Of a stretch of 64,000 nucleotides of DNA, positions 1 through 64,000 are shown piece after piece. The notes below the pieces were generated by a model that was given only the letters and a program-made list of their open reading frames with translations, was not told where the DNA came from and did not search any database. This DNA comes from Jannaschia seohaensis (GTDB lineage: Bacteria > Pseudomonadota > Alphaproteobacteria > Rhodobacterales > Rhodobacteraceae). The first letter of the stretch is position 1, and each line of letters starts with the position of its first letter. The DNA lies in NCBI RefSeq assembly GCF_900116765.1, contig NZ_UETC01000001.1, positions 558,001 to 622,000 of the forward strand, given 5' to 3'. The position numbers were made by a program, and so were the translations under genes.

Positions 1-377
1 AGAGGCGCGCCGCCGATCACGGCGATGCTCTCGAATGTCGGGGTGCCGCTGAAATCGAAGAACGGGTATTCCTCGATGGAGAGGATATAGCTCGTCCCGC
101 CGCTCCATTGCAGCTGTCCGAAATAGGTGATGACCTCGTAGCCGCTATCGACGATCTGATCGACGGTTCGGCCATCGATCACCAGTTCCTGCTCCGCCGG
201 AAGGACCTCGATCGTCGGGAACGGGCTTTCCGGGTCAAAGCCGATGACGTTGTATGTGGCGGAGGTGACGGGCGGATCGTAGGTGAGCTCGATCGTGGTC
301 TGCTCGATTCCGGTATAGAAATCGTTGCCAACGGTTGAACTGACCCGCTGAACGGGAATGGTATACGTCACCGACAT
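1..377 (-). CDS. Unrecognised protein, N-terminal part (runs off left edge)
   Basis: A reading frame starts at an ATG at 377 on the minus strand and stays open for 125 codons to the window edge, so only the N-terminal part is visible. A strong ribosome site (AGGAGGG) lies about 7 bases before the ATG, which fixes the start. The visible protein begins MSVTYTIPVQRVSS, has no signal peptide or membrane segment, and is acidic with many Thr, Ser, Asp and Tyr residues. That composition fits an extracellular or phage-tail-like beta-rich protein, but I recognise no domain. The lack of a Sec signal would be compatible with type I secretion, which is inference only. Confidence 0.7.
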   Translation of the reverse strand, partial: MSVTYTIPVQRVSSTVGNDFYTGIEQTTIELTYDPPVTSATYNVIGFDPESPFPTIEVLPAEQELVIDGRTVDQIVDSGYEVITYFGQLQWSGGTSYILSIEEYPFFDFSGTPTFESIAVIGGAP

Positions 378-604
378 TGCTGCCCCCTCCTGCTGCACTG
401 CATGCGAATAAGGTTGCAGGTGGCGGCGAGTCGATCAACTCTGCCGAGCGCTTTTGCCCGTCGATGCGCTCCGGCTCGGCCCGTCTTATCGGGCTCTGCG
501 ATTGAGGCGGAGATCCGGCGGCGCGCCGGGTGGCCCCGAGACCTGACGCGACAGCAATGGCTTATGCCAGAGGATCGGGCTGAGATCCGCGGGGTGGCCC
601 TGTG

Positions 605-634
605 CCGGAGGCGCGTCGGGCAATGCGCCTCCGG
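605..634 (-). terminator. GC-rich hairpin downstream of a possible gene remnant
   Basis: The sequence CCGGAGGCGC (605-614) pairs perfectly with GCGCCTCCGG (625-634) around a 10-base loop. On the minus strand it lies just after the stop codon at 642-644, the position expected for a transcript end. There is no T-tract, so it is a weak intrinsic terminator at best. Confidence 0.35.
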
Positions 635-641
635 CCGTTGC

Positions 642-806
642 TCAAAAGAGCAGCAGATCCTCCTGGCCGAGCCGCGCCCCGCCATCGCGGTCGATGCGCA
701 ACTCGCCGGCGCCGCCGCTATAGCTCACGCTGCCCTCAGCCGCGGAGCGAATGCCCGTGATCCGGTGCACGGTGTCGGGCTCTGGACGGGGATACGGAGC
801 GCTGGC
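642..806 (-). pseudogene. Possible 3' remnant of a secreted-protein gene
   Basis: On the minus strand an in-frame stretch of 54 codons follows a stop at its 5' side and ends at a TGA at 644-642. It has protein-like composition (…VHRITGIRSAAEGSVSYS…) and ends in GQEDLLLF. An acidic residue followed by a few hydrophobic residues at the very C-terminus is typical of type I secreted RTX-like proteins in this bacterial group. A GTG at 770-768 could start a 43-residue protein, but no ribosome site is evident. I read it as the decayed end of a larger gene. It could also be chance. Confidence 0.25.
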
Positions 807-850
807 TCAGCCAGGGCAATCAGCGTGGCCGAGGCCAAACGGACCCCTTG

Positions 851-878
851 AAAAGGGGGGCACCCAGCGATGCCCCCC
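851..878 (-). terminator. Rho-independent terminator of leuC
   Basis: On the minus strand, 15 bases after the leuC stop, GGGGGGCA pairs with TGCCCCCC around an 8-base loop and is followed directly by TTTT (851-854). This is a canonical intrinsic terminator placed for leuC. Confidence 0.75.
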
Positions 879-892
879 GTGAGGTCTGCGCG

Positions 893-2299
893 TTACATCA
901 ACTCGCGCACATCGGTCAGGCGGCCGGTGACGGCGGCGGCGGCGGCCATCGCGGGGCTCATCAGATGGGTGCGCCCGCCGCGGCCCTGCCGACCCTCGAA
1001 ATTGCGGTTGGAGGTCGCCGCACAGCGCTCCCCGGGCTTGAGCTGATCGGGGTTCATGGCGAGGCACATGGAGCAGCCCGCGAGGCGCCACTCGAACCCC
1101 GCGTCGCGGAACACGTCGGCCAGCCCCTCTTCCTCGGCCTGCGCCCGCACCAGCCCCGAGCCCGGCACGACCATCGCGCGCAGCCCGTCCTTGATCTTCT
1201 TGCCGCGCAGCACGTCGGCGGCGGCGCGCAGGTCCTCGATCCGGCCGTTCGTGCAGGAGCCGATGAAGACCGTATCGATCTCGACCTCATTGAGCGGCGT
1301 GCCGGGCGTGAGCCCCATATAGGCGAGCGCGCGCTTGGCCGCGTCGACCTTGCCGCCCTTGAAATCCGTCGGGTCGGGCACGGAGGCGGTGATCGGCAGC
1401 ACGTCCTCGGGCGAGGTGCCCCAAGTGACGACGGGCGCGATGTCCTCGGCCGCGATGGTGACGACCTTGTCCCAATGGGCGTCGTCGTCGGATTTCAGCG
1501 TCCGCCACCAATCCATCGCCGCTTCCCACTGCGCGCCCTTGGGCGCATGGGGGCGGCCCTTGCAGTATTCGAAGGTCTTCTCGTCCGGCGCGATCAGGCC
1601 GGCGCGCGCGCCGCCCTCGATGGCCATGTTGCAGACCGTCATGCGGCCTTCCATCGAGAGGTCGCGGATCGCCTCGCCCATATACTCGATGACATAGCCG
1701 GTGCCGCCCGCCGTGCCGGTCTTGCCGATCACCGACAGCGTGATGTCCTTGGCCGTGACGCCCGGGCGCAGCTTGCCCGTGATCTCGACCTTCATGTTCT
1801 TGGACTTCTTCTGGATCAGCGTCTGCGTGGCCAGCACATGCTCCACCTCGGAGGTTCCGATCCCGTGGGCCAGAGCCCCAAAGGCGCCATGGGTCGCGGT
1901 GTGGCTGTCGCCGCAGACGACGGTCATGCCGGGCAGGGTCCAGCCCTGCTCGGGGCCGACAATGTGGACGATGCCCTGCCGGATATCGGTGACGGGATAG
2001 TAATGGACGCCGAAATCCTTGGCGTTCTTGTCGAGCGCCGCGACCTGGACGCGGCTGTCCTCGGTCATCATCTCGGGGTTCTCGCGCCCCACCGTCGTCG
2101 GCACGTTGTGGTCGGGCACGGCGATGGTCTGGTCGGGGCGGCGCACAGTGCGGCCCGCCATGCGCAGGCCCTCGAAGGCCTGGGGGCTGGTCACCTCATG
2201 GACGAGGTGGCGGTCGATATAGAGCAGGCAGGTGCCGTCTTCGGCCTCATGGGCCAGATGGGCGTCCCAGATCTTGTCGTAAAGCGTCTTTCCGGTCAT
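893..2299 (-). CDS. leuC: 3-isopropylmalate dehydratase large subunit
   Basis: LeuC with LeuD isomerises 2-isopropylmalate to 3-isopropylmalate in leucine synthesis. The 468-residue length is normal. The aconitase-type 4Fe-4S ligands are visible in [11 protein letters not shown] and in CSMC near residue 405, and the N-terminus [14 protein letters not shown] is typical. I chose the ATG at 2299 because it gives the family N-terminus and follows a GAGGA ribosome site. The frame stays open further upstream, but that part is Arg/Pro-rich non-homologous sequence. leuD is not in the window on either side, so the two subunits are separated or leuD lies beyond the left edge. A clear terminator follows the gene. 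Confidence 0.95.
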
Positions 2300-2536
2300 C
2301 GGAGCGGTCCTCGGAAGGGGAATGTCGGGTGGAGAGGGGGAGGGCGCGACGGTCAGCCCCGCGCCGTGACGCCATGGGCACGCCCGTAGAACCGCCAGGG
2401 CAGGAACGCATGGTCGCCGAGGTCGTGCATCCGTCTCATCGCCCCCGAGATACGCCCCGTGGGGTCGGCCCGCAAGGCACCGACTGCGCGGCATGGCGCA
2501 TTGCCCTGCTGCTGCTCCGCATCACATAAAGATCGG

Positions 2537-3877
2537 ATGGAAGAGACCCTTCTGGAAACCATCGCCATGCAGGACGAGCTGGCGCGCATTTGGGGGCAGC
2601 TTGTGCTGTTCCTCGAAGGGTTGTTGCGTCCCCGCGCGCTCTGGCAGGTCGGCGTGGTCGCCGGGGTCGCGGTGCTGGCCTGGCTGCTGCGGCGCTGGGC
2701 GGCGGACCGCATGACCGCCTGGATGCGCGGCCAGACGGGCCGCCCGAAATGGCAGCTGCGTGCGCTTGTGATCCTGCGCAACCGCTTGGGATTGGTGTTT
2801 TTCGCGGCGCTGTCCTGGTCGGCCTATCTGGCGATGCTCAACCTCTTCCGCTTCCCGTCCTGGAGCTATTACGTCGGCCTGGCCGCGACGATCGGCACCG
2901 CTTGGATGATCGTCAGCTTCGTGGCGCGGCTGGTGCGCAACCCGTTCCTGCGCAAGATCGTCGCCTGGGGGCTTTGGGCCTATGTGACCCTCTTCTACCT
3001 CGGCCTTCTGGAGGCGACGGAGGCCGCGCTCGACAGTCTGGCCCTGGAGTTCGGGGACTTCCGGCTCTCGCTCCTTGGCCTGCTGACGGCGCTGGTGGTG
3101 ATCGGCGTGCTGTTTACCGGCGCCCGCTTCGTCTCGGGCACGACCACCGCACGGCTTAGCCGGAACGAAGACCTCAGCCCGTCGATGAAGGTGCTGGTGT
3201 CGAAGATCATTCAGATCGTGCTCTATGCGGGCGCGTTCTTTCTGGGCCTCAAGGCGGTGGGCTTCGACCTGACGGGCCTCGCCGTGCTGTCGGGCGCCAT
3301 TGGCGTGGGCCTCGGCTTCGGCTTGCAGAAGGTGGTGTCGAACCTCGTCTCGGGCGTCATCATCCTGCTGGACAAGTCGATCAAGCCCGGCGACGTCATC
3401 TCGCTGGGCGAGACCTTCGGCTGGGTGACGGCGCTGACGTCGCGCTATGTCTCGATCACGACGCGGGACGGGAAGGAATACCTGATCCCGAACGAGGACC
3501 TGATCACCGGGCAGGTGGTGAACTGGTCCCATTCCAACAGTTACGTCCGTCTCGATATCTATTTTGGGACCGCTTATGCGGACGATCCGCATCTGGTCCG
3601 CCGCGTGGCCATCGAAGCGGCGATGGGCACCAAGCGCGTGCTCGATCACAAGCCGCCGGTCTGTCACATCGTCGGGTTCGGGGACTCCTCGGTTGACTAC
3701 ATCCTGCGGTTCTGGATCAGCGACCCGACCGGAGGTCTGACGAATATCCGGGGCAACGTCTATCTGGCGCTGTGGGACGCCTTCCAGGAACACGGGATTT
3801 CGATCCCCTTCCCGCAGCGCGAGGTGCGGCATCTGAACGCGCCGCCCTCCGCGTCTGCCGTCGAGCTTCCCGACTGA
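2537..3877 (+). CDS. MscS-family mechanosensitive ion channel
   Basis: A small-conductance mechanosensitive channel of the inner membrane that opens on hypo-osmotic stress. The 446-residue protein has an N-terminal amphipathic helix, about four to five membrane segments, and then the MscS pore helix and beta domain: GAIGVGLGFGLQKVVSNLVSG, DKSIKPGDVI and YLIPNEDLITGQVVNWSHSN. The C-terminal alpha/beta domain runs to the end. I chose the ATG at 2537 (MEETLLETIAMQDEL); the ribosome site is weak, and an upstream ATG at 2459 is in frame but adds Cys/Ala-rich sequence. It is divergent from leuC and convergent with the phytochrome gene, with 13 bases between their ends. Confidence 0.9.
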   Translation: MEETLLETIAMQDELARIWGQLVLFLEGLLRPRALWQVGVVAGVAVLAWLLRRWAADRMTAWMRGQTGRPKWQLRALVILRNRLGLVFFAALSWSAYLAMLNLFRFPSWSYYVGLAATIGTAWMIVSFVARLVRNPFLRKIVAWGLWAYVTLFYLGLLEATEAALDSLALEFGDFRLSLLGLLTALVVIGVLFTGARFVSGTTTARLSRNEDLSPSMKVLVSKIIQIVLYAGAFFLGLKAVGFDLTGLAVLSGAIGVGLGFGLQKVVSNLVSGVIILLDKSIKPGDVISLGETFGWVTALTSRYVSITTRDGKEYLIPNEDLITGQVVNWSHSNSYVRLDIYFGTAYADDPHLVRRVAIEAAMGTKRVLDHKPPVCHIVGFGDSSVDYILRFWISDPTGGLTNIRGNVYLALWDAFQEHGISIPFPQREVRHLNAPPSASAVELPD

Positions 3878-3890
3878 CCGCCCGGCGCTC

Positions 3891-6521
3891 TTACCCGGCG
3901 CGTGAGGCCGGTCCCGCCTGCCGCACTTTGCGCGGCAACTCGGCGATCAGGGCCAGTCTGAGAGCCTCCACATCGTACGGCTTCGTCAGCACCGAGACCT
4001 CCGGGAAGCCGGTCAGCACGTTGCCGTCGCGCCCATAGCCGGTTGCGAGCACGAAGGGGATGCCGCCAAGATGCAAGCGCGTGGCGATCTCGATCGAGGT
4101 CTCGGTGCCCAGGTTCACGTCCAGCACCGCGCAATCCACGCTAAGGGCGTCGAGGGTCGCCTTCGCCTGCTTGACGCTGTTGGTCATGTGGATCTTGCGT
4201 GCGCCGAGGCTGACCAGCTTGGCATAGACATCCATCGCGACGATGAGGTTGTCCTCCACAAGCAGCACGTCGAAGCCCTCCAGCGGCTCGCTCTGTGTCA
4301 TGTCCGGTGCCTCGTCCGCGGCCGAAGATGCCGCGCCGGCGACGGCCTTCACGAGATCGGTCGCCAAGGGTAGGGGGCTCGCCTGAGCGTCCACCGGTTC
4401 GAAATGGATCGCCGGCAGTTCGAACTCCGCGACCAAGCCCGTCAGTTGGTAGCGCAGGCGGGCGCGGCCATGCAGATCGAAGGGGATCGAACGCTCGATG
4501 ATCGAGGTGCCGAAGCCCTGCCGATCGGGCGCGCAGACCGGCGGGCCGCCCATCTCGGCCCAGCGCAACAGAAGGGCGCCCGCGCTGTTGAAGGCCTTGG
4601 TGATGCGGATCTGACCCGAGTCCCGGGAGAGCGCGCCGTATTTCACCGAATTCGTGACCAGTTCGTGTACCACCAGCGCGATGGTCGTGAAGGCCCCCGG
4701 GGTCAGTTGCACGTCCGGCTCCTCCAGCAGGAGCGTGGTGCCGGTATCCGTCACGTAGGCCGAGACCTCGGTCCGCAGCAGGCCGTCCAGCGAGGTCGCT
4801 TCCCAGTCTTGGCGGGTAATCTGGTCATGGGCGCGGGCCAGGGACTGAATCCGGCCCTCGAGATCGCTGACATAGGCGTCGATTGACGGCATGTCGCGGT
4901 TCCCCTGAGAGACGATGCCCGTGATCAGATTGAGGATGTTGCGGACACGGTGGTTGAGTTCGGCGACCATCAACTCCTGCTTCTGGCGCATGTGCTCGGT
5001 CGCGCGGTTGGCCTCGTCGGTGACCTTCAGGATCACTTCCAGCAAGGTGTAGCGGAGGGTCTTGGCGATGTTCAGCGTGGCCTCTCCCCAGGATTCGCAC
5101 TGGCCCGAGACCTCCTCCTGCCAGGCTGCGAAGCTTTGGCGCGGCTGAAGCCGGTCGCCTTCGGGCGTGGGTACTAGGCTTTTGGCCGGAGACCCGGCCC
5201 AGGTCACGCTCTGTCGGATCTCGGCACGGAAAAGGACGATGTAATCCCGCGGTGTCCGCGAGATCGGGATCACCAGCAGGCCGGCGACGCGGTCGGCGAT
5301 TTCCGCGGCGTGCTCGTAGCTTTCCGATAGGGCGGTGGTCGCATAGACAGCCCCCATAGTCGTCGTGTTGAGGAATCGGACGAGGCGAATGAACTCAGCC
5401 TCCGTGGGGGCGGCGCCGAGGGCGAGATAGGAATCGTCGGAAAAGACGGCGATCCCATCGAAATCGATCAGGTCATGAATGTCCTCCGCCAGTGTGGCGA
5501 AGTCTTCCATCAGGCCCCGCCCACTAGAGACACGGGCCATGATGCGGTCATGCAGGCGGCGGGTGAGCGCGACCTCCTCTTGAGTGGCGGTGTTGATCCG
5601 ATCGGCCAGTTCATAATTGAACAGCTGGGTGAAGAGTTCGATCGCCGATCGCCGCTCATAATCGACATAGCGCGGCGTCATATGGTGGCAGGCGAACAGG
5701 CCCCAGAGCGCGTTGTTGCGAATGATTGAGGACGACATGGAGGCCCGCGTGCCCATGTTGCGCAGATATTGAAGATGGATCGGCGAGACGGCCCGGGTCA
5801 CAGCCGAGGAGAGGTCGATGACCCGGGCCTCCGGGCAGCGGGCGGGCCGGATGGGCGAGACCGGCGCTTCGGTGTCGGCAATCAGGCGCAGCGGGCTGCG
5901 CAGATAGAGCGCGCGGGCCTGCTTGGGGATGTCGCTCGCCGGGAAGCGCAGGCCGAAATAGCTCTCTATGTCCGGGTCGCGCGATTCGGCGATGACCGTG
6001 CCGCTGCCATCGTCCTCGAAGCGGTAGATCATCACGCGGTCGAAGCCGCTCAGATGTCGCATCGCCGCCGCCCCGACGGTCATCAGGCCGTCGAGTTCCG
6101 GCTGGCTGCGCAGCTGGGCGACCAAGGTCTGGACCAGCTCGAAATCGTCGCGGTGCTCGGTTGCCGATTTTTCCTCGAACTCAAAGATGAAGCCGCGCGC
6201 GGTCGGATGGATCGAGATGTCGAAGCGCCGCGCGTCCTCGAAGAGCGGCTCGCCGAAAAGGCGCGCGATGGGGACGCCGGACTGGAAGATCTGGGTGCGC
6301 CCCCGCAGAACATGGGCGACGCTCGCCGGGAAATGCGTCTCGAATCGGGTTCCGATCAGGTCCGCAAGGGGGAACCCCAACATCGTCTCCACATTCTCGG
6401 AGGCGTGCAGCACCATCCAGTCAGCAGAGACGGCGATCAGGCAGCCGAAGGCCTGGACCGTCCCGAGCAGGTGGATCGGCTCCCGGTCGCAGGTGGTGAG
6501 GTCGATCTCCGCTTGGCTCAT
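3891..6521 (-). CDS. Bacteriophytochrome HWE histidine kinase with C-terminal receiver
   Basis: A red/far-red light sensor kinase of 876 residues. The order is PAS (1-110) with a candidate biliverdin-binding Cys11 (DLTTCDREPIH), GAF (about 130-310) with the DIP motif FPASDIPKQA, PHY (about 320-500) with the tongue motifs WAG and PRQSF, a kinase, and a receiver. The kinase is the HWE/HisKA2 type, with phospho-acceptor His524 in ELNHRVRN and a W-x-E signature in LLLRWAEMGG. The C-terminal receiver (about 748-865) has VEDN, a phospho-acceptor Asp in AVLDVNLG, and TKPYD. This is the usual bacteriophytochrome-HWE-receiver architecture of alphaproteobacteria. A single-domain response regulator is encoded divergently at 6981. 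No bilin-forming haem oxygenase is adjacent. Confidence 0.93.
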   Translation of the reverse strand: MSQAEIDLTTCDREPIHLLGTVQAFGCLIAVSADWMVLHASENVETMLGFPLADLIGTRFETHFPASVAHVLRGRTQIFQSGVPIARLFGEPLFEDARRFDISIHPTARGFIFEFEEKSATEHRDDFELVQTLVAQLRSQPELDGLMTVGAAAMRHLSGFDRVMIYRFEDDGSGTVIAESRDPDIESYFGLRFPASDIPKQARALYLRSPLRLIADTEAPVSPIRPARCPEARVIDLSSAVTRAVSPIHLQYLRNMGTRASMSSSIIRNNALWGLFACHHMTPRYVDYERRSAIELFTQLFNYELADRINTATQEEVALTRRLHDRIMARVSSGRGLMEDFATLAEDIHDLIDFDGIAVFSDDSYLALGAAPTEAEFIRLVRFLNTTTMGAVYATTALSESYEHAAEIADRVAGLLVIPISRTPRDYIVLFRAEIRQSVTWAGSPAKSLVPTPEGDRLQPRQSFAAWQEEVSGQCESWGEATLNIAKTLRYTLLEVILKVTDEANRATEHMRQKQELMVAELNHRVRNILNLITGIVSQGNRDMPSIDAYVSDLEGRIQSLARAHDQITRQDWEATSLDGLLRTEVSAYVTDTGTTLLLEEPDVQLTPGAFTTIALVVHELVTNSVKYGALSRDSGQIRITKAFNSAGALLLRWAEMGGPPVCAPDRQGFGTSIIERSIPFDLHGRARLRYQLTGLVAEFELPAIHFEPVDAQASPLPLATDLVKAVAGAASSAADEAPDMTQSEPLEGFDVLLVEDNLIVAMDVYAKLVSLGARKIHMTNSVKQAKATLDALSVDCAVLDVNLGTETSIEIATRLHLGGIPFVLATGYGRDGNVLTGFPEVSVLTKPYDVEALRLALIAELPRKVRQAGPASRAG

Positions 6522-6980
6522 GATCTTGGGCGTCCGTCATCGGGGAGAGGGTGGTGCCGGATTGTGTCTTCGGACCGTGCCGAGGAACCCGCGAGAACAT
6601 GAATGGACATTGGACGTTCCTCGTTGGCGGTGCCGAAACCGTGCTAGCGGGAATGTCTTAAGGAAGTCAGAACTTCCGGGACGCCGCCTCGTGGAGATGC
6701 GGTCCAGGGACAAATCCTCGCGGGACTTGTTTCGAAATCGAAGCGTTTTGCCCGGCACGGCAAGGCGGCGTTAACCTTCATCCTCCAAGACGGTCCCAGC
6801 GTGGCGCATCGGGCGCTCGAAGGGATCGCGCTCGCATGGGCCAGGGCGCGGGGTCTTCCGGTCAGCCGTGTGGATCGGGCGACGGATTGACCGGCTCGGG
6901 CGGCGCCTGATCGCGGCCCCGTCGGCCCGGGCGCGGGGCAGCAAGAGGTGTGTGACCGCACCGTCAAGGAGGAAGAGCGA
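6522..6980. other. Divergent regulatory region, phytochrome kinase / response regulator
   Basis: This 459-base region separates two divergent signalling genes and has no credible gene. It contains a stress-sigma-like promoter facing the kinase (6596-6620) and a short inverted repeat, GGAAGT-caga-ACTTCC, at 6662-6677. The half nearest the response regulator shows only its ribosome site (AAGGAGG near 6967). Confidence 0.55.
6596..6620 (-). promoter_or_regulatory. Possible EcfG-type general stress promoter of the phytochrome kinase
   Basis: On the minus strand GGAAC (6620-6616) is followed after 16 bases by TGTT (6599-6596). The alphaproteobacterial general-stress sigma factor EcfG recognises GGAAC-N16/17-CGTT, so this is one base off the -10 consensus. 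It would start transcription about 70 bases before the kinase ATG. HWE-family sensor kinases often feed that same stress pathway, which makes the match plausible but not proven. Confidence 0.35.
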
Positions 6981-7358
6981 ATGACGCTGAGACGGATCGC
7001 CTGCGTCGAGGACGAACCCGACATCCGCGAACTGACCGAAATGGCGCTGCGGGATTTTTCGGGCTACGACGTGCGGACTTTCCCGTCCGGCCCCGATGCG
7101 CTGGACGGTCTGGCGGAGTTCGCTCCCGACCTCGTGGTGCTCGACGCGATGATGCCGGGCATGGACGGGATGACCGTCCTCAAGGAAATGCGCGCGCGGC
7201 CGCATCTTGCGGGGATGCCGGTCGTCTTCATGACGGCCGCCACCTCCGAGGCCAACGTCCGGGAGTTCATGGCCGCCGGGGCGCTAGGCGTGGTCGCCAA
7301 GCCCTATGATCCGATGACGCTCGGGATGCAGTTGGCCGCGTTCGTGCCGTCCGGCTGA
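6981..7358 (+). CDS. Single-domain response regulator (CheY-like)
   Basis: A 125-residue receiver with no output domain. The acidic pocket is in CVEDEPD, the phospho-acceptor Asp is in LVVLDAMMPGMDG, the conserved Thr lies in VVFMTAAT and the Lys in VAKPYDP. The ATG at 6981 is chosen over an upstream in-frame ATG because AAGGAGG stands about 8 bases before it. It is divergent from the phytochrome kinase and is a likely phosphotransfer partner or sink for it. That pairing is inferred from position only. Confidence 0.88.
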   Translation: MTLRRIACVEDEPDIRELTEMALRDFSGYDVRTFPSGPDALDGLAEFAPDLVVLDAMMPGMDGMTVLKEMRARPHLAGMPVVFMTAATSEANVREFMAAGALGVVAKPYDPMTLGMQLAAFVPSG

Positions 7359-7380
7359 ACGTCGCGGCGCTGCGCCGATC

Positions 7381-7572
7381 CTAGTGGCCGTCGCCCTCCA
7401 GGACGAAGCGTTTGTCGCAATAGCCGCATTCGACCCAGCCCAGCTTGGGGTCGATGGTCAGCCAGACCCGCGGATGGCCCAGGGCGCCCTCGCCGCCATC
7501 GCAGGCGACGCGGAGTTGGGTTACGGTCTCCGTTTCGGGCGGCTCGCGGTCGAGATCGTGGGGCAGGGACAT
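7381..7572 (-). CDS. Zinc-finger protein of the NDUFS6-like CHCC family
   Basis: A 63-residue protein with one zinc-binding pattern: Cys in RVACDGG, then His in [10 protein letters not shown], then CGYC near the C-terminus. This is the zf-CHCC fold also found in the small complex I subunit NDUFS6, and small free-standing versions are common in alphaproteobacteria. Its role in the cell is not established. It ends 22 bases from the response-regulator stop, with a small CGGCG/CGCCG hairpin between the two converging genes. Confidence 0.85.
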
Positions 7573-7715
7573 GTCTGGCCTCGCGGGAGCTTGGGGTCCG
7601 GGCGTTTATGGCCCGTCGGGCCCGGGCTGCGCAAGGGAGGCCGGGAATGTGCGCCCGCGCGCCTTGCCGTGCCGGCGTCGTCCGGCTAGCTCGACCGTCC
7701 TATGGAGGGTGGCTG

Positions 7716-8648
7716 ATGTCCGATGCGATCGAGATCAAGGGCTTGCGCAAGGTCTATGCCGGTGGCGGCAAGTCCGCGCCGAAAGAGGCGTTGAAAGGGC
7801 TGGATCTGACAGTTCCGACCGGCTCGATCTTCGGGCTTCTTGGGCCGAACGGGGCCGGAAAATCGACCACGATCAACATCCTTGCGGGGCTTGTGCGCAA
7901 GACCTCCGGAAAGGTCCGTATCTGGGGGTTCGATCAGGACGTGAACCCGCGTCAGAGCCGCGCCGCCATCGGTGTCATGCCGCAGGAGCTCAACCTCGAC
8001 CCGTTTTTCACGCCCGCCGGTGCCTTGGAGGTTCAGGCCGGGCTCTATGGCGTGCCCAAGGCCGACCGCGACACCGCCGGGATCCTGGAGATGGTCGGGC
8101 TGAGCGACAAGGCCAACGCCTATGCGCGCACGCTCTCGGGGGGGATGCGGCGGCGGCTGCTGCTGGCCAAGGCGCTGGTCCATCACCCACAGATCCTGGT
8201 CCTCGACGAGCCGACCGCGGGCGTCGATATCGAGCTGCGCCAGATGCTCTGGCGCAATGTCCGGCGCCTCAACCAGGAGCGGGGGATGACCATCATCCTG
8301 ACCACACACTACTTGGAAGAGGCGCAGGAAATGTGCGACGAGATCGCCATCGTGAACCATGGCGAGCTTGTCGTGCGCGACCGCACCGCGAACCTGCTGG
8401 AGCGCCTCGACGGCAAGACCATGGTCATCGTTCCCGATGGCGCTGCCGGACCCATCGACCTGCCCCCCGGCGTCGAGCAGGAGACGCGCCCGGACGGCGC
8501 CGTGGCGCTCACCTATAATCGGGGCAAGGTGACGGCGGAGCAGTTGCTCTCGGCTGTCCATGCGGCGGGCATCACCATTCGGGACGTGCGGACCGAAGAG
8601 GCGGACCTGGAGGACGTGTTCGTCTCGCTGACGCATTCGGCGCGCTGA
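7716..8648 (+). CDS. ABC transporter ATP-binding protein, ABC-2 export type
   Basis: A 310-residue ATPase of the multidrug/ABC-2 exporter type (DrrA/YadG-like). Walker A is GPNGAGKSTT, the signature is LSGGMRRRL, Walker B is ILVLDEPT, and the switch His is in LTTHYLEEAQ. The C-terminal third is the extra domain typical of this group. The ATG at 7716 has GGAGGG about 6 bases before it. The odd point is that no membrane permease gene is adjacent: upstream is the zinc-finger gene and downstream is 576 bases without a gene. The partner permease must be elsewhere or has been lost. Confidence 0.9.
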   Translation: MSDAIEIKGLRKVYAGGGKSAPKEALKGLDLTVPTGSIFGLLGPNGAGKSTTINILAGLVRKTSGKVRIWGFDQDVNPRQSRAAIGVMPQELNLDPFFTPAGALEVQAGLYGVPKADRDTAGILEMVGLSDKANAYARTLSGGMRRRLLLAKALVHHPQILVLDEPTAGVDIELRQMLWRNVRRLNQERGMTIILTTHYLEEAQEMCDEIAIVNHGELVVRDRTANLLERLDGKTMVIVPDGAAGPIDLPPGVEQETRPDGAVALTYNRGKVTAEQLLSAVHAAGITIRDVRTEEADLEDVFVSLTHSAR

Positions 8649-9224
8649 CGCCTCGCACCGGGAGCGGCGCCGATTGCGCCGGGCGCGCCCCATTTGCCAC
8701 CGTGCTCGCGGCGACCGGCCGACCCGTGCGAGCGCAGCCGTCCCCCCCGGGGCGAGCCGATATTTCGTCTCCCGCGGAAGGGACCGTCCCGCCGTCGCTT
8801 CTGTCGGTGCGCAATGCATCGCCATCCGCGCGGGCACGCTCGAATCCCATTCTGAACGTGTGGGCCGCTCTGCGGGTGACCGCGCGGCTGCTCCCTCTTC
8901 TCCAGGAGCCGCGTCTGGGTTCGAGCGTCCCGCTGTCCGGGCCGCGAGTCCGACCACCGCAGGCGGACCCCGGTCCCGAGAGGGCCGTGGCGATGGCGGC
9001 GGATATCGGGTCGGAGGGGCACCATCGGCCTTCCTAGGCGGGGGGCGTGCGCTCGGGCGGCGCGCGCTGGCGGTGATCTGCGGATGCGGCAAGGGGGGCG
9101 GCGGCGCAGCTAATCCGAGACGTTCACGCGACGGGGACCACAAAAAGAAAGATCTCCGCGCCGAGCTGCCCGACCCGGGGGCACGGTGGCTTCGTGGACC
9201 GTTTAGGGAATGGTCCCCGGGCCG
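8649..9224. other. Gene-free stretch after the ABC ATPase
   Basis: I see no credible gene here. A short hairpin, CGGCGC-cgatt-GCGCCG (8665-8681), lies just after the ABC ATPase stop and may help end its transcript, though it has no T-tract. At 9195-9216 there is an inverted-repeat element (TGGACCGTTT … AATGGTCC) near the 3' end of the ketopantoate reductase gene, similar to one at 54916-54935. Longer frames in either direction have shadow composition. Confidence 0.5.
9195..9216 (-). repeat. GGTCC/GGACC inverted-repeat element, copy 1
   Basis: GGACC (9196-9200) and GGTCC (9212-9216) form a 5-base stem just downstream of the ketopantoate reductase stop on the minus strand. The strings TGGACCGTTT and AATGGTCC both recur at 54916-54935, downstream of gamma-glutamyltransferase, also on the minus strand, but in reversed order. 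The shared 3' position suggests a terminator-type or repetitive element. Confidence 0.35.
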
Positions 9225-10142
9225 CTAATGTCCAGTCCGATGCGGCAGCAGAAGCGCATAGAGCATCGCATTGACCGGCGTCGGCACGCCGACCTCTGCT
9301 CCCAGGCGCACCGCGGCGCCCGACACCCATTCGACCTCGATCGGCCGACCGGCCTCTATATCGATGGCGGTCGACGCGCGGCCCCCCGGTGGGACCGAGT
9401 TGAGGAAGGACCAGACATCGTCCACGATGCCAGGCGGCAGGGCGACGCCCCGGGCGCGGGCGACGGCCTCGGTCTCGGTGGCCGCGGCGCGGAACAGTGC
9501 GCCGAGTTCGGGGATCGCCAGGATGTCGCCGACAGTGCAGCGCCCGGCGGCCGTCACACCCGACATCGCGGCGAAAAGCACGAACTTGGACCAGGATTCG
9601 GCCGCGATGTCATCGACCGACGGAGCTTCGGCGCCGGTCGCGGCGATCGCTTGCCGCAAGGCGTCGATCCGCGCCGAGGGCCGGTTGTCGCGCTCGCCGA
9701 AATGGAAGGAACCGAACGTCCCGGTCTGACGCAGCACGCCCGGCGCCGTGATCGTGGTCGAGACCCGCGTCACCCCGTCGGCGACGTGCTGCGGCGGCAG
9801 GATCCGGCTCAGGCGGTCGGCCGCCTCGACCCCGTTGAGGAAAGGAACGACCACCGTGTCCGGTCCAAGCATCGGCAGGCAGGCCCGTGCCGCGGCCTCC
9901 AGCGCGTCGCCCTTGACCGCGAAGACGATGGCATCGACCGGGCCGACCTCCGCCGGATCGTCGGTCGCCATCCAGGGATGGGCGACCTCGACCCCGTCCG
10001 CGCCCTCCAGGCGCAGCCCGTCGCGTCGGATCGCTTCCAGGTGGGGACCCCGCGCGATGGCCGCAACTTCGTGACCGGCGCGTGTCAGCTTGACCGCGAG
10101 GTAGCCACCGATGCCCCCGGTCGCCATCGTCGCAACTCTCAT
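9225..10142 (-). CDS. 2-dehydropantoate 2-reductase (ketopantoate reductase family)
   Basis: A 305-residue NADPH-dependent reductase of the PanE/ApbA family, which reduces ketopantoate to pantoate in pantothenate and CoA synthesis. The N-terminal Rossmann loop reads GGIGGYLAVKL, followed by EVAAIARGPHLEAIRRDGL. Family features include FLNGVEAADRL and SWSKFVLFAAMSG. The ATG at 10142 is preferred over one 15 bases upstream because GGGAGGG lies 7 bases before it. Several paralogues of this family act on other 2-oxo acids, so true PanE function is likely but not certain. Confidence 0.85.
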   Translation of the reverse strand: MRVATMATGGIGGYLAVKLTRAGHEVAAIARGPHLEAIRRDGLRLEGADGVEVAHPWMATDDPAEVGPVDAIVFAVKGDALEAAARACLPMLGPDTVVVPFLNGVEAADRLSRILPPQHVADGVTRVSTTITAPGVLRQTGTFGSFHFGERDNRPSARIDALRQAIAATGAEAPSVDDIAAESWSKFVLFAAMSGVTAAGRCTVGDILAIPELGALFRAAATETEAVARARGVALPPGIVDDVWSFLNSVPPGGRASTAIDIEAGRPIEVEWVSGAAVRLGAEVGVPTPVNAMLYALLLPHRTGH

Positions 10143-10199
10143 GCTGTGCCCTCCCATGACCTGATCCAGCCTAGCATACAGGCAGGGTCCCCGTCCCGA

Positions 10200-11060
10200 C
10201 TATCGGCGGCGTCCGCGCAGCATGTCCTTCGCCGCCAGCACAGCGCCCCCGGTGATGAGCAGGCAGGCGAGGGCGACCGGCCATCCCGGCTCTGCCTGAC
10301 CGGCCGCGATCAGGACCAGCGTCGAGAGCAGCGGGGCGGCATAGCTTGCGGCGCCCAGCACCGGCAGATCGCCATGTTTCACGCCGATATCCCACAGGAA
10401 GAAGGCAAGGCCGACGGGGCCGAGGCCGAGGCCCAGGATGGCGAGCCATTCGGTGCCGCCGGGCATCGCGGTCGTCTCAAGCGCGAGATGGGCGAGGCCC
10501 GAGAGCAGCGCGGTCACGAGGCAGAACCCGGTCACGGCGTCCGTCGGCACCGTGGCGAAGCGGCGGGAGAGGACCGAGTAGCTCGACCAGACTAGCGCCG
10601 CCGCGCCCGCGAAGGCATAGCCGGCGACGTCCTCCGCGGCGATTTCGATCCCGACCCCGCCCGTGACGATCAGCGCCGCCCCCGCGAGCCCCATCAGCGC
10701 CCCCGCCAGGTGATGCGCCTTCAGCGCCCGGCCCGAGGCCATCAGCACGATCAGCAGCGGCCAGAGATAGGCGATGAGCCCGGCCTCCACCGGCTCCGCG
10801 TTCCGAAGCGCCAGCACGTAGAGCAGGTGATAGCCAAAAAGCCCGCCCACCCCGAGCGCCCAGGCGGGCCAGGGCTGTGCCCAGGCGCGCCAGCCGCGGC
10901 GGGGCAGGCCCGCGAGCAGGCCGGAGATTCCCCCAATGGCGAAGCACATCGCCAGGAGCTGGAGCGGCGGCACGTCGCCCGTGGCCGCCGTAAAGAGCGC
11001 GAGCAGCGCCCAGAGCAGGACGGCGCCGAAACCGAGGAGCGTGGCGAAGGGGCGAGACAT
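10200..11060 (-). CDS. EamA/DMT-family inner-membrane transporter
   Basis: A 286-residue protein with about ten hydrophobic segments arranged as two repeats of five, the EamA (drug/metabolite exporter, RhaT-like) fold. The first helix reads LLGFGAVLLWALLALF, and a YLWPLLIVLMA segment is typical of aromatic amino acid exporter (YddG-like) members. I took the ATG at 11060 (MSRPFATLLG); the upstream in-frame ATG at 11096 has no better ribosome site. The substrate cannot be told from sequence. It lies 57 bases from the ketopantoate reductase gene on the same strand. Confidence 0.85.
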   Translation of the reverse strand: MSRPFATLLGFGAVLLWALLALFTAATGDVPPLQLLAMCFAIGGISGLLAGLPRRGWRAWAQPWPAWALGVGGLFGYHLLYVLALRNAEPVEAGLIAYLWPLLIVLMASGRALKAHHLAGALMGLAGAALIVTGGVGIEIAAEDVAGYAFAGAAALVWSSYSVLSRRFATVPTDAVTGFCLVTALLSGLAHLALETTAMPGGTEWLAILGLGLGPVGLAFFLWDIGVKHGDLPVLGAASYAAPLLSTLVLIAAGQAEPGWPVALACLLITGGAVLAAKDMLRGRRR

Positions 11061-11391
11061 GAGCCGCCACTTGCCCGCGCGGCGGGGCGGGAGCAAGGTC
11101 GGATGATCGCGCGCGCCAGCCGTCCTTGGTGCTCCGCCGCGCCGCCGGTTCGGTCGGGCAGTGCTCTGGCCGGCGGTCGGAGCGAGCGGAGAGGGCCGGG
11201 GGCCAGCCCCCGGACCCCCGGAGTATTTCCGGCCAGAAGAAGGAAAGGCGCGCGTTAACGGTTTTTTAGGGCGGCGTCAGAGGCAATCGAAGGACTGAGT
11301 TGAGGAGCGGGGCGTCCGGTTGCCCGCGTGGGAGGGGCCCGCGTGGGGCAAGAGCGTGGGAGTTTCGGGGCGCCCCGTCACGCGCGGCGTG
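11061..11391. other. Intergenic region carrying a 3'-UTR repeat element
   Basis: This 331-base region holds no gene. It carries one copy of the recurrent TTCTTCTGG/AAATACTCC element with its hairpin (11196-11246), on the minus strand and therefore downstream of the peroxidase gene. Nothing else was recognised. Confidence 0.6.
11196..11246 (-). repeat. 3'-UTR repeat element with hairpin, copy a
   Basis: Read on the minus strand, TTCCTTCTTCTGGCC, GGAAATACTCC and GGGGG are followed by the perfect stem CCGGGGGC (paired segments 11196-11203 and 11206-11213). The same order of motif then hairpin occurs at 15251-15309, 19946-20009 and 54795-54854. Each lies downstream of a gene on its own strand, here the dihaem peroxidase. 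I infer a transcript-end element. Confidence 0.65.
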
Positions 11392-12690
11392 TCAGCGATC
11401 CACAGGCAGGCCAGAGGGAACCGTCTCGGGGATGCCCAGGCGGCCGGCCAGCGCGGTCTGATCGGTGAGCATGGCGAGGAAGGCCATGAGCGACGCAATC
11501 TCCGCGTCGGTCAGTATGCGGTCCGGTCCCTGGACGGCGGCGGCGATGGCGGTGACTTGGGCGGGGTCGTCCATCACCCGCCAGTCCTCGGCCTCCAGCG
11601 CGGGCAGCACGACGTCGCGCTGGTAGCTGGCCAGAGCCGCGCGGGGCGCGGCATGGTCGCGCAGAAAGGCGGCGAGGTCGGCATAGGCTCCGGCATGGCC
11701 CCAGGGGCCGGTCTCGGTCGCGTTGCGCAAGGAGGGCGTGCGGAAGGCGTAGGCATCCGCCGCCGCGCCCGTCACGCGCATCCGGCCATCGTCGCGGGCA
11801 TGGGTCTCGAACCGGGCGGCCTTGCCGGGGCCGAGCTGGGGCTGGCCCATGGCGTGGAAGGCGTGATCGGTCTGGAACGGGCCGGAATGGCACTCTGCGC
11901 AGCCCGCCGCGCCGTAGAACAGCTCCAGCCCGGTGAGCGCGTCGTCGGGCAGGGCGCCCTCGCCCCGCAGCCAGGCATCGAAGGGGGCGGTGTCGGAGCG
12001 CCACTCGTGCTCGACGAACTGGGCGATGGCGTCGGAGATGGCGGTGAAGCCGATCTCGCGGCCGGGCATGGCGGCCTCGAACATCTCGACATAGACCGGG
12101 ATCGCCCGCACCCGCGCCGAGAGCAGATCCCACGCGCCGCCCTCGCCGGTGATGAGGCCCTGACGGACGGCCTTCGATATCTCGTTCTCGCCGTAATGGC
12201 CGGCCATCTCGTCCGCCGACAGCACCGGAAACATGGTCTGGGCGGAGAGGAGCGTCGCGAAACCCTGCTCCATCTCGTCGCCCATCGGGGTGCGCAGACC
12301 GTCCTCCGTCTCTTCGATGCGGCCGTCATGGAAGAGCACGGTGAACTCGTGCGCGCCCAGGTTGAACAGGGCGGGCGCGTTGCGGGGGATGCGCTGCTCG
12401 GGCGGGTTCTCGGGGTCGATGGCGCGTTCGGGGCCCAGGCCCGTGCCGCCCTCGCCCAGGCCCAGTGACAGGCCATCGCCGGTGCCGAAGCGGGGATGGT
12501 GGCAGGTCCCGCAGGAGATATTGCGGTTACCCGACAGAATCGGATCCCAGAACAGCAGACGGCCCAGGGCCACGACCTCTGGATCGGTCGCGCGATAGGC
12601 GTCGTCGGAGATCGGCGCCGGGAAATCCATCGCGACGGCAGGTCCACTGACGGCGAGACAAGCGGAGAGGCACAGGGATCGGAACATCAT
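11392..12690 (-). CDS. Dihaem cytochrome c peroxidase (CcpA/MauG family), periplasmic
   Basis: A secreted 432-residue dihaem protein. The signal peptide covers about residues 1-20 (hydrophobic core then GPAVAMD). The two c-type haem sites are CGTCH at 60-64 and CAECH at 264-268. The wide spacing and the flanking HDGRIEE and FRTPSLRNATETGPWGHAG segments are those of bacterial cytochrome c peroxidases and MauG-like enzymes, which reduce hydrogen peroxide or oxidise protein targets in the periplasm. The start is one of two adjacent ATGs (12690 or 12687); neither has a strong ribosome site. It carries the 3'-UTR repeat element downstream and is probably transcribed alone. Confidence 0.9.
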   Translation of the reverse strand: MMFRSLCLSACLAVSGPAVAMDFPAPISDDAYRATDPEVVALGRLLFWDPILSGNRNISCGTCHHPRFGTGDGLSLGLGEGGTGLGPERAIDPENPPEQRIPRNAPALFNLGAHEFTVLFHDGRIEETEDGLRTPMGDEMEQGFATLLSAQTMFPVLSADEMAGHYGENEISKAVRQGLITGEGGAWDLLSARVRAIPVYVEMFEAAMPGREIGFTAISDAIAQFVEHEWRSDTAPFDAWLRGEGALPDDALTGLELFYGAAGCAECHSGPFQTDHAFHAMGQPQLGPGKAARFETHARDDGRMRVTGAAADAYAFRTPSLRNATETGPWGHAGAYADLAAFLRDHAAPRAALASYQRDVVLPALEAEDWRVMDDPAQVTAIAAAVQGPDRILTDAEIASLMAFLAMLTDQTALAGRLGIPETVPSGLPVDR

Positions 12691-12735
12691 GGACGCTTCA
12701 AAGCACGGGCCGGGGGCGGGCAAAAGAGAGAGCGC

Positions 12736-12942
12736 TCAACCGCAACAGGTGCCGCCGTCCTGGATCGGGGGGCAAGGCACCGTTCCGTAGGAGCAGAAGA
12801 CGCAGCAATCGCCTGGCTTCGGTCTGATCAGCGTCCCGCAACGCGCGCATTCATGAAACCAGACGCAGGAGTCGCTGGGCATGTCCTCCTGGGAGGCGTG
12901 GCCACAGGCGGGGCAGGTCAGTGTCGAGACGGTCTCGGTCAT
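12736..12942 (-). CDS. GDCCVxC-domain cysteine-rich small protein
   Basis: A 68-residue protein with about ten cysteines: CPAC near the N-terminus, CARC in the middle, the family signature GDCCVFCSYG, and a terminal CCG. This matches the family annotated as GDCCVxC-domain proteins, whose relatives include selenoproteins with Sec in the signature; here all positions are Cys. Related genes often sit with mercury-resistance genes. It overlaps the MerF-like gene by ATGA (stop of one, start of the other), so the two are translationally coupled. Metal or thiol binding is likely; the exact role is unknown. Confidence 0.82.
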   Translation of the reverse strand: MTETVSTLTCPACGHASQEDMPSDSCVWFHECARCGTLIRPKPGDCCVFCSYGTVPCPPIQDGGTCCG

Positions 12943-13130
12943 CGGTGCGTCCTCCGTCGGATCAGAGCCCAGGCCGTCAGGCCCGCGAAGCCAGCGAGCG
13001 CGGGCAACAAAACCCAGTCCAGCCAGGCGATGGCCGCCCCGAACCCGATCGCGCCGAGCGCAAAGGGGAGGATCGGCGTGAAACAGCAGATCGCTGTTAC
13101 GGCGAGTCCCAAGAGTCCGGTCTTCAGCAT
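12939..13130 (-). CDS. MerF-like mercuric ion transport membrane protein, short form
   Basis: A 63-residue protein with two membrane helices. The first carries the paired cysteines in AICCFTPILPFALGAIGF, and the second is LDWVLLPALAGFAGLTAWAL, closely following the MerF pattern (CCFTP…LDYVLLPAL). MerF brings Hg(II) through the inner membrane. Known MerF is about 80 residues and ends with a second cysteine pair; this protein stops after RRRTHR and lacks that pair. The ATG at 13130 has GGAGGG before it; the frame is open upstream but has no better start. It heads a two-gene unit with the cysteine-rich protein. No merR, merA, merP or merT is nearby. Confidence 0.78.
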   Translation of the reverse strand: MLKTGLLGLAVTAICCFTPILPFALGAIGFGAAIAWLDWVLLPALAGFAGLTAWALIRRRTHR

Positions 13131-13282
13131 GGCGCGCCCTCCGCTGGTCCCAGCATGGGCCCCACGGAGTCGGATCGGCAAGTCACATCGGCGCGACGGC
13201 TCTGGCTTTTTCTGCGGGTGCAGTGTAGGCGCGCGAGCAATCCTGACAGTCCAGGCTCCCATTTTTTCCCGAGGTATCCCCG

Positions 13283-15103
13283 ATGGACCTTCGCAACGTT
13301 GCCATCATCGCCCATGTCGACCATGGCAAGACCACCCTTGTCGACGAGCTGCTCAAGCAGTCCGGCACCTTCCGCGAGAACGAGGCGACCGCCGAGCGGG
13401 CCATGGATTCCAACGATCTGGAGCGGGAGCGGGGGATCACCATCCTGGCCAAGGCCACCAGCGTCGAATGGCAGGGCACGCGGATCAACATCGTCGACAC
13501 GCCGGGCCACGCGGATTTCGGCGGCGAGGTCGAGCGAATCCTGAGCATGGTCGACGGCGTCGTCCTGCTAGTCGACGCGGCCGAGGGGCCGATGCCGCAG
13601 ACGAAATTCGTCACCTCCAAGGCGCTGGCACTGGGGCTGCGGCCGATCGTGGTTCTGAACAAGGTCGACAAGCCGGATGCGGAGCCGGACCGGGCGCTGG
13701 ACGAAGTGTTCGACCTCTTCGCCAATCTGGGCGCCGACGATGACCAGTTGGACTTCCCGGTGCTTTACGCCTCGGGCCGCTCGGGCTGGGCGGATGCGGA
13801 GCTGGACGGCCCGCGCGAGAACCTGACCGCGCTCTTTGAGCTGATCGTGAGCCACGTTCCGGCCCCGAAGCAGATCGCCGACCGCGCGAAGCCGTTCCGG
13901 ATGCTGGCCACGACGCTGGGCGCCGACCCGTTCATCGGCCGCATTCTGACGGGCCGGGTCGAGTCGGGCACCGTGAAGGCGGGGCAGACGCTGCATGCGC
14001 TCTCGCGCGAAGGGCAGAAGCTAGAGCAATTCCGCGTGACCAAGGTGCTGGCCTTCCGCGGGCTCCAGCAGCAGGCCATCGACGTGGCCGAAGCCGGGGA
14101 CATCGTGACGCTGGCCGGCATGTCGAAGGCCACGGTGGCCGATACGCTGGCCGACACCTCCATCGACGTGCCTCTGCCGGCGCAGCCCATCGACCCGCCG
14201 ACCATCACCGTGACCTTCGGGATCAACGACTCGCCGCTGGCGGGCCGCGACGGCAAGAAGGTGCAGTCCCGCGTCATCCGCGAGCGGCTGATGCGCGAGG
14301 CGGAGACCAATGTCGCCATCCAGGTCACCGACACGCCGGGCGGAGAGGCCTTCGAGGTCGCGGGCCGGGGCGAATTGCAGATGGGCGTGCTGATCGAGAA
14401 CATGCGCCGCGAGGGCTTCGAACTGAGCATCTCGCGCCCGCAGGTCGTCTTCCGCGACATCGACGGGCAGCGCCACGAGCCGGTCGAGGAAGTCACCATC
14501 GATGTCGATGACGAGTATTCCGGCGCCGTGATCGAGAAGATTACCGGCGCGCGCAAGGGCGAGCTGGTCGAGATGAAGCCCGCCGGCGCGGGCAAGACCC
14601 GGATCATCGCCCATGTGCCCTCGCGCGGCTTGATCGGTTATCACGGGGAGTTCCTGACCGACACCCGCGGCACCGGCGTGATGAACCGCGTGTTCCACGA
14701 ATGGGCACCCTATAAGGGCACGATCCCCGGCCGCCGCGCGGGGGTGCTGATCTCGATGGAAGACGGGGTCAGCGTGGCCTACGCGATCTTCAACCTGGAG
14801 GATCGCGGCAAGTTCTTCATCGGCGCGCAGGAGCAGGTCTATCAGGGGATGATCATCGGCGAGCATTCCCGCGACAACGACCTGGAGGTGAACCCGCTCA
14901 AGGGCAAGAAGCTGACCAATATCCGCGCGTCCGGCTCGGACGAGGCGGTGCGGCTGACCACGCCGGTGCGGATGTCGCTGGAAGAGGCCATCGCCTATAT
15001 CGACAATGACGAGCTGGTCGAGGTGACGCCGAACGCCATCCGTCTGCGCAAGCGCTTCCTCGACCCGCATGAGCGCAAGCGTCAGGCCCGCGCCGCCGGG
15101 TGA
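13283..15103 (+). CDS. typA: Translational GTPase TypA/BipA
   Basis: A 606-residue ribosome-binding GTPase that supports 50S assembly and stress growth. The G1 motif is [12 protein letters not shown], switch I carries RERGITI, G3 is [15 protein letters not shown] and G4 is [10 protein letters not shown]. The beta-barrel, EF-G-like and TypA-specific C-terminal domains follow, ending with [20 protein letters not shown]. Length and order are normal. A GAGGT site stands before the ATG. It is divergent from the MerF-like gene across a 152-base intergenic region. A GC hairpin, CCGGCC-gca-GGCCGG, at 15113-15127 follows the stop. Confidence 0.96.
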
Positions 15104-15367
15104 GATCCCGTCCGGCCGCAGGCCGGCATGCGGTCCGGCGGGCCGAATGAGGCGCTAACGGGGGGCGCCCCGGCCGGCGTGTTGTGAGGGTTTCTGAGCG
15201 CATCGACGTCCAGGTGTTGCGCGCCGCCTCTGGCGGCACGCCCGGGAAAGCGGTCGGACGGGGCATCGAGCCCCGTCCGACCGCGCCTCCGGGGGAGTAT
15301 TTGCGAACCCGTGATGAGGGCGCGGCTGAGGGCGGGCGCTTGGTCCGGTGCTTTCGGTGAAGGCGGA
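15104..15367. other. Intergenic region typA / tRNA-Arg with GC hairpins
   Basis: No gene is seen. The stretch contains the typA-proximal hairpin at 15113-15127, a self-complementary GGGGCGCCCC near 15160, and the 14-base-pair hairpin plus AAATACTCC element (15251-15309) that lies downstream of tRNA-Arg on the minus strand. Confidence 0.55.
15251..15309 (-). terminator. Terminator-like 14-bp hairpin with 3'-UTR repeat element, copy b
   Basis: Read on the minus strand, GGTTCGCAAATACTCC, CCCGGAGG and then a perfect 14-base-pair stem (15270-15283 with 15251-15264, loop of 5) are followed by CTTTCCC. The position is 59 bases past the encoded CCA of tRNA-Arg, so it most likely ends that transcript. 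The AAATACTCC core and motif-then-hairpin order match copies a, c and d; the TTCTTCTGG part is missing here. Confidence 0.6.
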
Positions 15368-17600
<2,233 letters not shown>

Positions 17601-17681
17601 CACGGTGGCGGCGCTGGGGCCGGATCGTGCGACCGGTGTGACGCCGAAAAAGTGTCACCTAGTTGTACGGGTTAAGAATTA

Positions 17682-17694
17682 GTTAACTATTAAC
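17682..17694. promoter_or_regulatory. AT-rich palindrome upstream of the LysR gene
   Basis: GTTAA-CTA-TTAAC is a perfect inverted repeat in a notably AT-rich patch (about 17650-17720) in front of the LysR gene. Together with nearby GGTTAAG repeats it could be the regulator's own binding site or part of its promoter. Other parts of the 237-base gap show nothing clear. Confidence 0.35.
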
Positions 17695-17837
17695 AGGTGG
17701 TTAAGGCTGCCATTTTTCGTTTCGTGCCCCGGAGAAATCTCCAAACTAACCCGGGATTGGCCCTCCCTGGGCATGGTCTCGCCCCAATCCCCCGGCAGGT
17801 TCCCCTTACGAAATTACAAGTTCCAAGGGTCAACTGC

Positions 17838-18743
17838 ATGGATCGTCTGTCAGAGATGGAAGCTTTCGCCACGGTCGTCGACCAGGGGGGCTTCACCGAT
17901 GCCGCCAAGAAGCTCGGCATCTCCAAATCGGCCGTGTCCAAGCACGTGTCTTCCCTTGAGACGCGGCTCGGTGCTCGCCTCCTCAACCGCACCACGCGCC
18001 GGGTCAGTCCGACCGAGATCGGGCTCGCCTATTACGACCGGGCCCGGCGCGTTCTCAACGATGCGGGCGAGGCCGATGCTCTGGTCACCGCGATGCAATC
18101 GGCCCCCTCGGGTGTGCTGCGGGTCTCCGTGGCGACGGATTTCGGCGTCAACCATCTGAGTCCGATCCTGGGCGGCTTCCTGCACGAATTTCCCGAGATC
18201 ACCGTGAACATGGTGCTCAACAACCGCTATGTAGAGCTCATCTCCGAAGGCTTCGACCTCGCCGTGCGCATCGGCGATCTGGAGGACAGCTCGCTCAGGG
18301 CCCGCAAGCTGGCCGAGACCCATAAGCAGATGATCGCCTCCCCCGAATATCTGGAGGAATACGGCCGCCCCCAGCGCATCGACGACCTGAATGAGCACAA
18401 GCTTCTGCATTACTCCAACCAGGCCAACGGTTCGGTCTGGAAGCTGACCGCGCCCTCGGGCGAGAAGCGTCAGGTGCGCTCCGCCGGGTGGCTGACGGTG
18501 AATGACGGGCAGAGCCTGCTGACCGCGGCCTGCAATGGCCTGGGCATCGCGTTCCTGCCCGATTTTCTCTACGCCGACGCGATGAAGGAAGGGAAGCTGG
18601 TCCCCGCGATCGAGGGCATGGCGCCCGAGGTGCAGGGCATCTACGCCGTTTACCCGCCGGGCCGCTACACCCAGCCCAAGGTCCGCGCCTTCATCGACTT
18701 CCTGGTCGAGAGCTTCCGCGACAAAGGGCCCGACAACTGGTGA
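17838..18743 (+). CDS. LysR-family transcriptional regulator
   Basis: A 301-residue regulator with an N-terminal winged helix (MDRLSEMEAFATVVDQGGFTDAA then KLGISKSAVSKHVSSLE) and a C-terminal periplasmic-binding-like sensor domain (RVSVATDFGVNHLSP onward). It belongs to the group that starts MDRLxxMxxF, often controlling oxidoreductase, transport or aromatic-acid genes. The ATG at 17838 is chosen because it gives the family N-terminus; the frame is open 47 codons further up without homologous sequence. The target is unknown; the nearest candidates are fadH upstream and the secreted protein downstream on the same strand. Confidence 0.92.
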   Translation: MDRLSEMEAFATVVDQGGFTDAAKKLGISKSAVSKHVSSLETRLGARLLNRTTRRVSPTEIGLAYYDRARRVLNDAGEADALVTAMQSAPSGVLRVSVATDFGVNHLSPILGGFLHEFPEITVNMVLNNRYVELISEGFDLAVRIGDLEDSSLRARKLAETHKQMIASPEYLEEYGRPQRIDDLNEHKLLHYSNQANGSVWKLTAPSGEKRQVRSAGWLTVNDGQSLLTAACNGLGIAFLPDFLYADAMKEGKLVPAIEGMAPEVQGIYAVYPPGRYTQPKVRAFIDFLVESFRDKGPDNW

Positions 18744-18789
18744 CCGGCCCCGGCTTGCGCCGCGGGGGTGCAGCCGGGATAACCGCCCC

Positions 18790-19311
18790 ATGATCCGCTT
18801 GCTGATGATCTGCGCCGCCCTTGCCGGCCCGGCCCATTCGGCCACCTACGGCTTTTGCTGGCGGGGGGCCAACGACTACCGGCTGGAGGGCTATATCTCC
18901 TATCCCGACGACTTCCCTGGGCGCATCGTGACCCAGGACGACGTCACGGGGTTCGGGATCGTCGGCTGGCGCGGCGACACCTATCTCGGCCGCTGGTCCC
19001 TCAAGGAGCTGACGCCGGAGACCAGCTGGGTTCTCCGCTTCGACACAAGGGCGCTGGCCTTCCCGACCGGCGGAGATCGTCTGCTCGGCACCTATCAGGC
19101 CTGGAACGCGAATGGGCGCGTGGACGATTGCGGCGACCCTGGCTTTGGCTTCAATGGCGGAAATGTGGGCCAGGACGTTTGCGTGAACGGGCGCTACATC
19201 GCCGCCAGCACCATCGACCCGACCACGCCGCTGCGCATCGCCGCCAACCCGGCGGACCCTTGCGGCCCCGCGCCGATGTCCGCGCTTCCGGGGGCGCGCC
19301 GCCACGGATGA
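18790..19311 (+). CDS. Secreted protein of unknown function
   Basis: A 173-residue protein with a clear Sec signal peptide (MIRLLMICAALAGPAHSATYG, cleavage after about residue 18). The mature part has several cysteines, is rich in Gly and aromatic residues, and has a W-R-G-D type segment (GWRGDTYLGRW). I recognise no domain. Its stop overlaps the start of the next gene (ATGA), so the two are translationally coupled. It is 46 bases after the LysR gene on the same strand and may be co-transcribed with it. Confidence 0.75.
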   Translation: MIRLLMICAALAGPAHSATYGFCWRGANDYRLEGYISYPDDFPGRIVTQDDVTGFGIVGWRGDTYLGRWSLKELTPETSWVLRFDTRALAFPTGGDRLLGTYQAWNANGRVDDCGDPGFGFNGGNVGQDVCVNGRYIAASTIDPTTPLRIAANPADPCGPAPMSALPGARRHG

Positions 19312-19937
19312 CGCCCGAAGCCTTCGCGGCCCGCCATCCCCGCCTGTGGCGCCTGTCCTCCGTCGGCTCGCTGGAGGGGATCCGCAGGCATGGCCTGCTC
19401 TGCGCGCGCAGCCTCGCAGCGCGGGCAGGGCATGATCTGGCGGACGCGCCCCGCCCCGAGGCGCTGGCGCTCCGCCTGCCCTGTGGCGCGCCCGTCCGCA
19501 TCACCGACAATTCGCCCCTGAGCGCGGCCAAGCTGGCCCGGGTGCTCGATGACGGCCTGACGGTGGCGGATTGGATGGCGATGCTGAACGCGCGCGTCTT
19601 CTTCTGGCCCGAGCGGAGCCTTGGCACGGGCAATCGCGATGCCCGCGCCCGGCTTGGCTACCGCAGCGAATGGCACGTCTTCGACACCCTCCGCCTGCTG
19701 GCGCCCGTCTGGGACCGGGCGGAGATCGCCCCCTTCAACACCGGCGCTACGATTCACCAGCCCCCGCGCCGGGGCCGGGCCAGCTTCGCGCCTCTCGGGG
19801 GCCTGGACTACGAGACGTGGCGCCGCACGCGCCGCGCCCAAGGCGCGGTCAAGGGCCTCGATACCGTCAAGGAGGTCACCGTCCGCGGCGATCTGCCCCA
19901 TGCCGCCGATGCCCTGACCGAGATCGCCCGGGCCTGA
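19308..19937 (+). CDS. DUF7002-like protein of unknown function
   Basis: A 209-residue cytosolic protein, MTPEAFAARHPRLWRLSS onward, with GSLEGIRRHGLL and RVFFWPERSLG segments as in a family of uncharacterised proteins I recall as DUF7002. The His/Arg pattern vaguely recalls ADP-ribosyltransferase-like or RES-type folds, but I cannot support an enzymatic call. It begins inside the stop codon of the secreted protein (ATGA overlap). A 3'-UTR repeat element follows it directly. Confidence 0.7.
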   Translation: MTPEAFAARHPRLWRLSSVGSLEGIRRHGLLCARSLAARAGHDLADAPRPEALALRLPCGAPVRITDNSPLSAAKLARVLDDGLTVADWMAMLNARVFFWPERSLGTGNRDARARLGYRSEWHVFDTLRLLAPVWDRAEIAPFNTGATIHQPPRRGRASFAPLGGLDYETWRRTRRAQGAVKGLDTVKEVTVRGDLPHAADALTEIARA

Positions 19938-19945
19938 CGGTCCCC

Positions 19946-20009
19946 TCTTCTTCTGGCCGGAAATACTCCGGGGGGAGTCGCCCTTGGGCGACGGGGGGCA
20001 GGGCCCCCC
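19946..20009 (+). repeat. 3'-UTR repeat element with hairpins, copy c
   Basis: TCTTCTTCTGGCC, GGAAATACTCC and GGGGGG are followed by two hairpins: GTCGCCC-tt-GGGCGAC (19977-19992) and GGGGGGC-agg-GCCCCCC (19993-20009). The motif is almost identical to copy a. It lies between the converging DUF7002-like gene and zapE, in the sense direction for the former. Confidence 0.65.
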
Positions 20010-20031
20010 TCCCGCCCTCGCCTCCCGCGCC

Positions 20032-21069
20032 TCACGCGCCCCAATCAGCGCTCTGCATCTCCCGCAGGCGCGAGGCGGTACGCGCGAATTCGAAGACGCC
20101 GCCCGATGACAGCGCCTCCGGCTCCGCCTCCGCCGAGACGATCAGCTTGACCCGCGCCTCGTAGAGCGCGTCGATCAGGGTGATGAAGCGCCGCGCCTCG
20201 TTGCCATGGGCGCGGTCCAGCACGGGCACGTCCGTCAGGATCAGCACCCGAACCGCGCGGGCCAGCGCGAGATAGTCCCCCGCCCCGAGCGGCTTGCCGC
20301 AAAGCTCCTTGAAGGAGGCCCGCGCCACCCCCGAGGAGAAATCCTCGAGCCGCAGATCGCGCCCCTTCACCCGCAGCGTCAGCCCCTCGGAGCGCCCGTC
20401 CGTCAGCGACTCCCACAACTCGTCCAGCGCGCCGCCGCCGACGAAATAGACCGGCGCTCCGGCCAGCCGGTCCTGCCGATGGTCGCGCGGGCTCTCCAGG
20501 TGGTGAACGATCATCCGCGTCTTCACCATCTCGATGAAGGGCAGGAAGAGCGTCCGGTTCAGCCCGTTGAGATAGAGATCGTCCGGCGGCCGGTTGGAGG
20601 TGGTGACCACGCGCACGCCCCCGGCGAAGAGTTTTTCGAACAGCCGCCCGACGATCATCGCGTCGGCGATATCGGTGATCTGCATCTCGTCGAAGCAGAG
20701 AACGCGGATCTCCTTGATGACGCCGTCGGCGAAAGGCGCCAGCGCGTCGCGGGTGCCGCGGGCGCGGGCCTCGTGCATGGCCTCGTGCAGCTCCTGCATG
20801 AAGGCGTGGAAATGGACGCGGCGGGACGGGACGGGCGATGTCTCGTGAAAGAGGTCCATCAGCATCGATTTGCCGCGTCCGACACCGCCCCAGAGATAGG
20901 CGCCCATCGGATCCTCGGCAGGTTTCGCGCGGCCGAATAGGCTGCGCTTGGTCCCTTCCGCTAGCTTTGCGCGTACCGCCTCCAGCGGTTTGATGGCGGC
21001 GGCTTGGGCGGGGTCGGGGATGAGCGTGCCGTCCTTCAGGCGCGCGGCGTAGGTTTCTTCCAGGGTCAT
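20032..21069 (-). CDS. zapE: Cell division protein ZapE (AFG1-like ATPase)
   Basis: A 345-residue P-loop ATPase of the AFG1/ZapE family, which associates with the divisome in bacteria. Walker A is WGGVGRGKSMLMDLF, Walker B is VLCFDEMQITDIADAMI, and the sensor segment is VVTTSNRPPDDLYLNGL. Length is normal. The start ATG at 21069 gives MTLEETYAARLKDGTLIPD. In many Rhodobacteraceae this gene sits near central-metabolism genes; here it lies at the edge of the polysaccharide locus. Confidence 0.92.
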   Translation of the reverse strand: MTLEETYAARLKDGTLIPDPAQAAAIKPLEAVRAKLAEGTKRSLFGRAKPAEDPMGAYLWGGVGRGKSMLMDLFHETSPVPSRRVHFHAFMQELHEAMHEARARGTRDALAPFADGVIKEIRVLCFDEMQITDIADAMIVGRLFEKLFAGGVRVVTTSNRPPDDLYLNGLNRTLFLPFIEMVKTRMIVHHLESPRDHRQDRLAGAPVYFVGGGALDELWESLTDGRSEGLTLRVKGRDLRLEDFSSGVARASFKELCGKPLGAGDYLALARAVRVLILTDVPVLDRAHGNEARRFITLIDALYEARVKLIVSAEAEPEALSSGGVFEFARTASRLREMQSADWGA

Positions 21070-21115
21070 ACCGGCACCGATAGGACGCGGCGCGGCGCGG
21101 CGCCAGCCTCCCGCG

Positions 21116-22183
21116 TCAGGCCGGAGCGCTGGCGCGGGGCAGGGCCGCGCGGAGGCGGCGGCCCAATGGCTGCTCCACCCGCTCGGTCAGGAAGATCGAC
21201 AGCAGAACGATCCCGGCCTGAACGGCCAGCATGGCGGCGATCCCCAGGCCGGTGCCCAGCGCGCCCAGCGTGCTCAGCGCGGCCAGCACCGCGAGACCGA
21301 GATTCTGGTGCAGCAGGTAATAGGCATAAGAGGCCCGCCCGATCCGCGTCACGGGCCGGGCCGAGAGCACGGGCAAGGGACGCCGCGTCAGACAGGCCAG
21401 CGTGGTCAGCGCGATCAGCGCCAGCAGCGCGCCGAGATGGGCCGAGTCCTCGGGCGCATAGATCAGCGCCTGCATCGCGCCAAGCAGGAACAGCGCGAGC
21501 GGGCCGGGCTCGATCCCCTGGCTGCGCATCGCGGCCAGGGCGATGCCGAGGGTGAAGAAGGGCTGGAACTCGGTGAAGAGCAGGCCCGACAGCGCGTGGT
21601 CCGCCCCCAGCCGCGCCTGGATCACGGCGCAGACCAGAACGAACGCGGTCCAGGCCAGCAGGAACCGCCGCCGGGCCAGCCAGAACAGGAGCGCGGCGAC
21701 GCCGTAGAACCGGACCTCGACCCAAAGCGACCAATAGGCCCCGTCCAGCCATTCCAGGCCGGGCAGGCCCAGCGCGCGGCCGACATGCTCCGGCGGCAGG
21801 AAGAGCAGGCTGACGGCATATTCGACCGGCCCGCGGACCAACTCCGCTGGACCCAGAAGAGAGGTCGCCACGAAGGTGAGCGTCCCGCAGATCAAGAGCG
21901 TCGGCCAAAGGCGCAGCAGACGCCGCGCGGCGAAGTCCAGGGCGGAGGCGCTGCGCTCCAGGCTGAAGGCGATGACGAAGCCCGAGACGACGAAGAACAT
22001 CGACACGCCGAGATGGCCCAGATCCGCGAAGGGGATCCAGGCCAGCGCCTCGCCATAGGGAACCAGGTCGTCGCCCCGGCCCGCAGGCGTCCAGAACACG
22101 GCATAGTGGTAGAGCGCGACCCAGAGGATTGCGAGGGTGCGGACACCGTCCACGGCGTCCAGGCGGTCGGTCTGGGCGCTCAT
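21116..22183 (-). CDS. Acyltransferase 3 family membrane protein (OafA-like)
   Basis: A 355-residue integral membrane O-acyltransferase with about ten helices. The N-terminus carries the family features RLDAVDGVRTLAILWVALYHY (catalytic-type His) and GVSMFFVVSGFVIAFSL, with a later YWSLWVEVRFYG segment. Such proteins acetylate or otherwise acylate sugars of EPS, O-antigen or peptidoglycan. Its ATG overlaps the stop of the glycosyltransferase gene (ATGA), so it belongs to the minus-strand EPS operon starting at 25045 and probably modifies the polymer made by that locus. Confidence 0.9.
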   Translation of the reverse strand: MSAQTDRLDAVDGVRTLAILWVALYHYAVFWTPAGRGDDLVPYGEALAWIPFADLGHLGVSMFFVVSGFVIAFSLERSASALDFAARRLLRLWPTLLICGTLTFVATSLLGPAELVRGPVEYAVSLLFLPPEHVGRALGLPGLEWLDGAYWSLWVEVRFYGVAALLFWLARRRFLLAWTAFVLVCAVIQARLGADHALSGLLFTEFQPFFTLGIALAAMRSQGIEPGPLALFLLGAMQALIYAPEDSAHLGALLALIALTTLACLTRRPLPVLSARPVTRIGRASYAYYLLHQNLGLAVLAALSTLGALGTGLGIAAMLAVQAGIVLLSIFLTERVEQPLGRRLRAALPRASAPA

Positions 22184-23403
22184 CGCGCGGCCGCCAGGGC
22201 CGCGTCATAGAGGCCCGAAAGCTGGTCGATCCAGGCCCCGGGGGTCTGGGCGATCAGGCCCTCCCCGGCGAAGCCCGCGCGGCTCATAGCTTCGATCTCG
22301 TCGTCGGGGCGGTCCATGAAGGCAAGCAGGTCGCGCGCCAGCGAGTCCGGGCCGCTCACGTCCACTGCGGTGCCGAGGCCCGCTGCGACAACGTCCGGCG
22401 CCAGCAGCGCCGCGCGTGAGATCGCAACCGGCAGTCCCGAGAGGCTGGCTTCCGCGCCGACCAAGCCGAAGGGTTCGGCGAATCGGGATGGCATGACGAG
22501 CGCCCGGCAATCGGCCACGGCGGCGGCGATCTCGTCGCGGGGCGTCCAGCCCGCGAACTCCACCTCGGGATAGGCGCGCGTCAGCTCCTTGCGGTTCTCC
22601 GCCGAGCCGATCACCCGCAGCGGCAGCCCGGCGCGCCGCGCCGCTTCGCAGAGCAGCGCCACGCCTTTGCCCACCTCCAGCCGTCCGACATAGGCCAGCC
22701 GACGGTTCGTCTCGGCGGGGATGCGGGTCTCGCTCCAGCGCTCGACGGGGTTGCGGACGGTGCGGATCGCGGCCTCCGGCAGACCGCCGCGCGCCAGGCT
22801 GTCGCGCATGCCGGGATGGATCTGGAGCACGCCCGCCCAGTCGCGCCCGGCCAAGCCCCGCCGCACCTGCATCTGCCGCATGCTGCGCCACGTCTTTTGC
22901 GCGCGGGACCGGCGGTCGCAATTGGTCGCCAGACAGCTGGCCGACATCGGCACGCGGGCGCATTCCTCCCGGCGCTGATAGTCGAAATAGGCGCCGTTCG
23001 GGCAGGCCAGGAAGTAGTCATGGGCGTGCAGGAACGTGTGCGCGGCGACCGGGGCAAGGGCATCGAAGACCGAGGGCGACAGGATCTGCGCCCAGCCATG
23101 CAGGTGATAGACCGTGTCCGGCCCGTCGATCTCGGCGATGGCGCGGGCCAAGCCGTCGCGCTTGGCCGCATCGTAGAGACCGCGCCGCGCGGCGTGAAAT
23201 TTGCCGCGCTTCAGAAGCGCCGTGCCCCCCAGCGCGACGACCTGAACGCCCTGCGCCGCCAAGGCGCCGTCATCGCCTCCATCCCCGCAGATATAGGTGA
23301 CGCGGTGACCCCGCATCCGCAGCATCCGCGCCGAGAGCAGCGCGAGCCCCGTCGCCCCCCCGCGCGCCACGCTCGCGTCGTTGATGACGACGACATGGGG
23401 CAT
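22180..23403 (-). CDS. Glycosyltransferase family 4
   Basis: A 407-residue GT-B glycosyltransferase. The N-terminal half begins MPHVVVINDASVARGGATGLALLS (donor/acceptor Rossmann). The C-terminal half has RRLAYVGRLEVGKGVALLCEAA and PSRFAEPFGLVGAEASLSGLPV, the usual E-x7-E retaining motif region. The ATG at 23403 is chosen because the homologous sequence begins there; the frame is open 51 codons further up. It is the third gene of the minus-strand EPS operon, 44 bases after the family 2 glycosyltransferase, and is coupled to the acyltransferase. Confidence 0.9.
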   Translation of the reverse strand: MPHVVVINDASVARGGATGLALLSARMLRMRGHRVTYICGDGGDDGALAAQGVQVVALGGTALLKRGKFHAARRGLYDAAKRDGLARAIAEIDGPDTVYHLHGWAQILSPSVFDALAPVAAHTFLHAHDYFLACPNGAYFDYQRREECARVPMSASCLATNCDRRSRAQKTWRSMRQMQVRRGLAGRDWAGVLQIHPGMRDSLARGGLPEAAIRTVRNPVERWSETRIPAETNRRLAYVGRLEVGKGVALLCEAARRAGLPLRVIGSAENRKELTRAYPEVEFAGWTPRDEIAAAVADCRALVMPSRFAEPFGLVGAEASLSGLPVAISRAALLAPDVVAAGLGTAVDVSGPDSLARDLLAFMDRPDDEIEAMSRAGFAGEGLIAQTPGAWIDQLSGLYDAALAAAR

Positions 23404-23447
23404 CGGCTGGGCCTCCGGCAGGCCGGGTTGGGGGCGCAGGGGAACGG

Positions 23448-24353
23448 TCAAAGGTCGAGGATCCGACGCGGAGACAGCCGCCCCCGCGCGAGATCCGCCA
23501 GAGCGGTCAGATTCCCGCGCAGTCGCCCGACCCGGTCGACCCAGGGCTCGGGCCAAGGGGCGCGGAGGAGATTGGCCATCATGTTGCGCGACATCAGTCG
23601 CAGGGCGCGGCGCGGAGACATGGTCCCCTTGCGGATGAGGTAAATCGGGTTGGCCAGCTGAGAATAACCCAGAGGCACCCCGCGTGACCGCCCCTTTTTC
23701 GTGCCGAGGTGAACGCCGAAGACGCTGTCGCAGCGCAGGATCTCGCCATAGCGCGCCATGTTCCGGCTGAAATCCACGTCCTCCAGCCAGCCATAGAGCG
23801 GCAGATCGGTGTCGAACCGGACGCCGTGACGGGCGGCCGTCTTCATGCGCAGCGCCATGTTGCAGCCATAGGCGTTATAGACCGGGGCGCAGCCGCCCAT
23901 ATCATCGGGCGGGGTCAGCATCTCCATGCCGCGGGCATGGTCCAGGCCGGGGCCGAGGATGCCGTCGGCCATGACGCGCCCGGTCGCCATGACGACGTCG
24001 GGGCGGGTTCCGAAAAGCCGGCGCAGCGCGCTGACCGACCCGTCGCCGAGCAGGTAATCGTCGTCGAGAAACAGAATGATCGCGTCCTCGGGGGCGGCGT
24101 CGAGAACCGCGTTCCGCTGCGCGCACAGGCCCTTGGGTCCGGACAGCACCCGCAGCGGGATCGTCAGCAGCGCCGAAAATTCGGCGGCGAGGGCCTCGGG
24201 CGCGGCGACCTCCTCTTCGGCGACCGAGAGCCAGACGGCGTCGGGCTGGTCGCTGAGGCTTGCGATCTGTGCCAGCGTCTGCTCCAGAACCGGGCCGCGC
24301 CCGGCAGAGGCGATCGCCAGCAGGATCGGCGGCTTGGCAGGGTCCGCCATCAT
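23448..24353 (-). CDS. Glycosyltransferase family 2
   Basis: A 301-residue GT-A fold transferase. The nucleotide-sugar segment is PILLAIASAGRGPVLEQTLAQI, the DxD motif is IILFLDDDYLLGDGS, and later motifs include GWLEDVDFSRNMARYGEI (E-D catalytic-base type). The start overlaps the stop of the priming sugar transferase by one base (TGATG), so translation is coupled. It adds a sugar to the lipid-linked repeat unit in the cytosol; sugar identity cannot be read. Confidence 0.88.
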   Translation of the reverse strand: MMADPAKPPILLAIASAGRGPVLEQTLAQIASLSDQPDAVWLSVAEEEVAAPEALAAEFSALLTIPLRVLSGPKGLCAQRNAVLDAAPEDAIILFLDDDYLLGDGSVSALRRLFGTRPDVVMATGRVMADGILGPGLDHARGMEMLTPPDDMGGCAPVYNAYGCNMALRMKTAARHGVRFDTDLPLYGWLEDVDFSRNMARYGEILRCDSVFGVHLGTKKGRSRGVPLGYSQLANPIYLIRKGTMSPRRALRLMSRNMMANLLRAPWPEPWVDRVGRLRGNLTALADLARGRLSPRRILDL

Positions 24354-25045
24354 CAACAGGCCCCCGACCCGCGGAGGACCACGAGCGGCGTGCGCAGGAT
24401 GATACGGAGATCGCCCAAGAAGCTCCGTGTCGCGACATAGGCCATGTCCAGCCGGACGCGGTCGGAGAATTCGAGCCCGCTCCGCCCGCTCACTTGCCAC
24501 AGGCCGGTCACGCCGGGGCGCACCGACATGTAGGCCGCGGCGTTCGCCCCATAGCCGCCGAGCTCTTCGGCGGTGATCGGGCGGGGGCCGACGAGGCTCA
24601 TGTCGCCGCGCAGCACGTTGAGGAATTGCGGCAGCTCGTCGATGCTCAGCTTGCGGAGCAACCCGCCGAAGGGCAGCACCCGGGGGTCATGGCGCAGCTT
24701 GCGATGCGACTCCCATTCCCGGCGCGCCACCGGATCAGAGGCCAGCAGCGTCTGCAACCGGTCCTCGGCATCCCGCACCATGGTCCGGAACTTCAGGCAA
24801 TGAAAAACCCGCCCGTATCGGCCAACCCGGGCATGTCCGAAGAAAATCGGCCGGCCATCGGAGATGAGGATCGCGACCGCCACGGTCGCCATGAGAGGGA
24901 ACAGGATCAGAAGGGCGATCACCGCGACCAGGCGGTCGAAAAACGACTTCCATAAATCTCCCCAAAGGCCGCCACGAGCGAGGGCACGCGTTCCCAGGTC
25001 CGGCGCGAACAACTCGGCCGGTTCGGTAGAAGAACCATACTGCAT
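24353..25045 (-). CDS. Undecaprenyl-phosphate sugar-1-phosphate transferase (ExoY-like)
   Basis: The priming enzyme of repeat-unit synthesis: it moves a sugar-1-phosphate from a nucleotide sugar to undecaprenyl phosphate. The 230-residue protein has one membrane anchor (VAVIALLILFPLMATVAVAIL). The cytosolic catalytic core has FHCLKFRTMVRDAE, LRKLSIDELPQFLNVLRGD, MSLVGPRP and RPGVTGLWQVSGRS, all family signatures. It is the short ExoY type rather than the five-helix WbaP/WcaJ type. It heads the minus-strand operon with the two glycosyltransferases and the acyltransferase. Confidence 0.93.
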   Translation of the reverse strand: MQYGSSTEPAELFAPDLGTRALARGGLWGDLWKSFFDRLVAVIALLILFPLMATVAVAILISDGRPIFFGHARVGRYGRVFHCLKFRTMVRDAEDRLQTLLASDPVARREWESHRKLRHDPRVLPFGGLLRKLSIDELPQFLNVLRGDMSLVGPRPITAEELGGYGANAAAYMSVRPGVTGLWQVSGRSGLEFSDRVRLDMAYVATRSFLGDLRIILRTPLVVLRGSGAC

Positions 25046-25355
25046 ATCACTCGGAAAGGCCGCGAGGCCCTCCCCCCATAGTTACTAATCTAACATTGTC
25101 CGGCAGAGACAAGGTCTATAGGGCAAGAAATACCACGCGGCCTAACCTTCGGTAAACTGGGATATTAACCGGCAGCAAAGAAAGAAACGGCCCTATTCGT
25201 GACGAATTCTTCTGCCATAGGAAAATTGTGGCGATAGCCCGAACAATAGGTATCTCGTTGCCCGAGGATGGCCACAAGATTCCCGCGGTGCCGCCACAAA
25301 CTGATTCTCGTTCCGCCGCATTCCGGCGCCGCAGCATGGAAGGACGCTGACTGCA
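25046..25355. promoter_or_regulatory. AT-rich divergent promoter region of the EPS locus
   Basis: A 310-base region between the divergent priming transferase and flippase genes, clearly lower in GC than its neighbours. It contains a perfect inverted repeat, ATTCGT-g-ACGAAT (25195-25207), that could be an operator serving both directions. I could not assign -35/-10 boxes with confidence. No small gene was found. Confidence 0.5.
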
Positions 25356-26828
25356 ATGACCAAGGAGACCGGCTCCGTCCCTCTGTTGGGGGCTGGCGCG
25401 CTCTCGGCGGCGGAGCGGGTCGTGGCGCAGGTCTGCCAATTCGCGATCTTCGTGATCGCCGCCCGCGCGCTCGGCCCGGCGGAGTTCGGCGTCTTCGCGC
25501 TGGTCTCGGCCTGCGCGATCCTGCTGATGCGCGCGGCCGAGGTCGGCTGGGCGCCCTATATCATGTGCTGGTCGGGCGACGCCTCGGTGCCGCGGCAGGT
25601 TCTGGGGCTGGCGGTGCTGTCGGGCGTCCTGGCCGGGGCGCTGGGTTTCCTGGGCGCGTTCCTGGGCGGCGTGTTCGGCCTGGAGGTGGCGACTGTCACC
25701 CTGGCGGAGCTCTTCGCGCTCTGGGTCGTGCTGGCGACCGTCTCGTCCGCGCAGAAGGGAATGATGGTCTGGATGCAGCGGCTTCGTTCCTCCGCCGTCT
25801 GTGAGATCTCGGGCGAGTTGATGGGTCTCGCCGTGGCGCTGGGCGCGCTTTGGTCCGGCTGGGGCGTGTTGGCGCTGGTCTTCGGCCGGCTGGCCTATCA
25901 GACCACCCATCTGACGCTGAGCTTCACGGTGACGCGGCTCTTGCCCGATTTCCGGGTCCGGCTGTCGCAGATGGGCGCGCTGGTGGACTTCTCGCGCGAC
26001 TTCTTCTTCAGTCGGATGCTGTCCAACACCCGCCTCTATGTCGCGACTTTTATCGTCGGCGGCGCGTTGGGGCCGACCGAGGTCGGCTATCTGCGCGTCG
26101 CGGAGCGTCTCGTGGGCGCGGTGGGCGAGGTGATCGCGGTCCCGGCGCAATTGCTGGGCTGGGCGGCGTTCAAGCGCGCCCGCGACGTCGGCGACCCGGA
26201 GGTCGCCCGCACCCGCGTGGGGGACGGGCTGGCCGTGTTCCAACGGCTCGCCTGGGCGATCTCGGTCCCGCTCTTCGTCTGGCTCATGGTGACGAGCGAC
26301 ATCCTGGTCGCGGGCCTGCTGAGCGAGGAATGGTTGCCTGCGGTGCCGCTGATCGTCCTGCTGGCGTTGGCGCGCCTCCTGGGGACGTTCGGCCTGGCGA
26401 CGGAGCCGCTGATGTCGATCCTGGGCGAATCGCGGGTTCTACCGCGCCTGTCGCTGCTGCTGCTCGTCACCAACACGATCGCGGCGCTGGCGGCGGTGCC
26501 GTTCGGCCTCTACGCGGTGGCCTGGGCGCAGTTGGGCGTCTCGGTGCTGTTGCTTGTCGTGACTCTGCGGATCTTCGATCGCCATGCGGGCGTGACGCCG
26601 ATGCGGGTGCTGCGCGACCTCGCCGGGCTTGCGCCGCCGCTCGCCCTGGGCGTCGCGGCGCTGCTGGTGGTGGACTGGGCGTTGCGGACGCAGGCGGGGT
26701 TGCCGCCGCTGGTGCAGACGGTGGTTTCGGGCCTGGTTGCCGGGGGCGTCTATGCCGGGGCTTTGGCCCTGCTCGCGCCCCGCGTCCTGCGGGAGCTGTC
26801 CGGCCGCGGCCAGCCAGCGGCGGCGTAA
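25356..26828 (+). CDS. Polysaccharide flippase (Wzx-like, MOP superfamily)
   Basis: A 490-residue membrane protein with about 12-14 helices, starting LLGAGALSAAERVVAQVCQF and continuing IFVIAARALGPAEFGVFALV, the N-terminal pattern of lipopolysaccharide/EPS repeat-unit flippases. It would move the lipid-linked repeat unit to the periplasmic face. The stop overlaps the ATG of the next gene (TAATG). It is divergent from the priming operon, and downstream, after a further gene, comes the PKS-NRPS. Confidence 0.9.
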   Translation: MTKETGSVPLLGAGALSAAERVVAQVCQFAIFVIAARALGPAEFGVFALVSACAILLMRAAEVGWAPYIMCWSGDASVPRQVLGLAVLSGVLAGALGFLGAFLGGVFGLEVATVTLAELFALWVVLATVSSAQKGMMVWMQRLRSSAVCEISGELMGLAVALGALWSGWGVLALVFGRLAYQTTHLTLSFTVTRLLPDFRVRLSQMGALVDFSRDFFFSRMLSNTRLYVATFIVGGALGPTEVGYLRVAERLVGAVGEVIAVPAQLLGWAAFKRARDVGDPEVARTRVGDGLAVFQRLAWAISVPLFVWLMVTSDILVAGLLSEEWLPAVPLIVLLALARLLGTFGLATEPLMSILGESRVLPRLSLLLLVTNTIAALAAVPFGLYAVAWAQLGVSVLLLVVTLRIFDRHAGVTPMRVLRDLAGLAPPLALGVAALLVVDWALRTQAGLPPLVQTVVSGLVAGGVYAGALALLAPRVLRELSGRGQPAAA

Positions 26829-27619
26829 TGCGCGCGGCGTTGGGGCGGGCCCTGCGGACCGGAGGGCTGGCCGGGGCGGCGATCTTGGCGCGGGCGCGGG
26901 TCCGGCTGGGCCTGGCCCCGCGCTTCTCTGGCGTCTGGGACACGAGAGAGGCGGCGCTTGCCGCGCTGCCCGCCGCCGAGGCCCGGGGCTATGACGACCC
27001 GGACATCGCCGAGGTGTCATTCGAGGCGATGTGCAACCGGGAGGTCTGGGACTACCCCGTTCTCCACTGGCTCTCTCGCTGGCTGCCGGATGCGCCGCGG
27101 CTGCTGGACGCGGGCGGCCACATGGGCACCAAGCGCATCGCCTTGGGGGCGCTGCTGCCGCTGGAGGGCGTCACCTGGACCGTGCTCGACACCCCCGGGA
27201 TCGTGACCGCCGCGCGGGCCGCGCAGGCGGCGGGGCGGATCCCGGCCGACCTCTCCTTTGTCGACGCGCCCGAGCGCGCGCCCGAGACCGACCTGCTGCT
27301 GGCGTCCGGCCTGATGCAATATGTCGACCGCTCCCTGACGGAGGTGATCGCCGCGCTGCCCGCCCCCCCGCGGCACCTGCTGCTCAACAAGGTCGCGCTG
27401 CGCGACGGCCCGCAGATCGTCACCCATGAGCGGCTGGACGCCGTCCGCGTGCCCTACCGCATTCGCGCCCGCGCCGATTGGCAGGCGGAGTTGGATCGGC
27501 TCGGATACGACCTGGTCGACACGTGGCGCATTCCCGATCTGTCCCACCGCATTCCGACTCACCCCTGGCTGGGTATGAGTCAGAGTTGGGGCTTCGCGCT
27601 GACGCAACGGCAGAAGTGA
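26828..27619 (+). CDS. Methyltransferase, TIGR04325-like family
   Basis: A 263-residue protein with a Rossmann-like centre: RLLDAGGHMGTKRIALGALL (SAM-loop position), WTVLDTPGIVTAARA and ETDLLLASGLMQYV. This matches the family annotated as putative methyltransferase TIGR04325, which is usually found in polysaccharide and lipopolysaccharide clusters. It begins within the flippase stop codon (TAATG). The substrate is unknown; a sugar or, given the next gene, a peptide product are both conceivable. Confidence 0.8.
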   Translation: MRAALGRALRTGGLAGAAILARARVRLGLAPRFSGVWDTREAALAALPAAEARGYDDPDIAEVSFEAMCNREVWDYPVLHWLSRWLPDAPRLLDAGGHMGTKRIALGALLPLEGVTWTVLDTPGIVTAARAAQAAGRIPADLSFVDAPERAPETDLLLASGLMQYVDRSLTEVIAALPAPPRHLLLNKVALRDGPQIVTHERLDAVRVPYRIRARADWQAELDRLGYDLVDTWRIPDLSHRIPTHPWLGMSQSWGFALTQRQK

Positions 27620-27823
27620 TGAGACAATAGGGCGGATCGGGGTGTAATCTTGCAGAATCAATGGCGAATGCCATGGAATCGCCTTGTTTTGGGTTGCGCC
27701 CGGCATACCGTGATCGCGCCTGTTCCGTAGTATGGTCCTGTTTAACTGCCAGAGGCGAGCAACAGCCGGAGGGAAGGTCGTATTGATCCGGACCCCGCGC
27801 CGGCGCTTTCGAAGGTTTCGGTC

Positions 27824-27871
27824 ATGGTTCTGGCGCGCATTTTCGTTTTGCCCTCCCGGTGCCCGCGATGA
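27824..27871 (+). CDS. Possible 15-residue leader peptide coupled to the PKS-NRPS start
   Basis: An ATG at 27824, with GAAGG 8 bases before it, opens a 15-codon frame ([15 protein letters not shown]) whose TGA at 27869-27871 overlaps the ATG of the megasynthase (ATGA). The megasynthase ATG has no ribosome site of its own, so translation could reach it by coupling from this leader. Short frames arise by chance in GC-rich DNA, so this is a suggestion. Confidence 0.35.
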   Translation: MVLARIFVLPSRCPR

Positions 27872-30800
27872 GCGGGGTGCCCGACGCGGCGCTGCGGGAC
27901 GGCCTCTTCGCTGGCATCGCCGCGCAGGCTGCGCGCCGCCCAGAGGCGGTGGCGGTCCATGGCGCGCCCGCGCGCCGCTATGGCGAACTCGTTCTGTCCG
28001 CCCGGCGTATCGCCGGGCAGCTCGCTGCGGCCGGGGTCGCGCCGGGCGATCATGTGGCCCTGTGGGGCGCGCGGTCGGCCGAGGCCATCGAGGGCCTGCT
28101 CGGCATCCTCGCCGCCGGGGCCGTCGCGGTGCCGCTGGACCCGAGCTTCGCCGCCGAACGGATCGGCGCGATCGTCGCCGACGCCAAGCCCCGGGCCCTG
28201 CTGGCCCCCGCTCCGGCGCGGGCGGAGGCCCTGCGCATCGCCGACTGCCCCGTGATCTCACCCGGCGACGGCCCCGCGCTCCCGCCCGTCTCCCGCGCGC
28301 GGGAGGATCCCGCGCTGATCCTCTATACCTCCGGCTCCACCGGGCGGCCCAAGGGCGTGGTGCTGCCCCATCGCGCCCTCGTCGGGTTTGAGCATGGGCC
28401 GGGCGATCTGGCGGTAACGGCGGAGGACAGGGTCCTACATGTCTCGACCCCCGCCTGTGACGGGGCCATCGAAGAGACGCTGACGCCGCTGCTGCGCGGG
28501 GCGTCCATCGCCGTGGTGCCGGCCGGGCTCGCGTCGGCCTCGGCCGTGGCCGAGACCATCGCGGCGCATCGCGTCACCGTGGCGACGCTCTATACGGGGC
28601 TGCTGCACCTGCTGATCGACCACCGGGTCGACGGATTCGCCGGGGTCCGGCTGGTCATGGCCGGGGGCGAGGCGATGGACCCGGCGCGCGCCCGCGCGCT
28701 GCTGGCTGCGCATCCCGGCCTTGTCCTCGTCAACGAATACGGGCCGACCGAGACCTGCTGCGTCAGTCTCGCCCACCGTGTCACGCCCGAGGATCTGGCC
28801 GCCGACGCGCCCCTCCCCATTGGCCGCCCGCTGGCCGGGGAGGAGGTCGTTCTGCTCGACCCCGATCTGGCTCCGGTCCCCGAGGGCGCCATAGGCCAGA
28901 TCGCCATCGGCGGCAGCGGTCTGGCGCTCGGCTATTTGGGGCGTCCCAAGAAGACGGCCGAGGCCTTCATCCCCGACCCGCGCCCCGGCCGGAACGGCCG
29001 CCTCTACCTGACCGGCGATCTGGGCCGCGCCCGCGCCGATGGCGTGCTGGAGTTCCACGGCCGCGTCGACCGGCAGGTCAAGCTGGCCGGCCGCCGGGTC
29101 GAACTCGACGGCATCGAGGCCGCCTTGCGCGCCGCCCCCGCGGTCGCGGATGCGGTGGTCGAGAAATGGGGCGACGGTCTCGTGGCTTTCGTGGTGCCGG
29201 CGACCGACGGCGACCTGCCCGCGCTGCTGCGCGCGCAGACCCAGGCCGCCGATATCCACCCCCATGTCTTTCCCCGCCGGATCGAGGCGCGCGATGTCTT
29301 CCCGCTACGGCCGAACGGCAAGGTGGACCGCGATGCGCTGCGCGCGTCCCTCGCGGCGATCGAGACCGGCCCGGCCCCGGCGGCGGGCAATCTGCGCGCC
29401 ACCGTCGCCGGCATCTGGCAGGAGATCCTGGGCACGCGCCCCGCTCCGGCCGACCGATTCTTCGATCTGGGCGGCACTTCGCTGCAACTGATCGAGGCCC
29501 ATGCCCGCATCGAAGCCGCGCTGGATCGCCGCTTCGACGTCGCGGCGATGTTCGACCATCCGTCCCTGGGCGGGCTCTGCGACTTTCTGGCGGGCGCCGA
29601 TAGGGCCGCCCCCGCCGCGACCACCCGCAGGACCGAAGAGGCCATCGCCATCGTCGGCCTTGCCGCCCGGCTGCCCGGCTTGCCCGATCTCGACGCCTTC
29701 TGGCAGGCGACGCTGGAGGGCCGGGACAGCATCACCCGCTTCGCCCCCGAGGAACTGGAGGACGGCTTCGACGCCGAGACCCGCGCCCGCCCCGACTTCG
29801 TCGCCGCGCGCCCGATCCTGTCGGATGTCGACCTTTTCGATGCCAGGCATTTCGGCATGACCCCGCGCGAGGCCGCGCGCACCGATCCCCAGGCCCGGAT
29901 CTTCCTGGAGCTTTGCGCCCAGGCGCTGGACCACGCGGGGCTGGACCCGACGCGCCCACCGGGCCGGGTCGGCGTCTATTCCGGCGCCTCCATGTCGACC
30001 TATCTGCTGGAAAACCTGCTGGCCGGGCCGGGCGCCCTGCGCGACTTCACCAGCCAGTTCCAGATCGACTACACCAACCTCGCGGGCAATGGCGGCGACG
30101 ACATCCCCGCGCGCGTGGCGCAGAAGCTGGGCCTGACCGGCCCGGCGGTCAGCATCACCACCGCCTGCTCCACCGGCCTTGCCACCGTCATCGCGGCTTG
30201 CGACGCGCTGCGGGCGGGCCGCATCGGCGCGGCGCTGGCGGGGGGCGTCTCGATCACCTTCCCGCAGAAGCGCGGCTATCTCGGGGCCGAGGGCGGCATG
30301 GTCTCGCTCGACGGCACCTGCCGGCCCTTCGACGCCCGCGCCAATGGCACGATCTTCGGCGACGGCGCGGGGGTGGTCGTGCTCAAGCGCCTCTCGGACG
30401 CGGAGCGGGACGGCGACACGATCCATGCGGTGATCCGCGGCACGGGGCAGTCCAATGATGGCGGGCGGGGCATGTCCTTCACCGCGCCTTCAGCCATCGG
30501 CCAGTCGGAGGCCATCGCCGAGGCGCTGGCCGATGCGGGGCTGACCGGCGACGATATCGGCTATGTCGAGTGCCACGGCACTGCCACGCCCCTGGGCGAT
30601 CCGGTCGAGATCGCGGGGCTCAGGCGCGCCTTCGCCGGCGCCACCGCGCCCTGCGCGCTGGGGGCGGTGAAGGGCAATCTCGGCCATCTGGACGCGGCGG
30701 CGGGGATCGCGGGGCTGATCAAGGCGGTGCTGGTGCTCAAGCACGGCACCGTGCCGCCGATCGCCCATCACCGCTCCGCCAACCCCCAGATCGATCTGAG

Positions 30801-33800
30801 CGGCACGGGCTTCCACCTGCCGACCGCGCCCGCGCCCTGGACGGGGCCGGAGCCGCGCCGCGCCGGGGTCAGCGCCTTCGGCGTGGGCGGCTCCAACGCC
30901 CATGTCGTGCTGGAGCAGGCCCCCGCGCGCGCCGCGCCCGCGCCGCTGGCCGCGCCGGTCGTTCTGCCGCTCTCGGCCAAGACGCCCGAGGCGCTCAAGA
31001 CCATGGGCGCGGAACTGGCCGACCTTCTGGAGTGCCCGGACGCGCCCGCCCTGGCCGATGTCGCCCACACGTTGCAGAGCGGCCGCCGCGCCTGGGATCT
31101 GCGCGGCGGGGTCATGGCGCGCGACGTGGCCGAGGCGGCCCGCGCCTTGCGCCGCATCCGCCCGGGCGCGCCTGTGGATGAGGCCCCGCGCCTCGTCTTC
31201 CTGATGCCGGGGCAGGGGGCGCAGTTCCCCGGGATGGGCCGGGCCGTGACCGATCCGGTCTTTGCCGAGTTCGTGGAGCGCGGGCTTGCCGCGTTGCCCT
31301 CTGAGGTCGCGGATGACCTCCGACCGCTGTTGTTCGGGGACCCCGAGGCCGAGGATCAGGCCAAGGCCCTGGCGCAGACCCGGCTGGCGCAGCCCGCGCT
31401 CCTTCTGGTCGAGGTGGCGGCCGCCGAGATGTGGCGCGCCCGGGGCGTGACGCCCGATCTGCTGATCGGCCATTCGGTGGGTGAGATCGCAGCGGCCGTC
31501 ATCGCGGGCGTGATGTCTTTCGAGGACGCCCTCCGCCTCGTCACCGAGCGCGGCGCGCTGATGCAGGCGCAGCCGTCAGGCGGCATGCTGGCCGTGACTG
31601 CACCCATGGACGTTCTCGCGGCGCATTTGACGCCGGAGCTGGATCTGGCGGCGAAGAACGCGCCCGAGCAGCAGGTCGTGGCGGGCCCGCCCGATGCCCT
31701 GGACGCGCTGACCGCGCGGCTGGAGGCCGCAGGCTATTCGTCGCGCCGGCTGAGCAGCAGCCACGCCTTCCATTCGTGCATGATGGACCCGATCGTGCCC
31801 GCGCTGCGCCGGGTCGCGGCGTCGCTGACGCTGCGCGCGCCCCGGATCCCGCTGATCTCGACCGTCACCGGCCGCCCGATGACCGAGGCGGACGCGACCG
31901 ATCCCGAGTATTGGGCCGGTCAGGCCCGCGCCTGCGTCGACTTCACCGGCGCGCTTGCCACCTTGGGTGCGGTGCCCTCGGTCCTGTTGGAGGCCGGCCC
32001 GGGCCGGACCCTGTCGGCGCTGGCGCCGCAGAGCCTGGCATCGGAGGCCGTACGGGACGTCATCCCCAGCCTGCCCGACGCGGCCCGTGCCGCCGAAGGC
32101 GACGCGATCCCGGCCCAGGCCGCCCTGCGCCTGTGGCGCGCGGGGGTCGCGGTCGATCTGTCGGCGGGCTTGCCCGCCGGCGCCGGAAAAGTCCCTTTGC
32201 CCAGCTATCCCTTTGCCCGCATCCGCTGCTGGATCGACGCGCCCCGGCCGCGGGCCGCGGCCGCCCCCGTTGCGCCCGTCATTCCCGGCGCGTCGGCGCT
32301 GCCGCCCCTGCCGCTGGCCGCGTCTCAGACCGTTTTTACAGGTGATCCCATGTCCTCTGCCCGCACCGTCCTGCCCGACGTCATGGACCTCGTCGCCGAG
32401 ATGTCCGGCCTCGATCTCACGCTTGAGGAGGCGGGGACCAGTTTTCTGGAGCTCGGGCTCGACTCGCTATTCCTGGGCCAGCTCACGCAGGAGGTGGGCA
32501 AGCAGTTCAAGGTGCGGTTCGGCTTCCGGCGGCTGACTTCGGATCTGGGCACGCCGCAGGCACTGGCCGACTTCATCCTGGCGGAAAACCCCGACGCCGC
32601 CCCCCAGTCCGCGCCCGCCGCAGCCGCCCCGGCCTCCGCCGCCCAGCCCGTGTCGCCCGCGTCCGTGCTGGCGGAGACGCCCGCCCTGAGCGGTGACGTC
32701 GCCGCGGTGATGCAGGCGCAGATGCAGACCATGCAGGCCCTGTTCGCCCAGCAACTCGCCGCCTTGGGCAGGATGCCGGCGCAAGCGCCCGCTCCGGCGC
32801 CCACCGCTCAGGCCCCGGTCGCTGCCGCCCCGGCGCAAGCCGCCGCGCCCGAGACCGACGCCGAGGCTCCGGCCCCGAAACCCGAGGTCAAGCGCCGCGC
32901 CAAGATGCAGTCCAACGCGGACCTGACCCCCGCGCAGAAGGTCTTCGCCCGCGACCTCGCCCGCCGCTATTCCGAGTGTTTTCCGTCGTCCAAGGCCTAC
33001 ACCGACAGGCACCGCCCGGTCCTGGCCGACCCCCGCGCCGCCGCCGGCTTCCATCCCGACTGGAAGGAGCTGGCCTTCCCCATCGTGGCCGACCGCGCCA
33101 AGGGCGCCTATATCCACGACCTCGACGGCCATGCCATCATCGACCTGGTGAACGGCTTCGGCCAAACCGCCTTCGGCCACGCGCCCGACTTCGTCGGCGC
33201 GGCCGTGGCGAAGCAGCTGGAGAAGGGATATGCCATCGGCCCCCAGGCCGAGCGTGCGGGTCCTCTGGCCGAGCGCTTCGCCAAGGCGGTCGGTCATGAG
33301 CGCGTCACTTTCTGCAACACCGGCACCGAAGCCGTCATCGCCGCCTGCCGCATCGCGCGCACCGCGACGGGGCGCGACAAGGTGGTGCTCTTCGACAAGT
33401 CCTATCACGGCCAGCATGACGAGGTGCTGGCCAAGCCGGGTAAGGGCGCCGCCGCGCTGCCCTCGGTTCCCGGCATTCCCCGGGGCGCGATGGGGAACGT
33501 GGTGATGCTGGGCTATGACGACCCGGCGGCGCTCGACTGGATCGCCGCCAATACCGACGAGATCGCCGCCGTGCTGATCGAGCCGGTCCGCTCCCGCTAC
33601 CCGGCCTCGCGCCCCGAAGCCTTCGTGCGCCGTCTCAAGGAGTTGACCCGCGACAGCGGCGCGGCGCTCATCATCGATGAGGTCGTCACCGGCTTCCGCA
33701 CCGGCCCGCGCGGGATGCAGGGCGTCTGGGGCATCCAGGGCGACATCGCCGTCTATGGCAAGGTCGTCGGCGGCGGCATGCCCATCGGCGTGGTCGCGGG

Positions 33801-36800
33801 CGATGCCCGCTTCATGGACGCGCTGGACGGCGGCAGCTGGTCTTTCGGCGACGATAGCCGCCCCGAAGCCATGCCCACCTTCGTCGCGGGCACCTTCGTG
33901 CGCCACCCGCTTGTGCTGGCCGCCGTCGAGGCGGTGCTGGACGAGTTGGAGCGGAACGGGGACGCGCTGTTCGTTGAGGCCCCCGCGCGGCTCGCGGACA
34001 TGGCCGCGCGGATGCGCGCCGCGCTGGCCGCGCGCGGCCTGCCGGACATGATCGAGGACTATTCGACCTGGCTCTATGTTGACGCCTCCGACCGGGATCC
34101 GCGCGCGACGCTGCTCTATCCGCTGATGCGGCTGCGGGACGTGCATGTCATGGACGGGTTCTGCTGGTTCCTGACGACCGAGCACGGCACGGCCGAGATC
34201 GATCATGTCGTCCGCGCCTTCGAGGAATCGCTCGACGAGTTGCTATCGGTCGGCATCCTCGCCGACGAGCGTGCGGCCGACGCCCCGCCCCTGCCTCGAC
34301 GCGAGGCGGCGCCCGCGCCGCTGCTGCCCGGACAGCGCGAGATCTGGATGCGGCATCAGCTTGGGGGGCTGGCCGCCGCGTCCTTCAACGAGAGCGGGAC
34401 GCTCTGGATCGACGGGCTGCTGGACCGCGCGGCGCTGCAAGCGGCGCTGGACGAGCTGGTGGCGCGGCGCGACGCGCTGCGCGCCCGGTTCGCGCGGGAT
34501 GGCAGCGGGTTCCGCGTGGCCGATCCCGAAACGGTGCCTCTGGAGGTCCACGAGGACGCCGACGAGACGGCGCTCGCCGCCTATATCGCCCAGGACGCCG
34601 CGACGCCCTTCGATCTGACCCAGGGCGCGCCCTTCCGCGTGGCGCTATTCCGCCTCGCCCCGGAGCGGCATTCCCTGGTCCTGACCGCCCATCACATCGT
34701 GCTGGACGGCTGGTCCTTCGGGCTGGTCGTCGACGATCTCTCGGCGCTCTATGCCGCCGCCGCCCAGGGCCGCGATGCCGCGCTGGAGCCGGCGCCCAGC
34801 CTTGCCGACCATGCGCGCGCGGCTCCGGTCGCGCCCAAGTCCCATGCCGCCTATTGGCGCCGCGTCTATGCCGAGCTGCCCGCGCCCGTGGACCTGCCCG
34901 CCGACCGCCCGCGCCGCCCCGCCGCCGACCGGCCCGGCGCCACCATCGTCCACGAGATGCCGATGGAGGTGATCGAGGGGCTGAAGGCGGTGGGCGCCAG
35001 GAACAGCTGCACCCTGTTCTCCGCCGCCTTCGCCGGAATGCAACTGCTGGTGCATCGCCTGACCGGCGCCTCCGATATCGTGCTGGGCGTCCCCACCGCC
35101 ACGCAACAGAGCACCGCCGACCCGGACCTCGTGGGCCATCTCGTCAACTTCCTGCCGATCCGCGCGGGGCTGGACCCGGCGGCCTCCGTCGCCGACCATC
35201 TGCGCGCGCTGTCGGCCCGGGTGGGCGAGGCGCTGGAGCATGACGGGCTGACCTTCGGCGAGATCCTGACGCTGGCCGAGGTGCCGCGCAGCCTGGACCG
35301 CACGCCGCTCACCTCCATCGAGTTCAACTTGGAGCAGGCGGGCGCGACCGAGTGGCATGGGGCGACGGCCCGGTTCGAGACGAACCCCAAGGCCGCCGTG
35401 ACCTTCGATCTGTTCTTCAACCTCGTCACCGACGAACGCGGCCTGCGCGTCGAGGCGCATTACGCCAGCGACCTGTTCGACGCCGCCACGATCCGTGCCT
35501 GGGCCGCTGCCTATGAGTGCCTGCTGCGCGCCATGGCCGCCGATCCGGCGGCCACGCTCACGGCCCTGCCGTTGCCCGACGCGGCGGAGGCCCCCGCCCC
35601 GACCGAGGGCGGCGCCCCCCTGCCTGAGCGGCTGGAGCAGGTGGCCCGCGACCGGGCGGACGCCCCGGCCGTCACCGGCCCGGATGACACGCTGACCCAT
35701 GCGCAGCTATGGGCGCGCAGCGGCGCCTACGCCGCCGCGCTCCAGGCGCGCACGCGCCCCGGCGATCGGGTCGCGATCTGCCTGCCGCGCGGCGCCGACC
35801 TGATCGCGGCCACGCTGGGCGTGCTGCGCGCGGGCTGTGCTTTCGTGCCGCTCGACCCGGGTCAGCCCGACATGCGTCTCCACAAGATCCTGGAAGATGC
35901 CGATCCGGCCCTGGTGCTGACCGATACCTGCGCGCGCTTCGACCGCGCCATTCTCTCGCCCGAGGACGTGTCCGGCACGCCGCGCTTCGTCGCGCTGAGC
36001 AAGGATGCCCCGGCCTATGTCATCTACACCTCCGGCTCGACCGGGACGCCCAAGGGCGTGGAGGTGCCTCATGGCGCGCTGACGAACCTGCTCGACAGCA
36101 TGATCGCCGCGCCGGGGCTGAGCGCCGAGAGCAAGCTGCTCTCCGTCACCACGCCCGCCTTCGACATCTCCATCCTGGAGATGTTCGGTCCGCTCCTGGC
36201 CGGGGGACAGGTGGAAGTCGCGCCCGCCGAAATGGTGCTGGACGCCTTCAAGCTGGCGGATCGGCTGCGGCGGGGCGACGTGACCCATATGCAGGCCACG
36301 CCGACGCTTTGGGCGATGCTCGACATCGCGGGTTGGACCCCGCCCGAAGACTTCCAGGCCTGGGCCGGGGGCGAGCCGCTGGCCCCCGACCTCGCCGACC
36401 GGCTGATGTCGCAGGGCGCGGCGCTCTGGAACCTCTACGGGCCGACCGAGACCACGATCTGGTCCGCCGCCAAGCGCCTGACCCCCGGCGCGGCCATCAC
36501 CATCGGCGACCCGGTCGCCCGGACCGAGCTGCACGTGTTGGACGCGGCGGGCCGGCCCTGTCCGGTGGGTGTCGAGGGCGAGCTGAATATCGGCGGCGCG
36601 GGCCTGGCGCTGGGCTATGCCGGGCAGCCGGAGCGCACCGCCGAGGCCTTCCGCAGGGTCGAGATCGGCGGCATGGCGCGCCGGCTCTATGCCACCGGCG
36701 ATCTCGCCCGTCGCCGGGCCGATGGCGAGATCGAGATCCTGGGCCGCCGCGATGGGCAGATCAAGCTGCGCGGCTATCGCATCGACCTGGGCGAGATCGA

Positions 36801-37374
36801 GGCCGCCCTGCGCGCCCAGCCCGGGGTCACCGGCGCCGCCGTCGCGCTCCACACGCGCGAGGGCGGGGACAAGCAGCTGGTCGGCTACGTGACGGGCGAC
36901 GCGCCCGAGGGCCTCGCCCTGGCCGAGGCGCTGCGTGCTCTGCTTCCCGATTACATGGTGCCGACGGCCTGGATGCGTCTCGACGCCCTGCCGCAGACGC
37001 AGAATGGCAAGCTGGACCGCAAGGCCCTGCCCGCGCCGGAACCGGCCCCCACCGGGACCTTGGCGGGAACGCCCCTGGCGCCCGGGACCGAGACGCGGCT
37101 CGCCGCGATCTGGTCCGAGGTGCTGGGCCGCGAGGTGGCCGACGCGACCGCCACGCTGTTGCAATTGGGCGCCGACAGCCTGTCGATCTTCCGCCTCGCC
37201 GCGCGGCTCCTGTCGGACGGCTACGAGATCGAGGCGCGGCATCTGTTCGAGCATCCCACGATCCGCGACCTCGCCGCCTTCCACGACGCGCGCGACCCGG
37301 CGGCCGCCCCCGCGCGGCCCAAGCTCAGCGACTTCCGCCGCGGCGCGCGCCGTTCGGGGAGCGCCGCGTCATGA
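27868..37374 (+). CDS. Hybrid NRPS-PKS megasynthase: A-T-KS-AT-ACP-AMT-C-A-T
   Basis: A 3168-residue assembly line. Approximate order: adenylation A1 (12-495; [22 protein letters not shown] with Lys485); carrier T1 (Ser538 in LGGTSL); ketosynthase (591-1020; Cys767 in TTACSTG, His903, His940); acyltransferase (1109-1405; GHSVGE Ser1203, HAFHS pointing to malonyl-CoA); ACP (Ser1533 in LGLDSL); Ala/Pro linker (1576-1680); class III aminotransferase (1681-2131; PLP Lys1965 in [11 protein letters not shown]); condensation domain (2151-2571; HHIVLDG); A2 (2588-3055; FDISILEMF, Lys3048); carrier T3 (Ser3104). The A2 pocket reads D-I-L-Q-W-G-L-I-W, one change from a code I associate with glycine. 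A1 keeps the pocket Asp, so an amino acid starter is likely. Predicted logic: aminoacyl starter, malonyl extension, beta-amination, then joining to glycine. The ATG at 27868 or a GTG three codons earlier may start it. Confidence 0.93.
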
Positions 37375-40079
37375 GCGTGCGCGACCCCCAGGCCGATCCC
37401 GTTCTGGCCGAATTTCCGCTGAGCGCCGGGCAGACCCGCTGCTGGATCATCGACCGCGCCAATCCGGGCACGATCACGCTGAACGTCGCCGTCCGCTGGG
37501 AGGTGACGGGCCCGCTGCGCGAAGCCGAGTTGGAGCAGGCGTTCCGCCAGGTGATCGCCCGGCACGAAATCCTGCGCACCGCCTTCGCCGAAACGGAGAG
37601 CGGCCCGGTCCAGCGCGTCCATGCCAGCGCGCCGTTCCAGCTGTCGCTGGTGGACCTGCGCCGGGTGCCCGCGGAGGATCAGATGGCCCGGGTCGACGCC
37701 ATCGCGCGCGAGACCGCGGCGGAACCCTTCGACCTGTCCAAGCCCGGCCTGATCCGCGCAACGCTGGTCCGCCTCGCGGCGGAGCGGGCGATCCTGTGCT
37801 TCTGCGTGCATCAGAACTGTTTCGACGGCTTCTCGATCCGGGTCCTCGGCCGAGAGATCGGGGCGGCGCTGACCGGCATGCCCCTGCCTGAGCCCGAACT
37901 GCAATATGGCGACTTCACGCTCTGGCAGCGAGAGATGCTGGAGGCGACCGGCGACCAGGATCTCGCCTACTGGACCGAAACCCTGGCCGGGATGCCCTAT
38001 TTCGAGATGCCGCCCGACCATCCCCGCCCGGCCCGCTCCGGCGGGGAAGCGGGAATCGTGGCGCGCGACCTGCCCGAAGGGTTCGGCCCCGCCCTGGCCG
38101 AGGCGGCGCGCAAGGCGGGCGTGTCGCCCTTCACCCTGGGCTGCGCCGTCTTCGGCGCGGCGCTGCACCGGATCACCGGCGCCACGGATCTCGCCTTCGG
38201 CACCCAGATCGCGGGCCGCATGGATACGGAATTGGAGCCGCTGATCGGCATCTTCATCAACAACCTCGCCCTGCGGCAGCGGCCCGCGCCCGCCGCGACC
38301 CTGGCCGAGCACATCGCCTCGCTGCGCCCCGTCATCGAGGGCGCGCTGATCCATCAGACCCTGCCGTTCAACCGGCTGGTCGAAGCGTTGAACCCGCCGC
38401 GCGACCCGGCCCGCACGCCGCTGATTTCGATCAACTTCAACCTCCAATCGGTCTTCATGGAGACACGCCGCTATGGCGAGGTCGAGATGCGGTCGATGGC
38501 CAGCCACGCGCCGGGCGTCCTCTACGACCTGGACCTCGCGGTGATGGAGCGGCCCTCGGGCTGGCAGATCGTGCTGGAATACGCCGCGCCCCTCTTCGAG
38601 CGGGAGACGGCGCAGGCGATCCTGGACACGGTGGTGGCGGCCTTCGACATGGCCCTGTCGGCGCCCGAGACGCGGCTGGCGGACCTGCCGCTCCACGGCG
38701 CGCCACGGCTCGTGGGGGAGGCCATGACCGTCTCCGGCCCCCTGGCGGAGATCGAGACGGCGCTGGCGGCGCATCCTTCGGTGGCCGAGGCGGTTGCGGT
38801 GGCGGACGGGGACGGGGCGTTCGGCTTCGTCACGCCCGCCGCGACCGGGACCTTCCCGCTGGAGCGGTTGCCCGAGGCGCTGCTCTCCGACTTGGGCGAG
38901 CCGCGTTTGACCGGGGTCAGCGTGCTGGCCGCGCTGCCCCGCACGCAATCGGGCGCGCCCGACCGCGCCGCGCTGCGCGTGCCTGCCCGGCGCGCCGCCG
39001 TCGCGGTGCCCGACGCGCGCATGGCCGAGACGCTGGCGGTGCTGCGGGCCGACTGGGCGGAGCTTCTGGGCGTCGCGGAGGTGCCCGCGACAGGGCATTT
39101 CTTCGACCTCGGCGGGCATTCCCTGCTGGTGTTGCGCTTGCTCGCCCGCTTGCGGGACCGCTGGGGCGTCGCCATCGACCTGCCGGAGCTCTACGAGGCG
39201 CCGGTGCTGAGCGACTTCGCCGCCCTGGTCGCCGCCCGCCGGGGCGCGGCGCCGACGGCCACGCCGCGCGACGACGGGCTGATGCGGCTCAAGCGCGACG
39301 GGGCGGGCACGCCCTTTACCGCCGTCAACAACGCGGCGACGGCGACGGCGCTCTCGACCCTGCCGGGCTTCGACCGGCCGGTGGCCTGCATCCGGCTTCC
39401 CGCCGACGCGCCGCCCCTGGCCGAGGACACGCCCTTCGAGGCGGTGGCGCGCAGCTATGCCGACCAGATGCGCGCGTTGCAGCCCGAGGGGCCGTATCTG
39501 CTCTATGGAAATTGCGTGCACGGCAACCTCGCGCTGGAAACGGCGCGGGTGCTCCACGATCAGGGGGCGCGGGTCGCGGTCGCGATGAAGGACGTCTGGG
39601 AGCCGGGTTATGTCGCGGGCTTCGCCCATGACGCGGGGCTCGCCCGTCAGGACCGGCGCCACTCTCTGCGGCTGCGGCTGCGCTATTGGCGCGAGGGAGA
39701 GATGAGCACCGCCGCCCTGCTGGGCAGCTACGGCATCTTTCACCGGACCGGCCTGTTGCGGGCGCTCAGAGCGCTGCGCCTCGTGGGCCATGCCAACCGG
39801 ACCGACCTGGAAGCGGCGCAGGAGGCGTTCATCCTGACGATGTCGCGGGCGCGCGACCGCTACCGCCCGGCGCCGGTCGATTTCCCGGTGCTGCATATCG
39901 TCACCGATGCCACGCCCCGTGGCGGGCGGTTCTCTCCCTCGATCGGGTGGGAGGCCGTGATCGGCCCGGACCACCTGACCACGGTGCATCTGGACCGGGT
40001 CTATGTCTCCCGGTCGAAACGGATCGGAGTGGAGGAGATGGCCGCCGAGATCGAAGCCTTCGCAGGCGCGCAAACCTGA
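37371..40079 (+). CDS. NRPS terminal protein: degenerate C - adenylation remnant - T - Cys-type thioesterase
   Basis: A 902-residue protein coupled to the megasynthase by ATGA overlap. Residues 1-430 are a condensation domain, but the HHxxxDG motif reads HQNCFDG (147-153), so the second, catalytic His is Gln. Residues about 450-540 resemble only the C-terminal subdomain of an adenylation domain (LAEIETALAAHPSVAEAV … TQSGAPDRAAL); the core is absent and the usual NGK lysine is Ala. A carrier domain follows (Ser near 583 in DLGGHSLLV). The C-terminal part (647-902) is a thioesterase-like alpha/beta hydrolase whose nucleophile motif is GNCVHG, with Cys715 where Ser is normal, and His868 as candidate catalytic His. 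The protein therefore cannot load its own amino acid. It may receive the chain and release, cyclise or transfer it. Confidence 0.88.
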   Translation: MSVRDPQADPVLAEFPLSAGQTRCWIIDRANPGTITLNVAVRWEVTGPLREAELEQAFRQVIARHEILRTAFAETESGPVQRVHASAPFQLSLVDLRRVPAEDQMARVDAIARETAAEPFDLSKPGLIRATLVRLAAERAILCFCVHQNCFDGFSIRVLGREIGAALTGMPLPEPELQYGDFTLWQREMLEATGDQDLAYWTETLAGMPYFEMPPDHPRPARSGGEAGIVARDLPEGFGPALAEAARKAGVSPFTLGCAVFGAALHRITGATDLAFGTQIAGRMDTELEPLIGIFINNLALRQRPAPAATLAEHIASLRPVIEGALIHQTLPFNRLVEALNPPRDPARTPLISINFNLQSVFMETRRYGEVEMRSMASHAPGVLYDLDLAVMERPSGWQIVLEYAAPLFERETAQAILDTVVAAFDMALSAPETRLADLPLHGAPRLVGEAMTVSGPLAEIETALAAHPSVAEAVAVADGDGAFGFVTPAATGTFPLERLPEALLSDLGEPRLTGVSVLAALPRTQSGAPDRAALRVPARRAAVAVPDARMAETLAVLRADWAELLGVAEVPATGHFFDLGGHSLLVLRLLARLRDRWGVAIDLPELYEAPVLSDFAALVAARRGAAPTATPRDDGLMRLKRDGAGTPFTAVNNAATATALSTLPGFDRPVACIRLPADAPPLAEDTPFEAVARSYADQMRALQPEGPYLLYGNCVHGNLALETARVLHDQGARVAVAMKDVWEPGYVAGFAHDAGLARQDRRHSLRLRLRYWREGEMSTAALLGSYGIFHRTGLLRALRALRLVGHANRTDLEAAQEAFILTMSRARDRYRPAPVDFPVLHIVTDATPRGGRFSPSIGWEAVIGPDHLTTVHLDRVYVSRSKRIGVEEMAAEIEAFAGAQT

Positions 40080-40753
40080 ACCGCCAGATCGGCCGGGGCC
40101 TCGGCCACGCCGACATCCAGCGGCGCGCCGCGGGCCGCCACCGCGCCCACCATCCCGCCGGGCAGGGCCAGATCTGTGAGCTGCCACGGCCCCGGCGGTC
40201 CGATCTCGCAGCGGGTCACGCGGGCCGGGGCGCCGGGGGTCAGGGTCACGTCGAACCGGTCGAGCGGCGCGCCCATGCCGAGGCCCAGCGCCTTGACCAC
40301 CGCCTCCTTGCGCGTCCAGCAGCGGAAGAAGCCCCCGCGCCACATCTCGGGCGGCAGCGCGCTGAGTTCCGCCTGTTCGGCGGCGGAGAAAAAGCGCTCC
40401 GCCACCGCCTCCTCGACCGGGCGCGGGGCTTCGATATCGACGCCCAGCGGGCGGTCGGAATGGACGGCAAGGCAGGCGATCCCGCCGGAATGGCTGAGGT
40501 TGAATTCCGGCCCGCCCGCCAGGCGGGGCTTGCCGGCTTTACCCGTCTCGAAACTGAGCGCGGCGGGAGAACAGCCACGCCAGCGGGCCAGCACCTCTCG
40601 CATCTTGCCGCGCCCGACCCGATAGGCATCGCCCAGGCCGGGGCGGGCGTAGCGGGCCGCGCGAGCGGCCTCTTCTGCGGAGAGGGACGCGGCCAGGCGC
40701 GCGACCTCGCCCGGGGGCGCGTCCAGACGCCAGAGATAGAGCCGGACGGTCAG
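40001..40753 (-). CDS. 4'-phosphopantetheinyl transferase (Sfp-type)
   Basis: Activates carrier domains by adding the phosphopantetheine arm of CoA, and so very likely serves the adjacent PKS-NRPS. The 250-residue protein carries the family motifs KPRLAGGPEFNLSHSGG, RPLGVDIEAPRP and FFRCWTRKEAVVKALGLGMG. No ATG, GTG or TTG stands in frame near the expected N-terminus. The only fitting start is CTG at 40753-40751, which overlaps the stop of the glycosyltransferase as CTGA, mimicking the usual ATGA coupling. The 3' end overlaps the end of the NRPS terminal gene by 79 bases in antisense. Confidence 0.85.
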   Translation of the reverse strand: MTVRLYLWRLDAPPGEVARLAASLSAEEAARAARYARPGLGDAYRVGRGKMREVLARWRGCSPAALSFETGKAGKPRLAGGPEFNLSHSGGIACLAVHSDRPLGVDIEAPRPVEEAVAERFFSAAEQAELSALPPEMWRGGFFRCWTRKEAVVKALGLGMGAPLDRFDVTLTPGAPARVTRCEIGPPGPWQLTDLALPGGMVGAVAARGAPLDVGVAEAPADLAVQVCAPAKASISAAISSTPIRFDRET

Positions 40754-41880
40754 GCCAGCCCCGCGGGCAGCATCGCGCGGATACCGGACTGGAACGCGGC
40801 TTCGGAGAAGCCCTGCGCATGGGCCACCAGCCGGGCCGGGTCTACGTCCCAGAGCCGCTCCGCCTCGAACCGCTCCACCGCCGCGACCAGCGCATCGACC
40901 GACTGCTCGGGGAACAGCAGGCCGGTCTCGCCATCGACCACCGTGTCGAGCGCGCCGCCTCGCCCATAGGCGATCACGGGACGGCCGGAGGCCATCGCCT
41001 CGACCGGGACGATCCCGAAATCTTCCTCGCCCGGGAAGATCAGGGCGCGGCAGCGGGCGAGATGGTCCTTCAGCACGGGAAAGGGGGCGCGGCCGAGAAA
41101 GGTGACGTTGGGCGTGGCGCGGGCCTTCAGCGCCGCCACCGTCTTGTCCGGCCCGCCGATCACGACCAGGGGCAGGCCGAGCCGCCCGAACGCCTCGACC
41201 GCCATGTCGGGGCGCTTGTAGGGCGCGAGTTCGCCGGCCCAGAGATAGAACTCCTCGGGGCCGCCGGGCGCGGGCGCGAAATCCTCGACGGCCACGGGCG
41301 GGTGCACGACGGTGGAGGGGCGGCGCCAATATTTCTCGATCCGCGCGGCGACATGGCCCGAATTGGCGGCGAAGGCATCGACCCGCGCCGCCGAGGTCAC
41401 GTCCCATTGCCGCAGCCCATGGGCGAAGACCGACATGGCGGCGCGCTGCGCCGGGCCGGTGCCGTCGCGATAGGTGTGATACTGATCCCAAAGGTACCGC
41501 ATCGGCGAATGGCAATAGCACAGGTGGAACGCGTCGGGCGGCGCGATAACGCCCTTGGCCGGCCCCGCCTCGGACGAGATCACCAGATCGTAGCCGGTCA
41601 GGTCCACCGCCTCCAGCGCGCGGGGCATCAGCGGTAGATAGGCTTGGTAGAGGCGGCGTGCGGCGGGCAGGCGGCCGATCCAGGTTTCGCGGATGCGGTG
41701 GGCCGTGAGCGTATCGGACAGCGCCGAGGGGTCAGCCACATGGGTGACGATGTCGGCCTCGGGGAACATACGACATAGCGATTCGAGCACCTTTTCGCCG
41801 CCGCGCATCTTCGTCAGCCAGTAATGCACCAGCGCGATGCGCGGGCGGCGGCGGGTCGGGCCGGGGGCGGTGTCAGGCAT
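40750..41880 (-). CDS. Glycosyltransferase family 4 (WbaZ-like)
   Basis: A 376-residue GT-B transferase. The N-terminus RIALVHYWLTKMRGGEKVLESL is the group typical of WbaZ/mannosyl-type EPS transferases. The C-terminal half has FYLWAGELAPYKRPDMAVEAFG and IFPGEEDFGIVPVEAMASGRP (E-x7-E). The ATG at 41880 overlaps the last 8 bases of the Wzc-like gene, and its stop overlaps the PPTase start, so Wzc-like, GT4 and PPTase genes form one tightly coupled minus-strand unit. This physically ties polymer export to the assembly-line activator. Confidence 0.9.
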   Translation of the reverse strand: MPDTAPGPTRRRPRIALVHYWLTKMRGGEKVLESLCRMFPEADIVTHVADPSALSDTLTAHRIRETWIGRLPAARRLYQAYLPLMPRALEAVDLTGYDLVISSEAGPAKGVIAPPDAFHLCYCHSPMRYLWDQYHTYRDGTGPAQRAAMSVFAHGLRQWDVTSAARVDAFAANSGHVAARIEKYWRRPSTVVHPPVAVEDFAPAPGGPEEFYLWAGELAPYKRPDMAVEAFGRLGLPLVVIGGPDKTVAALKARATPNVTFLGRAPFPVLKDHLARCRALIFPGEEDFGIVPVEAMASGRPVIAYGRGGALDTVVDGETGLLFPEQSVDALVAAVERFEAERLWDVDPARLVAHAQGFSEAAFQSGIRAMLPAGLA

Positions 41881-44086
41881 AGCCGTAGCTGAAGAGATAG
41901 CCGTCGGGCACATGCTCCAGATCGGCGCGGGTCATCACGACGCCTTCCAGGTTCGCGTCATGGGCGGCCAGGACGGACATGCAGCGGCGGACCGCCGATT
42001 CCTGCGTCTGGTCGTGGCGGATCAGCAGCACGCATTGGTCCACCGCCCGGGCGATCACCGCGCCATCCGGCGCTTGCAGCAAGGCGGGCGTGTTGACCAG
42101 GACGACGTCGTAGATGTCTTTCAGGTCGTCGAGAAGCTGCGACAGGCTGCCCATGCGCAGCGCGTCGGTCGCCCGCGCGCCGGGACGGCCCGCCGTCACC
42201 ACGTCGAAATCCAAATCCTCGGAGGAATAGATCGCCTCCTCCAGGCTGCACTCCCCGCGCAGCACGTCGCCCACGCCCGCGCGGCGGCCCAGCCCGAATT
42301 CCCGCGCGAGCGTGTCCTGACGCAGGTCCATGTCGACCACGACGACATGCTCGTCGGCGAGGCCCGCGAGGCGGGCCAGCAGGATCGTCGCGGTCGTCTT
42401 GCCATCGCCCGAAAGCGGCGAGACCAGCGCGATGGACCGCGAGAGCGCATCCGGCGCGCCGGCGTTCAGATGGTTGCGCAGGGCGCGCACCGCCTCGGCG
42501 GTATGTCCGATCGGGTTGCAGACGATCTCGTCGACGGCGGCTTGCAGCCCGTCGAACCTGGTCTCGGGCAGGACGCTGACGACGGGCAGGCCGGTGGCGC
42601 GCTCGACGTCGTCGGGGTCGTGGAAGGTGCGGGTGGCGAGACGGCGCATCAGAACGATGGCAAAGCCCAGTCCGGCCCCGGCGAACAGCGCCATGATCGA
42701 CAGCAGCTTGGGACGCGGCGACGCAGGCGAGCCGGGGATCGTTGCGCGCTCGATCACGCGGGCATCGGGGGATTGGAACTGCTCCTGGGTGCGGGTCTCG
42801 GCCACGCGGGTCAGGAGTTCCTTGTAGACGTCGCGCACGGCTTCCGTCTCGCGCTCCAGCTGGCGCAGGCCGATGGTGGAGCGGGAGGCATCGAGATAGC
42901 GCGCCTCGACGTCTTCGAGGGCGGCCTCCATCGTCTCCTCGCGGACGCGGGCGATCCGTGCCTCGTTGCGCTGGGCGTCCAGCGCCCGGGCGACCTCGAT
43001 CTCCATCGAGCGGTCGACATCGCCGAGACGGGCCAGGATCTTGCGCCGCTCCGGATGGGTGTCGGGATAGCCCTGACGGGCCCATTCGGCATCTTGCGCT
43101 TCGAGCTCCAGCCGCCGGGCGTTCAACTCCACGATGTTGTCGGAGGTGACCATGTTGATCAGCGCGATGGCGCCGCCGGTCTCGACGAGGCGCTGCATTT
43201 CCTCGAACCGCGTCTCGGCTGCGACGCGCTCGATGCGGGCCTGGACCAGCTCGTCGTTGAGCGAAATCAGCCGCTGGGAGAGGATGTCGATGCTGGAGCC
43301 GTTATCGGCGATGGTGGAGGCGCGGTAGTCTTCCACCGCCTGCTCGGCGGCTTCGACCTGTTGGCGCAGGTCGGCGATGCGCGCTTCGATGCGGGCGGTC
43401 GCTTCGGTCGCGGTCTGCTGGCGGCCCTCGACCTGCTGGGCGATGTAGCGCTCCACCAGGGTTCCGGCGACCGTCGCGGAGAGAACGGGATCGTGCGTCT
43501 CGGCATAGACTGAGATGATGTAGGCATCGCCATCGCGCCAGACATCCGTGGCCTGACGCAGCGCCCAGACGAGGGCGTCCATGCGCGCGGCTTCGGACAT
43601 CTCCCGCTCTTCCTCGGACAGTTCGGGCTCCGGGCCCCCGATCCCGATCGCGTCGAGGATGCGCCGGGGCAAGGAGGGCGGCTGCTGCGAGGGCAGGAGC
43701 AATTCCAGCAGGTCGGGCCGGTCGGCGCCGATGGTCCGGGCCACATCCTCCAGAAGGACGTTGGAGCGCAGGATGGATATCTCGGAGGCGACGACCTCGC
43801 TGGAGAGGTCCAGATCGGCCACGACCTGCTCATCCTTGACGAGCGTCCCCTCGCGCGGGTCGAGCAGCACCTTGGCGATGGAGCCGTAGACCGGCGTCAT
43901 TTGCGAGACGATCAGATAGGTCAGGACCGCACAGATCAGCGCCGAGGTCAGGATGATCCAGCGCCCGGACCAGATCCCTGCCAGGACATCGCGCGGGTCG
44001 ATTCCGTCAAGGCCTTCGTTGCCTTGGGGCACGAAGCGGGACAGCGGACCGGGCCGGACGTCGAAATCGGCGACCTCGTGGGTCAT
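41873..44086 (-). CDS. Wzc-like polysaccharide chain-length / tyrosine autokinase protein
   Basis: A 737-residue inner-membrane protein with a Wzz domain flanked by two membrane helices (WIILTSALICAVLTYLIVS near residue 45; LLSIMALFAGAGLGFAIVLM near residue 500), a long periplasmic coiled coil between them, and a C-terminal bacterial tyrosine-kinase domain. The kinase has Walker A VSPLSGDGKTTATILLA and Walker A' VVVVDMDLRQ. The C-terminal end has only a few tyrosines (GYLFSYGYA), a short version of the usual cluster. It controls polymer length and export in Wzx/Wzy systems. The ATG at 44086 follows GAGGAG; a longer upstream frame lacks homology. A 188-base gap with AT-rich patches precedes it. 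Confidence 0.92.
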   Translation of the reverse strand: MTHEVADFDVRPGPLSRFVPQGNEGLDGIDPRDVLAGIWSGRWIILTSALICAVLTYLIVSQMTPVYGSIAKVLLDPREGTLVKDEQVVADLDLSSEVVASEISILRSNVLLEDVARTIGADRPDLLELLLPSQQPPSLPRRILDAIGIGGPEPELSEEEREMSEAARMDALVWALRQATDVWRDGDAYIISVYAETHDPVLSATVAGTLVERYIAQQVEGRQQTATEATARIEARIADLRQQVEAAEQAVEDYRASTIADNGSSIDILSQRLISLNDELVQARIERVAAETRFEEMQRLVETGGAIALINMVTSDNIVELNARRLELEAQDAEWARQGYPDTHPERRKILARLGDVDRSMEIEVARALDAQRNEARIARVREETMEAALEDVEARYLDASRSTIGLRQLERETEAVRDVYKELLTRVAETRTQEQFQSPDARVIERATIPGSPASPRPKLLSIMALFAGAGLGFAIVLMRRLATRTFHDPDDVERATGLPVVSVLPETRFDGLQAAVDEIVCNPIGHTAEAVRALRNHLNAGAPDALSRSIALVSPLSGDGKTTATILLARLAGLADEHVVVVDMDLRQDTLAREFGLGRRAGVGDVLRGECSLEEAIYSSEDLDFDVVTAGRPGARATDALRMGSLSQLLDDLKDIYDVVLVNTPALLQAPDGAVIARAVDQCVLLIRHDQTQESAVRRCMSVLAAHDANLEGVVMTRADLEHVPDGYLFSYGYA

Positions 44087-44274
44087 CTGGCTCCTCTCGT
44101 GGGACGGGCGCGCGGCATGCCGCGCGCGCGGCAATCCCTTGGACCGTCTCATGCGAGTACCCCCCCGATGCAAAGCATCGTGGGAAACGGACTCACCCTT
44201 CCGGTCTCGTCTACCATGTCCGAGTCGGCTCCATTACAGCGGCAATACCATAAACACCGTTTCCAAGTAGGAAT

Positions 44275-45696
44275 TCAGGCGGCAGGATGAAGAGCCTGTG
44301 GCGTCCTGCCCGCGTTGCGGGCCAGCGCCGCGCCACGCGACAGACCCGCCGCCGCCCCCGCCATCGCGTAAAAGGCGAGGCCCAGATCCGGCGTCGGCAG
44401 CGTCAGCACCGCCGAGACCAGCAGCGCCACGCAGCCCGCGCGCAGAGCATCGGCCACCTTTCCCTGCCGGTCCTCGCCGCGCCACGCCCCGCGGCTCAGC
44501 AAGAGCGCCCGCAGGAAGCCCGCATAGAGCACCGCGCCGATCAGCCCGAGCGAGGCCAGCACAGCCACGACCCAGCTGGACGCCCGGACCGAGCCGAGCC
44601 CCGCCCCGAGACCCCAGGTGTCAGCGAAGTTGATGAGCGCCTGGGCGTTCCAGCTGCCGCGCTCCTGTCCCGAGGCACCCTCCAGCTTGTCGAAAAGCGC
44701 GCGGTCGAAGAAGGCCTGGACCGGCTCCACGAAATGGTAGGCGCCGTAAAGCGCCACGATCCCCAGCCAGGCCGCCGTCAGCGACAGCCCCGCGATGGTG
44801 GCGCCGCGCCGGGACACCCGCCGCCCCATCCCCGCCAGGATGCGCACCGTGCCATAGAGCGACAGGAACGCGACCAGCCCGACATAGGCCGAGGAGGATG
44901 TCGAGTGGATCAGGCAGGCCAGCGTCGCGAACAGCAGCAACCCGGACAGCCGCCGCCGCACGCCCGTCAGCCACAGATGCAGCCAGACCGCCGAGAGGCC
45001 GAGGCTGAGATAGCCGAAGCTCGACGCTTCGGGGAAGCCGCCGATCATCCGCTTGAGCCCGATCATCTCGTGGTTCCAGAGGATGGCGTAATTGGCGGTG
45101 CGGAAGGGCTCCATCAGCGCCTCCAGCCCCGTGTGATAGGTCAGCACGTCGAGCACGCCGAGCGCGATATGCAGCCCCGTCGCCGCCGCCATCGCCGTGA
45201 TCACCGGTCCGGGATCGGGGCGCAGCCGAAAGATGGTGGCCGCCGCCAGGAAGATGCACACCCCCAGCAGGTGGCGGAAAAGCTGCGTCAGATTGCCGGT
45301 GCTGGGCCGCAGGGACGAGGTGACGACCCCGTTCTCGTTGCCCGCCCGCGCGATCGAAAAGACCAGCGTCTCGCCAGCGAAGAGCCGCGGCATCGCCATC
45401 GTGCAGAAGATCGCCCAGACCGTGAGCAGCGCGATCCAGAAGCCCGGCTGCCCCAGGCGCATCGTCCCCAGCAGGAGCGACGTGCCCCCCGGGCGCGCGA
45501 TCAGCAGCGCGATGATCCCGAGGGCGCCGATATCGGCCAGCAGGATCGAGGCGCCGCCCACAGCGGGCAGGTTGAACGCCGCCGTCGCCGCGAAGGGGAG
45601 GAGCGCCATGAACGCCCAGAATCCCCGCTGCGGCCCGCGCATGGCCAGAACGACCAGCGCCAGCACGACCAGGAGGGACGTGGGAAAAAGTTGCAT
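44275..45696 (-). CDS. O-antigen ligase / Wzy-like polysaccharide polymerase
   Basis: A 473-residue protein with about eleven or twelve hydrophobic helices and one long periplasmic loop (about residues 310-365, GAYHFVEPVQAFFDRALFDK…), the layout of Wzy polymerases and O-antigen ligases. Sequence identity in this family is low, so the call rests on topology and position. It is followed, on the same strand, by the Wzc-like gene. It would join lipid-linked repeat units in the periplasm. Confidence 0.82.
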   Translation of the reverse strand: MQLFPTSLLVVLALVVLAMRGPQRGFWAFMALLPFAATAAFNLPAVGGASILLADIGALGIIALLIARPGGTSLLLGTMRLGQPGFWIALLTVWAIFCTMAMPRLFAGETLVFSIARAGNENGVVTSSLRPSTGNLTQLFRHLLGVCIFLAAATIFRLRPDPGPVITAMAAATGLHIALGVLDVLTYHTGLEALMEPFRTANYAILWNHEMIGLKRMIGGFPEASSFGYLSLGLSAVWLHLWLTGVRRRLSGLLLFATLACLIHSTSSSAYVGLVAFLSLYGTVRILAGMGRRVSRRGATIAGLSLTAAWLGIVALYGAYHFVEPVQAFFDRALFDKLEGASGQERGSWNAQALINFADTWGLGAGLGSVRASSWVVAVLASLGLIGAVLYAGFLRALLLSRGAWRGEDRQGKVADALRAGCVALLVSAVLTLPTPDLGLAFYAMAGAAAGLSRGAALARNAGRTPQALHPAA

Positions 45697-45767
45697 GGCT
45701 TAGGTGCTGGCCTCAAAGTCTCGGGTTTGGTCAAGTACTTTCAGTATCCTGTCTTTCGGAGACGAAA

Positions 45768-47369
45768 ATGCGGTGGGTCCACGTCCTCTTCCTGACCGCC
45801 GCGCTGGCGGGCGCGGCCCCAGCGCAGGAGTTGCGCGGCCCCGATATGGCTGTGGCGTCCAATTTCGGCCAGGGGATGCCCCTTGGCCTGCTTCAGGCGG
45901 CGGTGGCGGCGGGAATCGCCGACTTCCGGGATGCGGTCTATTGGGACCGGGTCGAAGGGCCCGACGGACGCTTTCGCTTCGTGCGCGGCCGCGACACCTT
46001 TCCCGCCCGGCTGCCCCGCATGAGCCTGACGGTGAACAACGGCCATCCGGCCTATGAGGAGGGCGCCACCCCCGTGACGCCGGAGGGGATCGCGGCCTTC
46101 GGGCGGCACGCCGCCGAGACGGCCGCGCGCTTCCCGACCGTCGACGCGGTCGAGATCGGCAACGAGATCAACTCGGAGAATTTCGTCACTGGACCCTTGC
46201 GGGCGGGCGGGCTCGTCCGCCGGGCCGAGGGCTATACCGCGCTGCTAGAGAGTGTCGCGCGCCAGGTCCGGGCCGTGCGCCCGGATGTGCGCATCCTCGG
46301 GGGTGCGTTGCACTCGCTGCCGACGGGCTACACCGCGCTGCTCGATCGGGCCGGGGCCTTCGCTCACATGGACGCGCTGGCCTTCCATCCCTACGACACC
46401 CCGCCCGAGGTCTTGCCCGCGCAAGTGGCTGAGATGCGGCGCCTGCCCGCCCTGGCGGAGATGCCGTTCGAGATCACCGAATACGGAACACCCGATGCCG
46501 AGGCCGCGCCCGCGCTGCTGCTCAAGATGCATTGCATGGCGGCGCTGTCCGGGGTGACGCGCCTGGCCTGGTATCCGCTCCATCCCCGAGGAGACGGGTT
46601 CGCCCCGGTTCTGACCCGCGCGGGCGAGGTGACGGAGTTGGGCCGCGCCTATCTCTTCGTGCAGGACCGGTTGGCGGGGCTGCCGGTGACGAACGCGGCC
46701 CCCGACGCTTTCGCGCGCGGCTGCCGCTATGGCGACGCCGCCACGGTCATCTGGGGCGCCCCCCGCGAGGTGATCCTGCCGCCGGGGGCGCGGACCCTGG
46801 GTCCGAATGGCACGGAGATGGCGCCTGTCCTCTCCGAAGAGGTCCCGCTCCTTGTGCTGGGTCCTCCGCCGACGCTGGGACCGGTGGACCTGCTGGCCGA
46901 TTCGTTTCTGCAATTCGGCTATCCGGGCAAAGGGTTCACCCGGCTGGCGCGCAATCCGCTCGGGGTGGCGCCGCTGGTGACGATGCCGGGGCAGGGCCGG
47001 TCGGGCGTTCCCTGGACGCCCTATCTGGGCCGCCCCGACGATCCCGGGGTGCGGCTGCTCTCGCGCAGTCTGCTGCCTTCCGGAACGGCGGCCTTCCCGG
47101 TGGAGGTGGTGCATCGCTACGTCGCGCCCGCCGCTCTGGAGGCGGAGCTGGACCTGATGCTCCACCCCGCCGCGCGCAGCGTCGACGGGGTCCGGCTGAC
47201 GGTGAGCCTGGATGGCGCGGCGGTGACCGACCTTCACGTGACCGAGCGACACGAGGCGCGGCATGCGTTCTCCCTGGCGGAAGGATCGGTGCTGGAGATC
47301 GCGGTCGGCCCCGGCGACACGGCCTTGGGCGACGTGACCGGCTACCGCTTCACTTTGCGGGCACGCTGA
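45768..47369 (+). CDS. Secreted glycoside hydrolase, GH39/PslG-like
   Basis: A 533-residue exported protein. The signal peptide is MRWVHVLFLTAALAGAAPAQ. A TIM-barrel glycosidase domain (25-340) carries two well placed acids: the acid/base in DAVEIGNEINSENF and the nucleophile in MPFEITEYGTPD. A beta-rich C-terminal part follows. PslG-type endoglycosidases in EPS loci trim or process the nascent polymer in the periplasm, and position between the polymerase and the pyruvyltransferase supports such a role. It starts 71 bases from the divergent polymerase gene. Its 3' end overlaps the convergent pyruvyltransferase gene by 20 bases. Confidence 0.85.
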   Translation: MRWVHVLFLTAALAGAAPAQELRGPDMAVASNFGQGMPLGLLQAAVAAGIADFRDAVYWDRVEGPDGRFRFVRGRDTFPARLPRMSLTVNNGHPAYEEGATPVTPEGIAAFGRHAAETAARFPTVDAVEIGNEINSENFVTGPLRAGGLVRRAEGYTALLESVARQVRAVRPDVRILGGALHSLPTGYTALLDRAGAFAHMDALAFHPYDTPPEVLPAQVAEMRRLPALAEMPFEITEYGTPDAEAAPALLLKMHCMAALSGVTRLAWYPLHPRGDGFAPVLTRAGEVTELGRAYLFVQDRLAGLPVTNAAPDAFARGCRYGDAATVIWGAPREVILPPGARTLGPNGTEMAPVLSEEVPLLVLGPPPTLGPVDLLADSFLQFGYPGKGFTRLARNPLGVAPLVTMPGQGRSGVPWTPYLGRPDDPGVRLLSRSLLPSGTAAFPVEVVHRYVAPAALEAELDLMLHPAARSVDGVRLTVSLDGAAVTDLHVTERHEARHAFSLAEGSVLEIAVGPGDTALGDVTGYRFTLRAR

Positions 47370-48534
47370 CGCAGGCCAGCAGACGGTCGATCCCGGCCCA
47401 GGCCCTGGCGATCATGCCGTCCTGTCGCGGGTCCCGCTCGGCGGCCAGCGCCGCCTCCAGCATCTCGACGATGCGCGCGGGCGTGGCGCCTTCGGCGATG
47501 AAGCCATCGGGCCGTCCGGTCATCTCGAAGAAGGATTGCAGCTTGCGGTCCCAGCCCAGCCCGATCACGGCGCGCCCATAGGAATAGGCCACGATGCAGG
47601 CATGAAGCCGGTGGGCCACCACTGCCTCGCACCCCGCGATTTGGGCGACCAGCTCGGCCGGGCGCTCGGCGTCCGGGGGCAGTTCCAGCCGATCTGCGAC
47701 ATCCGCGAGGGCCGCGACCACGCGGACCCGCGCCGCCCGGTCTTCTGCGGCGCCATTGGTAAAGAGCCGCACGTTCCGCCCGGAGGCGATCAAGGCCCGA
47801 GCGACCGCCTCATAGAACCGCACGCCGCTCCCCGCGCCGGCGACGGCCCCGTCGGCATGGTGCTCCAGCAGCCCGAAATCCGTCACGCAGAGCCCGACCA
47901 CTCCGACCTTGGCCGCCACCGGCCCGTAGCAATCGGCGGCCAGCAGTCCCGGATCCGCGATGACTTCCGGCGCCGGGCCGCCTCCGGCCTGTGCGGTCCA
48001 GGCCTCGGCAGAGGCGATGTCGCGCGGGCCGACGAGTCGTAGATCGCAGGCCAGCAGCTCTCGGAACCAGTCCCGTCCCCGGGGCGTCCAATTGCGCGAG
48101 GCGCCCACCGCATAGAGCGCGAGCGGCGTGCCCGCCTCGGCGATCATCCGCGCGGCGCGGCCGACCTTGACCGGAAAGTTCAGGTTGGCGTCCGAGAGCA
48201 CCTGACCGCCGCCGATCACCACGAGGTCGGCCCGCGCCGCCGCATGCCACTGCGCGGCGACCCGGTCGACCATCGACTGCAGCTTGCGCTCCGCCAGGGG
48301 CTGGCGCACCGCGCGTGGCAGCCGGTCCAGGATCGCAATCAGGAGGCGCCGCCCGCGCACCGTCACATGGCCGAAGCCCTCCCGTCCGGACAGGTCGATA
48401 TGCGTCACCTCCACGCCAGGATGGCGCGAGCGGAGCCCGTGGGCCAGGCACTCGGCGATGACCCCGTCCCCGAGATTGGGCGAGAAGCACAGGCCGAACT
48501 GCGTCACGCGCAGCGGGGCAGGGGCGGTGTCCAT
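47350..48534 (-). CDS. Polysaccharide pyruvyl transferase family protein
   Basis: A 394-residue protein of the PS_pyruv_trans family (CsaB, EpsO, ExoV), which adds pyruvyl ketals to sugars. Visible features are TQFGLCFSPNLGDGVIAECL near the N-terminus, LVVIGGGQVLSDAN, and the C-terminal nucleotide-binding-like segment CEAVVAHRLHACIVAYSYGRA (the H-R-x-H motif). The ATG at 48534 is preferred; a GTG at 48567 is an alternative, and neither has a strong ribosome site. It is the last gene of the polysaccharide locus and would give the polymer acidic pyruvate groups. Confidence 0.88.
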   Translation of the reverse strand: MDTAPAPLRVTQFGLCFSPNLGDGVIAECLAHGLRSRHPGVEVTHIDLSGREGFGHVTVRGRRLLIAILDRLPRAVRQPLAERKLQSMVDRVAAQWHAAARADLVVIGGGQVLSDANLNFPVKVGRAARMIAEAGTPLALYAVGASRNWTPRGRDWFRELLACDLRLVGPRDIASAEAWTAQAGGGPAPEVIADPGLLAADCYGPVAAKVGVVGLCVTDFGLLEHHADGAVAGAGSGVRFYEAVARALIASGRNVRLFTNGAAEDRAARVRVVAALADVADRLELPPDAERPAELVAQIAGCEAVVAHRLHACIVAYSYGRAVIGLGWDRKLQSFFEMTGRPDGFIAEGATPARIVEMLEAALAAERDPRQDGMIARAWAGIDRLLACVSVPAK

Positions 48535-48740
48535 GGGCAAGCGAGTTCCGTCCTTATCTGATCGCACGGGAGCCTAACCATAGGGCACCGTGACGTCACG
48601 TCGGCGCTCTTGGCGGCGGAGCGGTTTGAATGCAACAGCCCGAGCCCCCACATAGCTGCGTCAAGATTGCCGGACAGCCGCTCCGGTGCTATGATTTTAA
48701 AAGGGCTGGTACGGCCCGCGAAACTCCGGAGGATCGGACC

Positions 48741-49145
48741 CTGAACGCCGATAACCTGCTGGCCCAAGGGGCCAAGACAACGAACTCCCGCGCCCAAGCC
48801 GGGCGCAGCGACGAGATCCTGCATCTCGTGCTCAAGTCCCTCGACGATGACAAGGCCGAAGACGTCACGCAGATCGACTTGCGCGGCAAGTCCTCGGTCG
48901 CCGACTGGATGGTGGTCTGCTCCGGCCGCTCCTCCCGCCAGGTCACCTCCATCGCCGAGAAGCTTTCCGAACGGCTCAAACCCGAGTTGGGCCATGCCGC
49001 GCGCATGGAAGGCAAGGAGCAGGGAGATTGGGTGCTGGTCGATGCGGGCGACGTGATCGTCCACATTTTCCGCCCCGAAGTGCGGGAGTTCTACCAGATC
49101 GAGAAGATGTGGCAGGATCCGGAGCCCGCGAAGCGCCTGAGCTGA
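48741..49145 (+). CDS. rsfS: Ribosomal silencing factor RsfS
   Basis: RsfS binds ribosomal protein uL14 on the 50S subunit and blocks subunit joining in starvation. Visible family features are GRSDEILHLVLKSLDDDKAE, VTQIDLRGKSSVADWMVVCSG and GDWVLVDAGDVIVHIFRPEVR. I place the start at CTG 48741 (134 residues) because a strong GGAGGA site stands 7 bases before it. The only in-frame ATG (48630) would add 37 residues of unrelated sequence. It opens the conserved rsfS-rlmH-gpmI-envC-ctpA-rppH block. An AAATACTC core like that of the 3'-UTR repeats lies downstream at 49279-49293, without a hairpin. Confidence 0.88.
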   Translation: MNADNLLAQGAKTTNSRAQAGRSDEILHLVLKSLDDDKAEDVTQIDLRGKSSVADWMVVCSGRSSRQVTSIAEKLSERLKPELGHAARMEGKEQGDWVLVDAGDVIVHIFRPEVREFYQIEKMWQDPEPAKRLS

Positions 49146-49343
49146 CGGATCGCGCCGGGCTGTCGCATTGGCCGAAGGTCGCGCGCCCATGCCCGGTGAG
49201 CATTGTGCGGCGGCTGCCGGAAAGCCGCGCCGCAGGATCTCCGCGGCCCGCTTCCGGCGCGCGCGCCTCCTCATCACCGGTTTCCAAATACTCATGGCGA
49301 CCCGCCTGCCACGGGCGGACCCTCGGGACGGGAGAGATCCAGA

Positions 49344-49802
49344 ATGCGCCTGACCCTCGTCGCCGTCGGCCGCCTGCGCAAGGGGCCCGAAAAGGTGCTT
49401 GTCGACGACTATCTCGCCCGTTTCGCCAAGACGGGGCGTGGTCAGGGGCTGCCGCCTGTGACCCTGACCGAGGTCGAAGGCCGAGGCAGCGGCAGTGAGG
49501 CGGAGGCCATCGCTCGCGCCCTTCCCGAGGGCGCCGCGCTGGTTTTGTTGGACGAGCGGGGCGCGACCCTGACTTCCCCGGACTTCGCTGCCCGCCTGGG
49601 CGCGTGGCGCGACGAGGCGCGGGACGTGGCGCTGGTGATCGGCGGCGCCGACGGGCTGGATGCGGCGCTGCGGGACCGCGCCGACCTTCTCCTCAGCTTC
49701 GGCGCTATGGTCTGGCCCCACATGCTGGTGCGGGTGATGCTGGCCGAACAGCTCTATCGCGCGGCCTCGATCCTCGCCGGCTCCCCCTACCATCGCGCCT
49801 GA
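49344..49802 (+). CDS. rlmH: 23S rRNA (pseudouridine-1915-N3) methyltransferase RlmH
   Basis: A 152-residue SPOUT-family methyltransferase that modifies pseudouridine 1915 in 23S rRNA. The knot region reads ALVLLDERGATLTS, then VALVIGGADGLDAALRDRAD and SFGAMVWPHMLVRVMLAEQLYRA, and the protein ends with SPYHRA. Length is normal. GGAGAG precedes the ATG at 49344, which excludes the longer upstream frame. It follows rsfS after 198 bases that contain no gene. Confidence 0.95.
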   Translation: MRLTLVAVGRLRKGPEKVLVDDYLARFAKTGRGQGLPPVTLTEVEGRGSGSEAEAIARALPEGAALVLLDERGATLTSPDFAARLGAWRDEARDVALVIGGADGLDAALRDRADLLLSFGAMVWPHMLVRVMLAEQLYRAASILAGSPYHRA

Positions 49803-49840
49803 GACCGGCCTAGACACGGGCCAAACCCCCGGAGGCTCCC

Positions 49841-51352
49841 ATGCAGAAGAAACCCGTGATCCTGTGCATCCTCGACGGTTGGGGGATCTCTGACCGGCCC
49901 GAGCAATCGGCCCCGGACGTCGCGCACACGCCCAATTTCGACCGCCTGATGGCGACCTGCCCCCACGCGACGCTCACCACGTTCGGGCCGGATGTGGGGT
50001 TGCCCGAGGGGCAGATGGGCAATTCCGAGGTGGGCCACATGAATATCGGCGCGGGCCGGGTGGTGCGGATGGATCTGGGCCTGATCGACCACGCGATCGA
50101 GACCGGAGAATTCCACCAGCGTCGCGCGCTCAAGGACTGGATCGAGACGCTCAAGCAGACCGGCGGGACCGCGCATCTGATCGGTGTGATCTCGGATGGG
50201 GGCGTGCACGGCCATATCTCGCATGTCATCGCCGCCTGCCGAATCGTGGCGGAGGCGGGCATTCCCGTGGTGCTCCACGCGATCACCGATGGGCGCGACG
50301 TCGCGCCGCGCTCCGCCGAGGGCTTTGTCGAAAGGCTGATGGCGAAGCTGCCCGAGGGCGTGACCGTGGGCACGCTGACGGGGCGCTACTACGCCATGGA
50401 CCGCGACAACCGCTGGGACCGGGTGCAGCGGGCCTGGGCCGCGATGGTCTGGGGCGAGGGGGAGGCCGTCGCCGACCCCGCCGCCGCCGTCGCCGCCGCC
50501 CGCGCGCGTGACGAGAGCGACGAATTCATCCAGCCCACCGTGCTGGGCGACTACGAGGGCATGTCGGCGGGGGACGGCGTCTTCTGCCTCAATTTCCGCG
50601 CCGACCGCGCGCGCGAAATCCTGGCTGCGCTGGGCGATCCGAAATTCGACGGCTTCGACGCGGGGACGCGCCCCGCGCTGCATATGCTGGGCATGGTCGA
50701 TTACTCCGCCACCCACGACACCTACATGACCAGCGTCTTCCCCAAGGCGCCCGTCGAGAACACGCTGGGCCATTGGGTCGGCTCCAAGGGGCTGACGCAG
50801 TTCCACCTGGCCGAGACCGAGAAATACCCGCACGTCACCTTCTTCCTGAACGGCGGCAAGGAGACGCCGGAGCCCGGCGAGGAGCGCTACATGCCCAAAT
50901 CGCCCAACGTGGCGACCTATGACCTCCAGCCCGAGATGTCGGCCGCCGAGGTGACCGAGCATTTCGTGGCGGCCATCAAGAAGTGCTATGACCTGATCGT
51001 CGTGAACTACGCCAATCCCGATATGGTCGGTCATACCGGCGACTTGAAGGCCGCCGCCGCGGCCTGCGAAGCGGTGGATGCGGGGCTTGGCGCGGTGCTG
51101 GAAGCGCTGGAGGGGAGTGACGGCGCGATGATCGTCTGCGCCGATCACGGCAATTGCGAGACCATGGTCGACCCCGAGACGGGCAAGGCCCATACGGCCC
51201 ATACGCTCAACCCGGTTCCGGTCATCCTGTGGGGCGGGCCCGAGGGCGCGTCCCTGCGCGACGGGCGGCTGGCCGATCTGGCGCCCACGGTGCTGGAGTT
51301 GATGGGGCTGGACGCGCCCGAGCAGATGACGGGGATAAGCCTGATCGCATGA
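49841..51352 (+). CDS. gpmI: 2,3-bisphosphoglycerate-independent phosphoglycerate mutase
   Basis: A 503-residue alkaline-phosphatase-superfamily enzyme of glycolysis/gluconeogenesis that interconverts 3- and 2-phosphoglycerate with two manganese ions. The first metal ligand is in LCILDGWGISD, the catalytic Ser is in MGNSEVGHMNIGAGR, and the C-terminal metal site includes MIVCADHGNCETM and AHTAHTLNPVP. GGAGG precedes the ATG. Its stop overlaps the start of the next gene (ATGA). Confidence 0.96.
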   Translation: MQKKPVILCILDGWGISDRPEQSAPDVAHTPNFDRLMATCPHATLTTFGPDVGLPEGQMGNSEVGHMNIGAGRVVRMDLGLIDHAIETGEFHQRRALKDWIETLKQTGGTAHLIGVISDGGVHGHISHVIAACRIVAEAGIPVVLHAITDGRDVAPRSAEGFVERLMAKLPEGVTVGTLTGRYYAMDRDNRWDRVQRAWAAMVWGEGEAVADPAAAVAAARARDESDEFIQPTVLGDYEGMSAGDGVFCLNFRADRAREILAALGDPKFDGFDAGTRPALHMLGMVDYSATHDTYMTSVFPKAPVENTLGHWVGSKGLTQFHLAETEKYPHVTFFLNGGKETPEPGEERYMPKSPNVATYDLQPEMSAAEVTEHFVAAIKKCYDLIVVNYANPDMVGHTGDLKAAAAACEAVDAGLGAVLEALEGSDGAMIVCADHGNCETMVDPETGKAHTAHTLNPVPVILWGGPEGASLRDGRLADLAPTVLELMGLDAPEQMTGISLIA

Positions 51353-52407
51353 TCCGCGCGGCGCTGATCTGGGCCGCGCTGGCGGCCCCGGCTGTCGCGC
51401 AGGACGGGGCCGAGGCGGCGCGGGAGGCCGCCGCGATGCTGGCGGAGGCGGGCGCGCGGCTGGAGGCCGCCCAGGGCGCAACCGACCGCGTCGGCGCGCT
51501 CACCGGGGTGGTGCGCGCCTATGAGGCTGGGCTGGCCGCGCTGCGCGAGGGGCTGCGCCGCGTCTCGGCACAGGAACGGGCGCTCACCGCCGACCTGGCT
51601 GCCCGGGAAGAGGAAATCGCGCGCCTCCTGGGCGTTATGGCCGGAATGGGCCAGACGCCCGAAGCTGGGCTGCTGCTGCACCCGTCCGGCGCCCTGGGCG
51701 CGGCACGGGCGGGCATGATGCTGGGCGACGCCGCGCCCGCTCTGCGCACCGAGGCCCAGACGCTCCGCCGCGATCTCGCCGTGCTCGACGCGATCCGCGC
51801 CCTGGAGGAAGAGGCCGCCGCCGATCTGCGCGCCGGGCTCGACGGGATCCAGGCGACCCGGCTTGCGCTGTCGCAGGCCATCGCCGATCGGACCGGCCCG
51901 CCCGAGGCCCGCGCCGACCTGGCCGCGTTGCGCGCCCGCATCGATACGCTGGAGGAGATCGCCCAGAGCTTCGACCAACTCCCGCAGGCCCAGACCGACC
52001 TGGATCTGCCCCTGGGCCTCCCGGCCCCCGGCCCCCTCCTGCGCCGCCCGGGCGAGGCGGATGCCGCCGGCATTCGCCGCCCCGGCCTGATCCTCGCCCC
52101 GCCGCCGGGAACGGAGGTCACCGCCCCCGCCGCGGGCACGGTGCGCTTTGCCGGGCCGCTTCTCGATTACGATCTCGTGATCTTGTTGGAGCCCCGTCCG
52201 GGCCTGATGCTGGTTTTCGGAGGGCTTTCGGAGGTCTATGTCTCCAAGGGACAGATCGTGCCGGGCGGCGCGCGCCTCGGCGCCATGGGCGGGCCTCTGC
52301 GCGACGGGGCCGCAGGTGCTGGCGCATCGCGCCCGGACACGCTTTATGTGGAAGTGAGAGAGGCCGGACGGCCCGCGGACCCCTCGGAATGGTTCGCCTT
52401 TGAGTAG
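51349..52407 (+). CDS. Murein hydrolase activator EnvC-like protein
   Basis: A 352-residue periplasmic protein with signal peptide MIRAALIWAALAAPAVAQ, a long Ala/Glu/Arg-rich coiled coil (about 20-225), and a C-terminal LytM/M23 domain (about 245-350: PPPGTEVTAPAAGTVRFAG, VYVSKGQIVPGGARLG). The M23 zinc ligands (HxxxD, HxH) are missing, as in EnvC, so it should activate amidases instead of cutting peptidoglycan itself. It overlaps gpmI by ATGA and is followed 9 bases later by ctpA, the order typical of this block. Confidence 0.87.
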   Translation: MIRAALIWAALAAPAVAQDGAEAAREAAAMLAEAGARLEAAQGATDRVGALTGVVRAYEAGLAALREGLRRVSAQERALTADLAAREEEIARLLGVMAGMGQTPEAGLLLHPSGALGAARAGMMLGDAAPALRTEAQTLRRDLAVLDAIRALEEEAAADLRAGLDGIQATRLALSQAIADRTGPPEARADLAALRARIDTLEEIAQSFDQLPQAQTDLDLPLGLPAPGPLLRRPGEADAAGIRRPGLILAPPPGTEVTAPAAGTVRFAGPLLDYDLVILLEPRPGLMLVFGGLSEVYVSKGQIVPGGARLGAMGGPLRDGAAGAGASRPDTLYVEVREAGRPADPSEWFAFE

Positions 52408-52416
52408 GGAAGAGAC

Positions 52417-53769
52417 ATGAAGAAATTCGCCTTGGCCGCCACGGGCGGCGTCGTCGCCGGGATCCTCGCCACCACGCAGGTCGCCGGCCCCCTTCTGGCT
52501 CAGGAAGCGCGGGAGCCGTCGGTCTACGAACAGCTCGACCTGTTCGGCATCGTCTTCGAGCGCATCCGCAACCAATATGTCGAAGAGGTCGACGAGGGCG
52601 ACCTGATCGAAGCGGCCATCAACGGCATGTTGACCTCGCTCGACCCCCATTCCTCGTTCCTGCCCCCCCGCGACTTCGAGGACATGCAGGTCGACACCCG
52701 CGGCGAGTTCGGCGGCCTCGGCATCGAGGTCACGCAGGAAGAGGGCTACGTCAAGGTCATCACGCCGATGGACGGCACCCCCGCCTTCGAGGCGGGCGTC
52801 GAGGCGGGCGACTTCATCACTGCCGTCGACGGCGAGAGCCTGCTGGGCCTGACCCTGGAAGAAGCGGTTGAACTGATGCGCGGGCCGATCGGCTCCGAAA
52901 TCATGATCACGGTCGTGCGGGAAGGCCTCGAAGAGCCCATCGACATCGAGATCACCCGCGACACGATCAAGCTGACCGCCGCCCGCGTCCGGCCCGAGGG
53001 CGACAGTGTCGTCATTCGCGTCTCCACCTTCAACGACCAGACCATGCCCAACATCCGCACGGGCCTGGAAGAGACCCTGGCCGAGATGGGCGGGCTCGAT
53101 CAGATCAACGGCGTCGTTCTGGATCTGCGTAACAACCCAGGTGGCCTGCTCAATGCCGGCGTGGATCTGGCCGATTTCTTCCTGGAGCAAGGCGAGATCG
53201 TCTCGACCCGCGGCCGCGACGTGATCGACGGCGACCGCTTCGGCGCGCGCCCCGGCGACGCGATCGAGGGTCTGCCGCTGGTGGTTCTGATCAATGGCGG
53301 CTCCGCTTCCGCCTCCGAGATCGTCGCGGGCGCGTTGCAGGACCACCGCCGCGCCGTGGTCGTTGGAACCAAGAGCTTCGGCAAGGGCTCCGTCCAGACG
53401 ATCATGCCGCTCCAGGGCGACGGTGCGATCCGGCTGACGACGTCCCGCTACTACACGCCCTCGGGCCGCTCGATCCAGGCGCTGGGCATCTCGCCCGACA
53501 TCGTCGTCGTGCAGCCGCCGCGCCTTCCCGAGGCCGAGGGCGAAGCGGAGGAGCAGGCCACGGCCCGCCCGCGCCGCTCCGAGCGCAACCTGCGCGGCTC
53601 GCTCGACAATGACAGCCTGACCGAGGACCAGCAGGAGCAGATCCGCCTGGAGCAGGAACAGGCCGAGCGCGTGGCCGAACTGCGCAACGAGGACTACCAG
53701 CTGGCTTACGCCATCGACATCCTCAAGGGGCTCTCGGCCATCGACCTGGCGGCCGGGAACGACGGCTGA
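52417..53769 (+). CDS. ctpA: Carboxy-terminal processing peptidase (S41), CtpA
   Basis: A 450-residue periplasmic serine protease. The N-terminus has an export signal (AATGGVVAGILATTQVAGPLLAQ). A PDZ domain (about 85-170: GGLGIEVTQEEGYVKVITPMDG) is followed by the S41 catalytic core with Ser in INGGSASASEIVAGAL and Lys in GTKSFGKGSVQT. The C-terminal tail is Glu/Gln/Arg-rich. With the EnvC-like activator next to it, a role in peptidoglycan-hydrolase turnover at division is likely, by analogy with Prc/Ctp systems. Confidence 0.94.
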   Translation: MKKFALAATGGVVAGILATTQVAGPLLAQEAREPSVYEQLDLFGIVFERIRNQYVEEVDEGDLIEAAINGMLTSLDPHSSFLPPRDFEDMQVDTRGEFGGLGIEVTQEEGYVKVITPMDGTPAFEAGVEAGDFITAVDGESLLGLTLEEAVELMRGPIGSEIMITVVREGLEEPIDIEITRDTIKLTAARVRPEGDSVVIRVSTFNDQTMPNIRTGLEETLAEMGGLDQINGVVLDLRNNPGGLLNAGVDLADFFLEQGEIVSTRGRDVIDGDRFGARPGDAIEGLPLVVLINGGSASASEIVAGALQDHRRAVVVGTKSFGKGSVQTIMPLQGDGAIRLTTSRYYTPSGRSIQALGISPDIVVVQPPRLPEAEGEAEEQATARPRRSERNLRGSLDNDSLTEDQQEQIRLEQEQAERVAELRNEDYQLAYAIDILKGLSAIDLAAGNDG

Positions 53770-53773
53770 CGGG

Positions 53774-54250
53774 ATGACGCCCGCGCAGATCGCGGCACTG
53801 CCCTACCGGCCCTGTGCCGGGGTGTGCCTGATAAATTCGGCCCGGCTCGTCTGGGTCGGAGAGCGGCTGGACATGCCGGGCGCCTGGCAGATGCCGCAGG
53901 GCGGCGTCGATGCGGGCGAGGCGCCCGAGGCGGCCGCTTGGCGCGAGCTCGAGGAAGAGACGGGCCTCTCCGCGGCCGCTGTCGAGCTGCTCGACCGGCT
54001 CGATGCGCCGCTGCCCTACGATCTGCCGCATGACCTCGTGCCGAACATTTGGAAGGGGCGCTATCGCGGCCAGATGCAGGATTGGTTCCTGATGCGCTAT
54101 GACGGCCCCGACGAGGCCGTCGACCTCGACGCGCATGTGCGGGAGTTCTCTCGCTGGGCCTGGATGCCCGCGGCCGAGGTGCTGGATCACATCGTTCCGT
54201 TCAAGCGCGACATCTACCGCGAGGTCCTGACGCGCTTCGGCCTGCTGTGA
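53774..54250 (+). CDS. rppH: RNA pyrophosphohydrolase RppH (Nudix)
   Basis: A 158-residue Nudix hydrolase that removes pyrophosphate from mRNA 5' ends and so triggers decay. The Nudix box reads GGVDAGEAPEAAAWRELEEETGL, an exact match to GX5EX7REUXEEXG. Family segments YRPCAGVCLIN and LPYDLPHDL are also present. It starts 4 bases after the ctpA stop and closes the conserved block. Confidence 0.94.
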   Translation: MTPAQIAALPYRPCAGVCLINSARLVWVGERLDMPGAWQMPQGGVDAGEAPEAAAWRELEEETGLSAAAVELLDRLDAPLPYDLPHDLVPNIWKGRYRGQMQDWFLMRYDGPDEAVDLDAHVREFSRWAWMPAAEVLDHIVPFKRDIYREVLTRFGLL

Positions 54251-54324
54251 TCCGCTGGGGCTGTCATCGCATGACGGCCCCATTGCATGTCAGGATGCGG
54301 GGGTCGCTCATCTCGGAGGCTCCC

Positions 54325-54786
54325 ATGCGCTTTCTCCCCGTCCTATTCCTCGCGGCCCTGGCGCAGCCGGCCACGGCGCTCACATGCGCTCCGCCCTCGG
54401 TGGCCTCCAGCTTCGCCATCGCCCAGGACAGCCCTCTGACCTATGTGCTCGCCGCCGGGCGGCTGACCCCTCTGGGCGGCACCGCGACGCCGGTTCCACG
54501 CGACCCGCCCCTGCGCGTCCATGAGGTCCGGCTGGCCCGTCTCGACGGCCATCTGGCCAGCCGCTCGGGCTTCGACCGGCCCGTCTCGCTGGAAATCGCG
54601 GTCGAGCTGATCTGCGCCGGTCCATGGTGCGCGGATCTCCCCGAGGGAGAGCTCCTGCTCTTCCTGGAGCGGCATGGCGACGATTATGTCCTGCTCGAAG
54701 GCCCCTGTCCGCGCTTCGCCCTGACCTCGACACCCGAGACCCGCGCCGAGGCCCTCGCCTGCCTCACCGGAACCTGCCCGGACTAG
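54325..54786 (+). CDS. Small secreted protein of unknown function
   Basis: A 153-residue exported protein with signal peptide MRFLPVLFLAALAQPATALTC. The Cys right after the cleavage region could be a disulfide partner; a lipoprotein is unlikely because the preceding residues are ALT. The mature part has several cysteines (CAGPWCADL, GPCPRF, ACLTGTC), suggesting disulfides. No domain is recognised. GGAGG precedes the ATG. An upstream in-frame ATG at 54247 would overlap rppH but lacks the signal peptide at its start. Confidence 0.75.
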   Translation: MRFLPVLFLAALAQPATALTCAPPSVASSFAIAQDSPLTYVLAAGRLTPLGGTATPVPRDPPLRVHEVRLARLDGHLASRSGFDRPVSLEIAVELICAGPWCADLPEGELLLFLERHGDDYVLLEGPCPRFALTSTPETRAEALACLTGTCPD

Positions 54787-54794
54787 CGGACCGT

Positions 54795-54854
54795 CCTTTC
54801 TTCTGGCCCGAAAGACCCTCGGGGGATTTTCAAGGGGGCCCGAGGGCCCCCTTG
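54795..54854 (+). repeat. 3'-UTR repeat element with hairpin, copy d
   Basis: CCTTTCTTCTGGCCCG, AAAGACCCTC and GGGGG are followed by a perfect 11-base-pair stem, CAAGGGGGCCC with GGGCCCCCTTG (54831-54841 and 54844-54854). The AAATACTCC core is altered to AAAGACCCTC here. It lies 9 bases after the stop of the small secreted protein, in sense orientation, and would end that transcript before the convergent ggt gene. Confidence 0.6.
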
Positions 54855-54915
54855 CAGCAGGGAGCGCGAGGGACGGCAGTCCCTCGCGGCCTGGGCTCCG
54901 CCCACTCGCGGGCGA

Positions 54916-54935
54916 AATGGTCCACTGGACCGTTT
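54916..54935 (-). repeat. GGTCC/GGACC inverted-repeat element, copy 2
   Basis: AATGGTCC-ac-TGGACCGTTT contains the perfect inverted repeat GGTCC-act-GGACC (54919-54931). Both halves recur at 9195-9216. Each lies a few to a few dozen bases downstream of a minus-strand stop codon, here that of gamma-glutamyltransferase. Confidence 0.4.
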
Positions 54936-54956
54936 CCGGGGAGCCCGCTCACCCCT

Positions 54957-56690
54957 TCACTCGCCGATGGCCACGCCTTCCCGCCGCGGGTCCGCCCCGC
55001 CGGTCAGCCCGTCCGGCCCCAGTGCGATCGCATGCAGCCCCGAGGTCAGGCCGCGAATGCTGGTCTCGAAGCCCATCGCGCCCAGCGCTTCGGCCAGATC
55101 CTCGGCCGCCGTCCCTTCCTCCAGGTCGTAGGTCCCGAAGCGGTTGACCAGATGCGGCAATTCCACGGCCTGCTGCACGTCCATGCCCCAGTCCATATGC
55201 GCCACGATCGTCTTGGCCACGTAGCCGATGATCCGCGACCCGCCCGGAGAGCCGACCACCAGCACCGGCGCTTCGTCCTGCATCACGATGGTGGGCGCCA
55301 TGGATGAGCGCGGCCGCTTGCCCGGCTCCACCCGGTTGGCGATGGGCACGCCGTCCGAATGGGTGCGGAAGGAGAAGTCCGTCAGCTCGTTATTGAGCAG
55401 GAACCCGCCCGGCGTGAACAACCGCGAGCCGAAGCCGTTCTCGATGGTCGTCGTCATGCTGAGCGCGTTGCCGTCCGCGTCCACGATCGAGATATGCGAG
55501 GTCGACGGCAACTCCAGGCTCTCGTCATCGGCCCAGAGCATCGCGTGATCCCAGGGGGGCGTGCCGGGCGCGACCTCCTCCAGCGCCGTATCGCCTGCGA
55601 GCAGGGTCGCGCGGTCGCTCAGATAGGCCTGGTCCAGCAGGCCGCGGCTCGGCATCGGCACGAAGTCGCTATCGGCCATGTAACGGCCCCGGTCAGCGAA
55701 GGCGAGGCGCGAGGCATCGCCGATCAGGCGCCACGCCTCCGGGCTGTCGGGGCCCAGCCCGGCGATGTCGAAGGGCTCGATCAGCCCCAAGATCTGCCCC
55801 ACGGTCAGCCCGCCGGAAGAGGGCGGGCCCATCCCGCAGACCTCGGCCCCGCGATAGGGGGCGCAGACGGCCGGCCGCTCGATGACGTCATAGGTGGCGA
55901 GATCCTCCAGCGAGAGATGCCCCGGCGTGGCGGCCCCGCGCACGGTCGCGACGATGCCCTCGGCGATCTCTCCGCTATAGAAGGCGTCCGCCCCCTCGGC
56001 GGCGAGGGCGCGCAGGGTGTCGGCATAGGCCGGGTTGCGGAGGGTCGATCCCTCCAGGATCGGGATCCCATCGGGCAGGAAATAGTCGGCCGTCGCGGGC
56101 GCGACCGAGAGCCGCTCCCGCCCGTCCGCGACCAGCGCGGCGAGGCGCGGCGAGACGGTAAAGCCCTGTTCCGCATGGCCGATGGCGTCGTCGAAGAGCG
56201 AGCCCCAGTTGGCCCGGCCCCAGCGGCGATGCGCCTCCTCCATCAGCGCGGGCGTCCCCGGCGTGCCGACCGAGAGCCCGCCGACGACGGCATCCCAAAA
56301 GCCCATCGGCTCCCCGTCGATCTGAAAGAGGGTCGGTTTGACGGAAAGGGGTGCCGTCTCGCGCCCGTCGAGCGTGGTCACTTCGCCGCTCGCCGCGTCG
56401 TACCAGACCAGGAAGGCGCCGCCGCCCAGGCCCGACGATTGCGGCTCCACCAGGCCCAGAACGGCCTGCACCGCGACCATGGCGTCGGCCGCCGAGCCGC
56501 CCTCGCGCAGAACGCGGGCACCCGCCTCGGAGGCGAGGGGGTTGGCCGCCGCGACCATCCAGTTCTCGGAGGCGACCGGCGCGCCGGCCTCTGGCGCGAG
56601 GCCCGAGGCGGCCTCCGGCGCGACGGAGTCGGCAGCGGTCTGCGCCCAGGCGGGCGCCGCCGCCAGGGTCAGGGCAAGTAGGATACGCAT
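54957..56690 (-). CDS. ggt: Gamma-glutamyltransferase, periplasmic
   Basis: A 577-residue Ntn-hydrolase precursor that cleaves gamma-glutamyl compounds such as glutathione. The signal peptide is MRILLALTLAAAPAWAQ. The large-subunit start carries ASENWMVAAANPLASEAGARVL. The autoprocessing site and nucleophile Thr lie in LPSTSHISIVDADGN, and the small subunit includes SMTTTIENGFGSRL and GKRPRSSMAPTIV. GGAGG precedes the ATG at 56690. Length and domain order are complete. It probably recycles glutathione amino acids in the periplasm. Confidence 0.94.
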   Translation of the reverse strand: MRILLALTLAAAPAWAQTAADSVAPEAASGLAPEAGAPVASENWMVAAANPLASEAGARVLREGGSAADAMVAVQAVLGLVEPQSSGLGGGAFLVWYDAASGEVTTLDGRETAPLSVKPTLFQIDGEPMGFWDAVVGGLSVGTPGTPALMEEAHRRWGRANWGSLFDDAIGHAEQGFTVSPRLAALVADGRERLSVAPATADYFLPDGIPILEGSTLRNPAYADTLRALAAEGADAFYSGEIAEGIVATVRGAATPGHLSLEDLATYDVIERPAVCAPYRGAEVCGMGPPSSGGLTVGQILGLIEPFDIAGLGPDSPEAWRLIGDASRLAFADRGRYMADSDFVPMPSRGLLDQAYLSDRATLLAGDTALEEVAPGTPPWDHAMLWADDESLELPSTSHISIVDADGNALSMTTTIENGFGSRLFTPGGFLLNNELTDFSFRTHSDGVPIANRVEPGKRPRSSMAPTIVMQDEAPVLVVGSPGGSRIIGYVAKTIVAHMDWGMDVQQAVELPHLVNRFGTYDLEEGTAAEDLAEALGAMGFETSIRGLTSGLHAIALGPDGLTGGADPRREGVAIGE

Positions 56691-58370
56691 TGGAGGTCCT
56701 CCACTCAGGTTCTCCGATCATTGCGCTCGAACTCCGTCGCGGCAACCCTGCGCCGGGGGCGGGGCGCCCGGGCGGCGGGGAAATCCCCGCCCTACGCCTC
56801 CTGACCTGTCGGGTGTCGGGCGTGCGGCGGCTGTGACGCCTGTGATCGCGTCCACGGCGCGACCCTTCAGGAAATGGGCCCATGACCCGTTTTGGTGCGC
56901 TTTGCGGCGCGTCTGGCCGGGAGGTGGGTGATGTCTGCGGATCCGGTTCGATGCTGCGCCCCGCGAAGCCGATGGGCGGATGCACCGTAGGGCGGCGGGT
57001 CGCGCAAGGCCCTCTCCAAGCGGTTCGTGCCGTGGGCCGGGCGAGGCGCGTGGGACGCCTTGCGCGACGGGCAGGGCGAAGAGGGAGCGAGGCTGGGATG
57101 CGCGATGCTCCACCTCCGCAGGGGCCACCGTTTGGCGGCGGGAAGCGGGGCCGGGGCGCACGTCATGGACCGCTCGCATGGGGCGCGCCAAGCGGCGCAT
57201 GGCCGTGGATGAGATCGGCCGACGCCGCCGCCCCCGTCCCGCTGCTGGCGGGCGATCGCGGCGAGGCGGAGGGGCCAGCCGCGTTGGTCGAGGGCGTCGC
57301 GCCCGGCGGGCGCTGCGCCCCCCGCAAGCGCCCGCATCGCGTCGATCCCGCGCTCTTCCCGCCCGCATCGGCGAAGGCGGCGTCTCGCGCCTCGAGGGCG
57401 GGCGCCGGATCACAGCCGGAGACGCCTCACTCTTGCACCCTCCGGGCCGCAACCGTCATCGCGGTCATGCTCTCCCCTTGGGGCCGAAGCCCGCGCCAAC
57501 TGGGTTCCGCCAGCCGCCGGGCCTCGAAGACGTGTGACGGGGCCTTTCTGGGCGCTAGGACCATGAGACCATGCAGGGCGGCGCAGGTGGGGGCTGCGTG
57601 ACGGCGGCGGGACCGGGCGACATGTGTCGAGCTTTTGGCCGGGAGAGCGATGATCCGCGTCCTGGACCCGCGCGGTCGCGCGATCCGGATGACCGGCTCC
57701 CTTGCACCTGCGGGGATCGACGGGGGGACAGTTTCATCACCCTGGTAGACGGCGCTCCGTTGGCCGTTTCCGGAGGCGGGCCGGCTTCTCGGGAGGGGCA
57801 TTTCGACCCAGCCAGGGCCGGTCCGACGCCTGTGCCCAGGGGTGGTCGTCCTGGAGCGGGCGGCCCGTTGGCGGCAGCCGCGGGGGAGGGCCTGACCAAG
57901 GACGGCTTGAGCCCATTTTCGCGGAGAGGGGGATCGTCTTGCTTGTAGACGGAGGTCTCCGGGATGGCCTGCCCGCCGATCGTGCGGGAAATGCCCGGTG
58001 GCTTTGGACGCTCTCGCGACGGCATGGGCGGTGCGTGGACGGCAACCAGCACCTGGGGCCACTCAGTCTGAGCGCCGCGACCCGCGTGCGCGTCCGCCCT
58101 TCCGTCGGAGGCGGCGCTCACCGTCTCCCAGTTGGCCGCCGCGCCGGGGCCGCCTTGAGGGTGTCGCGGGATCCGGCGTCCTGGTGTCCTCGGGTGACAG
58201 CTCCGTTTGGCGGGGATGCCCCTAGCCCGCGACATCTCTGCTCGTCTTGTCCTGGTGTTCCCTGCCACGCCAGCCCCCGGGAAACGCCCCGCCCCGGTGG
58301 CTGACGAGCAGAAGCCCAAGGCTGGTGAGACGGAACCGACCAAGCGGGAGATCGGGAGCACGGGCGCCAG
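56691..58370. other. Gene-free stretch, left part of a 2.7 kb gap
   Basis: No credible gene was found on either strand over 1.7 kb, unlike the dense coding elsewhere. Frames of up to about 270 codons exist, but all are rich in Arg, Pro, Gly and Ser, lack ribosome sites and resemble no protein I know. The first 100 bases should hold the ggt promoter. I could not find transposase pieces, long direct repeats or RNA genes. With the relic at 58371-58975 it looks like decayed sequence. Confidence 0.5.
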
Positions 58371-58975
58371 TCATCCCGCATGGGGCGTGCCCGTGATGTT
58401 GGCGAGATCCAGGACGGCGATGGCGAGCGGTCCGCACATCTCGGTCGCTATCGCATGCAAGCGGCGGTAACGGAATCCGGCGGAAACCCGCCGGACAAGA
58501 CGCCCGCGAAGGTCGGACCGCAGGCCCCGTCGCGGGCCACCCGGGCCGAGACCGCGCCCAAAACCTTGGAGGTCCGTGGGCGGGCACCCCCGCATCAGCG
58601 ACCGCTTCTCGCCTGAGGCGGTGCGCTCGGCCCCTGCCAGCACCTGGCCAAGGCCCATCCCGTCGATGCCGAAGCACACCAGGATCTCCAGTAGCGGATG
58701 CGCCTCCCGGTTGCTCGCGCGGTCGGTGATGGCGCCGCAGATCGGCTGTTGGATGCTCTTGGCCGGGGCTGAGGCTGGGGGCGCGATGATCAGGGAGACG
58801 TCGGCGCGCGGTTGCCCCGAATTCTCCTGCGGTGGGGATCGGGGCGTTGCCGAAGCTGGCGGGAATGGCGATGCCGACCGTCAGCGCGAAAGAGCCTGCG
58901 ATCAGGCTGGGGACGAGAGGCGTGCGGGCAAGCAGTATCGGGTGCTCTCTGGCTAGCTGCCGGTCGGCGGCGAGA
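58371..58975 (-). pseudogene. Possible decayed MFS transporter fragment
   Basis: Protein-like pieces occur in different minus-strand frames. Around 58811-58975 one frame reads LVPSLIAGSFALTVGIAIP…EFGAT, like the first helix of a major facilitator. Around 58620-58799 another frame reads SLIIAPPASAPAKSIQQP, ICGAITDRASNREAHPLL and EILVCFGIDGMGLGQVLAG, like helix 2, the conserved G-x-x-x-D-R loop and helix 3. A frame ending at 58371 continues with CGPLAIAVLDLANITGTPHAG. The frame shift between the pieces means no intact gene. The match is by pattern only and weak. Confidence 0.3.
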
Positions 58976-59402
58976 CAGGAAGATAGGCGGCCAGGGACGA
59001 GACAGCCGAGAGCGGTGGGCCGCGCCCGCCGACAGGCGCCTCGCCCGGCAGGCTATCGACGCATGGCGGCAGGTCTCGTGCGCCGGTCGAGTCGACGTGC
59101 AGCGGATTGCCGTCTGCGAAGGCGTGCACGCCGGAGTGTGCTGGGTCTCAAAGGACTGGTCTACTTCCGTTTTCCGCCGACTGGGCGTCGGTCCCTTGGC
59201 CGTCGGCGAGAGCGTCGGGCCAGTGCCTCGCCATTGCGGCGGCCTCGGTGCCGCAGGATCGGCTTCGTCGTCCAGAGCGCCTCCTGCATGCCTCCGCGCA
59301 CCCCGGTCTGATTGCGCCGCAAATGCGCCTCGTTGCTCAGGCCCGCATGGGGATGTTGCACGGGCCTTCTCTCGGAGCAGCTCCGGGGCTTGGCCGCGCG
59401 GC
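58976..59402. other. Gene-free stretch, right part of the 2.7 kb gap
   Basis: Nothing recognisable lies between the possible transporter relic and the 3' end of the sulfotransferase gene. No hairpin with a T-tract and no repeat related to the 3'-UTR elements was seen. Confidence 0.5.
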
Positions 59403-60089
59403 TCAGGGGGTGAGCGCGCGCGCGCGCATCGCTTCGTAGAAAGGCAACGCGCCGCGCAGCAGGTCGGGGCGGTCGGTCTCGGGCAGGGGGCCTTCGGGGC
59501 CCGCGAAACCGGTGGAGCGGTGGACGGCGTCATACCAATGCGCGGCCCAGACCCCGTCCGCCGAATGACCGCCCGCTGGCCAGGAGAGCATCGCGTCGGA
59601 CCAGGGCAGGCCGATCTCGGCGCAGAGTTTCTGTAGCATCGCCCGAGGGTTGCGGCGCAGTTCGGACGTATCGACCACGATCCCGCCGAGCCGGTCGTAG
59701 AGCGCGGCTTGCGTCGCAAAGCCGATGGCCTGCTCGTCGAGGCCGTCATGCTTTTGCCCGTAGCTTGCGATGACCCGGGCGGGGTGGCGGATGAGGTGGA
59801 CATGGACGGCGCCTTCGGCCCAGTCCAGCGGCATGCCCTCCATGTGGTGGGTCATGTGCTTTTGGTAGACATGGGGGGTGCCGGGGCGGGCGCAGGCGGC
59901 GGCGACCTCGGCCGGGTCGGTCGGTTGCGCGGCCAGGATCGCTTCGCGCATCGGGTGGGGAAGGCCGCTGCGGGCGAGGAAGGCGGCGTAGAACGGCTCG
60001 TCCATGACGGTGCAGTCGGGCCGGTTGCCAAAGCTGTACATCATCGCGGTGGAGAGGTTCCGGGGGCCGGACCAGGCGGCGATGCGCAT
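59403..60089 (-). CDS. Sulfotransferase family protein
   Basis: A 228-residue P-loop protein of the bacterial sulfotransferase family. The PAPS 5'-phosphosulfate loop is in RIAAWSGPRNLSTAMMYSFGNRP; the middle has YQKHMTHHMEG; the 3'-phosphate-binding segment is VHVHLIRHPARVIASYGQK. These short cytosolic members often have no known acceptor. GGAG precedes the ATG at 60089. It is divergent from the dihaem cytochrome gene, with an inverted-repeat cluster between them. Confidence 0.85.
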   Translation of the reverse strand: MRIAAWSGPRNLSTAMMYSFGNRPDCTVMDEPFYAAFLARSGLPHPMREAILAAQPTDPAEVAAACARPGTPHVYQKHMTHHMEGMPLDWAEGAVHVHLIRHPARVIASYGQKHDGLDEQAIGFATQAALYDRLGGIVVDTSELRRNPRAMLQKLCAEIGLPWSDAMLSWPAGGHSADGVWAAHWYDAVHRSTGFAGPEGPLPETDRPDLLRGALPFYEAMRARALTP

Positions 60090-60112
60090 GAGGAAGCTCC
60101 GTCGGGATATCG

Positions 60113-60145
60113 GTCGTGACGTCCGTCGTGACGACGGTCACGACG
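60113..60145. promoter_or_regulatory. GTCGTGAC repeat cluster, probable operator
   Basis: GTCGTGAC occurs at 60113-60120 and 60125-60132 as direct repeats 12 bases apart, and inverted as GTCACGAC at 60137-60144. The last two extend to a perfect 9-base inverted repeat, CGTCGTGAC/GTCACGACG, with a 4-base spacer (60124-60145). The site is 24 bases before the sulfotransferase ATG and about 230 bases before the cytochrome gene, a good place for a regulator of the sulfotransferase or of both. The rest of the 287-base gap shows no gene. Confidence 0.45.
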
Positions 60146-60376
60146 TAGCGGATGCGGATTTCGGCGGGAAGAGCCCGATTGCGCCGACACGGCGCGCGGA
60201 CCGGAATCCGGGAGCCGGAGCGCGTGTCGGTCAGCTGTCTCTCTCCGACCTCGGGGTCCGTGCCCTTTCGTCCGCGCCGCCCGCCATTCGGCGCGAGGCC
60301 GGAAAAGATGCCCGCAGATTTCGCTTGGTGAGGCGCGGCAATTTGATGCACCGTGCCTTTCACGGAGGACGTCCAA

Positions 60377-61219
60377 ATGAAGACACATGCCTGGTTTGTC
60401 ATCGCCGCCCTGGTCGGCACCGGGGCCTTGGCCGAGCCCTCGCTGGAACGCGGGGAATATCTCGTCGAGGGGCCGGCCGGCTGCGGAAACTGCCACACGC
60501 CCATCGGGCCCGAGGGCCCGGTCATGGAGATGAACCTCGCAGGCCGCCTGGTCGAGGAGACGCCGGGCTTCACCGCCATCGCGCCCAATATCACGCCGGG
60601 CGGGCGTGTCGCGAATTGGACCGACGAAGAGTTCGCCCGTGCGATCCGCGAGGGGATCACCCCCGGCGGGTCGCGGGTGATCGGTCCGCCGATGCCGATC
60701 GCCCTCTACCGGGGCCTTTCGGACGACGACGTGATGTCCATCGTGATGTATATGCGGAGCCTCCCGGCCGTGGAGAACGACCCGGGAGAAAGCGTCTACA
60801 ACATTCCGCTGCCGCCGGCCTACGGGCCACCGATCGAGACCGTCGCCCATCCGGAGGAAGGCGTCACCGTGGAATATGGCGCATACCTCGCCGGTCCGGT
60901 CGCCCATTGCATCGAATGCCACAGCCCGATGGGGCCGCAGGGCCCGGACTGGGTGAACCAGCTCGGCGCGGGCGGCTTCGAGTTCCACGGCCCCTGGGGC
61001 GTCTCGGTCTCGTCCAACCTGACCCCCCATCCGGAGGACGGGATCGCCGAATGGACGGATGCGGAGCTGGTGCAGATGATCACCACCGGCATGCGACCCG
61101 ATGGATCGCCGATGATGCCGCCGATGGGATATGGATATTACAGCCGCATGACCCAGGCCGATCTGGACGCGATCATTCTCTATCTGCGCCAGATCCCGGC
61201 CTTGGCGGACCCGACCTGA
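60377..61219 (+). CDS. Dihaem c-type cytochrome, periplasmic
   Basis: A 280-residue secreted cytochrome with signal peptide MKTHAWFVIAALVGTGALAE and two c-type haem sites, CGNCH (36-40) and CIECH (178-182), each in its own domain; candidate Met ligands lie in IGPPMPIALYRGLSDDD and GSPMMPPMGYGYYSRM. This is the cytochrome subunit type seen with alcohol, aldehyde or sorbitol dehydrogenases, but no dehydrogenase gene is adjacent, so it may serve as a free electron carrier. GGAGGA stands before the ATG at 60377. A strong hairpin follows at 61230-61257. Confidence 0.9.
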   Translation: MKTHAWFVIAALVGTGALAEPSLERGEYLVEGPAGCGNCHTPIGPEGPVMEMNLAGRLVEETPGFTAIAPNITPGGRVANWTDEEFARAIREGITPGGSRVIGPPMPIALYRGLSDDDVMSIVMYMRSLPAVENDPGESVYNIPLPPAYGPPIETVAHPEEGVTVEYGAYLAGPVAHCIECHSPMGPQGPDWVNQLGAGGFEFHGPWGVSVSSNLTPHPEDGIAEWTDAELVQMITTGMRPDGSPMMPPMGYGYYSRMTQADLDAIILYLRQIPALADPT

Positions 61220-61229
61220 CGCGAGGGCG

Positions 61230-61257
61230 GGCGCTGGCGCCTCGGCGCGCCAGCGCC
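61230..61257. terminator. Bidirectional GC hairpin between converging genes
   Basis: GGCGCTGGCGC pairs with GCGCCAGCGCC-type sequence (stem of at least nine perfect pairs, 61230-61238 with 61249-61257). It lies 11 bases after the cytochrome stop and 37 bases after the UbiG-like stop on the other strand. No T-tract is present. Confidence 0.5.
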
Positions 61258-61293
61258 GGACGCCCGGCGCGTGGATGGGCCGGGCCAGCGGGC

Positions 61294-62001
61294 TCAGGGT
61301 TTCTCGGCCACGCCCATATAGATGATCGCTTTCGACGGAAGGCGCCCGAAAACCGGATCGCCCCGCCGGTTCACGCCGCGCGGGCCGAGGCCCGTCTCGG
61401 GGCCGGGGCGGAGACCCGCCGCCTTCATCGCCGCGCGCAGCTCCGCCGGGGTGATGAACATCTCGGGGTCGTGGGTGCCCTTGGGCAGCAGGCGCAGCAC
61501 GTCCTCGGCCATGGTGATGACCGCCAGCCGCGAGAGCGGGTTGCGGTTGATCGTGTCGTAGAAGAACTGGCCGCCGGGGCGCAGCACGCGGGCCACTTCG
61601 CGCATCACCTGGCCCAGGTCGCGGACATGCTCCAGCACGTCGACGCAGGCCACCGCGTCGAAGCTCGCATCCCCATAGGGCAACGCCTCGCCCACACCCA
61701 CGTCATATCGGATCTCGCGTCCCCCCGCCTCGGCATGGGCGCGGGCGGCGACGATGGCGTCGGCGGCGGGGTCGATCCCGGTGACGCGGGCACCCCGGTC
61801 GTCGAGCGCTTCGGCGAGGAAGCCCCCGGCACAGCCGAGGTCCAGCACGTCCTTGCCCCGCCAGTCGATGAAGCCGTCGAAGAAGGAGAGCCGCCCCGGC
61901 ACCATGTTCTTGAGCGTCCGGACCCAGCGGATGTCGTCGGACCACCAATGCGCGGCGACGTCGTCATAGATGGTCAGGTCATTGCGCTGGGCTGTCGGCA
62001 T
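61294..62001 (-). CDS. UbiG-like SAM-dependent methyltransferase
   Basis: A 235-residue class I methyltransferase. Motif I is VLDLGCAGGFLAEALDDRGARVTGIDPA, and later segments are DAVACVDVLEHVRDLGQVMRE, GGQFFYDTINRNPLSRLAVI and MFITPAELRAAMKAAGL, all in the UbiG order (ubiquinone O-methyltransferase). The N-terminus (HWWSDDIRWVRTLKNMVPGRLSFF) differs somewhat from standard UbiG, so it may be a paralogue acting on another phenolic or isoprenoid acceptor. Its first 23 bases overlap the end of the upstream membrane methyltransferase-like gene, which suggests they work together. Confidence 0.82.
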   Translation of the reverse strand: MPTAQRNDLTIYDDVAAHWWSDDIRWVRTLKNMVPGRLSFFDGFIDWRGKDVLDLGCAGGFLAEALDDRGARVTGIDPAADAIVAARAHAEAGGREIRYDVGVGEALPYGDASFDAVACVDVLEHVRDLGQVMREVARVLRPGGQFFYDTINRNPLSRLAVITMAEDVLRLLPKGTHDPEMFITPAELRAAMKAAGLRPGPETGLGPRGVNRRGDPVFGRLPSKAIIYMGVAEKP

Positions 62002-62734
62002 CGGTGCGGGCCTTTCGTGGAAGCGGGAGCCAATAGGGAACGCGGGCGCGATAGGCGGTAAAGCGGTCCCCGTAGATCTTGGAGAAGCGCCGCTCCTTGT
62101 GGAGGGGCGCGAGGACGCAATAGCCGGTCCAAAGCATCGCCAGGGCCAGCTGGTCGGGCGTGTAGGTCGGCATCGTCCAGAGCGTGAGGGCGAAGCCCAG
62201 ATAGATGGGCTGCCGGATGACGCGGTAGAGCCCGGTCTCGGGCATGTCGGGAAAGACGGGGCTGCGGTCGCGCGCCATGGCGAGCCAGCCGAGCATCCCC
62301 GATTGCAGTTGGAGCCCGCTTTGCAGGATGGCGAGGCTCAGAAGGCCCCAGGCGGCGGCGAAGAGGCCGCACATGAGCCAGTAGACGGCGCCCTCGGCCT
62401 GCCACAGGACGATGCCCGTGGGCGTCCAGAAGGCAAAGACCAGGGCCAACTGCACGGAGGCGATCAGGGCGTAGCTCGTGGTCGCCAGCCGCGGGTCGGG
62501 GCCGATCCGCGCGAGGAACCTGCGCCCCCTCCCGGTCAGCAGCAGCGAATGCGCCAGCGGAAACTGCGCCACAAGCGCGAGGTTGGCGAGCGCCGCCCAG
62601 GGCCAGGGCGCCGCACCCCAGCTGCGGGTCAGGCCGTGGAACAGGTGGTAGATCATCAGCCCCACGCCGAGCGCGAAGAGCCCGTGACAGGCCGCGCCCC
62701 AGGCCAGGGCGAGAAGGAGTCGTTTCGCATTCAT
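61979..62734 (-). CDS. Isoprenylcysteine carboxyl methyltransferase-like membrane protein
   Basis: A 251-residue protein with about six membrane helices. The C-terminal region has the ICMT/PEMT-type SAM segment: ETGLYRVIRQPIYLGFALTLW followed by PLHKERRFSKIYGDRFTAYRARVPYWLP (R-x-P-x-Y then E-R-x…Y). This motif marks small-molecule and lipid methyltransferases of the isoprenylcysteine methyltransferase/NnrU group. The ATG at 62734 is chosen because the first helix follows it; an upstream extension is not hydrophobic. It overlaps the UbiG-like gene by 23 bases. The substrate is unknown. Confidence 0.8.
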   Translation of the reverse strand: MNAKRLLLALAWGAACHGLFALGVGLMIYHLFHGLTRSWGAAPWPWAALANLALVAQFPLAHSLLLTGRGRRFLARIGPDPRLATTSYALIASVQLALVFAFWTPTGIVLWQAEGAVYWLMCGLFAAAWGLLSLAILQSGLQLQSGMLGWLAMARDRSPVFPDMPETGLYRVIRQPIYLGFALTLWTMPTYTPDQLALAMLWTGYCVLAPLHKERRFSKIYGDRFTAYRARVPYWLPLPRKARTDADSPAQ

Positions 62735-62906
62735 GATGGCGCGGCAGATAGTGCGGTCGCGCCCCCCGGGAAGCGACGCGATGTCTCGGGCCCGGCACCG
62801 TTTCCGGGGGCGGGGCGATCCTGTCACGGCGGCGTGATTTGCGCCGCGCGGCAATTCGCGCGATGCTAATGAACCGTTCCGTTCAGTTGCCCACGGGAGA
62901 TGCGAG

Positions 62907-63047
62907 ATGACCGAACGTTTGTCCAACCTGCGTCTGTTGGCGCTGATCCTCGCGATCGCGGCCGGGCTGATCCTGGAGGCGAAGGCCGAGGACCGGCGCG
63001 CTTTGGCCGAGAAGGACTGCGCCGAGATGGCGGTGCTGGTGAGCTAG
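62907..63047 (+). CDS. 46-residue membrane or exported small protein
   Basis: A short gene starting at ATG 62907 with GGGAG about 8 bases before it and ending in TAG at 63047. The product begins MTERLSNLRLLALILAIAAG, a hydrophobic helix after a short basic start, followed by a charged tail EAKAEDRRALAEKDCAEMAV. This could be a one-helix inner-membrane protein or a cleaved small exported protein. It ends 3 bases from the convergent YggT stop. No family is recognised; the ribosome site and composition make it a likely real gene. Confidence 0.55.
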   Translation: MTERLSNLRLLALILAIAAGLILEAKAEDRRALAEKDCAEMAVLVS

Positions 63048-63049
63048 GC

Positions 63050-63346
63050 TCAGAAGCCCATCGCCGCCTGCGCGCGCAGGTCCCCGAAGATCATCTGCAG
63101 GATGATGATGCCCAGGATGAACACCAGCGGCGCCAGGTCCAGGCCGCCGGTCGCGGGGAGGATGCCGCGGATCCGCGAATAGGCGGGTTCCAGGATGCGG
63201 TTCAGCCCGTCCCAAAGCTGGCCCACGATCGGCTGATGCAGGTTCAGCACCCCGAAGGTGATGAGCCACGACATGATAATGTGCGCGACGGCGAACCACC
63301 AAGCGACGTTCAGTAGAAGCAGGACAATGTCGATCAGGGTGCTCAT
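63050..63346 (-). CDS. YggT family membrane protein
   Basis: A 98-residue inner-membrane protein with two hydrophobic segments: LIDIVLLLLNVAWWFAVAHIIMSWLI and DLAPLVFILGIIILQMIF. The linker LNRILEPAYSRIRGILPATGGLDLAP is the signature of YggT/CCB3-type proteins, linked to membrane-protein assembly, osmotic stress or division in different bacteria. GGAGA precedes the ATG at 63346; the longer open frame upstream has no homologous sequence. Confidence 0.93.
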   Translation of the reverse strand: MSTLIDIVLLLLNVAWWFAVAHIIMSWLITFGVLNLHQPIVGQLWDGLNRILEPAYSRIRGILPATGGLDLAPLVFILGIIILQMIFGDLRAQAAMGF

Positions 63347-63452
63347 GCGGGTCTCCGTTTGTCCGCTCTGAGGTAGGCGCGCTCCGGGGCGCTTGCAAGC
63401 CGGACGCGAGGTCGTGCTTGACGCGCCCCGGGCGCGGTCGCAGGCCCCCGGC

Positions 63453-63995
63453 ATGTATCCCGTCTTTCGCCTCGCCTTGCAGATCTGGCGCCAGCGCCGC
63501 GCGCCGCGCATGTCCCTCACCGACACCCATGTCAGCCATCACCTCTGTTGGCCCTGGGATCTGGACGGCTTCGCCGAACTCAACAACGGGCGGACCCTGA
63601 CGCTCTATGATCTGGGGCGGTTCGGCGCGGGGGCGCGGACCGGCCTGATGGAGGTGCTGCGGACGCGGCGCTGGGGTCTGGCGGTGGCGGGGGCGTCGGT
63701 GCGCTACCGCAAGCGGGTGACGGCGTTCCAGCGGATCGAGATGCGCACGCGCTGCGTGGGCTGGGACGCTCGCTTCGTCTACATCTTGCAGTCGATGTGG
63801 GTGAAGGGCGTCTGCACCAGCGAGGCGCTGCTGCGCACCGCCGTGACCTCGCCGGCGGGCACGCTCCCGCCCGCGCAGGTGGTCGAGGCTCTGGGCTGGC
63901 GCGGGGCCGCGCCGGACCTGCCCGGCTGGGTCGCGGCCTGGGTCGCGGCGGAGGCCAGGCGCCCCTGGCCGCCGGAGGATGCTCTCAGCGTCTGA
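63453..63995 (+). CDS. Acyl-CoA thioesterase-like protein (4HBT/THEM6 type)
   Basis: A 180-residue hot-dog-fold protein, MYPVFRLALQIWRQRRAPRMS onward. The key segment is HHLCWPWDLDGFAELNNGRTLTLYDLGR, matching the W-P-x-D-x-D-x-x-x-H-(L)NN-x-(R/K) pattern of THEM6-like thioesterases, followed by the beta-sheet segments VRYRKRVTAFQRIEMRTRCVGWD and FVYILQSMWVKG. Such proteins hydrolyse acyl-CoA or acyl-carrier thioesters; the substrate is unknown. The ATG at 63453 is chosen because the family N-terminus starts there. It is complete and ends 5 bases before the window edge. Confidence 0.85.
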   Translation: MYPVFRLALQIWRQRRAPRMSLTDTHVSHHLCWPWDLDGFAELNNGRTLTLYDLGRFGAGARTGLMEVLRTRRWGLAVAGASVRYRKRVTAFQRIEMRTRCVGWDARFVYILQSMWVKGVCTSEALLRTAVTSPAGTLPPAQVVEALGWRGAAPDLPGWVAAWVAAEARRPWPPEDALSV

Positions 63996-64000
63996 TCCGC

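Follow-up and report, generated by a model that had tools for sequence, protein, structure and literature searches.

What is a hybrid PKS-NRPS assembly line doing inside a polysaccharide locus? In the window, the whole 64,000-nucleotide stretch of Jannaschia seohaensis DNA that we analysed, such a line (27859-40079) sits within a Wzx/Wzy-type exopolysaccharide (EPS) gene set. A sequence-only reading had described this embedding, and the genes it named were located at the expected positions (Table 1). Its gene list overlooked a TIGR04325-family methyltransferase between the flippase and the PKS. It had also called the EPS set complete-looking, which does not hold for Wza/Poly_export: tblastn with one Wza query found none in the window and PF02563 had no match in that stretch, while four such genes lie elsewhere in the genome and others occur in some related loci. 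The polymerase and glycosidase that it listed are present as genes, with no Pfam or NCBIfam match for either and with weak identities; the former is a probable Wzy polymerase by its hydrophobic segments and conserved place. A promoter and terminator scan of 25000-41000 was uninformative, the sites being no more numerous than in shuffles.

Table 1. Features of the EPS/PKS-NRPS locus, in window coordinates
Feature	Position	Strand	Basis and remarks
Acyl_transf_3 membrane acyltransferase	21116..22183	-	Pfam PF01757, E=4e-27; accessory, in some relatives only
Glycosyltransferase GT4a	22180..23556	-	Pfam PF00534; the long ORF probably begins upstream of the true start
Glycosyltransferase GT2	within 23448..24500	-	Pfam PF13641, weak (27.2 bits, cut-off 27); orthologues in relatives; translation probably starts near 24353
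Priming sugar-phosphate transferase (WbaP/WcaJ C-terminal type)	24353..25045	-	Bac_transf PF02397, E=2e-60; TIGR03022 below cut-off
Wzx-type flippase	25356..26828	+	Pfam PF13440; 10 hydrophobic segments
TIGR04325-family methyltransferase	26828..27619	+	NCBIfam TIGR04325, 143 bits (cut-off 80); start overlaps flippase stop (TAATG)
PKS-NRPS 1	27859..37374	+	A1-PCP-KS-AT-ACP-aminotransferase(class III)-C1-A2-PCP, from Pfam domains, motifs and codes; start GTG 27859 or ATG 27868
NRPS 2	37371..40079	+	C2-(A-domain remnant)-PCP-thioesterase, from Pfam, alignments and the intact relative G676
Sfp-type phosphopantetheinyl transferase (PPTase)	40001..about 40754	-	Translation; PF01648 above cut-off, NCBIfam below cut-off
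Glycosyltransferase GT4b	40750..41913	-	Pfam PF00534; well conserved backbone gene; start likely ATG 41880
Wzc-like chain-length/tyrosine autokinase	41873..44173	-	Pfam Wzz, GNVR, AAA_31; NCBIfam match
Membrane protein, putative Wzy polymerase	44275..45696	-	Nine predicted hydrophobic segments
Putative glycoside hydrolase	45768..47369	+	Weakly PslG-like (E=0.3); conserved in relatives
Polysaccharide pyruvyl transferase	47350..48567	-	Pfam PF04230, E=7e-27

Translational coupling of the PPTase to GT4b and the Wzc-like gene had also been proposed. The GT4b and Wzc genes do overlap (the Wzc stop is at 41875-41873); at the PPTase/GT4b junction no ATG, GTG or TTG start was seen and the PPTase frame stays open across it, so that coupling there is at most plausible. 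In a search of its own genome this PPTase is the only one of Sfp type, the other PF01648 match being a 142-aa frame of AcpS size.

The two assembly-line genes are joined by an ATGA overlap. A motif check found the catalytic residues of the hybrid core with its integrated aminotransferase (KS-AT-ACP-AMT-C-A-PCP), and the KS, the malonyl-type AT, the aminotransferase lysine and the C1 motif are conserved. A2 has a glycine code in 28 of the 29 clade rows read. The A1 code varies more than its surroundings (0.27 versus 0.43, P=0.014, computed without G263, G253, G017, G346 and G091). The N-terminal A1 has Asp at position 235 and amino-acid A domains as its best PDB matches; both A1 and A2 resemble amino-acid rather than fatty-acyl adenylation domains. 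Pockets and motifs together predict the product order variable starter amino acid, one malonate, beta-amine, glycine.

NRPS 2 departs from the canonical C-A-PCP-TE protein, its A domain being reduced to the C-terminal subdomain without the catalytic Lys. Its PCP is present in every relative aligned, and is probably charged in trans with glycine by A2, because the A domain that G676 retains at the same place also has a glycine code. We set aside a terminal module adding a third, different residue on account of that code. The NRPS 2 thioesterase has Cys at the nucleophile position. In the alignment 19 of 29 rows lack the second His of HHxxxDG in C2, and the usual thioesterase His is missing at its aligned place in 19 rows; NRPS 2 could therefore have a different role.

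Relatives that generally carry the line and PPTase but no EPS genes would have counted as a refutation of the sequence-only reading. The opposite was found: at least two EPS genes lie in the fetched stretch beside the line in 29 of 30 orthologous loci, in shuffled order. These loci span Rhodobacterales, Hyphomonadaceae/Caulobacterales MAGs, Rhizobiaceae plasmids and one further family from the class sample; Jannaschia formosa and Loktanella salsilacus are examples of cultured environmental strains with the locus. They comprise 13 from the family sample (our own included), 10 genome contigs, six plasmid records and G676. Family-sample loci had at least 45% identity over the aminotransferase-C1 region and were drawn from 23 of 394 matches (G091 had 57% over a 655-residue fragment); the plasmid loci are six inspected of 18 full-length records at 45% or more. 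Two pairs are near-copies (G006 and a Loktanella record; G401 and G402). The exception is G346, where the line lies apart from the EPS locus, yet adjoins a methyltransferase of the same kind. In an aminotransferase tree the assembly-line loci form one 28-row group (support 100/99) with only G346 unlinked, and the EPS label needs two changes (shuffled mean 8.2; none of 500 shuffles as low). The more distant lines G388, G196 and G144 had no EPS genes by tblastn, nor by Pfam in ten neighbours of the three; EPS linkage as a generic trait of aminotransferase-containing PKS-NRPSs was therefore rejected. Distances of PKS domains and EPS genes correlate moderately (0.36-0.78), which we dropped as evidence of co-evolution, being confounded by common descent. 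With EPS genes at 29 of 30 loci, a functional tie of the line to the EPS pathway is strongly supported. The sequence-only reading had the product either attached to the polysaccharide or co-exported with it; the tie stands, and attachment, co-export and a free product are not separable from sequence.

Two genes distinguish these loci from sister EPS loci. The TIGR04325 methyltransferase was found at 21 of 30 assembly-line loci versus none of 23 sister loci (Fisher 6e-8), and a flippase matching that of the window at 30% or more was present at 19 of 30 versus one of 23 (8e-6), the assembly-line loci mostly having been read over longer stretches and several sister loci showing only one to three backbone genes. 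Of the 27 genomes that have GT4b and no linked line (38 minus 11), 23 supplied the sister loci (G018, G105, G301 and G329 left out); G346 contributed one of them, its EPS locus that lies apart from the line. A whole-genome search, run without a positive control, covered 18 of the remaining 22 sister genomes and found the methyltransferase in none. For the flippase the association has exceptions: G350 carries this type without a line, whereas among genomes with the line no match of at least 30% was found anywhere in G142, G017 and G346, or in the stretch fetched from G401, G402 and G676. Since flippase and methyltransferase associate with the line, the evidence leans towards a product attached before flipping.

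Our main reading, to which we give a probability of about 0.5, is that the line is a dedicated EPS decorating unit that puts a short diaminoacyl-Gly(-Gly) group on the lipid-linked repeat before flipping. A1 would load a lineage-specific amino acid, KS-AT would add one malonate, the aminotransferase would turn the beta-ketone into an amine, and C1 would join the glycine supplied by A2, with a second glycine probably on the PCP of NRPS 2. The Cys-type thioesterase would then release the amine-rich chain onto an acceptor, presumably, still on the cytoplasmic side, one of the sugars in the undecaprenyl-linked repeat unit, giving covalent attachment of the product to the EPS. Wzx would flip the decorated unit for polymerisation with Wzy/Wzc, and the amine-rich group together with pyruvyl groups would yield a polymer with both charges. 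Counting against this decorating role, we identified no enzyme that plainly transfers the product to a sugar.

The product might instead be a free small molecule (a signal, surfactant or metal binder) that is co-produced with the EPS and retained in the matrix or acts with it, sharing regulation and use without attachment. A thioesterase is a normal release route for free products, G346 keeps line and EPS locus separate, and the line is dispensable for the polymer, since like EPS backbones occur where it is missing. Against this, the locus genes scanned include, besides the flippase, no exporter, receptor, resistance gene or own regulator, and the transporter that associates with the line is that flippase; we consider a free product rather unlikely.

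We consider it distinctly improbable that the product serves as an anchor or a cap, added once per chain at the reducing or non-reducing end and not per repeat. A short diaminoacyl group could terminate a chain, and the rhizobial rkp capsule loci with their PKS/FAS-like protein offer a precedent, but the amino-acid character of A1 and A2 speaks against it and the flippase association fits action on repeat units. Several of the loci are on plasmids, and the G+C of this one (0.713) is slightly above that of its flanks (0.678 and 0.701), as might suit chance neighbours or an island gathering surface and secondary-metabolite genes. Linkage that recurs in distant groups with shuffled gene order, within one supported tree group, led us to reject chance neighbourhood, and we give such explanations hardly any weight.

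A partnership that recurs in distant alphaproteobacteria suggests a small amino-acid-like group hung on slime. More tentatively than for the window itself, we propose surface polysaccharides with a PKS-NRPS-built non-sugar side group, a fixed beta-amino-Gly core with an exchangeable first amino acid. If so, swapping the A1 pocket would change surface chemistry with the sugar backbone untouched, in effect encoding a serotype in an adenylation domain, and side group and pyruvate would make the polymer zwitterionic. Natural-product assembly lines would then act as decorators of exported polysaccharides in alphaproteobacteria from the sea and from plants. In that case genome mining would no longer class such clusters as orphan antibiotics, EPS chemists would need to seek diamino acids and glycine in amide or ester linkage, and polymer side groups could be programmed by a new route. 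Among the open-access titles and abstract openings listed, none described the PKS-NRPS/EPS linkage, which does not imply its absence from print.

Several known systems share parts of this arrangement. With Wzx/Wzy-dependent EPS loci it has in common the priming transferase, glycosyltransferases, flippase, Wzc-like protein, pyruvyl transferase and, putatively, the polymerase, and differs by the bimodular PKS-NRPS with its PPTase and by Wza lying outside the locus. Iturin-type hybrid lines such as MycA and BamA have the same middle-domain order, KS-AT-ACP-aminotransferase-C-A-PCP, and BamA of Bacillus velezensis is 36.5% identical over 69% of the aminotransferase-C1 query. Iturin/mycosubtilin-type lines start with an N-terminal acyl ligase and a fatty starter, whereas here an amino-acid-type A domain comes first with no N-terminal acyl-CoA ligase, and the line is short and EPS-linked. 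The best PDB sequence match of the NRPS 2 thioesterase, 4zxh, also has Cys in the nucleophile motif; we take it to be ABBFA_003403 of Acinetobacter, a C-A-PCP-TE protein with an A domain where NRPS 2 has only a remnant, and we know of no EPS genes beside it. Assembly-line-like enzymes also serve surface glycans in the rhizobial rkp capsule loci and as the mycobacterial glycopeptidolipid NRPS; those systems, set apart here by description rather than by sequence, make a lipid anchor or a lipopeptide core, in contrast to a predicted diaminoacyl-Gly beside Wzx/Wzy.

The hybrid PKS-NRPS assembly line, which the sequence-only reading had embedded in a Wzx/Wzy-type exopolysaccharide (EPS) locus, is linked to EPS genes across relatives as well: at least two lie in the fetched stretch in 29 of 30 orthologous loci, with gene order strongly different between linked loci. 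These loci comprise 13 from the family sample (394 Rhodobacteraceae genomes; the window included), 10 from genome_contigs, six plasmid records (those inspected among 18 full-length matches at ≥45%) and one from G676, a genome from beyond the family that branches roughly at the base of the orthologous group. An NRPS 2 query matched 15 of the 394 family genomes at 1e-60 and 273 stretches of genome_contigs, where 10 of the best 80 were taken as orthologues. An aminotransferase-C1 query matched 23/394 family genomes and 35 plasmid records at 1e-80, and at 1e-120 six of 381 alphaproteobacterial genomes, the window's own included. EPS genes were called by tblastn with window proteins or by record annotation, aided by Pfam where homology to the window genes was weak (genomes G401, G017 and G676). 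We put the probability that the line is part of the EPS pathway at about 0.9.

The single unlinked orthologue, in G346, has the line, the phosphopantetheinyl transferase (PPTase) and the methyltransferase together on one contig; a different contig carries an EPS locus that lacks the line. The G346 line begins at the KS domain, with no A1 as best match within 55 kb; its neighbours include a radical SAM protein and one of 751 aa that matches glycosyltransferases weakly. Around the lines of G388, G196 and G144 (38–40% identical), no EPS genes were found by tblastn or among the ten neighbours scanned; by tblastn alone, none were found in G429, G496, G647 and G741 (36–39%), where much of the fetched stretches is taken up by assembly-line genes, or in G263, whose stretch runs into a contig end. 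An aminotransferase tree of 36 rows (G139 and G091 left out; midpoint root for drawing only) places the linked rows in one group of 28 (support 100/99) that includes G346 and excludes the remaining eight rows. The EPS label requires two changes on this tree versus 8.2 in shuffles (0/500 as low), a pattern compatible with one gain and one loss but no proof of them. Closest to the window's row is that of Jannaschia formosa (aminotransferase at 93%), a species in which the same locus adjoins the same rsfS-rlmH-gpmI genes; in Jannaschia sp. M317 the locus is on a 72-kb plasmid.

Profile scans bore out the earlier gene list and added a TIGR04325-family methyltransferase. The window locus consists of four gene runs, followed after the pyruvyl transferase by rsfS-, rlmH- and gpmI-like genes.

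Gene runs of the window locus, and features of other loci (L-numbers, fetched stretches)
Run	Feature	Positions	Direction
1	Acyltransferase, GT4a, GT2, priming transferase		leftward
2	Flippase		rightward
2	Methyltransferase	26828-27619	rightward
2	PKS-NRPS 1	27859-37374	rightward
2	NRPS 2	37371-40079	rightward
3	PPTase, GT4b, Wzc, probable Wzy		leftward
4	Putative glycosidase		+
4	Pyruvyl transferase		-
	NRPS 2/PPTase overlap	40001-40079	convergent
	CocE/NonD-type hydrolase	L158:9053-10864	
	GINT1_N-like protein	L126:4177-5763	
	GINT1_N-like homologue	L164:27123-28784	

A TAATG overlap joins the flippase and methyltransferase genes, and an ATGA overlap the two assembly-line genes. The probable polymerase has nine predicted hydrophobic segments and no match in Pfam or NCBIfam, and the putative glycosidase is named from a weak match to PslG (E=0.3). 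No Wza gene was found within the window; the genome has four Poly_export genes in other places. In all probability the PPTase serves this assembly line alone, because the only other such match in the genome is an AcpS-sized frame. The PPTase frame overlaps that of NRPS 2 at the 3′ ends by 79 bases, its tail being antisense to the NRPS 2 end; the J. formosa frames do not overlap.

The EPS backbone exists without the line, since GT4b (38/394 family genomes) and the Wzy-like gene (28/394), at the cut-offs used, outnumber the orthologous line (13). We compared line loci with 23 sister EPS loci (GT4b present, no linked line), drawn from the 27 genomes of this kind, reading 15 to 40 kb each. The methyltransferase occurs in 21/30 line loci versus 0/23 sister loci (Fisher 6e-8) and a flippase matching the window's at ≥30% in 19/30 versus one, that of G350 (Fisher 8e-6), contrasts that may be inflated by the mostly longer stretches around lines. 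Searches of whole genomes agree: none of 18 sister genomes had the methyltransferase at 1e-10, in a search that had no positive control (the same query did match its relatives in a separate tblastn search), and two of eight had the flippase at 1e-15 (G350, 35%; G113, 26%). Among five line genomes in the same flippase search, G139 matched at 51%, G091 at 41% and G346 at just 28%, with none in G142 and G017; the last three count against the flippase association. If the group is attached ahead of flipping, one would expect the flippase to change with the line; we give about even odds to the product being linked to the repeat unit at that stage. A CocE/NonD-type (S15) hydrolase, absent from the window locus, adjoins the PPTase or GT4b in 10 of the first 24 regions and possibly trims or activates the product. 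Two annotated rhizobial records also carry a DegT aminotransferase and a GMC oxidoreductase. The GINT1_N-like protein, perhaps a glycosyltransferase, is found in rhizobial and some other line loci, and in 8/23 EPS loci without a line.

PKS-NRPS 1 has the order A1-PCP-KS-AT-ACP-aminotransferase-C1-A2-PCP. In an alignment of 32 rows (non-orthologues included, G346 counted twice), the KS cysteine and aminotransferase lysine are in all 32 and the AT motif HAFH, a mark of malonyl specificity, in 31; C1 has HHxxxDG in 29/31 rows, the others having a gap and DH. Of the 29 clade rows read, among them rhizobial plasmids but not G139, 28 show the A2 code DILQ-[L/M/W/F]-G-[M/L/V]-[I/V]-WK, a glycine code, the exception being the diverged G017. 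In all A1 rows read, Asp235 and Lys517 are conserved, but the domain otherwise varies, with 16 distinct eight-letter codes among 19 rows. Against 1000 random sets of eight positions from the same core, mean pairwise identity is 0.27 versus 0.43 for A1 (P=0.014) and, in the opposite direction, 0.83 versus 0.64 for A2 (P=0.041).

NRPS 2 consists of C2, a C-terminal piece of an A domain, a PCP and a thioesterase; it has diverged far more quickly than the sequences around it (60% with J. formosa, versus 92–93% for KS and aminotransferase). The A-domain remnant is most simply read as a decayed glycine-activating domain, because in that place G676 has a third A domain that is whole and carries the code DILQLGMIWK, followed by a PCP. 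Since the A2 code is the same, A2 could charge both carriers with glycine, and the predicted product would be diaminoacyl-Gly-Gly; if the last PCP now just passes the chain on, it would be diaminoacyl-Gly. The A1 code of G676, DAFWLGGTFK, resembles a valine code.

For transfer of the product to its acceptor, C2 and the unusual thioesterase are candidates. In an alignment of 29 rows, which includes the non-orthologous line of G253, the C2 HHxxxDG motif retains its second His in 10 rows; no row that aligns at the A-domain lysine has it, and the PCP serine is present in all 29. G676 has HHVVADG in C2, and its thioesterase has GWCVGG and a C-terminal GDH. Nineteen of the 29 rows have a His two residues past the thioesterase Cys and another at residue 842 (window protein numbering); in these the usual C-terminal His was not seen at its aligned place. 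The nucleophile position is Cys in 29/29 rows, as it is in 4zxh, the best PDB sequence match of this thioesterase.
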